From Quadrisphaera granulorum (GTDB lineage: Bacteria > Actinomycetota > Actinomycetes > Actinomycetales > Quadrisphaeraceae): DNA of 37,759 nucleotides. Numbering within the stretch: position 1 is the stretch's first letter; each line of letters opens with the position of its first letter. Below are positions 1-37,759 of the stretch, in pieces. Location of the stretch: NCBI RefSeq assembly GCF_003149145.1, contig NZ_QGDQ01000039.1, forward strand, positions 1 through 37,759, read 5' to 3'. Below the pieces are notes generated by a model. That model saw nothing but the letters and a program-made list of their open reading frames with translations. It searched no databases and was not told where the DNA came from. Both the position numbers and the translations under genes were made by a program.

Positions 1-64
1 TTTGAGCGGACCGATCCATCCTCCGGAGTTCCATCCTCGACCCGCAACCCGAGGTCACGCAGCG

Positions 65-478
65 TCACCGCAGACGCGCTAGTGGCAAAGGCTCAGTGAG
101 GATGAGCAAGTCGCCAGCGCCGATGCCACGTGTGGCAAGGCCCACCCACCTCTCGCCTGTGCCCGCTCCTTCGAGGAATCGTTGAACCGTCGAGGCGTCC
201 CAGGAGAAGTCGTGGAGGGAGAACGGTGGGGTCTGGGAGACGGCGGCCCCCAACCACTCCTCCAGCGCAGCTGCCGCGCGGCGCCGTGAGCCTCCGTCAT
301 CTAGCTGGGCGATGAAGTTTCCCGTCTCGACCACGGCCGTCACAGGAAGCACGAGCTCGTCTCCCGCGGTGTAATGCCGCTGGAACTCCTCGCGCGCGCT
401 GGCCTCCTGCTGGCAGCGGCCCGGCACAGGGACGAGGTTGCAGAGAACGCTCGTGTCCACGAACCGGACTGTCGGCAA
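65..478 (-). CDS. PIN-like nuclease domain protein
   Basis: This 137-residue protein looks like a single PIN domain, a metal-dependent RNase fold found in VapC-type toxins and other nucleases. The N-terminal strand FVDTS carries D8, an acidic residue follows in VVETGNF (E51), and GAGDLLIL near the C-terminus carries D123. These fit the usual spacing of PIN metal ligands. The start is TTG at 478, five bases after the stop of the ATPase gene, so the two genes are almost certainly one transcript. No VapB-like DNA-binding antitoxin is visible next to it, so a simple VapBC pair is unlikely. Base composition is less GC-rich than in the rest of the window, which hints at transfer. The PIN assignment is by motif only; the substrate is unknown. 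Confidence 0.62.
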   Translation of the reverse strand: MPTVRFVDTSVLCNLVPVPGRCQQEASAREEFQRHYTAGDELVLPVTAVVETGNFIAQLDDGGSRRRAAAALEEWLGAAVSQTPPFSLHDFSWDASTVQRFLEGAGTGERWVGLATRGIGAGDLLILTEPLPLARLR

Positions 479-483
479 AGCCC

Positions 484-1827
484 TCAGCCCCTGCCGATGA
501 GGTGAGCCAGGGCGCCGAGGTCACGAGTCTCTGTGCGGGGGGCCACGAGCTGACCACGGCTGATGGCGTCGCCCATGTCACCGGCGGCGAGTGCCTTGAC
601 GTACCCGGGCAGGTCGATGGCGCGGCTCAGCCGGCTGTGGCCCGTCGCAGCATCTCGGTAGCAGACGACGACGCTCTCGTTCAGCTCACCGGTGAGGGCA
701 TTCAGGAGGGCGGGACTGTGCGTGGTGATGAGAATCCTGGTCGACGGTGGGGACGCAGCCCCACGGATGAGCTCGAGGAGGTGATCCGCCTGCGCCGGGT
801 GCAACCCATTCTCGATCTCCTCCACGACAAGGAGCACACCGGGCTCGACGCCGGTCAAAGACTGGAGCGCGTCAATGTCCAGCCGCTGTCCTGCTGTGCG
901 CATGGCCGTGGCAACTGCGAGGAAACGGAGGAGCCCGTCGCTCATCTCGCGGGCGGGAGTGATGTCGGGCTCGTCTCCGGAGACGCCTTCGTCGACACCG
1001 AGCATGACGTCCCCTAGGGGGGAGACCACGCTGACCAGGCTCCGAAGCTGACGGTCGGTGACTCGCTGGACGGCGGCCGTCACTGCGGCGTGGGCCGCCG
1101 GATCATCGGTCTCCAAGCGGTGGACCGCAGCCGAGACGTTCTCTGCAGTGCGGCGCAACAACACGTCGCGTTCAGGGACGTACCCCCGCATGAGGTGTGG
1201 GACAGGGTCGAGATGAAAAGCCCCGCGCAAGGCACTCGTCACTGCTTCTGCGCCCCGGAGGACGGCCGCTTCCACTCGGTGCTTGGTGTTCATCCGAGCC
1301 GCGAGCTGTAGCGTCAGGAGTCGGTCGTCGCGGAACTGCTGGATGGGATTGGGGCCTCGCTTCCCGTTGTAGATCTCGGCTGAGAGGCCTGGATGGCTCT
1401 GATCCGACGGTCTGGTGACCATCAACCAGTGGGATTCGACTTTTCGGGACTCCGCTGCCGGCGCCGGACCCCACAGCGACTCGCGGACGATACGCAGCAC
1501 GGGCTCTACCTCGACGGTGAGCTCTAGGCGGTACAGGTCCTTGCCAACCGAAGCGGTGCATCCCAGGGAGAACGTGTTCTCCCTGTGCGGAGCGCAGCCG
1601 CGCGCGCCACCCCGTACGCCGTCACCGTCACGGCCACGCCCATCGAGCGCCTCATGGAGATCGTCGCCGTCCGCGAGCCGAGCAAGAACCTCGATGGCAT
1701 CGAGTGCGTTCGACTTGCCTGCGCTGTTGCGTCCCGTGAGGACGGTGACGCCTGCCAGATCCAGATGCTCGCGCTGGAAGCTCTTGAAAGAATCGAGATG
1801 GATCCGCCTGAGGCTGGCTGTCGCCAT
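484..1827 (-). CDS. AAA family ATPase (OLD/AAA_21-like)
   Basis: This is a 447-residue ABC/SMC-like ATPase of the AAA_15/AAA_21 group, related to OLD-family ATPases. The N-terminus runs IHLDSFKSF, then a Walker A motif GRNSAGKS (residues 32-39). The C-terminal half has a Walker B strand LLVVEEIENGLHP (from about 332) and a switch histidine in TTHSPALLNAL (from about 369). No TOPRIM domain follows, unlike true OLD nucleases. I chose the ATG at 1827 because the protein begins at the conserved first strand and a TACCCT -10 hexamer lies six bases upstream; the open frame continues to 3015 but there it is only antisense to asnO. The next gene encodes a PIN-like nuclease, which suggests an ATPase sensor plus nuclease effector. 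Function is inferred, not shown. Confidence 0.72.
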   Translation of the reverse strand: MATASLRRIHLDSFKSFQREHLDLAGVTVLTGRNSAGKSNALDAIEVLARLADGDDLHEALDGRGRDGDGVRGGARGCAPHRENTFSLGCTASVGKDLYRLELTVEVEPVLRIVRESLWGPAPAAESRKVESHWLMVTRPSDQSHPGLSAEIYNGKRGPNPIQQFRDDRLLTLQLAARMNTKHRVEAAVLRGAEAVTSALRGAFHLDPVPHLMRGYVPERDVLLRRTAENVSAAVHRLETDDPAAHAAVTAAVQRVTDRQLRSLVSVVSPLGDVMLGVDEGVSGDEPDITPAREMSDGLLRFLAVATAMRTAGQRLDIDALQSLTGVEPGVLLVVEEIENGLHPAQADHLLELIRGAASPPSTRILITTHSPALLNALTGELNESVVVCYRDAATGHSRLSRAIDLPGYVKALAAGDMGDAISRGQLVAPRTETRDLGALAHLIGRG

Positions 1828-1833
1828 ATGGGG

Positions 1834-1839
1834 AGGGTA
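1834..1839 (-). promoter_or_regulatory. Candidate -10 box of the AAA ATPase/PIN operon
   Basis: On the minus strand TACCCT is followed after six bases (CCCCAT) by the ATG at 1827. That spacing fits a leaderless transcript starting at the A of the start codon. No Shine-Dalgarno sequence is present. Confidence 0.4.
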
Positions 1840-1941
1840 GTGCGGAGCTCTGACGTCCTTTGCCGGTCTTCTGAAGGTACGGGAGACGGATGACACCCGA
1901 CCGGCTGGCGTTCTGGGCGCAGGAACGGTTGGGTTCTCCGC

Positions 1942-3807
1942 GTGTGCGGACTTTCGGGTGAGGTCAGGTTCGACGGCGCGGCAGCGGATGCGGGTGCGGT
2001 GCGGTGCATGTCGGAGGTTCTGGCACCACGCGGGCCCGACGGTTCGGGGGAGTGGGCACGCGGCCCGGTAGCGCTGGCCCACCGCCGGCTGGCGATCATC
2101 GACCTGTCCGAGGCCGGCGCGCAGCCCATGGTCGACGGCGAGGGGAGCGACCACGAGTTGGTCGCCGTGTTCAACGGCTGCATCTACAACTACCCGCAGC
2201 TGCGTGAGGAGCTGGCGGGCAAGGGGCACTCGTTCCGCTCCACGTCCGACACCGAGGTGATCCTCAAGGCCTACCGGCAGTGGGGTGACGACTTCGTCGA
2301 TCACCTGGTGGGCATGTTCGCCGTCGTCCTCCACGAACCCCGGACCGGGCGTGTGGTCATGGCCCGCGACCGGCTCGGCATCAAGCCGCTCTACCTCGCC
2401 GAGAGTGCCGGCGCGGTGCGCTTCGCTTCCAGCCTGCCCGCGCTCGTGGCCGCCGGGCGCCGCGACGGGACCCTCGACACGAGCATCGACCCGGTGGCGC
2501 TGCACCACTACCTCAGCTGGCACGCCGTCGTCCCCGCTCCCCGCACCATGCTGCGCGGCGTGCGCAAGCTGCCGCCGGCCACGGTCCGCGTCTACGAGCC
2601 CGGCTGTGGCGCCGACGGCTTCCGCGACCGCGTCTACTGGCAGCCCTCCTACGAGCGTGACCCCGCCAAGGCCGGCTGGTCCGCCCGTGACTGGGAGGAC
2701 GCCGTGGAGGAGGCGCTCCGCACCGCCGTCCGCCGCCGCCTCGTGGCCGACGTGCCGGTCGGGGTGCTGCTGTCCGGCGGGCTCGACTCCAGCCTCATCG
2801 TCGGGCTGCTCGCCGAGGAAGGACAGACCGGGCTGTCCACCTTCTCCATCGGCTTCGACAGCGCCGGCGGCCACGAGGGCGACGAGTTCCAGTACTCCGA
2901 CATCATCGCCGCCCGCTACGGCACCGATCACCACAAGATCGCCGTCGACAGCCCGTCGCTGGTCGACGCGCTCGGCCACACCGTCGGCGCGATGAGCGAG
3001 CCGATGGTCAGCCACGACGTCGTCGCCTTCGACCTGCTCTGCCAGCAGGTGGCCAAGGAGATCCGCGTGGTGCAGTCAGGGCAGGGGGCTGACGAGGTCT
3101 TCGCCGGGTACCACTGGTACCCGCCGATGGCCCACGTCGAGCGGTCGCCAGGCGGCGGGTTCGACGTCGAGGCCGCCACCGCCACCTACGCGCGGGCCTT
3201 CTTCGACCGGGGCCCCGACGGGCCCGGCGGGATGAGCTGGCTCGTTGGCGACGGCGTGCTCGAGGGGATGCTCGCCGAAGGCGGGGCCGATGCGTCGAGG
3301 GCGTTCGTGGCATCACATCTCGCGCGCGCCGGAGCCTCCACCGCGGTGGACGCCGCGCTGCGCCTCGACACCGAGATCATGCTCGTGGACGACCCGGTCA
3401 AGCGCGTCGACAACACCTCCATGTCCTGGGGCCTGGAGGCGCGCGTGCCCTTCCTCGACCAGGACCTCGTCACCCTGGCCGCGCAGGTGCCCCCGGAGCT
3501 CAAGCTCGCCGACGGTGGCAAGGGCATCCTCAAGGCCATCGGCCGCCGCACCATCCCCACCGAGGTCATCGACAGGCCCAAGGGCTACTTCCCTGTGCCC
3601 GCGCTGACGCACCTGGAGGGGGGAGTGCTCGACCTCGTGCGCGACGCGTTGACCTCCGAGGCCGCCCGCAGCCGCGGCCTGTTCCGCCCCTCCGCGGTGA
3701 GCGAGCTGCTCGCCGCCCCGAACGCCGAGCTGACGCCGCTGCGTGGCAACCGCCTCTGGCAGCTGGGGCTGCTGGAGCTGTGGCTGCAGACGCACGGGGT
3801 GCGCTGA
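1942..3807 (+). CDS. asnO: N-acetylglutaminylglutamine amidotransferase (asparagine synthase family)
   Basis: This 621-residue enzyme has the asparagine synthase (glutamine-hydrolysing) architecture. A class II glutaminase domain begins MCGLSGE, with Cys2 as nucleophile after Met removal. A synthetase domain follows with the PP-loop SGGLDSS at residues 278-284. It is the amidotransferase of the NAGGN pathway, converting the C-terminal carboxylate of N-acetylglutaminylglutamine to the amide. That reading rests on the neighbours: the next two genes are the dipeptide synthetase and the M42 peptidase of the same conserved trio (known from Sinorhizobium asnO/ngg and Pseudomonas). The GTG start at 1942 is fixed by the required Cys2. 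The stop overlaps the next start as ATGA. Without context it would be called asparagine synthetase B. Confidence 0.88.
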   Translation: MCGLSGEVRFDGAAADAGAVRCMSEVLAPRGPDGSGEWARGPVALAHRRLAIIDLSEAGAQPMVDGEGSDHELVAVFNGCIYNYPQLREELAGKGHSFRSTSDTEVILKAYRQWGDDFVDHLVGMFAVVLHEPRTGRVVMARDRLGIKPLYLAESAGAVRFASSLPALVAAGRRDGTLDTSIDPVALHHYLSWHAVVPAPRTMLRGVRKLPPATVRVYEPGCGADGFRDRVYWQPSYERDPAKAGWSARDWEDAVEEALRTAVRRRLVADVPVGVLLSGGLDSSLIVGLLAEEGQTGLSTFSIGFDSAGGHEGDEFQYSDIIAARYGTDHHKIAVDSPSLVDALGHTVGAMSEPMVSHDVVAFDLLCQQVAKEIRVVQSGQGADEVFAGYHWYPPMAHVERSPGGGFDVEAATATYARAFFDRGPDGPGGMSWLVGDGVLEGMLAEGGADASRAFVASHLARAGASTAVDAALRLDTEIMLVDDPVKRVDNTSMSWGLEARVPFLDQDLVTLAAQVPPELKLADGGKGILKAIGRRTIPTEVIDRPKGYFPVPALTHLEGGVLDLVRDALTSEAARSRGLFRPSAVSELLAAPNAELTPLRGNRLWQLGLLELWLQTHGVR

Positions 3808-5591
3808 TGGCCGCCACCTCCTCCCCGCGCCGCCACCGCGCCGTCGCCGGTCAGCGGGTCCGGCCCCGCAGTGGCGGTAGCGGCCACCCGCGGCATGGCA
3901 CCGACCCCGACGTCGTCCTCGACATGGGGTGGGGGCGGTTGGTGTTCGGCAACACCTTCGTGGACCCGTCCGGTGTGCTCGAGGCACTGCGCGACGAGGC
4001 CAGCGGCAAGCGCGACATCGCCTGCTACGTGCCCGACCCGCAGGTGCTGGTCGGCACCTCGCCGCACGAGCTGTTCGTCGATCCGTCCTACACCTACCGC
4101 CTCGACCTGCACTCCTACCGCCAGCGCCGCGACGCCGTCCGCGACGTCGAGGTGCGCACCGTGCAGGCCCGCGAGGAGCTCGAGCAGGTCAACCGCATCT
4201 ACGCGAAGGCGCGGATGGTCGAGGCCGACGTCGACACGATGTGGGCCAACCAGCGCACCCGCACCTTCACCCACCTCGTGGCGCTCGACCGGCGCGTCAG
4301 CTCCACCAGCGAGGACGGCGAGGGGCCGCGGGTGGTGGGCACCGTCACCGGCGTCGACCATGCGCTGGCCTTCGGTGACCCCGAGGGCGGCGCCAGCATG
4401 TGGTGCCTCGCTGTCGACCCCGACAACGCGCCCCCGGGTACCGGGGAGGCCCTCGTGCGCCGGCTCGCGGAGCGGTACGCGGCGCGCGGGCGCGCCCACC
4501 TCGACCTGTCGGTGCTGCACAGCAACACCGGCGCCATCGCGCTGTACCGCAAGCTCGGCTTCACGCCCACCTCCGCGGTGTGCGTCAAGCGCAAGAACCC
4601 CATCAACCAGGCGCTGTACTCCCCGACGCCGGCGGGCCTGGACGACGTCAACCCCTACGCCCGGATCATCGCCGACGAAGCGCTGCGCCGCGGCCTGCGC
4701 GTCGAGGTCACCGACGCCGCCTTCGGGGAGCTGCGGATCTCTTCCGGAGCACGCAGCGTGCTGACCCGCGAGTCGCTGTCGGAGCTGACCAGCGCCGTCG
4801 CCATGAGCCGCTGCGACGACAAGCGCGTCACCTCGCGACTGCTCGCCGGAGCGGGGCTGGCCGTGCCCCGCGCGGTGCAGGCCCCCGGGACCGACGACGA
4901 CGACCTGCGCGCCGCCCGCGCGCTGCTCGCCGAGGTCGGCGACGTCGTCGTCAAACCCGCCCGCGGGGAGCAGGGACGCGGGATCACGGTGGGTGTCACC
5001 ACCGACGAGGCACTGGTCACCGCGGTGCAGCGAGCGCTGACGTTCTGCCCCGACGTCATCGTCGAGGAGCGATTCGAGGGAGACGACCTGCGCGTCGTCG
5101 TCATCGACCACGAGGTGGTCGCGGCGGCCGTGCGCCGCCCGGCGCAGGTGGTCGGCACCGGACGCGACTCCATCGCCGAGCTGGTGCGCCGCCACTCCCG
5201 GCGCCGCGCGCAGGCCACCGGCGGGGAGAGCACCATCCCGCTCGACGAGACGACCGAGGCCGTGGTCGCGGATGCCGGCTACCGGATGGCCGACATCCTC
5301 CCGAGGGGCGAGGTGCTGGCCGTGCGCCGCACCGCCAACCTCCACACCGGCGGCACCATCGACGACGTCACCGACCGGCTGCACCCGGTCATCGCCGAGG
5401 CGGCGCGCCAGGCCAGCCGCGTCATCGGGATCCCCGTGACAGGCCTGGACTTCCTCGTGCCCGACCTCGAAGGAGACCAATACGTGATCATCGAGGCGAA
5501 CGAGCGGCCGGGCCTGGCCAACCACGAGCCGCAGCCCACCGCCGAGCGATTCGTCGACCTGCTGTTCCCGGAGACGCGGCGCTCGGCGTGA
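3807..5591 (+). CDS. ngg: N-acetylglutaminylglutamine synthetase (GNAT plus ATP-grasp)
   Basis: This 594-residue fusion enzyme makes N-acetylglutaminylglutamine, the precursor of the osmoprotectant NAGGN. Residues about 110-270 form a GNAT acetyltransferase domain; the segment from about 200 includes LAVDPDNAPPGTGEALVRRL and a typical ALYRKLGF end. Residues about 330-590 form an ATP-grasp ligase domain, with VVVKPARGEQGRGI near 379 and the metal-binding segment YVIIEANERPG near 559. The ATG at 3807 overlaps the asnO stop as ATGA and gives translational coupling. An upstream in-frame start at 3780 would lie inside asnO and is less likely. The domain order matches the GNAT/ATP-grasp member of the NAGGN trio, so the assignment is strong; substrate specificity is by family. 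Confidence 0.88.
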   Translation: MAATSSPRRHRAVAGQRVRPRSGGSGHPRHGTDPDVVLDMGWGRLVFGNTFVDPSGVLEALRDEASGKRDIACYVPDPQVLVGTSPHELFVDPSYTYRLDLHSYRQRRDAVRDVEVRTVQAREELEQVNRIYAKARMVEADVDTMWANQRTRTFTHLVALDRRVSSTSEDGEGPRVVGTVTGVDHALAFGDPEGGASMWCLAVDPDNAPPGTGEALVRRLAERYAARGRAHLDLSVLHSNTGAIALYRKLGFTPTSAVCVKRKNPINQALYSPTPAGLDDVNPYARIIADEALRRGLRVEVTDAAFGELRISSGARSVLTRESLSELTSAVAMSRCDDKRVTSRLLAGAGLAVPRAVQAPGTDDDDLRAARALLAEVGDVVVKPARGEQGRGITVGVTTDEALVTAVQRALTFCPDVIVEERFEGDDLRVVVIDHEVVAAAVRRPAQVVGTGRDSIAELVRRHSRRRAQATGGESTIPLDETTEAVVADAGYRMADILPRGEVLAVRRTANLHTGGTIDDVTDRLHPVIAEAARQASRVIGIPVTGLDFLVPDLEGDQYVIIEANERPGLANHEPQPTAERFVDLLFPETRRSA

Positions 5592-5610
5592 CGCCGGGCC
5601 CGGTGCGGCC

Positions 5611-5616
5611 TAGCGT
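5611..5616 (+). promoter_or_regulatory. Candidate -10 box for the M42 peptidase gene
   Basis: TAGCGT lies eight bases upstream of the GTG at 5625, with no Shine-Dalgarno sequence between. This fits a leaderless promoter and would let the peptidase gene be transcribed separately from asnO-ngg. Confidence 0.4.
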
Positions 5617-5624
5617 GATCGTCC

Positions 5625-6830
5625 GTGAGTGCAACACCCCAGGCCCACGGCAGCGCCGATCCCCAGCCCGTTGACGTGCCCGTCGACGTCGACTACCTGC
5701 GCTCGACCATGGTCGACCTGCTCCTGACGCCCAGCCCGTCAGGGCGGACCGACGCGGTGATGCAGCTGGTGGGAGACCGGATCTCCGCGCTGGGCGTGCC
5801 GTTCGACCTGACCCGCCGCGGGCTGCTGCGGGCGCGCCTGGGCACCGGCAGCACGGTGCGGCGCGCCGTCGTCGTCCACGCCGACACCATCGGGTGCATG
5901 GTCAAGCGCCTCAAGGAGAACGGGCGGCTGGAGGTGGTGCCGGTCGGCTCCCACAGCGCCCGGTTCGCCGAGGGCGCTCACGTCACCGTGATGACCGACG
6001 ACCCCGACTGCGTCTACACCGGCACTGTGCTGCCACTGCTCAGCGCCGGGCACGCCTTCGGTGACGACATCGACACCCAGGGCGTCGGCTGGCACCAGGT
6101 GGAGGTCCGCATCGACGAGCCCGTCAGCGACCTGGCCGGGCTGACCGCGTTGGGGATCCAGGTCGGTGACTTCGTCGCGCTCGACGCCGACCCGCGCATC
6201 ACGCCCGGCGGCTTCGTCAAGAGCCGCCACCTCGACGACAAGGCCGGGCTCGCCGCCTGCCTCACCGCGCTGAAGGCACTGGCCGACGCCGGTGTGCAGC
6301 CACGGGTGGGGGCGCAGCTGCTCGTGACCATCGGCGAGGAGGTCGGCTTCGGCGCGACGCACGGGCTCGACCCCGACATCTCCGAGCTGGTCGCCGTCGA
6401 CAACGCCGTCGTCGCCGCCGGGCAGGCCAGCTCCGAGCACACGGTGAACGTCGGCATGATGGACATGACCGGCCCGTTCGACTACCACCTGTCGCGACGG
6501 CTGCTGGCGCTGGCCGCTGAGCACGACGTGCCCGCCCACCGCGACGTCTACCGCCACTACCGCTCCGACGCCGCCCCGGCGCTGGAGGCGGGCATCGAGG
6601 CGCGGGCGGCGCTCATCGGCGCCGGCGTCGACTCCGGTCACGGGCACGAGCGGACGCACTTCGACGGCCTGGTGGCACTGACGCGGCTGCTGGTGCTCTA
6701 CCTGCAGACCGACCTCGTGTTCGCCGAGTGGGACCGGCGCGCGGCGGGGCCGCTGGAGGAGTTCCCCTCCGACGCGGTGCAGCCGGCGCCGCGTGAGCCC
6801 GCGCGCGAAGACGCCATCGGCGGCGCCTGA
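5625..6830 (+). CDS. Osmoprotectant NAGGN system M42 family peptidase
   Basis: This 401-residue protein is an M42-type dinuclear zinc aminopeptidase, the third member of the NAGGN trio. Visible metal and catalytic segments are VVVHADTIG, KSRHLDDKAG (bridging Asp), TIGEEVGFG (the Glu pair), AVDNAVVA and the late His in SGHGHERTHFDG. Its role in NAGGN metabolism is not settled: it may process or degrade the dipeptide when osmotic stress ends. It starts at GTG 5625, 33 bases after ngg, and may have its own leaderless promoter. The family assignment is firm; the physiological substrate is inferred from the neighbours. Confidence 0.85.
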   Translation: MSATPQAHGSADPQPVDVPVDVDYLRSTMVDLLLTPSPSGRTDAVMQLVGDRISALGVPFDLTRRGLLRARLGTGSTVRRAVVVHADTIGCMVKRLKENGRLEVVPVGSHSARFAEGAHVTVMTDDPDCVYTGTVLPLLSAGHAFGDDIDTQGVGWHQVEVRIDEPVSDLAGLTALGIQVGDFVALDADPRITPGGFVKSRHLDDKAGLAACLTALKALADAGVQPRVGAQLLVTIGEEVGFGATHGLDPDISELVAVDNAVVAAGQASSEHTVNVGMMDMTGPFDYHLSRRLLALAAEHDVPAHRDVYRHYRSDAAPALEAGIEARAALIGAGVDSGHGHERTHFDGLVALTRLLVLYLQTDLVFAEWDRRAAGPLEEFPSDAVQPAPREPAREDAIGGA

Positions 6831-6855
6831 CCCCGCGCCCCTTCCCGCCCTCTCC

Positions 6856-6960
6856 CGCACTTGCCGCGGAAAGTGCGCTTCCGGCGCCCCCCTTCTCGCA
6901 CTTTCCGCGGAAAGTGCGAGAAGGACCCCCTGCCTTCCCGCACTTTCCGCGGCAAGTGCG
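6856..6960 (+). repeat. Palindromic repeat cluster 1 (three copies)
   Basis: Three 22-bp palindromes lie at 6856-6877, 6897-6918 and 6939-6960, so starts are 41 and 42 bp apart. Each is the half-site CGCACTTKCCG followed by its reverse complement, with one asymmetric pair of positions. Copy 1 has K=G on the left, copy 3 is in the opposite orientation, and copy 2 is perfectly symmetric and extends to a 34-bp perfect palindrome (6891-6924). The cluster starts 26 bp after the stop of the M42 peptidase gene. The rest of the 6831-7090 gap shows no gene. Confidence 0.9.
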
Positions 6961-7077
6961 GGAGGGGATGGGGCGAGGGCGACGACGCCAGCGGGGTCGT
7001 CCGCCCACAGGGACCACGCGGGGCGTCGTCGTCCACAGGAGCGGCCAGCGGTCACCAAGCGATGCCGCTTCGGCGGC

Positions 7078-7083
7078 CACGGT
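7078..7083 (+). promoter_or_regulatory. Candidate -10 box for the DUF559-like gene
   Basis: CACGGT lies seven bases upstream of the ATG at 7091. It matches the [T/C]ANNNT spacing seen before several other starts in this window and no Shine-Dalgarno sequence is present. Confidence 0.3.
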
Positions 7084-7090
7084 GCGACGC

Positions 7091-7981
7091 ATGCCGAAGA
7101 AGCGCCCCTGGCCCGACGAGCTCCCCGACGTCTTCCTTGTCTCCGACGCGCTCGAGCAGGGGGTGCTCACATCGAGCCAGCTGCGCGACCCCCGGCTGCG
7201 CCGCCTCTTCCACGGGGTGTGCGCACCGAGGTTCGTCCCCGTCGACCACGCCTTGCGCTGCCGCGGGGCAGCCCTTGTGGTCCCGCCGTCAGCTCGCCTG
7301 ACCGGGACCTCGCTCGCGACGGTCGCCGGAGCGCCGCTCGCCGACACCTGGGACGACGTCGAGTGGGTCGTGCCACACGGCGACTGGCGCACCGGGCCGC
7401 GCGGCACGGTGCTGCGCGCGGCGTCGCGCGGGCCCCTCGGCGACACGTCGTGGCGCGGTGTGCCGACGGCGTCTCGGGAGCGGATGGGGTTCGACCTCGC
7501 GGCGCGGTGCGGCCTGGAGTTGGGCGTGGCGCGTCTCGACGTCGTCGTCAGGGCACGTCTGCTGGACCTCGACGCCTTCAAGGCGTGGCTCCTGACACGG
7601 CACGACGACGGCGTCGTCGCCGTCCGCGAGGCCGCCGACCTCTGCGACCCGCGCGCGGAGTCGATCCCCGAGTCGCGCTGCCGCGTGCGCCTCGTCCGCG
7701 CCGGGTTCGACGTGGAGCCGCAGTTCGACGTCGTCGACCGCGACGGCGTGTTCGTCGGACGCGTCGACCTGGCGCTGCTCGAGTGGAAGATCGCCATCGA
7801 GTACGAGGGGAAGTGGCGCACGCTCGTGGAGGGGCAGCTGACGGATGACCGGCTCCGCCTCGACGGTCTGCGCCACGCCGGGTGGAAGGTCGTTCACATC
7901 ACGGCGGAGCGGATGAAGGGGCGTGGCGAGGTCGAGGACGCCGTCCGTCGTGCAGTCGCCGAGCGCATCGCCGGCATCTGA
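7091..7981 (+). CDS. AbiEi-like/DUF559-like protein with endonuclease fold
   Basis: This 296-residue protein resembles a widespread actinobacterial family annotated as AbiEi-like antitoxin domain or DUF559 proteins. The N-terminal part (about 15-50, DALEQGVLTSSQLRDPRLRR) looks like a winged-helix DNA-binding domain. The C-terminal part (about 190-280) looks like a Vsr/PD-(D/E)xK restriction-endonuclease fold: ESR at 194-196, VDLA with D226, and AIEYEG with E237, followed by a strand WKVVHIT. Whether it cuts DNA is unknown. It starts at ATG 7091; the open frame extends upstream through the palindromic repeats, but that part has no family similarity. Palindrome clusters lie on both sides of it. 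No partner toxin of the AbiEii type is adjacent. Confidence 0.7.
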   Translation: MPKKRPWPDELPDVFLVSDALEQGVLTSSQLRDPRLRRLFHGVCAPRFVPVDHALRCRGAALVVPPSARLTGTSLATVAGAPLADTWDDVEWVVPHGDWRTGPRGTVLRAASRGPLGDTSWRGVPTASRERMGFDLAARCGLELGVARLDVVVRARLLDLDAFKAWLLTRHDDGVVAVREAADLCDPRAESIPESRCRVRLVRAGFDVEPQFDVVDRDGVFVGRVDLALLEWKIAIEYEGKWRTLVEGQLTDDRLRLDGLRHAGWKVVHITAERMKGRGEVEDAVRRAVAERIAGI

Positions 7982-7997
7982 ACCCCGCTGCCCTACC

Positions 7998-8101
7998 CGC
8001 ACTTGCCGCGGAAAGTGCGCCAAGACCCCCGTCCTTCTCGCACTTGCCGCGGAAAGTGCGAGAAGGACGGGGCGGGAAGCGCACTTGCCGCGGAAAGTGC
8101 G
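7998..8101 (+). repeat. Palindromic repeat cluster 2 (three copies)
   Basis: Three copies of the same 22-bp palindrome lie at 7998-8019, 8039-8060 and 8080-8101, with starts exactly 41 bp apart and all in the same orientation. The cluster fills the space between two convergent genes: it begins 17 bp after the stop of the DUF559-like gene and ends 20 bp before the stop of galK. As RNA each copy can fold into a nine-pair stem with a CGCG loop, so a role at both transcript ends is possible. Confidence 0.9.
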
Positions 8102-8120
8102 AGAAGGGGCGGGGTCGGGG

Positions 8121-9509
8121 TCAGCGGACGCGGTGCGCCCCGGGCGACGCGAGCGCCCGCAGGAACGCCGGCGCCGGGTGGCCGGCCGCCAACGCCGCCG
8201 CGCGCACCGCCGACGCCACGGCCTCCTCGGTGCCGGCGCGCACCAGCGCCACCGCCGACCCGCCGAACCCGCCGCCCGTCATCCGCGCCCCCAGTGCGCC
8301 CGCGGCCTCCGCGGCCGCACAGACCACGTCGAGCTCGGGGCAGGAGATCTCGTAGTCGTCGCGCATGGACGCGTGCGAGGCGGACAGCACCGGGCCGACA
8401 TCGTCGATGCACGCCACCGCCCCCACGCCGCTCACCCCGACGCAGCTGCCCTGCGCTGCCGCGGTGAGCAGCGACACCACCTGGTGCACGCGGGCGGTCT
8501 CGGTGATGACGTGTCGGGTGCGGCGCACCAGCTCCTCGACGCGGTCCGGGGCCTCCCTGGCCGCGACCGCCGCGGAGCGCAGCCGCTCCAGCACTGCCGA
8601 CGCACCCCCAGCGGTGCCACCGGCCTCGGTCACGGCCTCCGCCAGCAGCCTGTACCCGAGGAGCGATGCCGCCCGCTCCGAGGCCGCCCGCCGCGAGCCG
8701 TACTCGCCGTCGGCGTGCCGGTGGGGAGCGCGGGTGTCCATGACGAGCAGCGCCCGCCCGTGCTCGGCCAGGGGCAGCGGCACCTGCGTCACCGCTCCGG
8801 TGGCGCTGTCGAGCATCAGCGCGTGCTCGGCGGTGCACCGCAGGGAGGCCGCCTGGTCCATGCCGCCGGTGGAGGCGCGCGCCACCTCGTTCTCGGCGCG
8901 CACGCACGCGGCGGCGAGCTCGGCGCGGAACGCGTCGGCCGACGTCTCGCCCAGCACCGCCAGGTCCGCCACCGCCAGCGCGACCACGCACTCCAGCGCC
9001 GCCGAGCTCGACAGACCCGCGCCCAGCGGCACCGTGGACACGACGGCGGCATCGACACCGCCCACCGCATAGCCCGCCTGCGCCAGCGCCCACAGCACGC
9101 CCGCCACGTAGGCGGCCCACCCCTCGGGCGCGCCGGGGCCGACGTCGGACAGGTGCCCTTGCCACACCGATGCTTCGCCGCCCAGGTCAGCGGACGATGC
9201 AGCGGAGACCACGCGCACCACCCCGTCGTGCCGCGCCCGCACGGCCGCCACGGTGCTGTGCGGCAGCGCCAGCGGCAGCACCGGCCCGCCGTTGTAGTCG
9301 AGGTGCTCGCCGATGAGGTTCACGCGGCCCGGCGCCGACCAGACGCCGTCGGCCTGGCCCTCCCAGTGCCCGGCGAACAGCGCCACCGCGGCGTCGGCCG
9401 CGGCCGACGGAGCGGCGGCCGTCAGCCAGATCGGAGCCCCCTGCGGGGCAGCAGCACCAGCGGCGAACTCGCCGCCAGCGAACCCGGCGCCCGACGTCGT
9501 CGTCGTCAC
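8121..9509 (-). CDS. galK: Galactokinase
   Basis: This 462-residue GHMP kinase phosphorylates galactose at C1 in the Leloir pathway. The galactokinase signature GRVNLIGEHLDYNGG is at residues 61-75, the ATP-binding motif PLGAGLSSSAALE follows, GGMDQ holds the likely catalytic Asp, and the third GHMP motif MTGGGFGG is near the C-terminus. It is longer than most bacterial galactokinases (about 380-400 residues). About 27 extra Ala/Gly-rich residues precede the signature, so a later start is possible. I chose GTG 9509 because it overlaps the galT stop as GTGA, an arrangement repeated in this genome. It is co-transcribed with galT; no galE is present in the window. Confidence 0.92.
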   Translation of the reverse strand: MTTTTSGAGFAGGEFAAGAAAPQGAPIWLTAAAPSAAADAAVALFAGHWEGQADGVWSAPGRVNLIGEHLDYNGGPVLPLALPHSTVAAVRARHDGVVRVVSAASSADLGGEASVWQGHLSDVGPGAPEGWAAYVAGVLWALAQAGYAVGGVDAAVVSTVPLGAGLSSSAALECVVALAVADLAVLGETSADAFRAELAAACVRAENEVARASTGGMDQAASLRCTAEHALMLDSATGAVTQVPLPLAEHGRALLVMDTRAPHRHADGEYGSRRAASERAASLLGYRLLAEAVTEAGGTAGGASAVLERLRSAAVAAREAPDRVEELVRRTRHVITETARVHQVVSLLTAAAQGSCVGVSGVGAVACIDDVGPVLSASHASMRDDYEISCPELDVVCAAAEAAGALGARMTGGGFGGSAVALVRAGTEEAVASAVRAAALAAGHPAPAFLRALASPGAHRVR

Positions 9510-10645
9510 GAAGCCACCTCCCGCAGCCGGTCGGCGATGCGCTCCGGCGTCGTGTCGTTGATCCACGCGCCGACCCCGGACTCGGAGCCGGCGAGGTACT
9601 TGAGCTTGCCGGGCTGGCGTAGCACGGAGAACGCCTGCAGGTGCAGCCGGCCAAGCTCACGCTCACGACCCAGCGGCGCCTGGTGCCAGCCAGCGATGTA
9701 CGGCAGCGCGTCCACGCCGTCGAAGTAGCGGTCCAGCCGCCCCAGCATCTCCGAGTAGACGACCGCCAGCTCGTCCCGCTCCCCGGCGTCGAGTGCGGCC
9801 AGGTCGGGCACGTCGCGGTGCGGTGCCAGGTGGAACTCCACGGGCCAGCGGGCGGCGGCCGGCACGTACGCCGTCCAGTGCTCCCCGCGCAGCACCACGC
9901 GGGTGCCTGCGCGTTGCTCGGCGGCCAGCACGTCGGCCAGCAGCGACGTCCCGTGAGCGCGCTGGTGTCGCGACGCCTGCACGATCAGCTGCGACGTCCG
10001 CGGCGTGGGCTCCGGGTAGGCGTAGATCTGCCCGTGGGGGTGCTGCAGCGTCACCCCGATCTCCTTGCCGCGGTTCTCGAAGACGAACACCTCGCCCGAG
10101 CCGGCCACCCCGGACAGCGACGACAGCTCCGCCGTCCGGTCGGCCCACGCCTCCACCACGGTCCGCACGCGGGAGACGGGCAGGGAGGCGAAGGTGGCGG
10201 AGTGGTCGGCGGTGAAGCAGACCACCTCGCACTGCCCGACCGCGGCGCGCACGGGCCACAGCGGCTCGCCGTCCACCAGCCCCGCGGGCTCCTCAGCGAG
10301 CGATGTTCCCGCCCCCGCGTAGGAGGGGAACCGGTTGGAGAACACGACGACGTCGTAGTCGGCCTCGGGCACCTCGCCGGGCTCGCGCCCCGGGCGCGCC
10401 GGGCACAGCGGGCACAGGTCGGCGGGTGGCATGAAGGTGCGGTCCTGCCGGTGGGCGGCGTGTGCGACCCACTCGCCCGTGAGCACGTCCCACCGCATGG
10501 TCGACGTCGTGGCGACCGACGGCAGGTCGCGGGTGTCGACGGCGGAGCGGGTGCTCGCGCCGGACAGCCACGGCTCGGTGTCGTCGTAGTAGTGGATCGG
10601 CCGCCCGTCGGCCATCTGCCGGTCGGTGCGACGCACCTGCGCCAT
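9506..10645 (-). CDS. galT: Galactose-1-phosphate uridylyltransferase
   Basis: This 379-residue enzyme transfers UMP from UDP-glucose to galactose-1-phosphate. The active-site motif HPHGQ is at residues 202-206, where the second His carries the UMP. A zinc-binding CPLC pair (C78, C81) and FENRGKEIG support the GalT class I fold. The ATG at 10645 has a clear AGGAGG about seven bases upstream. The open frame continues upstream to 11251, but that part runs antisense to the regulator gene and is not credible. Its stop overlaps the galK start. A DeoR-type regulator gene lies just upstream on the same strand, with a direct repeat in the gap that could be its operator. Confidence 0.94.
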   Translation of the reverse strand: MAQVRRTDRQMADGRPIHYYDDTEPWLSGASTRSAVDTRDLPSVATTSTMRWDVLTGEWVAHAAHRQDRTFMPPADLCPLCPARPGREPGEVPEADYDVVVFSNRFPSYAGAGTSLAEEPAGLVDGEPLWPVRAAVGQCEVVCFTADHSATFASLPVSRVRTVVEAWADRTAELSSLSGVAGSGEVFVFENRGKEIGVTLQHPHGQIYAYPEPTPRTSQLIVQASRHQRAHGTSLLADVLAAEQRAGTRVVLRGEHWTAYVPAAARWPVEFHLAPHRDVPDLAALDAGERDELAVVYSEMLGRLDRYFDGVDALPYIAGWHQAPLGRERELGRLHLQAFSVLRQPGKLKYLAGSESGVGAWINDTTPERIADRLREVAS

Positions 10646-10694
10646 CGCGGTCCTCCTGTGGTGGGTGACCGGCTGCGCGCCGGCCCGCCAGCGA

Positions 10695-10738
10695 ACGCTA
10701 CCTGCGCTCGACTCTGAGCGGAAGTGTTCGGAAGTGTG
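10695..10738 (-). promoter_or_regulatory. Candidate galTK promoter with overlapping direct-repeat operator
   Basis: On the minus strand a TAGCGT -10 (10695-10700) is preceded after 17 bases by a weak TTCCGC -35 (10718-10723). Two adjacent 10-bp direct repeats, CGGAAGTGTT and CGGAAGTGTG on the plus strand (10719-10738), cover the -35. They are one helical turn apart, so a repressor such as the neighbouring DeoR protein could bind there. The expected transcript has a leader of about 45 bases with the galT Shine-Dalgarno sequence. The rest of the 10646-10800 gap holds nothing else I recognise. Confidence 0.42.
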
Positions 10739-10800
10739 AGTTTCTGTTGGTTCAATCGAGAAGGGTGAGAAGAGCAAGAAGGGCGATGAGGACGACGACG

Positions 10801-11649
10801 TCAGCCCGTCGCCGCATCGCGCTCCGCGATCACGAGCCGCCCCACCTTGGAGGCCAGCACCTCGCGTGCGGCGTGCGGCAGCCCGTCGTCCGTGACGAGC
10901 ACGTCGACGGCGTCCAGCGGCGCGATGCTCGCCAGACCCACCACGTGCCATTTGGAGGAGTCGCACACGACGACGACGTGCCGCGCTGACGCCACGAGCG
11001 CCCGGTTGGTCTCGCCCTCGACGAGGTTCGGTGTGGTCAGCCCCGCCTCGAGGTCGACACCATGGACCCCGAGCAGCAGGGTGTCGACGTGCAGCGACCG
11101 GATCGCCGCCACGGCCACCGGCCCGACCAGCGCGTCCGAGGGGGTGCGTTCGCCGCCGGTGAGCACCACCGAACCGCCCGCCGCCCCTCCGGCCCAACTC
11201 CCGGCCGCACCGCCGGCAGGCGCCGAGTCGGGCCAGTCCGGCGCGCTCCACGCCTCGTGCAGCACCTGCTCCACGCGCAGCGAGTTGGTCACGACGGTGA
11301 GGCCCGGCACGTCGACCAGGGCGGAAGCGACGGCGTGGGTCGTCGTCCCCGCTGAGATCGCCACCGAGGAGCCCGGGGCGACCAGCTCGGCGGCGGCGCG
11401 CGCGATCGCCTCCTTCTGGGGGAGGGCCAGCGCCGACTTCACGGTGAAGCCCGGCTCCTCCGCGCGCGCCGACAGCGCCGTGGCGCCGCCGTGTACCCGG
11501 GCGACGAGGCCCTGCCCGGCGAGGATGGTGATGTCGCGCCGGACGGTCATCTCCGAGACGCCGAGCGCGGTGACGAGGTCGCTCACGCGCGCTCCGCCGT
11601 GCGCGCGCACCTCTTCCAGGATCCGCTCCTGGCGCTGCCTGGCGAGCAC
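10801..11649 (-). CDS. DeoR/GlpR family transcriptional regulator
   Basis: This 282-residue regulator has the DeoR layout. Its N-terminal winged helix-turn-helix (about 1-57) contains RQERILEEVRAHG and VSDLVTALGVSEMTVRRDI, the standard DeoR signature. The C-terminal DeoRC sugar-phosphate sensor (about 75-275) includes SAGTTTHAVA, VVTNSL, VLTGGE and VDTLLLGVHGVD. An Ala/Gly-rich insertion near 140-160 is unusual. It lies 155 bases upstream of galT on the same strand and probably controls galTK by responding to a phosphorylated sugar; the ligand is inferred. The GTG start at 11649 follows a TAACCT hexamer by six bases, so the transcript is probably leaderless. Confidence 0.88.
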   Translation of the reverse strand: MLARQRQERILEEVRAHGGARVSDLVTALGVSEMTVRRDITILAGQGLVARVHGGATALSARAEEPGFTVKSALALPQKEAIARAAAELVAPGSSVAISAGTTTHAVASALVDVPGLTVVTNSLRVEQVLHEAWSAPDWPDSAPAGGAAGSWAGGAAGGSVVLTGGERTPSDALVGPVAVAAIRSLHVDTLLLGVHGVDLEAGLTTPNLVEGETNRALVASARHVVVVCDSSKWHVVGLASIAPLDAVDVLVTDDGLPHAAREVLASKVGRLVIAERDAATG

Positions 11650-11655
11650 CCCCGC

Positions 11656-11661
11656 AGGTTA
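11656..11661 (-). promoter_or_regulatory. Candidate -10 box of the DeoR regulator gene
   Basis: On the minus strand TAACCT is followed by GCGGGG and then the GTG start at 11649. The six-base gap fits a leaderless transcript. Confidence 0.4.
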
Positions 11662-11699
11662 CGGCCGGTCACCGGGCCCTGCAGCCTGCGTGGCGGTGA

Positions 11700-12761
<1,062 letters not shown>

Positions 12762-12773
12762 GGACCACCCCGG

Positions 12774-13391
12774 GTGCCCATGACGACCACGGCGAGGACG
12801 ACGACGGCGGGCGGCGCCGTGGCTCCCGGGGGCGCCCAGGCGCTGACCGGCGTCTTCAGCGTGGTCCCCGGGGCCGGTGAGGTCCTCATCGGTGTGGCCA
12901 TCGCGGTGCCGCAGCCGTGGGCGGGGGAGCTGGAGGCGTGGCGCCGCAGCTTCGGCGATCCGCTGGGCGCCACCGTGCCGGCGCACGTGACGCTCGTTCC
13001 GCCGACCGCGGTGCGCCGTGCCGACCTCCCCGCCGTGCGCGAGCACCTCGCTCGGGCCACCGCGGCCAGCGGGCCGTTCCGCGTCGAGCTCGACGGCGCC
13101 GACACCTTCCGCCCGGTCACCCCGGTGGTCTACGTGCGCCTGGCCGCCGGCGCGGGGGAGTGCGCGGACCTGGAGGGGCGGGTGCGCTCCGGGGTGCTCG
13201 GCACGCAGCGCCGGTTCCCGTTCCACCCGCACGTCACGGTGGCGCAGCAGCTCGAGGACGAGGTGCTCGACACGGCGTGCACGCAGCTCGCCGGGTACGA
13301 CGCCGCTTTCGACGTGTCCGAGGTCGACCTGTACGAGCTCGGCACCGACGGCCGGTGGCGCTCTGTGCAGACCTTCCGCCTGGGCGGCTGA
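12774..13391 (+). CDS. 2'-5' RNA ligase family protein (2H phosphoesterase)
   Basis: This 205-residue protein belongs to the 2H phosphoesterase superfamily (LigT/2'-5' RNA ligase-like). The two diagnostic HxT motifs are HVT at 71-73 (HVTLVPP) and HVT at 153-155 (HPHVTVAQ), which together form the active site. Family members act on cyclic phosphodiesters or 2'-5' linkages in RNA or nucleotides; the substrate here is unknown. The first 25 residues are rich in Thr, Ala and Gly and probably disordered. GTG 12774 is preceded by GAGGA at nine bases; ATG 12780 is an alternative start. It follows trpS by 12 bases, a pairing common in Actinobacteria. Confidence 0.85.
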   Translation: MPMTTTARTTTAGGAVAPGGAQALTGVFSVVPGAGEVLIGVAIAVPQPWAGELEAWRRSFGDPLGATVPAHVTLVPPTAVRRADLPAVREHLARATAASGPFRVELDGADTFRPVTPVVYVRLAAGAGECADLEGRVRSGVLGTQRRFPFHPHVTVAQQLEDEVLDTACTQLAGYDAAFDVSEVDLYELGTDGRWRSVQTFRLGG

Positions 13392-13489
13392 CGCCGAGGG
13401 AGCCGGTCGGTCGGCGTCGGGCTGGCGTCCGGCAGGTGCCTGTCTGACGTCCGGCTGACATCCGACGCGCGGTGTGCGCCTCGCTGCGC

Positions 13490-13495
13490 CACGAT
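13490..13495 (+). promoter_or_regulatory. Candidate -10 box for a leaderless leader ORF
   Basis: CACGAT is followed after seven bases by GTG at 13503, the same layout as before other starts in the window. Upstream in the same gap a 12-bp arm CTGACGTCCGGC (13444-13455) has its exact inverse at 13527-13538. Confidence 0.3.
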
Positions 13496-13502
13496 CGACC
13501 CC

Positions 13503-13580
13503 GTGATCGACGAGCGCCGGCCCCCCGCCGGACGTCAGCCGCACCTCACCGGGCAGGGCGGTGCCCCGTGGGTGCGGTGA
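13503..13580 (+). CDS. Possible 25-codon leader peptide coupled to yihY
   Basis: A GTG at 13503 opens a 25-codon frame that ends in TGA at 13578-13580. Its last base is the A of the ATG of the YihY gene, an ATGA overlap. The peptide is rich in Arg, Pro and Gly and ends APWVR; it has no recognisable domain. A CACGAT hexamer seven bases upstream would make it leaderless. The overlap and promoter spacing suggest a translated leader that couples ribosomes into yihY, which itself has no clear Shine-Dalgarno sequence. This could be chance in a short GC-rich gap. Confidence 0.35.
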   Translation: MIDERRPPAGRQPHLTGQGGAPWVR

Positions 13581-14692
13581 TGGGGCTGTGGCAGCGGTAC
13601 CAGGCCACCCACCTGGGGCGGGCGCTGGCGCACTACGGCCGTGAGCGGGGGCAGATCCTCGCCGGCGGCCTGGCGTACGTGGCCCTGTTCTCGCTCTCGG
13701 CCATCCTCGTGCTGCTCTTCACGGTCTCCGGTCAGGTGCTGGCGGCGAACCCCGGCCTGCTGAGCACCGTGGTCCGCACCATCAACGGGTACGTGCCCAA
13801 CCTGCTGGGAGCCCCGGAAAGCGGCGCCGCGATCGACCCCGAGTCGCTGCTCGACACCAACGCCCTCTCGGTGACCGGGGCGATCACCCTCCTGGTCGCC
13901 TTGCTGGCGGGGACGGGCTGGATCGACGCGCTGCGCGAGGGGGTGCGCGCGATGTTCGCCGTCCCCGCCGACCAGCACCCCATCGTGGGGCAGAAGCTGC
14001 GCGACCTCGGCATGCTCATCACGCTCGGGCTGGCGGTGCTGAGCTCGGCGGTCGCCTCGATCGTGGTGACGGCCACCGCGCCGTGGCTGCTCGGTCTGGT
14101 GGGTCTGCAGGACAGCTGGGTCTCCAAGGTGCTGCTGCGCGTGCTCGGTGTCGCCGTCGTCTTCGCCGCGGACTGGGTGATCTTCATGATCCTCCTGCGC
14201 GTGCTGAGCCGACTCGCCATCCCGTGGCGGCACCTGCGTTCGGCAGCGCTGCTCGGCGCCGCGATGTTCGGCGTCCTGAAGGTCCTCGCCGGGCTGGGCC
14301 TGGGCTTTCTCACCGGCACGTCCAACCCGCTGCTGCAGACTGCGGGCGTCATCGCCGGTCTGTTGGTCTGGCTGAACATCCTCTTCCGGGTGGTGCTCAC
14401 GACGGCGGCGTGGGCAGCCACCGACCCGCTCGTGCTCGCCCACCTCACCGCCACCCAGGGCGAGCCGGTGCTGGGGCCGCCCGTGGGGCCGGCTGCCGAC
14501 CTCGCGCTGGCACGCGCGTCGCTGCCCCACCGACAGCCCTCCTTCGGCGAGCGTGCCGCCGACCGCGTGCAGGTGGCGGCCGGTGTGGTGCTCGGCGCGT
14601 CGCTGGCCACGGGGGCCGCGCTGCTGGTCGGCGGTGCCCGCTCGGTGGTGGGCGCAGCCCGAGGCGGGCCGCGCAGCGGCCGTGCGGGCTAG
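13580..14692 (+). CDS. YihY/virulence factor BrkB family inner-membrane protein
   Basis: This protein of about 370 residues belongs to the YihY/BrkB family of polytopic membrane proteins. The first helix region carries GLAYVALFSLSAILVLLFTV, and further hydrophobic segments follow at SVTGAITLLVALLAGTGWI, LGMLITLGLAVLSSAVASI, VLLRVLGVAVVFAADWVIFM, LLGAAMFGVLKVLAGLGL and AGVIAGLLVWLNILFRVVL, giving about six. The C-terminal 80 residues are hydrophilic and rich in Ala, Gly and Arg except one hydrophobic stretch (VAAGVVLGASLATGAALLV). Molecular function is unknown for the family, formerly misnamed RNase BN. I chose ATG 13580 because MGLWQRY fits the family start; GTG 13568 is an alternative. Its stop overlaps the promoter hexamer of the next gene. 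Confidence 0.85.
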   Translation: MGLWQRYQATHLGRALAHYGRERGQILAGGLAYVALFSLSAILVLLFTVSGQVLAANPGLLSTVVRTINGYVPNLLGAPESGAAIDPESLLDTNALSVTGAITLLVALLAGTGWIDALREGVRAMFAVPADQHPIVGQKLRDLGMLITLGLAVLSSAVASIVVTATAPWLLGLVGLQDSWVSKVLLRVLGVAVVFAADWVIFMILLRVLSRLAIPWRHLRSAALLGAAMFGVLKVLAGLGLGFLTGTSNPLLQTAGVIAGLLVWLNILFRVVLTTAAWAATDPLVLAHLTATQGEPVLGPPVGPAADLALARASLPHRQPSFGERAADRVQVAAGVVLGASLATGAALLVGGARSVVGAARGGPRSGRAG

Positions 14693-14695
14693 GGT
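14690..14695 (+). promoter_or_regulatory. Candidate -10 box for the GCS2/ATP-grasp gene
   Basis: TAGGGT overlaps the TAG stop of the YihY gene and lies six bases before the GTG at 14702, which fits a leaderless promoter. Confidence 0.4.
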
Positions 14696-14701
14696 TCGAC
14701 A

Positions 14702-17230
14702 GTGCCTGCTGCGCTGACGCTCGGTGCCGAGGAGGAGCTCCACCTCATCGACACCCGCACCTGGCAGCTGTCCGCCCGGGCGCCCCAGCTGCTCTCACGC
14801 CTCCCACGGGAGGGCTACTCCGCGGAGATCCAGCGGACCACGGTGGAGACCAACACCGCCGTCGTCGACACGCTCGACGGTCTGCGCGCCGAGCTGCTGC
14901 GGCTGCGCGGCCAGCTCGTCGAGGTGGCCGAGCGCGAGGGGCTCGGCGTGGCCGCCGTCGGCACCGCGCCCCGCTCGACCTTCGCCGACTTCGAGCTCAC
15001 CGCCACCGGCCGCTACGGGCGCATGCAGGAGCAGTACCGCCTCCTCGTCGACGAGCAGCTCATCTGCGGGTTGCAGATCCACGTGGGCGTGGCCGACCGC
15101 GACCTCGCCATCGATATCGCCCAGCGGATCGCTCCCGATCTGCCCGTGCTGCTCGCGCTGTCCGCCAGTTCGCCGTACTGGAACGGGCAGGACACCGGCT
15201 ACGCGAGCATCCGCACCACCGTGTGGCAGCGCTGGCCCACCGCGGGCGCCACGGGGCCGCTGGCTTCCGCCGCCGAGTACGACGAGCTCCTGGCCGATCT
15301 CATCGGCTCCGGCGTCATCGCCGACGCGAAGATGGCCTACTTCGACGTCAGGCCCTCCTCCCACGCGCCGACGCTGGAGCTGCGCGTCTGCGACGCCTGC
15401 CCCCTCGTCGACGACGCCGTCCTCATCGCCGGCATCTTCCGCGCCCTCGTGCGCGAGGCGGAGATCGCTGTCCAGCGGGGCGTGCCCCGCCGTGACAGGC
15501 CCGCCCCGCTGCACCGCGCCGCCATCTGGCAGGCCGCTCGCGGCGGACTGCGCGGACGGCTGCTCGACAGGTCCGAGCACCCGCGTCCGGTGCTCGCGGC
15601 CGACGTCGTGAGGTCCCTCATCGAGCGGCTGGCGCCGGTGCTCGAAGAGCTGGGAGACGCCGAGCAGGTCCGTTCGCTGGCCGAGCGGGCCCTCGCGCGC
15701 GGCAACTCCGCCGACCGTCAGCGCGCCGCCTTCGCCGAGACGGGGAACCTCGACGACGTCGTGAAGCTCGTCGTGGAGGAGACCCGCGGCCCCGCCTGTG
15801 GACCGCCGCTCGGCATCGACGCGCTGCACCGCTACCGGGTGCGCGCCGGTGACGAGGCCGTGGCCTCCTCCGCCGAGCCCCGCCCCCTGTACCGGCCGGT
15901 GCTCGGCGCGCTGGAGCAGCTGGGACCGGAGGAGCTGCGCCGCCGCGAGCACGCCCGCGACGCCTGGGCCGACGCCCACGGTCTGCGCTTCCGCGTGGCC
16001 GGGCACGAGAAACGGTTCGCCGTCGACCTCGTGCCCCGCGTCCTGGGCCGCCACGAGTGGGCGCAGCTACGCGACGGCCTCGAGCAGCGCGCGGTGGCCC
16101 TGGAACGGTTCCTGCGCGACGTCTACGGCGAGCAGCGCGTTATCGCCGACGGTGTGCTCCCCGCCTCCGCGGTGGTCGGGGCTCCCGGATGGCGCGACGA
16201 AGGCCGGCGCCTGCCGCCCGATGCGGTGCGCGCCACCGTCATCGGCTTCGACCTCGTCCGCGGGGAGGACGGCGGCTGGCGCGTCCTGGAGGACAACCTG
16301 CGCGACCCGAGCGGTGCCGCCTTCGCCGTCGCGGCCCGCGACCTCCTCGACGCCGTCGCCCCTGAGCTGCCGCGCCCCGAGGGCCTCGCCGCCCCCGCCG
16401 CCTACTACGAGCGGCTCCGCGCGGCGCTGCTCGCGCATGCCCGCCCCGGCACGCGCGCCGCGCTGCTGTCCAGCGGCCCGGCGTCCGGCGCCTGGTACGA
16501 GCACCAGGCGCTGGCCTCCGGCGCCGGTCTGCTGCTCGCCGGCGCGGGCGACCTCGACGTCGTCGACGGCCGCGTCGTCGCCACGGCGCCGCACCGGCGC
16601 CCCGAGCAGGTCGGCACCGTGTACCTGCGGATCGACACCGACCTCGCAGACCTCGTCGACGGCACCGGCCGCCCCGTCGGCGCGCTGCTGCTCGACGCCG
16701 CCGCGGCCGGCACCGTCGTCCTCGCCAACGCCCCCGGCAACGGCGTCGCCGACGACAAGGCCGTCTACCGCGCCGTCCCCGAGCTCATCGGCTACTACCT
16801 CGGCGAACGGCAGCTGCTCGAGCAGGTGCCCACCTACCTGCTCGCCGACGAGGGCGAGCGCCGCGCGGTGCTGGAGCGCGTCGGTGAGCTCGTCACCAAG
16901 CCCGTCGACGGGCACGGCGGCGCCGGCGTCATGATCGGCCCCGCCGCGAGCGCCGCGGAGGTCGTGGCGCGCCGCGCCGAGGTGGCCGCCGCCCCCGAGC
17001 GGTGGGTGGCGCAGGAGCTCGTGCAGCTGTCCTCGCTGCCGTCCCTGGTGGACGGGGCGCTCGTTCCACGCCACGTCGACCTGCGGGTCTTCGCGCACGT
17101 CATCGGGGTGGGCCGCCACGACGCGCGCGTCGCGGACCTGGCCCTCACCCGTGTCGCCCCCGAGGGCAACCTCGTGGTCAACTCCTCGCGCGGTGGCGGA
17201 GCCAAGGACACCTGGGTCGTCACCGGCTGA
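14702..17230 (+). CDS. Fused carboxylate-amine ligase (GCS2/YbdK) and circularly permuted ATP-grasp protein
   Basis: This 842-residue protein joins two ligase folds. Residues about 1-370 are a GCS2/YbdK-type carboxylate-amine ligase: GAEEELHLID near the start, ETNTAVVD, QIHVGVAD, and the Arg-rich end of the fold around ELRVCDACP. Residues about 395-842 are a circularly permuted ATP-grasp domain: DLVPRVLGRHEW, VIGFDLVRGEDGGWRVLEDN, NAPGNGVADDKAVY and KPVDGHGGAGVMIGP. Both families form amide bonds from carboxylates and amines using ATP, so the product is probably a peptide-like amide, but the substrate is unknown. Such fusions occur in other Actinobacteria. The GTG start follows a TAGGGT hexamer, and the stop overlaps the peptidase start as ATGA, indicating a joint function. 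Confidence 0.85.
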   Translation: MPAALTLGAEEELHLIDTRTWQLSARAPQLLSRLPREGYSAEIQRTTVETNTAVVDTLDGLRAELLRLRGQLVEVAEREGLGVAAVGTAPRSTFADFELTATGRYGRMQEQYRLLVDEQLICGLQIHVGVADRDLAIDIAQRIAPDLPVLLALSASSPYWNGQDTGYASIRTTVWQRWPTAGATGPLASAAEYDELLADLIGSGVIADAKMAYFDVRPSSHAPTLELRVCDACPLVDDAVLIAGIFRALVREAEIAVQRGVPRRDRPAPLHRAAIWQAARGGLRGRLLDRSEHPRPVLAADVVRSLIERLAPVLEELGDAEQVRSLAERALARGNSADRQRAAFAETGNLDDVVKLVVEETRGPACGPPLGIDALHRYRVRAGDEAVASSAEPRPLYRPVLGALEQLGPEELRRREHARDAWADAHGLRFRVAGHEKRFAVDLVPRVLGRHEWAQLRDGLEQRAVALERFLRDVYGEQRVIADGVLPASAVVGAPGWRDEGRRLPPDAVRATVIGFDLVRGEDGGWRVLEDNLRDPSGAAFAVAARDLLDAVAPELPRPEGLAAPAAYYERLRAALLAHARPGTRAALLSSGPASGAWYEHQALASGAGLLLAGAGDLDVVDGRVVATAPHRRPEQVGTVYLRIDTDLADLVDGTGRPVGALLLDAAAAGTVVLANAPGNGVADDKAVYRAVPELIGYYLGERQLLEQVPTYLLADEGERRAVLERVGELVTKPVDGHGGAGVMIGPAASAAEVVARRAEVAAAPERWVAQELVQLSSLPSLVDGALVPRHVDLRVFAHVIGVGRHDARVADLALTRVAPEGNLVVNSSRGGGAKDTWVVTG

Positions 17231-19191
17231 TGACGGACAAGCACGACGGGGCCGACGATGGACGGGGAGCAGCGGTGAGCGTGGTGGAGGCCTCCGGCGC
17301 CGTCGAGCGAGCCGTGGCGCTCGCGGATGACCTGGTCGGCGCGTGGGGCAGCTGGGGCCCGGTCATGACGCCCGACGCGCAGCGCGTCGCGTTCATCTCC
17401 GACAGGTCCGGCGCCCCGCAGGTGTGGGTGCAGGACGTCGTGACGGGGCTGCCCGAGGTGGCTGCCCTGCCGCGCGCCCGTCACCTGCCGCTCGGCACGC
17501 CGGACCCGGTGGTGGGTCTCAACTGGGCTGCGGACGGTCGCTGGCTCGGCGTCGAGGTGGCCACCGACGGCGGTGTGCGGACCCAGGTGTGGGTGGTGCG
17601 CCCTGACGGGCGCGACGCGCGGCGGATCGCCGGCGGCCCCGGGGCGGGAGATGTCGACGGCGGGGAGCACGCCACCCTCGGTCCGTGGACCCGCAGCGGG
17701 CACCGTCTCGTGGTGACGCTGCCCTCGCCGGGCCCCGGGCGGCCCACCCGTTCCTTCCTCGCCGACCCGGGCACCGGCCGGCTCGACCCGCTCTCCGAGG
17801 GCGACAACACCACCGTGCTCGACGTGTCGCTCGAGGAGCGGTTCCTCGTGCTCAAGGACGGCGAGCGCGGGCACCAGTTCTGCGTGGCGGTCGACAGGCT
17901 CGACGACTCCTCCTTCCCGCTGCTGCAGCCCGGCGCCACCGGCTCCACGGACCGCGCCGTGCTGCGGCCCGCACCCGAGGGCGACTCCGGTCCGCTGTGG
18001 GTCTACCTCGCCTCCGACGTGGGCCTCGCGCGCCGCCAGCTCATCGGGATGGCACTCGGCCCGCACGGCTTCAAAGGCGAACCGCGCGCGCTCGCCGTCC
18101 GTGACGACGCCGAGCTGGAAGACCTCGACGCCGACGACGCCGGCCGCCTCCTCCTGCTCGTGTGGAACGCCGCCGGGCGCAGCGAGCTGGAGCTGTTCGA
18201 CACCACCACGCACGAGCGCACGCCCATCACGGGCATGCCCGGCCAGGTCGCGGCAGACCCGGTGCTGTCCCGCGACGGCTCGTCCGTGGTGCTCGGCGTG
18301 GAGGGCCCGCGCCGACCCCGGGAGCTGTGGCACGTCGACGTCGCCACCGGTGCCTGGTCGCGCATCACCCACGCCCCAGCGCTGCCGGAGCACGCCCTCG
18401 TCGAGCCGGAGCTCGTGCGGTTTTCCGGTAGGGACGGACTGCCGCTCACGGGGTGGCTCTACCGGCCTGCGCAGCACGCCGGTCCGGGGCCGGCGGCGTT
18501 GTGGCTGCATGGCGGCCCGGAGGCGCAGGAGCGGCCCACGTTCACGCCGCAGCACCAGGCGCTGGTCGCCGCCGGGATCGCCGTGCTCGCGCCGAACATC
18601 CGCGGATCGTCGGGGTTCGGGCGCGAGTTCGTCCACGCCGACGACATCGAGAAGCGATGGGACGCCTTCTCCGACGTGCTCGCCGCGGCCGACCACCTGG
18701 TGGCCACCGGCGTGGCCGACCCCGCCCGCATCGCGGTGACCGGCCGCTCCTACGGCGGCTACCTCGTGCTGGCGTCGCTGGCGTTCTCACCGGGGGTCTT
18801 TGCCGCCGGGGTGGACGTGTGCGGCATGAGCGACCTCACCACGTTCTACCGCGACACCGAGCCGTGGATCGGTGCCGTGGCCGTGACGAAGTACGGCCAC
18901 CCCGAGCGCGACCGGGCGCTGCTGGAGGCGCTGTCACCGCTGCGTGCCGTGGACGCCGTGGACGCGCCGCTGCTCGTCGTCCACGGCGAGCACGACACCA
19001 ACGTGCCCATCGGTGAAGCCCGCCAGATCGTGGCGGCGCTCACCGAACGGGCGCTCGTGGACGAGTCGGCCCCGCCCGTGGAGTACCTCGAACTGGCGGG
19101 GGAGGGGCACGACTACCGCCGCGCCGACTCCCGCCGCACGCTCTACGGCGCCGTCGTGAGGTTCCTCGCCGAGCACCTCGGCCCCCTCTGA
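17230..19191 (+). CDS. S9 family (prolyl oligopeptidase-type) peptidase
   Basis: This 653-residue serine peptidase has an N-terminal beta-propeller (about 35-390, with WD40/TolB-like strands such as RVAFISDRSGAPQVWVQD) and a C-terminal alpha/beta hydrolase domain. The catalytic triad is visible: S507 in GRSYGG, D589 in HGEHD and H627 in GEGHD. S9 peptidases cleave short peptides after Pro, acyl-amino acids or related amides. No signal peptide is seen, so it is probably cytoplasmic. ATG 17230 overlaps the stop of the ligase fusion gene as ATGA. The pairing of an amide-forming enzyme with an amide-cleaving one suggests a make-and-break or processing pathway; that is inference. Confidence 0.88.
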   Translation: MTDKHDGADDGRGAAVSVVEASGAVERAVALADDLVGAWGSWGPVMTPDAQRVAFISDRSGAPQVWVQDVVTGLPEVAALPRARHLPLGTPDPVVGLNWAADGRWLGVEVATDGGVRTQVWVVRPDGRDARRIAGGPGAGDVDGGEHATLGPWTRSGHRLVVTLPSPGPGRPTRSFLADPGTGRLDPLSEGDNTTVLDVSLEERFLVLKDGERGHQFCVAVDRLDDSSFPLLQPGATGSTDRAVLRPAPEGDSGPLWVYLASDVGLARRQLIGMALGPHGFKGEPRALAVRDDAELEDLDADDAGRLLLLVWNAAGRSELELFDTTTHERTPITGMPGQVAADPVLSRDGSSVVLGVEGPRRPRELWHVDVATGAWSRITHAPALPEHALVEPELVRFSGRDGLPLTGWLYRPAQHAGPGPAALWLHGGPEAQERPTFTPQHQALVAAGIAVLAPNIRGSSGFGREFVHADDIEKRWDAFSDVLAAADHLVATGVADPARIAVTGRSYGGYLVLASLAFSPGVFAAGVDVCGMSDLTTFYRDTEPWIGAVAVTKYGHPERDRALLEALSPLRAVDAVDAPLLVVHGEHDTNVPIGEARQIVAALTERALVDESAPPVEYLELAGEGHDYRRADSRRTLYGAVVRFLAEHLGPL

Positions 19192-19198
19192 CCCCCGC

Positions 19199-19255
19199 CG
19201 CGACGATCAAGGAAGCTACGCACGCCAGCCGTGCACGGCTTCCTTGATCGTCGCG
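19199..19255 (+). terminator. Long nested inverted repeat after the S9 peptidase gene
   Basis: An 18-bp perfect inverted repeat, CGCGACGATCAAGGAAGC (19199-19216) and its complement (19238-19255), encloses 21 bases that contain a second GCACG/CGTGC pair. It lies eight bases after the peptidase stop and could terminate transcription, although no T-run follows. It is longer and more perfect than a typical terminator and may instead be a dispersed repeat element. Confidence 0.5.
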
Positions 19256-19305
19256 GGTGGGGGATGAACCGGTGGTCGAGCCCCCGCAGTGTCGCCCGCC
19301 GGTCC

Positions 19306-19311
19306 TACGGT
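19306..19311 (+). promoter_or_regulatory. Candidate -10 box of the amidohydrolase gene
   Basis: TACGGT is followed after seven bases by the GTG at 19319. No Shine-Dalgarno sequence is present, so a leaderless transcript is likely. Confidence 0.45.
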
Positions 19312-19318
19312 GACCCCC

Positions 19319-20719
19319 GTGCAGCTCCTGGTGACCGAAGCCCGCCTCATCACCCTCGTCCCGTCCGGGGACGACCCGGACGACGTCGGCTACTCCGAGC
19401 GCGGCTGGATGCTCGTGGAGGACGGCCTCGTGGCCGCCACGGGCGACGGCGAGCCGCCGGCTACCGTCCGCGCCGGCGTGAGCGCCGCAGGCGGGGAGGT
19501 ACTGGACGTCGGTGGCGCGTTCGTGGCGCCGGGCTTCGTGTCCTCGCACTCCCACCTGTTCACCAGCGGCCTGCGCGGGCTGGGCGTCGCGGAGACGCTC
19601 TACGGCTGGTGCGACTCCATGCTCGGCACCACTGCGCACATGAGCCCGACCGACATCTACTGGTCGACGCTGCACGGCGCGCTGGACTTCCTCTCCCACG
19701 GCGTGACCACCGCCTACAACTTCACCGACCCGCTGCAGGCGTGGGAGCCGATGGTGGAGGGGCGGCGCACCGGCACCGCCGGGCTGCGCGACCTCGAATA
19801 CCACACTCGCCAGGCCGATGCCTGCCGCGACGCCGGCCTCCGCTTCGTCGACGCGATCGGCATGGACGCCACTGCGGGCACTGATCAGGACGTCGTGGAC
19901 CGGTTCGCTGCCAGCGTCGAGCACACCCGGGCGATGGACCCGGCCCTGGCGCTGGGCGTCTCGATCATGGGGCAGGTGCAGTGGTCACCCCGGCCCGACG
20001 CCGCCGAGGTGGAGGTCGCGGCGATGCGCCGCCACGGCGTCACCAACCAGGCGCACTTCCTGGAGTCGCCCGAGGCGATCGAGCTCCAGCAGTCGAAGTT
20101 CGCGCTCTACCGCGACGCAGGGGCGCTCGGCCCCGACATGGTCTTCGGGCACTTCATCCAGACCACCCCCGAGATCATCGAGCAGGCCGCCGCAGGCGGC
20201 GCCGGGATGTCCTGGCAGCCCGCCTCCAACGGCCGGCTCGCGTCCGGAGTGGCGCTGGTGCCCGAGATGATCGCGATGGGGATGGCGGTGGGCATCGGCC
20301 TCGACGACCAGGCCTGCACCGACGTCGCCGACCCCTGGCAGAACATGCGGATCGGCATCGCCGCGCAGCGCGCCCGCACCAAGGACCCGCTCTCGATGAT
20401 GCCCGAGCGCGCGCTGCGCCTGCACACCCTCGGGGCCGCCCAGATCATGGGCGTCGCCGATCGCGTCGGCAGCCTGGCCGTGGGCAAGCACGCGGACTTC
20501 GTCGTCGTCGACCCCCGCCAGCCCGATGTCGGCCCGCTGTGGCACCCGGTGCGCAACTACGTGATGTCCATGACGCCGCGCAACCTTCGCCAGGTCTACG
20601 TCGGCGGCCGGCTCGTCGACGAGGGCGGCATCTCGGTGAACCCGCTCGCCGTCGAGGCCTCGGCGCGCATCCACGCCGACCTACCGGCCCTCGCCGCGAG
20701 GATCGGCCACCCCCGCTGA
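19319..20719 (+). CDS. Amidohydrolase family protein (ATZ/TRZ/SsnA-like deaminase)
   Basis: This protein of about 466 residues is a metal-dependent hydrolase of the amidohydrolase superfamily, closest by layout to the ATZ/TRZ chlorohydrolase and deaminase group. Metal ligands are visible as H77 and H79 (SSHSHLF), a His in NQAHFLES, a His in VFGHFIQTT and an Asp in GIGLDDQ. WQPASNGRLASG matches the conserved hcP-sN-L-sG segment. The C-terminal strands (GKHADFVVVDPRQP) rebuild the composite beta-sandwich. Likely reactions are deamination or hydrolysis of a heterocycle such as a purine or pyrimidine derivative, but the substrate is not readable. I place the start at GTG 19319 by the leaderless promoter; GTG 19310 and 19289 are in frame upstream. 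Confidence 0.82.
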   Translation: MQLLVTEARLITLVPSGDDPDDVGYSERGWMLVEDGLVAATGDGEPPATVRAGVSAAGGEVLDVGGAFVAPGFVSSHSHLFTSGLRGLGVAETLYGWCDSMLGTTAHMSPTDIYWSTLHGALDFLSHGVTTAYNFTDPLQAWEPMVEGRRTGTAGLRDLEYHTRQADACRDAGLRFVDAIGMDATAGTDQDVVDRFAASVEHTRAMDPALALGVSIMGQVQWSPRPDAAEVEVAAMRRHGVTNQAHFLESPEAIELQQSKFALYRDAGALGPDMVFGHFIQTTPEIIEQAAAGGAGMSWQPASNGRLASGVALVPEMIAMGMAVGIGLDDQACTDVADPWQNMRIGIAAQRARTKDPLSMMPERALRLHTLGAAQIMGVADRVGSLAVGKHADFVVVDPRQPDVGPLWHPVRNYVMSMTPRNLRQVYVGGRLVDEGGISVNPLAVEASARIHADLPALAARIGHPR

Positions 20720-20740
20720 GCGAACGCCCAGCGGGGGTGG
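20707..20740. terminator. Bidirectional hairpin terminator between convergent genes
   Basis: A 12-bp perfect stem (CCACCCCCGCTG paired with its complement) with a 10-base loop spans the end of the amidohydrolase gene and the gap to the convergent beta-propeller gene. No T-run is present, as is common in GC-rich Actinobacteria. Confidence 0.6.
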
Positions 20741-20749
20741 GCACGCGCC

Positions 20750-22093
20750 TCAGCGGGTGGCGTAGACGCTGATCGTGCCGTCGCCCTCGCCGCTGGCCAG
20801 GAACAGGCCACGCTGCGGCAGGGCCAGCAGCCCCTCGGGGGCGTCGCCGGTCTGCAGCACCTGCAGCAGGCGGGGCTTGCGCTCGTCACTGATGTCGTAG
20901 ACGACGACGGCGTCGGCGCGCTCCGCCCCGATGAACGCCAGCGGCACACCGTGCCCCTTGCCGTGCCCGTGGTGGTGCCGCGTGGCGGCGTTCTTGTCGG
21001 TGTCAGCGCCCCTCGCGTACACGCCGACCGCCGTGCCCTCGGCCTCCACACCGCGGTTGTCCGAGCGACCGTCCGGGTACAGCCCGGCCGCCGCGATGGC
21101 CTCCTCGAACGAGGAGCCCGGCGTGTGCACCACGCCGCCGCGGGTGTCGAAGAGCGTCCAGCCGCGTCCGCCGACGTACTGGCCCTTGGTGAGGTCGACG
21201 TCGTAGTCGCCCTCGTCAGCGGTGATGAGGCGGCCCTGAGGCGTCCAGGAGATGCCGTCCGGCTCGCGGCGGGCGTCCTTCAGCTGCTCGGTGAAGGAGA
21301 CCTTCTTGTCGTCCGTGAGGTCGGCGGCCTGCGTCACGGCGCCGGCGGAGAAGGAGCCGGTGACCTTCGCGCGCTTGAGGTCGACGAGGACGACGGCGTT
21401 GTTCTCCTGCAGCGTGACGGCGGCGACCCCGCGGTCGTTGATGGTCACGTACTCCGGCTCGGGATCAGTCGGGAAGCGGAGCCCGGGCAGACCGCGCAGG
21501 TCCACTTGCTGGGCCTTCCAGCGCGTCGGAGCGCCCTTGAGGTCGATGACCGCGAGGTAGCCGGGCGGATCCTGCGGCATCGCGCCGTCGTCGACGTCCT
21601 CGTCGCGCTCGTTCTCCACCGCCACGGCGGCGTAGCGGCCGTCGGGGCTGACCGCGATGGAGTCGGGCTGGCCACTCAGCGGCACGCGTGCGATGACGGC
21701 GCGGCTGGCGAGGTCGATGACGGCGACGTCGTCGGGGCCGGAGACAGCGGCCAGGGCGTAGCGGTCGGTGGTCGCCACCGACGTCGGCTCACCACCCACG
21801 GCCACCGCACCGGACGCCTTCGGCGTGGCGGGGTCGGAGATGTCCACGAAGCCGACCTGCTCGCCGCCGGAGTCTGTGTGGAGGACGGTACGGCCGTCCT
21901 TGGTGGCCGCGAGGATCTCAGCGACGTCTCCGACGACGTCGAAGCGCGCGACCTGCGTGAACGTCGGTGCGCCCGGCGTCTTCGACGGCTTCGGAGGTGA
22001 GGCCAGCGCGGGAGCCGCGGGTAGGCCGGCGGCGAGGACGACGGCGCCGATGAACGCGAGGCGACGGGTGCGGGGATGGTTCGTGAGGATCAC
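20750..22093 (-). CDS. Secreted beta-propeller (YVTN/LVIVD-like) protein
   Basis: This 447-residue protein begins with a Sec-type signal peptide: positive residues (HPRTRR), a hydrophobic core (LAFIGAVVLAAGLPA) and an APALA-S cleavage region. The mature part is made of repeating beta-propeller blades such as VGFVDISDPATPKASG, DVAVIDLASRAVIARVPLSG, DSIAVSPDGRYAAVAV, YLAVIDLKG and VVVYDISDERKP. This pattern is seen in LVIVD, YVTN and choice-of-anchor type extracellular proteins. No catalytic motif is visible and its role is unknown. A His-rich patch (HHHGHGKGHG) near 390-400 could bind metal. GTG 22093 places the signal peptide at the N-terminus and has GGAG upstream; the frame extends into palindrome repeats to 22225, which I exclude. 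Confidence 0.75.
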   Translation of the reverse strand: MILTNHPRTRRLAFIGAVVLAAGLPAAPALASPPKPSKTPGAPTFTQVARFDVVGDVAEILAATKDGRTVLHTDSGGEQVGFVDISDPATPKASGAVAVGGEPTSVATTDRYALAAVSGPDDVAVIDLASRAVIARVPLSGQPDSIAVSPDGRYAAVAVENERDEDVDDGAMPQDPPGYLAVIDLKGAPTRWKAQQVDLRGLPGLRFPTDPEPEYVTINDRGVAAVTLQENNAVVLVDLKRAKVTGSFSAGAVTQAADLTDDKKVSFTEQLKDARREPDGISWTPQGRLITADEGDYDVDLTKGQYVGGRGWTLFDTRGGVVHTPGSSFEEAIAAAGLYPDGRSDNRGVEAEGTAVGVYARGADTDKNAATRHHHGHGKGHGVPLAFIGAERADAVVVYDISDERKPRLLQVLQTGDAPEGLLALPQRGLFLASGEGDGTISVYATR

Positions 22094-22199
22094 GCGGCGG
22101 ATGCTCCAGCGACCCGTCGATGCGCAGGTGGCGGGTGGGTGAACGGCGGTCGACGTCCCCCTGAAGGTCAAGAAACGGTCAAGTCTTCCCCTTCCTTCT

Positions 22200-22262
22200 C
22201 GCACTTTCCGCGGCAGGTGCGCCAAGGAGCCCCTCCTTCCCGCACTTGCCGCGGAAAGTGCG
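22200..22262 (+). repeat. Palindromic repeat cluster 3 (two copies, opposed)
   Basis: Two 22-bp palindromes of the same family lie at 22200-22221 and 22241-22262, 41 bp apart and in opposite orientation. The first has one A-to-G change in its right arm. The pair sits between the 3' end of sdhB and the start of the beta-propeller gene, both on the minus strand, with a separate hairpin between it and sdhB. Confidence 0.88.
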
Positions 22263-22289
22263 AAAAGGGAAGGAGGGGGACGACGACGA

Positions 22290-22327
22290 AGGGCCGCGCC
22301 CCTCGACGGATCGAGAGGCGCGGCCCT
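22290..22327 (-). terminator. Hairpin terminator of the sdhCDAB operon
   Basis: An 11-bp perfect stem (AGGGCCGCGCC with its complement) extends inward with one mismatch to a four-base loop. It lies 22 bases downstream of the sdhB stop on the minus strand, where the sdh operon should end. Confidence 0.65.
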
Positions 22328-22349
22328 GACGTGCGGGCGGCTGGAGCCG

Positions 22350-23105
22350 TCAGACCTTGCGGGTCAGCAGCGCCTGCTTCACCTCGGCGATGGCCTTGGT
22401 GATCTGGATGCCACGCGGGCATGCCTCCGAGCAGTTGAAGGTGGTGCGGCAGCGCCACACGCCCTCACGGTCGTTGAGGACCTCCAGACGAAGGTCGGCG
22501 CCCTCGTCGCGGCTGTCGAAGATGAACCGGTGCGCGTTGACGATCGCCGCCGGGCCGAAGTACTGGCCGTCGGTCCAGAACACCGGGCAGCTCGACGTGC
22601 ACGCCGCGCAGAGGATGCACTTGGTGGTGTCGTCGAAGCGCTCGCGGTCATGGGCGGACTGCAGGCGCTCCTTGGTGGGCTCGTGCCCGGAGGTGATGAG
22701 GAAGGGCATCACCTCGCGGTAGGACTGGAAGAACGGCTCCATGTCCACCACGAGGTCCTTCTCGACCGGCAGGCCCTTGATGGGCTCGACGGTGATCGGC
22801 TTGCTCGGGTCGAGGTCCTTGAGCAGCGACTTGCACGCCAGACGGTTGACGCCGTTGATGCGCATCGCGTCGGAACCGCACACCCCGTGCGCGCAGGAGC
22901 GCCGGAAGGTCAGCGACCCGTCCTGCTCCCACTTGACCTTGTGGAGCGCGTCGAGGATGCGGTCGGTGCCGTGCACCTGGACCTTGTAGTCCTCCCAGTG
23001 GGGGGCTGAATCGCGCTCGGGGTCGTACCGGCGGATGCGCACGGTGACCTCGAAGCTCGGGATGGCGCCCACCTTCGCTGCAGGCGCCGCCTCGGTTGTA
23101 GCCAT
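22350..23105 (-). CDS. sdhB: Succinate dehydrogenase iron-sulfur subunit
   Basis: This 251-residue subunit carries electrons from the SdhA flavin to quinone in complex II. The N-terminal ferredoxin domain has the 2Fe-2S motif CAHGVCGSDAM (C71, C76, D79) with a further Cys at 91. The C-terminal domain has CILCAACTSSCP for the 4Fe-4S cluster and the later CSEACP for the 3Fe-4S and 4Fe-4S clusters. The length is normal. ATG 23105 lies five bases after the sdhA stop, so the two are tightly coupled. It is the last gene of the sdhCDAB operon and is followed by a hairpin terminator. Confidence 0.96.
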   Translation of the reverse strand: MATTEAAPAAKVGAIPSFEVTVRIRRYDPERDSAPHWEDYKVQVHGTDRILDALHKVKWEQDGSLTFRRSCAHGVCGSDAMRINGVNRLACKSLLKDLDPSKPITVEPIKGLPVEKDLVVDMEPFFQSYREVMPFLITSGHEPTKERLQSAHDRERFDDTTKCILCAACTSSCPVFWTDGQYFGPAAIVNAHRFIFDSRDEGADLRLEVLNDREGVWRCRTTFNCSEACPRGIQITKAIAEVKQALLTRKV

Positions 23106-23110
23106 GGGTG

Positions 23111-24877
23111 TCAGTACTTCCGTTCCATCGGCTGGTAGCGGGTGGTCACGACCGGCTTGGTGTCCAGCCGCACGCCCTCGTGGCCGTTCTCGTCGACCGC
23201 GCGGTACGCCATGGTGTGGCGCATGTGGTTGGCGTCGTCGCGGTTGGGGTAGTCCTCGCGGAAGTGGCCGCCGCGGCTCTCTGTGCGGTGCAGCGCACCG
23301 GCGCAGATGACGGTGGCCAGCTCCAGGAGGAAGCCCAGCTCCACGGCCTCGAGCAGGTCGGTGTTGAACCGCTGGCCCTTGTCCTGCACGCCGACGCGGG
23401 CGTACCGCTCGCGCAGGCCGTCGATGTCGGCCAGCGCCTGCTTGAGCGTCGTCTCGGTGCGGAACACCTGGGCGTTGGCGTCCATCGTTTCCTGCAGCTC
23501 ACGGCGCAGCACCGCCACGCGCTCCGTGCCGGTGGAGGCGCGCAGCCCCTCGATCATGGCGATGACGTCGGCCTCGGGGTTCTCCGGCAGATCCGCGAAG
23601 GTCTCCGTGGCCAGCGCGTGCTTGGCCGCGGCGATGCCTGCGCGCTTGCCGAAGACGTTGATGTCGAGCAGCGAGTTGGTGCCCAGGCGGTTGGACCCGT
23701 GCACCGACACGCACGCGACCTCACCGGCGGCGTACAGGCCGGGGACGGCGGTGGTGTTGTCGGCCAGCACCTGGGACGTGACGTCCGTGGGGACACCGCC
23801 CATCGCGTAGTGCGCGGTGGGGTAGACCGGCACCGGCTCGGTGTACGGCTCCACGCCCAGGTAGGTGCGGGCGAACTCGGTGATGTCCGGGAGCTTCGCG
23901 TCGATGTGCGCCGGCTCCAGGTGCGTCAGGTCGAGCAGCACGTAGTCCTTGTTGGGGCCGGCGCCGCGGCCCTCACGCACCTCGTTGGCCATCGACCGGG
24001 CGACGATGTCGCGTGGGGCGAGGTCCTTGATGGTGGGGGCGTAGCGCTCCATGAAGCGCTCGCCCTCGCCGTTGCGCAGGATGCCGCCCTCGCCGCGGGC
24101 GGCCTCGCTCAGCAGGATGCCGAGGCCGGCCAGGCCCGTCGGGTGGAACTGGAAGAACTCCATGTCCTCCAGGGGCAGGCCGCGGCGGTACGCGATGCCC
24201 ATGCCGTCACCGGTGAGGGTGTGCGCGTTGGAGGTGGTCTTGTAGACTTTGCCCGCACCGCCGGTAGCGAGTACCACCGACTTGGCGCGGAAGACGTGGA
24301 TGTTGCCGGTGGCCAGCTCGTAGGCCACGACGCCCGCCGTCGTCCTGACGCCGTCGACGTCGGTGAGCAGCAGGTCGAGCACGTAGAACTCGTTGAAGAA
24401 CTCCACCTCGTGCTTCACGCACTGCTGGTAGAGAGTCTGCAGGATCATGTGGCCGGTGCGGTCGGCCGCGTAGCAGGAGCGGCGCACGGCGGCCTCGCCG
24501 TGGTTGCGGGTGTGCCCGCCGAAGCGGCGCTGGTCGATGCGGCCCTCGGGGGTGCGGTTGAACGGCAGCCCCATCTTCTCGAGGTCGAGGACGGCGTCGA
24601 TGGCTTCCTTGCACATGACCTCGGCGGCGTCCTGGTCGACGAGGTAGTCGCCGCCCTTGACGGTGTCGAAGGTGTGCCACTCCCAGTTGTCTTCCTCGAC
24701 GTTGGCGAGGGCGGCGCACATGCCGCCCTGCGCCGCGCCGGTGTGGGAGCGCGTGGGGTACAGCTTGGTGAGCACGGCGGTGCGGGCGCGCTGGCCCGCC
24801 TCGATCGCCGCGCGCATGCCGGCGCCGCCGGCGCCGACGATGACCACGTCGTAGCTGTGGACCTGGACCTCAGCCAT
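23111..24877 (-). CDS. sdhA: Succinate dehydrogenase flavoprotein subunit
   Basis: This 588-residue flavoprotein oxidises succinate to fumarate in the TCA cycle and respiratory chain. The N-terminal FAD-binding motif is VVIVGAGGAGMRAA, and RSHTGAAQGG holds H45, the His expected to carry FAD covalently. The second FAD segment and capping domain follow, including DRTGHMILQTLYQQ and GSNRLGTNSLLDINVFGKRAG. RGGHFREDYPNRDD near the C-terminus is a conserved SdhA segment. ATG 24877 has AGGAGG about eight bases upstream. It lies in the order sdhC-sdhD-sdhA-sdhB. Confidence 0.97.
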   Translation of the reverse strand: MAEVQVHSYDVVIVGAGGAGMRAAIEAGQRARTAVLTKLYPTRSHTGAAQGGMCAALANVEEDNWEWHTFDTVKGGDYLVDQDAAEVMCKEAIDAVLDLEKMGLPFNRTPEGRIDQRRFGGHTRNHGEAAVRRSCYAADRTGHMILQTLYQQCVKHEVEFFNEFYVLDLLLTDVDGVRTTAGVVAYELATGNIHVFRAKSVVLATGGAGKVYKTTSNAHTLTGDGMGIAYRRGLPLEDMEFFQFHPTGLAGLGILLSEAARGEGGILRNGEGERFMERYAPTIKDLAPRDIVARSMANEVREGRGAGPNKDYVLLDLTHLEPAHIDAKLPDITEFARTYLGVEPYTEPVPVYPTAHYAMGGVPTDVTSQVLADNTTAVPGLYAAGEVACVSVHGSNRLGTNSLLDINVFGKRAGIAAAKHALATETFADLPENPEADVIAMIEGLRASTGTERVAVLRRELQETMDANAQVFRTETTLKQALADIDGLRERYARVGVQDKGQRFNTDLLEAVELGFLLELATVICAGALHRTESRGGHFREDYPNRDDANHMRHTMAYRAVDENGHEGVRLDTKPVVTTRYQPMERKY

Positions 24878-24911
24878 GGGGTGTCCTCCTCGAGCGAAGC
24901 TCAGCGGGCTG

Positions 24912-25388
24912 TCAGCGGGCGGGGCAGAACTCGGGCAGCAGCGCCGGGTCCGCGCCGATCGGGCACGGGTCGAACGTGAAGATGACGAGCGTCCCCAGCA
25001 CGACGGTGAGCGTGAACGCTGCGTAGAGCCCCATCTTCAGCCAGAAGCGGGTGCCGTTGCGCTCGGCGTAGTCGTTGATGATCGTGCGGACGCCGTTGGT
25101 GCCGTGGAGCATCGCGAGCCAGAGCATCGCGAGGTCCCAGACCTTCCAGAACGGTGAGGCCCACTTGCCCGCCACGAAGGCGAAGTCCACCTGGTGGATG
25201 CCGTCGCCGAGCATGAGGTTGATGAAGAGGTGCCCCAGGACCAGGACGACGAGCAGGACGCCGCTCATGCGCATGAACAACCACGCGTAGAGCTCGAAGT
25301 TGGTCCGGGTGGGCTTGCTGCGCCGGTACGGCGAGCGCGGCGCGTCGATCGCGTCGGACGGGCCGGGCGTGGACTGGACGGCGGTCAT
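24912..25388 (-). CDS. sdhD: Succinate dehydrogenase hydrophobic membrane anchor subunit
   Basis: This 158-residue protein anchors complex II and contributes to the quinone and heme site. A charged N-terminal 30 residues precede three membrane segments: around FMRMSGVLLVVLVLGHLFI, VWDLAMLWLAMLHGTNGV and GLYAAFTLTVVLGTLVIF. The His in LGHLF and the H-x-x-N-G-x-R segment (HGTNGVR) are typical of heme-binding SdhD/SdhC proteins. ATG 25388 follows a GAGAGG-type ribosome site. It is second in the sdhCDAB operon, 13 bases after sdhC. Confidence 0.9.
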   Translation of the reverse strand: MTAVQSTPGPSDAIDAPRSPYRRSKPTRTNFELYAWLFMRMSGVLLVVLVLGHLFINLMLGDGIHQVDFAFVAGKWASPFWKVWDLAMLWLAMLHGTNGVRTIINDYAERNGTRFWLKMGLYAAFTLTVVLGTLVIFTFDPCPIGADPALLPEFCPAR

Positions 25389-25401
25389 CGGGATGCCCCT
25401 C

Positions 25402-25809
25402 TCAGCCGTGGACCGGGGAGAAGATGATCGACAGGTGTCGCACCATGAACGGCACGAACAGCAGCACCCACACCGCGATGACGCCCCAGAAGAGCTGGCG
25501 GTGGTAGCGGGGGCCCTTCGACCAGAAGTCGATGAGCATCACGCGGATGCCGTTGAACGCGTGGAACAGGACGGCGGCCACGAGGCCGGCCTCTCCCATG
25601 CCCACGATCGGGTTCTTGTAGCTGCTGATCACGGCGTCGTACGCCTCGGGGGAAACCACCACGAGAGCGGTGTCGAGCACGTGCACGAGCAGGAAGATGA
25701 AGATGAGGACACCGGTGATGCGGTGACCCACCCATGACCACATGCCCTCGCGTCCTCGGTAGAGGGTGCCGGTGGGTCCTGAGACCGTCGGCATCAGCGT
25801 GCGTGCCAC
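25402..25809 (-). CDS. sdhC: Succinate dehydrogenase cytochrome b556 subunit
   Basis: This 135-residue protein is the first membrane anchor of complex II. Three membrane segments are visible: WSWVGHRITGVLIFIFLLVHVL, GLVAAVLFHAFNGIRVMLI and LFWGVIAVWVLLFVPFM. The HRITG start and LFHAFNGIR with its likely heme-ligand His are diagnostic of SdhC. GTG 25809 has GGAGG nine bases upstream. The 249-base gap upstream (25810-26058) is divergent from manC and should carry the sdh promoter; I see a TACGCT hexamer on the minus strand at 25975-25980 but no convincing -35. Confidence 0.9.
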   Translation of the reverse strand: MARTLMPTVSGPTGTLYRGREGMWSWVGHRITGVLIFIFLLVHVLDTALVVVSPEAYDAVISSYKNPIVGMGEAGLVAAVLFHAFNGIRVMLIDFWSKGPRYHRQLFWGVIAVWVLLFVPFMVRHLSIIFSPVHG

Positions 25810-26046
25810 GGAGTGCGCCTCCCTGTATCCCGTGAGGTGCGGGGTCTCGGTGGAGTGCGGGACCCTGCGTGAGTGGAGCGGCGCCCTGCTCGACCTGACC
25901 TGCGTGCAGACCCATGTGCCGGCACGTGGCCGACCACGAGCTGAGATCCGACCGGGACAGCGGCGTCGCTGGTGAGCGTAGCGCCGTGCGGGTGCTGCGC
26001 CCCCCGGACCGCGCGCCGAGGTGACCTACGCCTCACGCCGTTGTGC

Positions 26047-26052
26047 CAGGGT
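26047..26052 (+). promoter_or_regulatory. Candidate -10 box of manC
   Basis: CAGGGT lies six bases before the GTG at 26059. The same bases also resemble a Shine-Dalgarno sequence (AGGGTGG), so both readings are open. Confidence 0.25.
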
Positions 26053-26058
26053 GGCGCC

Positions 26059-27222
26059 GTGACTGCCGCTCACGCCACTCCGGTCGGTAACCCGGTCAGT
26101 GCTCCCGTCCGCATCGAGGGCTTCGCCGCCGTCGTCCCGGCCGGCGGAGCTGGCACGCGCCTCTGGCCGCTGTCCCGCGCTCGCGCGCCCAAGTTCCTCC
26201 ATGACCTCACCGGCGCCGGCAGGTCGCTGCTGCAGGCCACCTGGGACAGGCTGGAGCCGCTCACCGGCGCCGACCACCTGCTCCTGGTCACCGGCCGCTC
26301 CCACGCGGATGCCGTGCGCGCGGCCCTGCCGGACCTGCGCGAGGGCAACCTCCTCCTGGAGCCCTCCGCGCGCGACTCGATGGCCGCGATCGGCCTGGCC
26401 GCCGCCGTCCTGGAACACCGCGACGGTCCCGACGCCGTCCTCGGCTCCTTCGCCGCCGACCACGTCATCGACGACGCCGCCGCCTTCGGTGCGGCCGTCG
26501 CCCAGGCCGTCGCCGTCGCCCGTACCGGCGAGGTCGTGACGATCGGCATCACCCCGACCGGGCCGGCCACGGGTTTCGGGTACGTGCGCGCCTCGGGGCC
26601 GCTGGACGTGCCCGGTGCCCCCGATGCGCTGCGCGTGGCCGAGTTCGTCGAGAAGCCTGACGCCGCCACGGCCGCCGAGTACGTGGCCGGCGGGCAGCAC
26701 CGCTGGAACGCCGGGATGTTCGTCGTGAGCACCGGCGTGCTGCTGGGCCACCTGCACGAGCAGCTCCCGGCGCTGGCCGACGGTCTGCGCGAGATCGCCG
26801 CGGCCTGGGACGGCCCCGAGCGCGAGAAGGTGCTCGACGCCCTCTGGCCAGGCCTGGTGAAGATCGCCATCGACCACGCCATCGCGGAGCCGGTGGCCGC
26901 CGCGGGCGGCGTCGCCGTCGTCCCGGGGACCTTCGGGTGGGACGACGTCGGCGACTGGGACTCCCTCGCCACCCTGCTGCCGGGGGCCGGCGAGGGCCTG
27001 GCGGTGCTGGGAGACGAGGCGCAGGTGCTTGGCCTGGCGGCCACGGGCGTGGTCGTTGCCGGCAGTGGGGTGCCTGGTCGCACCGTGTCGGTGCTGGGCG
27101 TGCCGGACGCCGTCGTCATCGACACGCCGGACGCCCTGCTGGTCACCACGCGTGAACATGCGCAGTCCGTCAAGGGTCTCGTGGGCGCCTGGCGAGACCG
27201 TGGACGCGACGATCTCGTCTGA
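26059..27222 (+). CDS. manC: Mannose-1-phosphate guanylyltransferase
   Basis: This 387-residue nucleotidyltransferase makes GDP-mannose from mannose-1-phosphate and GTP. The signature VVPAGGAGTRLWPLSRARAPKF (about 25-46) gives the GTP-binding loop and the catalytic Lys. FAADHVI, TPTGPATGFGYVRA, FVEKPD and WNAGMFV are all characteristic. It is the short type with no C-terminal phosphomannose isomerase domain. GDP-mannose feeds mannolipids and glycans in Actinobacteria. The start GTG 26059 removes an upstream Cys/Arg-rich extension that has no family match. It is divergent from sdhC and 18 bases upstream of the M20 amidohydrolase gene. Confidence 0.92.
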   Translation: MTAAHATPVGNPVSAPVRIEGFAAVVPAGGAGTRLWPLSRARAPKFLHDLTGAGRSLLQATWDRLEPLTGADHLLLVTGRSHADAVRAALPDLREGNLLLEPSARDSMAAIGLAAAVLEHRDGPDAVLGSFAADHVIDDAAAFGAAVAQAVAVARTGEVVTIGITPTGPATGFGYVRASGPLDVPGAPDALRVAEFVEKPDAATAAEYVAGGQHRWNAGMFVVSTGVLLGHLHEQLPALADGLREIAAAWDGPEREKVLDALWPGLVKIAIDHAIAEPVAAAGGVAVVPGTFGWDDVGDWDSLATLLPGAGEGLAVLGDEAQVLGLAATGVVVAGSGVPGRTVSVLGVPDAVVIDTPDALLVTTREHAQSVKGLVGAWRDRGRDDLV

Positions 27223-27240
27223 GGCGAGCATCATCCTGCG

Positions 27241-28461
27241 GTGACCTACCACGTCCGCCGGTCCCCGGAGCGGGCGGCGACCCGCCCCCGCTCCCTGACC
27301 GAGCTGCTCACCCCGCGCCTGGAGGCCCTCGTGGCCTTCCGGCGCGACATCCACGCGCACCCCGAGACCTCCCACGCGGAGCACCGGACGACGGCGCGGG
27401 TGGTCGAGCAGCTGCGGGCCGCCGGGCTGGAGCCCCGCCTCCTTCCGGGAACCGGTCTGGTCTGCGACGTCGGCGCAGGGGCCCGCACCGTGGCGCTGCG
27501 CGCCGACCTCGACGCGCTGCCCCTGGCTGACGAGACGTCCAGCCCCTGGGCCTCGACGGTGCCGGGGGTGGCGCACGCCTGCGGACACGACGTCCACACC
27601 GCCGTGGTGCTGGGCGCCGGGCTGGTGCTGGCCGACCTCGCTCGCGCTGGTCAGCTGCCGGGGCGGGTGCGCCTGGTGTTCCAGCCCGCCGAGGAGGTCA
27701 CCCCTGGCGGCGCGCTCGGTGTCGTGGCTGCGGGGGCTCTCGAGGGAGTCGAGCGCATCTTCGCGGTCCACTGCGACCCCCACACCGACGTCGGCAGGGT
27801 GGGGTTGCGCGTGGGGGCCATCACCTCCGCGTTCGACCAGGTGAAGGTGGAGCTGCACGGCTCCGGAGGTCACACCTCGCGGCCGCACCTCACCGGTGAC
27901 CTCGTCTTCGCGCTCGCCAAGGTGGTCACCGAGGTACCCGCGGTGATGTCGCGCCGGCTCGACCCGCGCGCCGGCGTCTCACTGGTGTGGGGCCGCATCA
28001 GCGCCGGGGGCGCCGCCAACGCCATCCCCCGGGTGGGGGTGGCCGAGGGCACGCTGCGCTGTGTCCGGCAGGACGCCTGGAAGGACGCCGGCGACCTGCT
28101 GCCCCAGGTGGTGCGCGAGGTGGTGGCGCCCTACGGCCTGCGCGCCGAGGTCGACCTGCAGCGCGGTGTGCCGCCCGTGGTCAACGAGGCCGTGAGCACC
28201 GGGCTGCTGCAGCGCGCCGCCGAAGACCAGCTGGGGGAGGGCGCGGCCGTTCCCACCGACCAGAGCCTGGGCGGGGAAGACTTCGCCTGGTACCTGCAGC
28301 ACACCGCCGGCGCCATGGCCCGTCTCGGCACGCGCACACCGGGTGGCCCCACCCACGACCTCCACCGGGGAGACTTCGAGGCCGACGAGCGGGCCATCGC
28401 GCACGGCGCCCGGCTGCTGGCGTCGGCTGCGATCGAGAGCTTGCGTCTGCCACCCGTCTGA
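27241..28461 (+). CDS. M20 family metallopeptidase (N-acyl-amino acid amidohydrolase type)
   Basis: This 406-residue enzyme belongs to the M20D group (amidohydrolase, hippurate hydrolase, IAA-amino acid hydrolase). The conserved N-terminal FRRDIHAHPE is at 33-42. The metal-binding ACGHDVH segment at 113-119 includes C114, H116 and H119. FQPAEEV gives the general-base Glu, and GGEDFAWYL with DLHRGDFE completes the site near the C-terminus. It should cleave the acyl group from an N-acylated amino acid or related amide; substrate unknown. GTG 27241 is 18 bases after manC, so it may be in that operon. Confidence 0.87.
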   Translation: MTYHVRRSPERAATRPRSLTELLTPRLEALVAFRRDIHAHPETSHAEHRTTARVVEQLRAAGLEPRLLPGTGLVCDVGAGARTVALRADLDALPLADETSSPWASTVPGVAHACGHDVHTAVVLGAGLVLADLARAGQLPGRVRLVFQPAEEVTPGGALGVVAAGALEGVERIFAVHCDPHTDVGRVGLRVGAITSAFDQVKVELHGSGGHTSRPHLTGDLVFALAKVVTEVPAVMSRRLDPRAGVSLVWGRISAGGAANAIPRVGVAEGTLRCVRQDAWKDAGDLLPQVVREVVAPYGLRAEVDLQRGVPPVVNEAVSTGLLQRAAEDQLGEGAAVPTDQSLGGEDFAWYLQHTAGAMARLGTRTPGGPTHDLHRGDFEADERAIAHGARLLASAAIESLRLPPV

Positions 28462-28750
28462 TGCCGTCTGCACCCGCCTGGCACGCCGCCTGCGGTCTCC
28501 GTGGCCGGACCATCACCGTCCGCAGTGCACTTCCGCAGGTGAATGACCGTGGTGAGGTGCTCGGGTCACGGAAAGGTTGCGATCGCGACACGGCCCTCGT
28601 GCCTCACGGGGAAGGCCGCCTAGCCTCGCCACGACGTCGCCCGAGGGCGCGGCCAGCGCCCCTGCCCGCCCTCAGCGGACTCCGCGACCGCGGGGTCCCG
28701 GGCCGGACCACATCGCGCGGCGCCCTGCGGCTGCGGGAGGGACTCAACTC
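28462..28750 (+). promoter_or_regulatory. Intergenic region with probable promoter of the nucleoside transport operon
   Basis: This 289-base gap contains no credible gene. TAGCCT at 28621-28626 is a plausible -10 and would give a 5' leader of about 115-120 bases before the BMP gene. No good -35 is visible. GCGATCGC, an 8-bp palindrome, lies upstream at about 28579-28586. The leader is GC-rich and can fold, but I recognise no riboswitch class. Confidence 0.3.
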
Positions 28751-29845
28751 GTGAAGAAGATTCTCGGCAGCGTCGCGGCCGCTGGCGCCCTGGCGCTCCT
28801 GGCGGCCTGTGGCCAGGCCCCGGCTACCTCGGGCGAGGGTGCCTCCACCACGGCGAGCGCGTCAGGATCCGGCGCGTCCTTCAAGGGCTGCATCGTCTCC
28901 GACGGCGGCGGCTTCAAGGACCAGTCGTTCAACCAGGCCGGCCTGGAGGGTCTGGAGAAGGCCAAGAGCGAGGACGGCATCCAGATCGCCTCCGTCGAGT
29001 CGAAGTCGGATGCCGACTACGCGCCGAACATCGCCACCCTCGTCTCGCAGAACTGCAACCTCGTCGTCGCGTCCGGCTTCCTCCTCGCCGATGCGCTCGG
29101 CCAGCAGGCCGACGCCAACAAGGACACCCAGTTCGCCATCGTCGACTCCACCGTCACCCCGGCCCGCGACAACGTGAAGCCGCTGCTGTTCGACACCGCG
29201 CAGGCCGCCTACCTGGCCGGGTACGTCGCGGCGGGCATGTCCAAGACCGGCACGGTCGCCACCTACGGCGGCATCAAGATCCCGTCCGTGACGATCTTCA
29301 TGGACGGCTTCAGCGACGGCGTCGCGAAGTACAACCAGGACAAGGGCAAGGCCGTCAAGGTGCTCGGCTGGGACAAGGCCACCCAGGACGGCTCGTTCAC
29401 GGGTGACTTCACCGACGCGACCAAGGGCCGCAACACCAGCCAGAACTTCATCGACCAGGGCGCCGACATCATCCTCCCGGTCGCCGGTCCGGTCGGCTCC
29501 GGCACGCTCGCCGCGGCGAAGGCCGCGAACGACGGCGGCAAGGACGTGAAGGTCATCTGGGTCGACTCCGACGGCTACAACACCCAGCCCGACTACCGCG
29601 ACATCATCCTCACCACGGTGGTGAAGGAGATCGGGACGGCGGTCCAGGCGGCCGTGAAGTCCGAGCTCGACGGCACCTTCTCCTCCCAGCCGTACGTCGG
29701 CACCCTCGACAACGGCGGCGTCTCGCTCGCGCCGTTCCACGACCTCGACTCCCAGGTTCCTCAGGAGCTCAAGACCGAGGTGACCGCTCTCCAGGAGCAG
29801 ATCGCCAGCGGCGCCATCAAGGTCGAGTCGCAGTCGACCCCGTGA
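28751..29845 (+). CDS. BMP family ABC transporter substrate-binding lipoprotein
   Basis: This 364-residue lipoprotein is a basic-membrane-protein (BMP/PnrA-type) solute receptor that captures nucleosides at the cell surface. The signal peptide MKKILGSVAAAGALALL ends in the lipobox LAAC with C20, followed by a Ser/Thr/Gly/Ala linker. Family motifs include CIVSDGGGFKDQSFNQAGLEG, VVASGFLLADALG, AAYLAGYVAAGMSKTG and VIWVDSDGYNTQPDY. GTG 28751 follows a GGAGG by about ten bases. The genes after it encode the matching ATPase and two permeases plus nucleoside salvage enzymes, which supports a nucleoside ligand (compare the nup system of Bacillus). Confidence 0.92.
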   Translation: MKKILGSVAAAGALALLAACGQAPATSGEGASTTASASGSGASFKGCIVSDGGGFKDQSFNQAGLEGLEKAKSEDGIQIASVESKSDADYAPNIATLVSQNCNLVVASGFLLADALGQQADANKDTQFAIVDSTVTPARDNVKPLLFDTAQAAYLAGYVAAGMSKTGTVATYGGIKIPSVTIFMDGFSDGVAKYNQDKGKAVKVLGWDKATQDGSFTGDFTDATKGRNTSQNFIDQGADIILPVAGPVGSGTLAAAKAANDGGKDVKVIWVDSDGYNTQPDYRDIILTTVVKEIGTAVQAAVKSELDGTFSSQPYVGTLDNGGVSLAPFHDLDSQVPQELKTEVTALQEQIASGAIKVESQSTP

Positions 29846-29859
29846 CCTGACCTGGTCGA

Positions 29860-29900
29860 GCGATCGGGCCCCTCGGTAGCGTGCCGAGGGGCCCGATCGC
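29860..29900 (+). terminator. Strong hairpin between the BMP gene and the ABC ATPase gene
   Basis: A 17-bp perfect stem (left arm GCGATCGGGCCCCTCGG) with a seven-base loop starts 15 bases after the BMP stop. It is probably a partial terminator or an mRNA-stabilising element that makes the binding protein more abundant than the membrane components. Confidence 0.6.
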
Positions 29901-29905
29901 GTCCA

Positions 29906-29947
29906 GGCGGTCATCAGCTGGCGGTCATCAGCTGGCAGTCATCAGCT
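29906..29947 (+). repeat. Three tandem copies of a 14-bp repeat
   Basis: GGCGGTCATCAGCT occurs at 29906-29919 and 29920-29933, with a one-base variant (GGCAGTCATCAGCT) at 29934-29947. The array sits between the hairpin and the GGAAGGAGG ribosome site of the ABC ATPase gene. Its role is unknown. Confidence 0.85.
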
Positions 29948-29972
29948 GCAGTTCTCGGAAGGAGGTGCGGGC

Positions 29973-31573
<1,601 letters not shown>

Positions 31574-31577
<4 letters not shown>

Positions 31578-31675
31578 ACCTGCTGACCACGATGACGGTG
31601 ACCACGATGACGGTGACCACGATCACTGTGACCACGATCACTGTGACGACGACGACGGAGAGGTCCGAGCGGTGA
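31574..31675 (+). CDS. 33-codon repeat-coded mini-ORF bridging ATPase and permease genes
   Basis: A GTG at 31574 overlaps the ABC ATPase stop as GTGA and opens a 33-codon frame. That frame ends in TGA at 31673-31675, which overlaps the permease GTG (31672) as a second GTGA. Most of the frame is five 15-bp tandem repeats, coding a Thr-rich peptide with repeating units of the type TMTVT and TITVT, then a charged tail ERSER. Because 15 is a multiple of three, changes in copy number would keep the frame. The peptide has no known domain. The likely role is to carry ribosomes across the gap from the ATPase to the permease. Whether it is translated is unproven. Confidence 0.5.
31584..31658 (+). repeat. 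Five tandem copies of a 15-bp repeat
   Basis: TGACCACGATGACGG occurs at 31584-31598 and 31599-31613, TGACCACGATCACTG at 31614-31628 and 31629-31643, and a more diverged TGACGACGACGACGG at 31644-31658. The last copy runs into the GGAGAGG ribosome site of the permease gene. Confidence 0.9.
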
Positions 31676-32877
31676 AGTCCTGGCTGGAGGACGTGCGGCG
31701 CAGCAGCTGGCTGGTGTCGCTGCTCGCCGTCGTCGTCGCCTTCGTGCTCGGTGGGGTGCTCATCGCTCTCACCGACCCCGACACCCAGGCGGCGATGGGC
31801 TACTTCTTCGCGCGCCCCACCGATGCGGTCTCGGCGGGCTGGCGCGCCGCCACCGAGGCCTACGGCGCGATGCTCCGCGGAGCGATCTATGACCCGCAGG
31901 CCGCCACCGCGACGCGGCAGATCAGGCCCATCACCGAGACGCTGACCGTGGCCACCCCGCTCATCGCCGCGGGGCTCGGGGTGGCGCTCGCCTTCCGTGT
32001 GGGCCTGTTCAACATCGGTGCTCAGGGCCAGCTCATCCTCGGGGTGATCCTCGCCGGCTGGGTGGGCTTCCGCCTGCACCTGCCGGTGGGCATCCACCTG
32101 CTGGTCGCGGTGCTCGCGGCGGTGATCGGCGGTGCGCTGTGGGGAGGGCTGGTCGGCGTGCTGCGCGCCCGCACCGGCGCCCCCGAGGTGATCACCACGA
32201 TCATGCTCAACTACGTCGCGCTGTACCTGCTCGCCTACCTGCTCACCACCGGTGCCTTCCAGCGCGAGGGCGCCTCCAACCCCATCAGCCCGCCCATCGA
32301 CGACTCGGCGGCCTTCCCGCTGCTGCTCGGTGACAGCTTCCGCCTGCACCTGGGCTTCCTCGTGGTGCTCGTCGCTGCGGCCTTCGTCTGGTGGCTGCTG
32401 GAGCGCAGCACGGTCGGTTTCCGCTGGCGCGCCGTCGGCGCCAACCCCGCCGCGGCGCGCACCGCGGGGATGAGCGTCTCCGCGGCCTACGTCGGCGTCA
32501 TGGTGGCCGCCGGTGCCCTCGCCGGGCTGGCCGGAGCGGCTCAGCTGCTGGGGACGGAGAAGTCGCTGACCGGCGGCATCGCCGGCTCGATCGGGCCGGA
32601 CGCCATCACGGTGGCGCTGCTCGGGCGCTCACGCCCGCTCGGGGTGGTGCTGGCGGGCCTGCTGTTCGGTGCGCTGCGCGCCGGGGGCGTGCTCATGCAG
32701 GCCCAGACCGGGACGCCCATCGACATCGTCCTCGTGGTCCAGTCGGTCATCGTGCTGCTCATCGCCGCGCCGCCGTTGGTGCGGTCGATCTTCAGGTTGG
32801 AGCCGCGCAAGCGCCGCAGCACCGACTCTGCCGATGGTGCCGCCCCGACCGCCGAGCGCCAGGGAGCCGCCGCGTGA
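31672..32877 (+). CDS. Nucleoside ABC transporter permease (first subunit)
   Basis: This 401-residue permease belongs to the BPD_transp_2 group (NupP/YufP-like). A cytoplasmic N-terminus (MKSWLEDVRRSSW) leads into multiple membrane helices, including LVSLLAVVVAFVLGGVLIAL and LIAAGLGVALAFRVGLFNIG. FRVGLFNIGAQGQLILG is the family hallmark, followed by APEVITTIMLNYVALYLL. The C-terminal tail is hydrophilic. GTG 31672 is preceded by GGAGAGG and overlaps the stop of the repeat-coded mini-ORF. The stop overlaps the next permease start as GTGA. It forms the channel with the second permease. Confidence 0.92.
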   Translation: MKSWLEDVRRSSWLVSLLAVVVAFVLGGVLIALTDPDTQAAMGYFFARPTDAVSAGWRAATEAYGAMLRGAIYDPQAATATRQIRPITETLTVATPLIAAGLGVALAFRVGLFNIGAQGQLILGVILAGWVGFRLHLPVGIHLLVAVLAAVIGGALWGGLVGVLRARTGAPEVITTIMLNYVALYLLAYLLTTGAFQREGASNPISPPIDDSAAFPLLLGDSFRLHLGFLVVLVAAAFVWWLLERSTVGFRWRAVGANPAAARTAGMSVSAAYVGVMVAAGALAGLAGAAQLLGTEKSLTGGIAGSIGPDAITVALLGRSRPLGVVLAGLLFGALRAGGVLMQAQTGTPIDIVLVVQSVIVLLIAAPPLVRSIFRLEPRKRRSTDSADGAAPTAERQGAAA

Positions 32878-34157
32878 GCACCTCAGCCCCCGCCCAGCCG
32901 ACGGCGCCCGCTGCGGCCGCCGCCCCCGTCGAGCGCAGCAGCGCTCGCCCCGTGTGGGTCATGGCCGCCTTCGCGGCGCTCGCGCTCCTGCTCTTCGGCG
33001 GCTTCGGCCCCGCCGGCAGCTCCACCTTCGCGCTGTCCGGCGGGGGAGCGGCCGTCTCGCTGCCCGACCTGCCGCTGCCGGGCCGCCCGTCGGGCTGGGT
33101 CATCGGCTTGGCCTGCGTGGCGCTCGTCGTCGTCGTCGAACTCGCCCGCAGGGCGGGTCGGCCGGCGCCGCGGTGGGCAGTGCCGCTGTTCGCTGCGCTG
33201 TGGGTGGTCGGGTTCCTCGTGTGGGTGGTGGCCGGCCAGCGGATCAGCCTGGTCGGTCTGCTCGGCGGTGGGCTCGTGCTCGCCGTGCCGCTCGTGTTCG
33301 GGGCGCTGTCCGGCGTGGTGTCCGAGCGCGCCGGCGTGGTGAACATCGCCATCGAAGGGCAGCTGCTCGCCGGGGCTTTCCTGTCCGCCGTCGTCGCCAG
33401 CGCCACCGACAGCGCCTGGCTGGGTCTGCTCGCCGCGCCGCTCGCCGGAGCGCTCGTCGGGCTGCTGCTCGCGATCTTCGCGATCCGCTACCTGGTCGAC
33501 CAGATCATCGTGGGTGTCGTGCTCAACGTGCTCGTGCTGGGGCTGACCAACTACCTCTTCAGCACCGTGCTCTCGGCGGACCGGTCCCTCAACTCCCCGC
33601 CCGGTCTCGGCCCCGTCGCGATCCCCCTGCTGTCGAACATTCCCGTGCTCGGGCCGGTGCTGTTCAACCAGTCGGTGATCGTCTACCTGATGTACGTGGC
33701 CGTGGCCGTCGTGCACGTCGCGCTGTTCCGCACCCGCTGGGGTCTGCGGGTGCGCGCCGTCGGTGAGCACCCGCGCGCGGCGGACACGGTCGGTATCAAC
33801 GTCAACCGCACCCGGTTCGTCAACGTGCTCATCGCCGGGGCGCTGGCGGGTCTCGGCGGCGCGATGCTCACGCTCGGTGCCAGCCTCGCCTTCGGGCAGA
33901 ACATGAGCGCCGGCAAGGGCTACATCGCCCTCGCGGCGATGATCTTCGGGCGGTACTCGCCGAAGGGGGCGCTCGCCGCGGCCCTGCTGTTCGGCCTGGC
34001 CACCAACCTGCAGGACATCCTCAGCTCCATCTCCACGCCGGTGCCGAGCCAGTTCCTGCTCATGGCGCCCTACCTGGCGACGGTGCTCGCCGTCGCCGGT
34101 CTCGTCGGCAGGGTCCGCGCGCCCGCCGCCGACGGTCAGCCCTACGTCAAGCAGTGA
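32874..34157 (+). CDS. Nucleoside ABC transporter permease (second subunit)
   Basis: This 427-residue permease is the partner subunit (NupQ/YufQ-like). An Ala/Pro-rich N-terminus is followed by two or three extra hydrophobic segments (VWVMAAFAALALLLFGGFG, WVIGLACVALVVVVELA, VPLFAALWVVGFLVWVV) before the conserved core. The core hallmark is VVSERAGVVNIAIEGQLLAGAF, and later GKGYIALAAMIFGRYSPKGA. The N-terminal part makes it longer than many family members (about 300-330). GTG 32874 overlaps the stop of the first permease as GTGA. The cytidine deaminase gene starts 11 bases after its stop. Confidence 0.92.
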   Translation: MSTSAPAQPTAPAAAAAPVERSSARPVWVMAAFAALALLLFGGFGPAGSSTFALSGGGAAVSLPDLPLPGRPSGWVIGLACVALVVVVELARRAGRPAPRWAVPLFAALWVVGFLVWVVAGQRISLVGLLGGGLVLAVPLVFGALSGVVSERAGVVNIAIEGQLLAGAFLSAVVASATDSAWLGLLAAPLAGALVGLLLAIFAIRYLVDQIIVGVVLNVLVLGLTNYLFSTVLSADRSLNSPPGLGPVAIPLLSNIPVLGPVLFNQSVIVYLMYVAVAVVHVALFRTRWGLRVRAVGEHPRAADTVGINVNRTRFVNVLIAGALAGLGGAMLTLGASLAFGQNMSAGKGYIALAAMIFGRYSPKGALAAALLFGLATNLQDILSSISTPVPSQFLLMAPYLATVLAVAGLVGRVRAPAADGQPYVKQ

Positions 34158-34168
34158 GGAGCACCCCT

Positions 34169-34573
34169 GTGGGAGATCAGGACGTCGACTGGGACGGGCT
34201 GCTGGTGGCCGCCCGCGACGTGCAGCAGCGGGCCTACGCGCCGTACTCGCGGTTCAGGGTGGGGGCGGCGGCGCTCGTCGACGACGGGCGCGTGGTCACC
34301 GGGTGCAACGTGGAGAACGCCGGTTACGGCGTGACGCTGTGCGCGGAGTGCGGGCTGGTGTCGTCGCTGGTGGCCGGTGGTGGGGGCCGGCTGGTGGCCT
34401 TCACCTGTGTGGGGGGCGACGACGCCCGGCTGATCATGCCGTGCGGCCGCTGCCGTCAGCTGCTGTTCGAGCACGGGGGCCGCTCGCTGCTCGTCTCGAC
34501 GCCCGAGGGCGTGCTGACGATGGCCGAGGTGCTGCCGCAGGGCTTCGGCCCCGAGGAGCTCGACCGCGGCTGA
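34169..34573 (+). CDS. cdd: Cytidine deaminase
   Basis: This 134-residue enzyme converts cytidine and deoxycytidine to uridine and deoxyuridine. The zinc and catalytic residues are visible: C58-A-E60 in VTLCAECG and PCGRC with C92 and C95. GCNVENAGYG binds the ribose. The length is normal for the small homotetrameric class. I chose GTG 34169 because AGGAG lies seven bases upstream; GTG 34154, overlapping the permease stop as GTGA, is an alternative that adds five residues. It processes nucleosides brought in by the upstream transporter. Confidence 0.93.
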   Translation: MGDQDVDWDGLLVAARDVQQRAYAPYSRFRVGAAALVDDGRVVTGCNVENAGYGVTLCAECGLVSSLVAGGGGRLVAFTCVGGDDARLIMPCGRCRQLLFEHGGRSLLVSTPEGVLTMAEVLPQGFGPEELDRG

Positions 34574-34585
34574 CCGCCGTCGTCG

Positions 34586-34702
34586 CCTCTCCGAACCGCA
34601 GCCGGGCGACCGAACGCTGTTCCTGAGCCCTACAAACCGCAGCCGGGCGCCTAGTTGCGGTTCGGAGGGGGGCTCGAACCGCGACGAGGCGCTCGGCTGC
34701 GG
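34586..34702 (+). repeat. Second intergenic inverted/direct repeat region
   Basis: AACCGCAGCCGGGCG occurs at 34594-34608 and 34635-34649, and a diverged copy starts at 34677, so spacing is 41 and 42 bp. CTCCGAACCGCA (34589-34600) has its exact inverse at 34656-34667, and the third copy is followed by a near-inverse ending at 34702. The region fills most of the gap between cdd and deoA. The sequence is unrelated to the CGCACTT palindrome family. Confidence 0.65.
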
Positions 34703-34721
34703 AAGGGCTGCGCGACAGTGG

Positions 34722-34727
34722 CAGGGT
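34722..34727 (+). promoter_or_regulatory. Candidate -10 box of deoA
   Basis: CAGGGT lies seven bases before GTG 34735, again without a Shine-Dalgarno sequence. An alternative GTG at 34726 would overlap this hexamer. Confidence 0.3.
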
Positions 34728-34734
34728 GAGCGGC

Positions 34735-36093
34735 GTGAGCCAGCCCGCCTCCGCGCCCGCACAGAAGCCCGCCCCGACGTCTGCGCAGAAGACCGAACCT
34801 CACGACGCCGTCGAGGTGATCGCCGCCAAGCGCGACCGCCACGCGCTCACGGACTCGCAGATCGACTGGGTGGTCGACGCGTTCACCCGCGGCGCGGTGG
34901 CCGACGAGCAGATGAGCGCGCTGGCCATGGCGATCCTGCTCAACGGCATGGACCGCCGCGAGATCTCCCGCTGGACGTCGGCGATGATCGCCAGCGGCGA
35001 GCGGCTCGACTTCTCCGGGCTGAGCCGCCCCACGGCTGACAAGCACTCCACCGGCGGCGTCGGTGACAAGATCACGCTGCCGTTGGCCCCGCTCGTCGCG
35101 GCGTGCGGGGTCGCCGTCCCGCAGCTGTCGGGCCGCGGGCTCGGTCACACCGGCGGCACCCTCGACAAGCTCGAGGCGATCCCCGGATGGCGTGCCGCGC
35201 TGTCCAACGACGAGATGCTGGCCCAGCTGGAGGACGTCGGGGCGGTGGTCTGCGCCGCCGGCTCCGGGCTCGCACCCGCCGACAAGAAGCTCTACGCGCT
35301 GCGCGACGTCACCGGCACCGTCGAGGCGATCCCGCTCATCGCCAGCTCCATCATGAGCAAGAAGATCGCCGAGGGCACCGGCGCGCTCGTGCTCGACGTC
35401 AAGGTCGGCACCGGCGCGTTCATGAAGAACCGGGACGACGCCGAGGAGCTCGCCCGGACCATGGTCGACCTCGGCACCGACGCGGGGGTGCGCACGGTCG
35501 CACTGCTCACGGACATGTCCACGCCGCTGGGCCTGACCGCCGGGAACGCCCTGGAGGTCCGCGAGTCCGTCGAGGTGCTGGCCGGGGGCGGGCCGCGCGA
35601 CGTTGTCGACCTCACCCTGGCCCTGGCGCGGGAGATGCTGGCCGCTGCGGGCCGCGGCGACGTCGACCCGGCCGACGCCCTCGCCGACGGCCGCGCCATG
35701 GACGTGTGGCGCCGCATGATCGCTGCGCAGGGCGGAGACCCCGCCGCCGCGCTGCCAGTCGCGAAGCACGCGCACGAGGTGCGCGCCGGCGCCGACGGCG
35801 TGCTCACTCGGTTCGACGCCATGGCCGTGGGCCTGGCCGCGTGGCGGCTCGGCGCGGGACGGGCCCGCGCGGGGGAGTCCGTGCAGGCCGGGGCGGGGGT
35901 GGAGCTCCGCGCCAAGCCCGGTGACGTGGTGCGCTCGAGCGACGTGCTCGCCGTGCTCCACACCGACACCCCGGAGCGCTTCGACCGCGCTCTGGCCGCT
36001 CTCGACGGCGGGTGGGACGTCAGCCCCGCTGGCACGGCGGCGTCGCCGGCTGGGGTGGGCGCCGTCGACGTCGTCCTCGGTCGTATCGGCTGA
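34735..36093 (+). CDS. deoA: Thymidine phosphorylase
   Basis: This protein of about 452 residues cleaves thymidine, and in many bacteria other pyrimidine nucleosides, with phosphate. DKHSTGGVGDK (about 102-112) is the phosphate-binding loop, and SGRGLGHTGGTLDKLE (from about 132) is the family signature. SIMSKKIAEGTGALVLDVKVGTGAFM is equally diagnostic. The first 25 residues (rich in Ala, Pro and Gln) extend beyond the E. coli enzyme. The start is chosen by the leaderless promoter pattern; GTG 34726 is in frame and possible. It sits between cdd and add in the salvage cluster. Confidence 0.95.
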   Translation: MSQPASAPAQKPAPTSAQKTEPHDAVEVIAAKRDRHALTDSQIDWVVDAFTRGAVADEQMSALAMAILLNGMDRREISRWTSAMIASGERLDFSGLSRPTADKHSTGGVGDKITLPLAPLVAACGVAVPQLSGRGLGHTGGTLDKLEAIPGWRAALSNDEMLAQLEDVGAVVCAAGSGLAPADKKLYALRDVTGTVEAIPLIASSIMSKKIAEGTGALVLDVKVGTGAFMKNRDDAEELARTMVDLGTDAGVRTVALLTDMSTPLGLTAGNALEVRESVEVLAGGGPRDVVDLTLALAREMLAAAGRGDVDPADALADGRAMDVWRRMIAAQGGDPAAALPVAKHAHEVRAGADGVLTRFDAMAVGLAAWRLGAGRARAGESVQAGAGVELRAKPGDVVRSSDVLAVLHTDTPERFDRALAALDGGWDVSPAGTAASPAGVGAVDVVLGRIG

Positions 36094-36109
36094 CCACCCT
36101 CCTCTTTCC

Positions 36110-36172
36110 CGCACTTTCCGCGGCAAGTGCGGCTCCCGGACAGTCGTTGGCGCACTTGCCGCGGAAAGTGCG
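36110..36172 (+). repeat. Palindromic repeat cluster 4 (two copies, opposed)
   Basis: Two 22-bp palindromes lie at 36110-36131 and 36151-36172, 41 bp apart and in opposite orientation as in cluster 3. The cluster begins 17 bp after the deoA stop and ends 15 bp before the promoter hexamer of the small acidic gene. Confidence 0.9.
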
Positions 36173-36186
36173 GGAAGGGGCGTGGT

Positions 36187-36192
36187 TAGCCT
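36187..36192 (+). promoter_or_regulatory. Candidate -10 box of the acidic protein/add operon
   Basis: TAGCCT is followed after seven bases by GTG 36200. This fits a leaderless promoter and places the small gene and add in a transcript separate from deoA. Confidence 0.45.
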
Positions 36193-36199
36193 GGAAGGC

Positions 36200-36382
36200 G
36201 TGAGCGAGACCGACCCCGCCGACGCTGCCGACCAGTTGCGCCCCGCCGTCCCCGACGAGGACGACGCCGCCGCCGACCTCGCGCTCCCCCTCGGCGACGT
36301 GGAGGCTTCCGAGGCCGACGTCATCGACCAGCGCCTCGTGGTTCCGGACCTCGACGAGGACGACGACGAGGAGATCCGCTGA
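36200..36382 (+). CDS. Small acidic protein upstream of add
   Basis: This 60-residue protein is strongly acidic, with about a third Asp and Glu, and no membrane segment. The C-terminal half (EASEADVIDQRLVVPDLDEDDDEE) looks like a conserved actinobacterial small-protein motif, but I cannot name the family. The GTG start follows a TAGCCT hexamer by seven bases. Its stop overlaps the add ATG as ATGA, so translation of the adenosine deaminase is coupled to it. It is probably a disordered regulatory or partner protein; function unknown. Confidence 0.65.
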   Translation: MSETDPADAADQLRPAVPDEDDAAADLALPLGDVEASEADVIDQRLVVPDLDEDDDEEIR

Positions 36383-37482
36383 TGAGCGACCTGCGCGAGC
36401 GTCTGACCCGGGCGCCCAAGGTGGTGCTGCACGACCACCTCGACGGCGGCCTGCGCGCCTCCACCCTGCTGGAGCTGGCCGACGAGATCGGCCACGACCT
36501 GCCCGAGAGCACGCCCGAGGCGCTGGCGGCCTGGGTGCAGCGCCAGGCCGACTCCGGCTCCCTCGCAGCGTTCCTCGAGCCGTTCTCGCACACCACCGCG
36601 GTGCTGCAGACGCCCCACGCGCTGGAGCGGGTGGCGCGCGAGAGCGTGCTCGACCTGGCCGCGGACGGCGTCGTCGTCATGGAGAGCCGGTTCGCGCCGG
36701 AGCTGTCCACCGCAGGTGGGCTGAGCATCGAGGAGGTGCTCGACGCGGTGCTCGCCGGCCTGCATGCCGGTGCCGCGGAGGCCGCCGACGCCGGGCGCCC
36801 GATCCGCGTGGGGGCGATCGTCTGCGCGATGCGCCAGGCCGACAGGTCGCTGGAGGCGGCGCGCGCGGCGCTGTCGCGGCGTGACGCGGGCGTGGTCGGC
36901 TTCGACATTGCCGGCCCGGAGATCGGGTTCCCCGCCACCGACCACGCGGAAGCGTTCGCGCTGCTGCGCTCCGAGCTGTTCCCGTTCACCGTGCACGCCG
37001 GCGAGGCCGTCGGCCCGGAGTCGGTGGCGCAGGCCCTGGCCGTAGGCGCCAGCCGCCTCGGGCACGGCGTGCGGGTGCTGGAGGACGTCACCGTGGGTGG
37101 CGACGACAGCGCCACGGCTGGCAGCGGTCACGCGTCGGCGCGGCCGCACTTCGGCCGGGTGGCCTCCTACGTGCGCGACCGGCAGGTGCCGCTCGAGGTG
37201 TGCCCGCGGTCCAACACGCAGACGGGCACGTCGCCGTCGATCGCCGGGCACCAGGTCACCGCGCTGCGCGACCTCGGCTTCACCATCACGCTGTCCAGCG
37301 ACGACAGACTCTGGACCGGTACCACGCTGACCGACGAGATGGTGCTCCTGGCCGAGGAAGCCGGCTGGGGCTGGGACGACTTCCGCCAGGTCACTCTCGA
37401 CGCGCTTGACGCGGCGTTCATCGGCCAGGACGAGCGGATGGCGCTGCTGGAGCACGTCGTCCTGCCCGGTTGGACCGACTGA
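36382..37482 (+). CDS. add: Adenosine deaminase
   Basis: This 366-residue zinc enzyme converts adenosine and deoxyadenosine to inosine and deoxyinosine. The first metal pair is H17 and H19 in LHDHLDGG. FTVHAGEAVG gives the next His with the catalytic Glu, LGHGVRVLED the general-base His region and LSSDDRLWTGTTLTDE the metal-binding Asp. CPRSNTQTGTSPSIAGH is also typical. ATG 36382 overlaps the acidic protein gene as ATGA. It completes the nucleoside salvage cluster with cdd and deoA. Confidence 0.94.
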   Translation: MSDLRERLTRAPKVVLHDHLDGGLRASTLLELADEIGHDLPESTPEALAAWVQRQADSGSLAAFLEPFSHTTAVLQTPHALERVARESVLDLAADGVVVMESRFAPELSTAGGLSIEEVLDAVLAGLHAGAAEAADAGRPIRVGAIVCAMRQADRSLEAARAALSRRDAGVVGFDIAGPEIGFPATDHAEAFALLRSELFPFTVHAGEAVGPESVAQALAVGASRLGHGVRVLEDVTVGGDDSATAGSGHASARPHFGRVASYVRDRQVPLEVCPRSNTQTGTSPSIAGHQVTALRDLGFTITLSSDDRLWTGTTLTDEMVLLAEEAGWGWDDFRQVTLDALDAAFIGQDERMALLEHVVLPGWTD

Positions 37483-37533
37483 CACCACCCGTCCCCCTCC
37501 GTGATCGAGCCTGTTGCATAAAGCGGGGTGCGC

Positions 37534-37555
37534 CCCCGCCGCTGTAGCGGCGGGG
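37534..37555 (+). other. Hairpin upstream of the transposase gene, possible IS left end region
   Basis: A nine-base perfect stem, CCCCGCCGC with its complement around TGTA, lies 11 bases before the transposase start. The preceding stretch around 37503-37525 (CCTGTTGCATAAAGCGG) is AT-richer than its surroundings and may be the terminal inverted repeat of the insertion sequence. The right end is outside the window, so this cannot be confirmed. Confidence 0.4.
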
Positions 37556-37565
37556 ACGCGATCAT

Positions 37566-37759
37566 GTGCCGGTGGCGCGCCAGTTCCGGTCCTTCGATGT
37601 GGATCAGCCGATGCTGCTGGCCCCCGACATCCGCGACTGGCTGGTCGAGGACGTCGTGTGGGTACTGCGCGACATCGTCGCGCAGTTGGACATCACCGCC
37701 CTGAACAAGCGCTACCGCCGCGGCGGGACCGGGCGGATGGCGTACGACCCGCGGATGCT
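37566..37759 (+). CDS. IS1182-type transposase, 5' part (cut by window end)
   Basis: The frame from GTG 37566 (or GTG 37572) gives about 64 residues and runs off the window. It contains RQFRSFDVDQPMLLAPDIRD, an Asp/Trp-rich segment with DWLVEDVVWVLRDIV, then LDITALNKRYR and a GRMAYDPRM end. This matches the N-terminal DUF772 region of IS1182-type (and related IS5-like) transposases, which insert and excise the element by a DDE mechanism. The catalytic domain lies beyond the window, so I cannot tell if the gene is intact. It marks the edge of the salvage cluster. Confidence 0.75.
   Translation, partial: MPVARQFRSFDVDQPMLLAPDIRDWLVEDVVWVLRDIVAQLDITALNKRYRRGGTGRMAYDPRM

What the first reader, a model, noticed from the sequence alone, without database searches (positions are those of the whole stretch)
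6856..36172. Ten copies of a 22-bp palindrome in four intergenic clusters with fixed 41-42 bp phasing
The half-site CGCACTTKCCG plus its reverse complement occurs at 6856, 6897, 6939, 7998, 8039, 8080, 22200, 22241, 36110 and 36151. Within every cluster neighbouring starts are 41 or 42 bp apart, close to four DNA turns, so all sites would face the same side of the helix. The 19-20 bp between copies varies in sequence while its length is kept. That argues for protein binding or a fixed architecture, not simple terminators. Three of the four clusters begin 17-26 bp after a stop codon. It could be a REP-like element, a nucleoid-protein array or a 3'-end processing signal.
Basis: seen in the sequence. 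Interest (0 to 1): 0.82.

Follow-up and report, generated by a model that had tools for sequence, protein, structure and literature searches.

The report
Phased palindromes with their own nuclease
The ten palindromes belong to a family scattered through this soil bacterium's genome at fixed 41-42 base steps, and they appear to be paired with a nearby nuclease-like gene that carries the same palindromes on both sides, a partnership that recurs with different palindromes across many actinobacteria.

Summary
In detail: ten 22-bp palindromes (nine exact, one with a single change), neighbours 41 or 42 bp apart. They are genome-wide (104 with up to 2 mismatches; control 0). In the 46 clusters fetched (87 of 105 sites) all 41 neighbour distances are 41 or 42.

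The first two clusters flank one gene (7091-7981) whose product joins an AbiEi-like DNA-binding part to a Vsr/EDxHD-type nuclease fold. All 13 genomes of the family have homologues. In 21 of 21 aligned loci a palindromic unit is phased in one flank and present in the other; its sequence follows the protein clade. Outside the family 36 of 66 loci pass the same test (controls 0 of 62, 3 of 150). Dispersed copies are most abundant where a matching gene exists; Saccharopolyspora oryzae has 361 of its own type. One genome (G011) has 22 inexact copies of a type for which no matching gene was found.

This works like REP/RAYT, but the genome has no Y1 transposase match and the repeats have no GTAG/CGTC tag, so it is not filed there. 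I propose an independent class: a locus-bound nuclease maintaining and spreading its own phased palindromes. The partnership is well supported; binding, cutting and spread are inferred.

The parts
6856..6960 (.). Upstream array of the nuclease gene: three 22-bp palindromes (6856-6877, 6897-6918, 6939-6960), spacings 41 and 42
   Evidence: orthologous array of three in G001
7091..7981 (+). Gene for a 296-aa AbiEi-like DNA-binding + Vsr/EDxHD-type (MTES_1575/DUF559-like) nuclease-fold protein; only match in this genome at E <= 1e-10
7998..8101 (.). Downstream array: three palindromes (7998-8019, 8039-8060, 8080-8101), spacings 41 and 41, inverted relative to the upstream array
   Evidence: orthologous array of three in G001
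22200..22262 (.). Dispersed pair (22200-22221 with one change, 22241-22262), spacing 41, between two minus-strand genes
   Evidence: G001 has three copies at C1:283416
36110..36172 (.). Dispersed pair (36110-36131, 36151-36172), spacing 41, 16 bp after a stop codon
   Evidence: no own-type palindrome at the orthologous position in G001

Best explanation
A two-part system. A locus-bound gene (window 7091-7981) encodes a protein with an N-terminal AbiEi-like DNA-binding region and a C-terminal Vsr/EDxHD-type nuclease fold. Its partners are short palindromes that flank the gene on both sides in inverted arrays and are dispersed through intergenic DNA in arrays with a 41-42 bp step. Proposed working: the protein binds the palindromes through its AbiEi-like part; four helical turns put neighbouring sites on one face so bound protomers can touch; the nuclease domain nicks or cuts at or near palindromes; repair from another array adds or removes whole 41-42 bp units and occasionally seeds a new intergenic site. 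The gene stays few-copy while the palindromes spread, as with RAYT/REP, but with an unrelated enzyme. Arrays persist mostly just after genes, where hairpin-forming DNA is tolerated or useful as a two-way terminator. SHOWN: layout, phasing, dispersal, protein-palindrome co-variation, species-specific presence, copy-number differences in whole units. INFERRED: binding, cutting, repair-driven spread, terminator side effect.
For: Layout: 21 of 21 aligned family loci and 36 of 66 loci outside it have a 22-nt palindromic unit repeated at 39-44 bp in one flank and present in the other; controls 3 of 150 and 0 of 62. Of the family matches left out of that count, 6 of 7 weaker homologues and the outer flanks of the interrupted G003 gene also pass. 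Exact inverted matches of 14 nt or more join the two flanks in 38 of 66 outside loci against 3 of 60 controls. Co-variation: three paralogue clades in two genomes (G009, G012) each keep their own unit (protein identity 0.94-0.96, unit distance 0-0.05), while paralogues in one genome are 0.32-0.59 apart (random mean 0.52); Mantel r -0.59, 0 of 5000 permutations as low. Beside one and the same neighbour gene, G000/G001/G002 carry CGCACTT-type and G003/G005 CGCARCC-type palindromes, and the dispersed copies switch: exact own type 72, 38, 15, 0, 0; CGCARCC pairs 6, 3, 4, 83, 24. G004, whose only match belongs to another clade (0.89 identical to the second NP160 paralogue), has 15 own-type copies with up to 3 mismatches and none exact. 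S. oryzae has 361 copies of its type and P. agglutinans 37, each with 0 in the other two genomes tested. Turnover: of 18 own clusters with an orthologous position in the G001 stretches, 13 keep own-type palindromes (up to 6 mismatches, one of them a single decayed copy) and 5 do not; unit numbers differ (2 vs 4, 1 vs 2, 2 vs 3). Protein: pLDDT 91.7; C-terminal match to the EDxHD homing endonuclease domain 3r3p (TM by target 0.80, E 0.023) and a whole-length match to Rv2827c (E 1.3e-3, TM 0.39), an AbiEi-family protein that binds tandem 23-bp inverted repeats of its own promoter (PMC7319586, abstract and passages).
Against: No binding, cleavage or movement has been measured. The histidine aligned with the Vsr 'WH' is Arg in 4 of 21 proteins including the window's, and E236 is Leu or Phe in two and Asp in one, so nuclease activity may be altered or lost in some. 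No clean insertion with a target duplication was seen. 30 of 66 outside loci fail the strict layout test. Fold matches are modest: no Foldseek hit reaches E 0.001, and the top-ranked hit is a Tetrahymena mitoribosome chain at 17 A rmsd. Step lengths outside the family include 27, 33 and 38 bp, so four turns is not universal. G011 has 22 copies, none exact, of the third type although one search found only one homologue there, with another unit. G003 holds many arrays although its gene is interrupted. Some same-genome paralogues have units somewhat alike (0.32).
Confidence: 0.7

Rival explanations
1. The arrays are host-selected bidirectional terminators or insulators placed between convergent genes; the flanked protein is a coincidental or secondary user.
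For: 34 of 46 clusters lie within 40 bp after a stop and 22 of 45 are between convergent genes against 60 of 292 gaps of the same loci (p 2e-5); divergent gaps hold 2 of 45. At L066 the related genome G001 has an ordinary GC-rich hairpin where G000 has an array.
Against: Does not explain the same unit on both sides of one gene family in 21 of 21 family loci, the match of unit to protein clade, the switch of sequence between congeneric species, or the fixed step with a freely varying spacer. Flank-arm complementarity is not above shuffling (0.412 vs 0.418).
Confidence: 0.15
2. The protein is a genome-wide DNA-organising or regulatory factor (its nuclease fold being inactive or silent) and the phased palindromes are its operator array; spread is by ordinary recombination.
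For: The closest whole-length fold in bacteria, Rv2827c/AbiEi, is a repressor of tandem inverted repeats; the upstream array lies about 131-235 bp before the start codon; the fixed 41-42 bp step suits a protein array; the 'WH' histidine is Arg in the window's protein.
Against: E193 and D225 are invariant in all 21 aligned proteins; copy number differs widely between genomes and presence differs between sister species, odd for an essential architectural site set.
Confidence: 0.12
3. An IS- or RAYT-derived REP family mobilised by a Y1 (HUH) transposase.
For: Same overall pattern: palindromes flanking a single-copy gene in inverted orientation and dispersed in gene gaps (PMC2817692, PMC3116915, passages).
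Against: PF01797 (Y1_Tnp) has no match in this genome while it rings in 5 of 14 control genomes; the flanked gene matches no HUH family; GTAG within 6 nt of a palindrome end in 1 of 87 copies and CGTC in 0.
Confidence: 0.02

Closest known systems
REP / REPIN elements and RAYT (TnpA-REP) transposases
   Same: Short palindromes, high copy, intergenic and often after genes, often in pairs; same palindromes flank a low-copy gene in inverted orientation; protein and repeat co-vary
   Different: Enzyme is a Vsr/EDxHD-fold protein with an AbiEi-like part, not HUH Y1; no GTAG or CGTC tag; strict 41-42 bp step with a hypervariable spacer; found in actinobacteria, a word that occurs 0 times in the text of the GTAG/CGTC survey (PMC3733652, passages)
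AbiEi / Rv2827c type IV antitoxins and their tandem inverted-repeat operators
   Same: Modest fold match; such proteins bind tandem 23-bp inverted repeats before their own gene (PMC7319586, passages)
   Different: No AbiEii toxin partner was looked for; here a nuclease fold is fused and sites are dispersed genome-wide and on both sides of the gene
EDxHD homing endonucleases (I-Bth0305I) and Vsr mismatch endonuclease
   Same: C-terminal domain fold (3r3p TM by target 0.80; profile E 0.003)
   Different: Homing enzymes cut the empty allele and copy their own gene (recalled); here short palindromes, not the gene, are what is dispersed
MTES_1575 REase / DUF559 domain families
   Same: All 21 proteins match PF18741 and 16 match PF04480 at E <= 0.01
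   Different: The window's protein is below the curated cut-off (20.2 vs 38.2 bits); no listed paper links these families to repeats (searches; open-licence library only)

Membership tests
REP/RAYT | Y1_Tnp (PF01797) transposase encoded in the genome and flanked by the repeats | tested here: not met
   no match in the own genome; rings in 5 of 14 control genomes
REP/RAYT | GTAG (or CGTC) tag at one end of the palindrome | tested here: not met
   reading towards the palindrome, GTAG within 6 nt in 1 of 87 copies, GTGG in 9, CGTC in 0; reading outward GTAG 1, CGTC 0
REP/RAYT | Cognate gene flanked by repeats in inverted orientation | tested here: met
   83-nt inverted arms in the window; exact inverted match of 14 nt or more in 7 of 12 family and 38 of 66 outside loci; one search tests presence on both sides, not orientation
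REP/RAYT | Single-copy enzyme gene, many dispersed repeats | tested here: met
   one match in G000, 1-5 in the others, and the aligned ones within a genome differ from each other; 104 and 361 repeats
REP/RAYT | Repeats mobilised by the enzyme | not testable with these tools
   only indirect: presence/absence and unit-wise copy changes
AbiE type IV toxin-antitoxin | AbiEi-like fold | tested here: inconclusive
   1zel (Rv2827c) E 1.3e-3, probability 1.00, but TM only 0.39 and rmsd 6.8
AbiE type IV toxin-antitoxin | Adjacent DUF1814/AbiEii toxin gene | not tested
   neighbouring genes were not scanned with protein families
Vsr / EDxHD nuclease | Vsr-like fold of the C-terminal domain | tested here: met
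Vsr / EDxHD nuclease | Catalytic residues kept | tested here: inconclusive
   E193 and D225 invariant in 21 of 21; the 'WH' His is Arg in 4 of 21 including the window; E236 is Leu/Phe in 2 and Asp in 1
Homing endonuclease | Empty target allele recognised and enzyme gene copied into it | not tested
   the gene lies beside the same neighbour in G000, G001, G002, G003 and G005, in the opposite orientation in the last two

The most novel reading that the evidence does not exclude
Actinobacteria carry an independent class of REP-like system: a locus-bound AbiEi-Vsr fusion nuclease that recognises, amplifies in 41-42 bp steps and spreads its own phased palindromes, with each protein clade having evolved a new palindrome. 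It is a convergent counterpart of RAYT/REP built on a different enzyme fold, and a ready-made set of dozens of protein-DNA specificity pairs.
Probability: 0.55. Interest if true: 0.92.

Novelty: categorically new. Interest (0 to 1): 0.86.

Why it matters
In the papers I read, REP elements are tied to one enzyme class, the HUH RAYTs, and one REP superfamily (CGTC) has no known enzyme (PMC3733652, passages). A second, unrelated enzyme-repeat partnership would show that dispersed palindromes with a tame cognate enzyme have arisen more than once, and would explain many intergenic hairpins of actinobacteria. The natural swaps (beside the same neighbour gene, about 60% identical proteins, entirely different palindromes) make recognition directly testable. 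The fixed step with a free spacer is an unusual geometric constraint that can be probed with synthetic DNA.

Tried and rejected
Y1/RAYT origin: tested and rejected. Known RNA family: no Rfam match at gathering thresholds. Phage origin: no exact match in IMG/VR. CRISPR-like reading (repeat 22, spacer 19-20): considered because of the fixed-length variable spacers, set aside because arrays have one to three units here and sit after genes; spacer targets were not searched. Extended hairpin with compensating flank arms: tested and not supported (0.412 vs 0.418 shuffled). Strict REPIN-type inverted pairs: by T/G asymmetry 16 of 33 pairs are mirror-oriented, 7 and 6 same-way, 4 other. Target-site duplication: not determinable from the diverged junctions.

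A wrong search: one search used N10 instead of N12 between the half-sites; it found 0 in the own genome and matches in 10 of 396 genomes, so it serves only as a rough chance level. In one search the automatic unit for the window's locus came out off register (distances 0.52-0.53 to its orthologues), which weakens the correlation. In one search the 13-point threshold was chosen, and the family control windows are high (17 of 88). The test was also written after the pattern had been seen; its controls are the safeguard. Outside the family 68 loci were in hand; 2 were dropped for short flanks.

Own-genome clusters: loci were fetched around the places listed; the listing was cut, so the 46 clusters (87 sites) are most but not all of the 105 sites. 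At least one decayed array (G000:C3:105618) was not fetched. The baseline of gene gaps comes from the same loci, by a home-made gene caller.

Literature: ten searches of an open-licence library only. Passages were seen in PMC3710099, PMC7319586, PMC2817692, PMC3116915 and PMC3733652; all other papers as listings only.
Full report
What is there. The ten palindromes of the finding are real: 23 half-site matches against 3.06 expected. The site is CGCACTTKCCGCGGMAAGTGCG. The window is contig C39 of a 4.88-Mb genome, which holds 104 sites with up to 2 mismatches, 105 with up to 3 and 72 exact; the reversed-pattern control gives 0 each time.

Phasing. The 46 clusters (87 sites) that I fetched are 9 singles, 33 pairs and 4 triples. 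All 41 neighbour distances are 41 (31 times) or 42 (10 times). In 1.196 Mb of the related genome G001, 20 clusters (up to 4 mismatches) again show only 41 or 42.

Position. By a home-made codon-score gene caller, 22 of 45 classified clusters lie between convergent genes against 60 of 292 gaps in the same loci (p 2e-5), 2 of 45 are divergent (69 of 292, p 0.001), and one cluster fell inside a called gene. 34 of 46 lie within 40 bp after a stop codon.

The clusters at 6856 and 7998 are inverted copies of each other (83-nt arms, 88% complementary) enclosing one gene, 7091-7981. Its product matches PF18741 (MTES_1575 REase) only weakly (E 6.5e-4, below the curated cut-off). Of 21 aligned homologues, all match PF18741 (best 7.8e-10) and 16 match DUF559; 7 match the Vsr model at E <= 0.01. 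The AlphaFold2 model has pLDDT 91.7. Foldseek pairs its C-terminal part with the EDxHD homing endonuclease domain 3r3p (TM by target 0.80, E 0.023) and the whole with Rv2827c (1zel, E 1.3e-3, TM 0.39); no hit reaches E 0.001, and the first-ranked one is a mitoribosome chain with 17 A rmsd. Rv2827c is an AbiEi-family antitoxin shown to bind four tandem 23-bp inverted repeats in its own promoter (PMC7319586, abstract and passages).

The partnership recurs in the family. All 13 family genomes carry homologues at E <= 1e-10. A degenerate pair pattern GCAC-N12-GTGC finds arrays in 12 of these 13 but in only 17 of the other 284 genomes of the order. The 13th, G005, has another type: CGCARCC...GGYTGCG pairs number 24 in G005 and 83 in G003, but 6, 3 and 4 in G000, G001 and G002, and 0 in G004 and the other seven. 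In each of 21 aligned gene loci a 22-nt palindromic unit is repeated in one flank at 39-44 bp and present in the other; the same test gives 3 of 150 random places in G001. Of the remaining matches, 6 of 7 weaker homologues pass, and so do the outer flanks of the interrupted G003 gene; one match had no locus and was not tested.

The palindrome follows the protein. In G009 and G012 (Pseudokineococcus) three paralogue clades each have their own unit, shared across the two genomes (protein identity 0.94-0.96, unit distance 0-0.05), while paralogues inside one genome are 0.32-0.59 apart (random mean 0.52). Mantel r is -0.59, 0 of 5000 permutations as low. The gene lies beside the same neighbour (window 8098-10500) in G000, G001, G002, G003 and G005, but in G003 and G005 it is turned round relative to that neighbour and the other side differs. 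Beside it G000, G001 and G002 have CGCACTT-type palindromes and G003 and G005 CGCARCC-type (by eye), and dispersed copies switch with the gene. G004, whose only match belongs to another clade, has 15 own-type copies with up to 3 mismatches and none exact, as expected of relics. A third type (GGGCGAGTCGTCGCCTGTTCGCCC, up to 3 mismatches, both strands summed) has 40 and 55 matches in G009 and G012, which carry its gene, and 0 in G000, G006 and G008; but G011 has 22, none exact, without such a gene found.

Beyond the family. The genome-collection scan kept the best 80 of 346 loci, by their titles all from actinobacteria as far as I know the names: Amycolatopsis, Pseudonocardia, Saccharopolyspora, Prescottella, Blastococcus and others. 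Of 66 outside loci with long enough flanks, 36 pass the 39-44 bp layout test and 40 pass at 25-50 bp, against 0 of 62 displaced controls. 38 of 66 have an exact inverted match of 14 nt or more between flanks, against 3 of 60. Lags in single flanks gather at 41-43 (22 of 43 flank hits), with 6 at 33 and 3 at 27. Saccharopolyspora oryzae has 361 copies of CAGTTTCAATTGAAACTG, many of the listed ones paired at 41 bp. Prescottella agglutinans has 37 exact copies of AAGTGCGCAAAACGCG. Each pattern has 0 in the other two genomes tested.

Turnover. In one search, 18 of 46 own clusters have an orthologous position in the G001 stretches. 13 keep own-type palindromes (up to 6 mismatches allowed), several with a different number of units (2 vs 4, 1 vs 2, 2 vs 3, and 2 vs 1 decayed); 5 have none. 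At one of these five G001 has an array of the other type, at another an ordinary hairpin. The window's array at 22200 was missed by that test but has three units in G001. In 7 arrays of equal number palindromes are 328 of 352 identical and spacers 107 of 171; one array of unequal number was skipped. So sequence is kept in the palindrome, chiefly length in the spacer. The window itself is rich in clusters (4 where about 0.37 are expected), but without the two flanking ones the excess is weak (P 0.054).

How it probably works. Shown: layout, phasing, dispersal, co-variation, turnover in whole units. Inferred from fold and layout: binding by the AbiEi-like part, contact between neighbours four turns apart, cutting by the Vsr-like domain, repair-driven gain of units and new sites. 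A low-copy gene with many dispersed partners is what RAYT/REP systems look like (PMC2817692, PMC3116915, passages). But the Y1 transposase is absent, the GTAG tag is near 1 of 87 copies and CGTC near none, and the survey of tagged REPs lists other phyla and never uses the word Actinobacteria (PMC3733652, passages). It works like REP/RAYT and is not a member.

Results against. The conserved 'WH' histidine is Arg in the window's protein and three others; E236 is replaced in three proteins. 30 of 66 outside loci fail the strict layout test. Flank arms show no compensating complementarity. Family control windows are high (17 of 88). G003's gene is interrupted although its arrays are many, and G011 holds one type without a found partner. 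No binding, cleavage or movement was observed, and the literature check covers open-licence papers only.

Noticed in passing
L117 and L132 (G003:C2:564218-566159): The nuclease-gene homologue of Quadrisphaera sp. INWT6 is interrupted by about 1 kb of other DNA, although its palindrome type is abundant (83 pairs).
   Followed up: partly
window 7002-10500 against L143 and L145: Beside the same neighbour gene the nuclease gene has opposite orientations in G000 and in G003/G005; the inverted flanking arrays could have mediated a flip.
   Followed up: partly
G000:C1:179042, C3:29361, C5:171984, C8:150035, C17:31520, C22:74984: The own genome carries six pairs of the other (CGCARCC) palindrome type although only one homologue of the nuclease gene was found at E <= 1e-10; possibly relics of a lost partner.
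   Followed up: no
L092, L093, L099, L106 (other families of the order): Phased GCAC-N12-GTGC pairs also occur in G034, G050, G219 and G189, at 40-43 bp; whether a nuclease homologue accompanies them was not checked.
   Followed up: no
window 22290-22327: An ordinary 17-bp hairpin (94% complementary, 4-nt loop) sits about 28 bp after the palindrome pair at 22200-22262.
   Followed up: no
L142, L144: The record titled Streptomyces sp. NP160 has the contig lengths and gene positions of G002, which the search tool places in the same genus as the window; the strain name looks misassigned.
   Followed up: no
G397 (Prescottella agglutinans): Opposite-strand neighbours are 47-48 bp apart while same-strand neighbours are 41 bp apart.
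   Followed up: no
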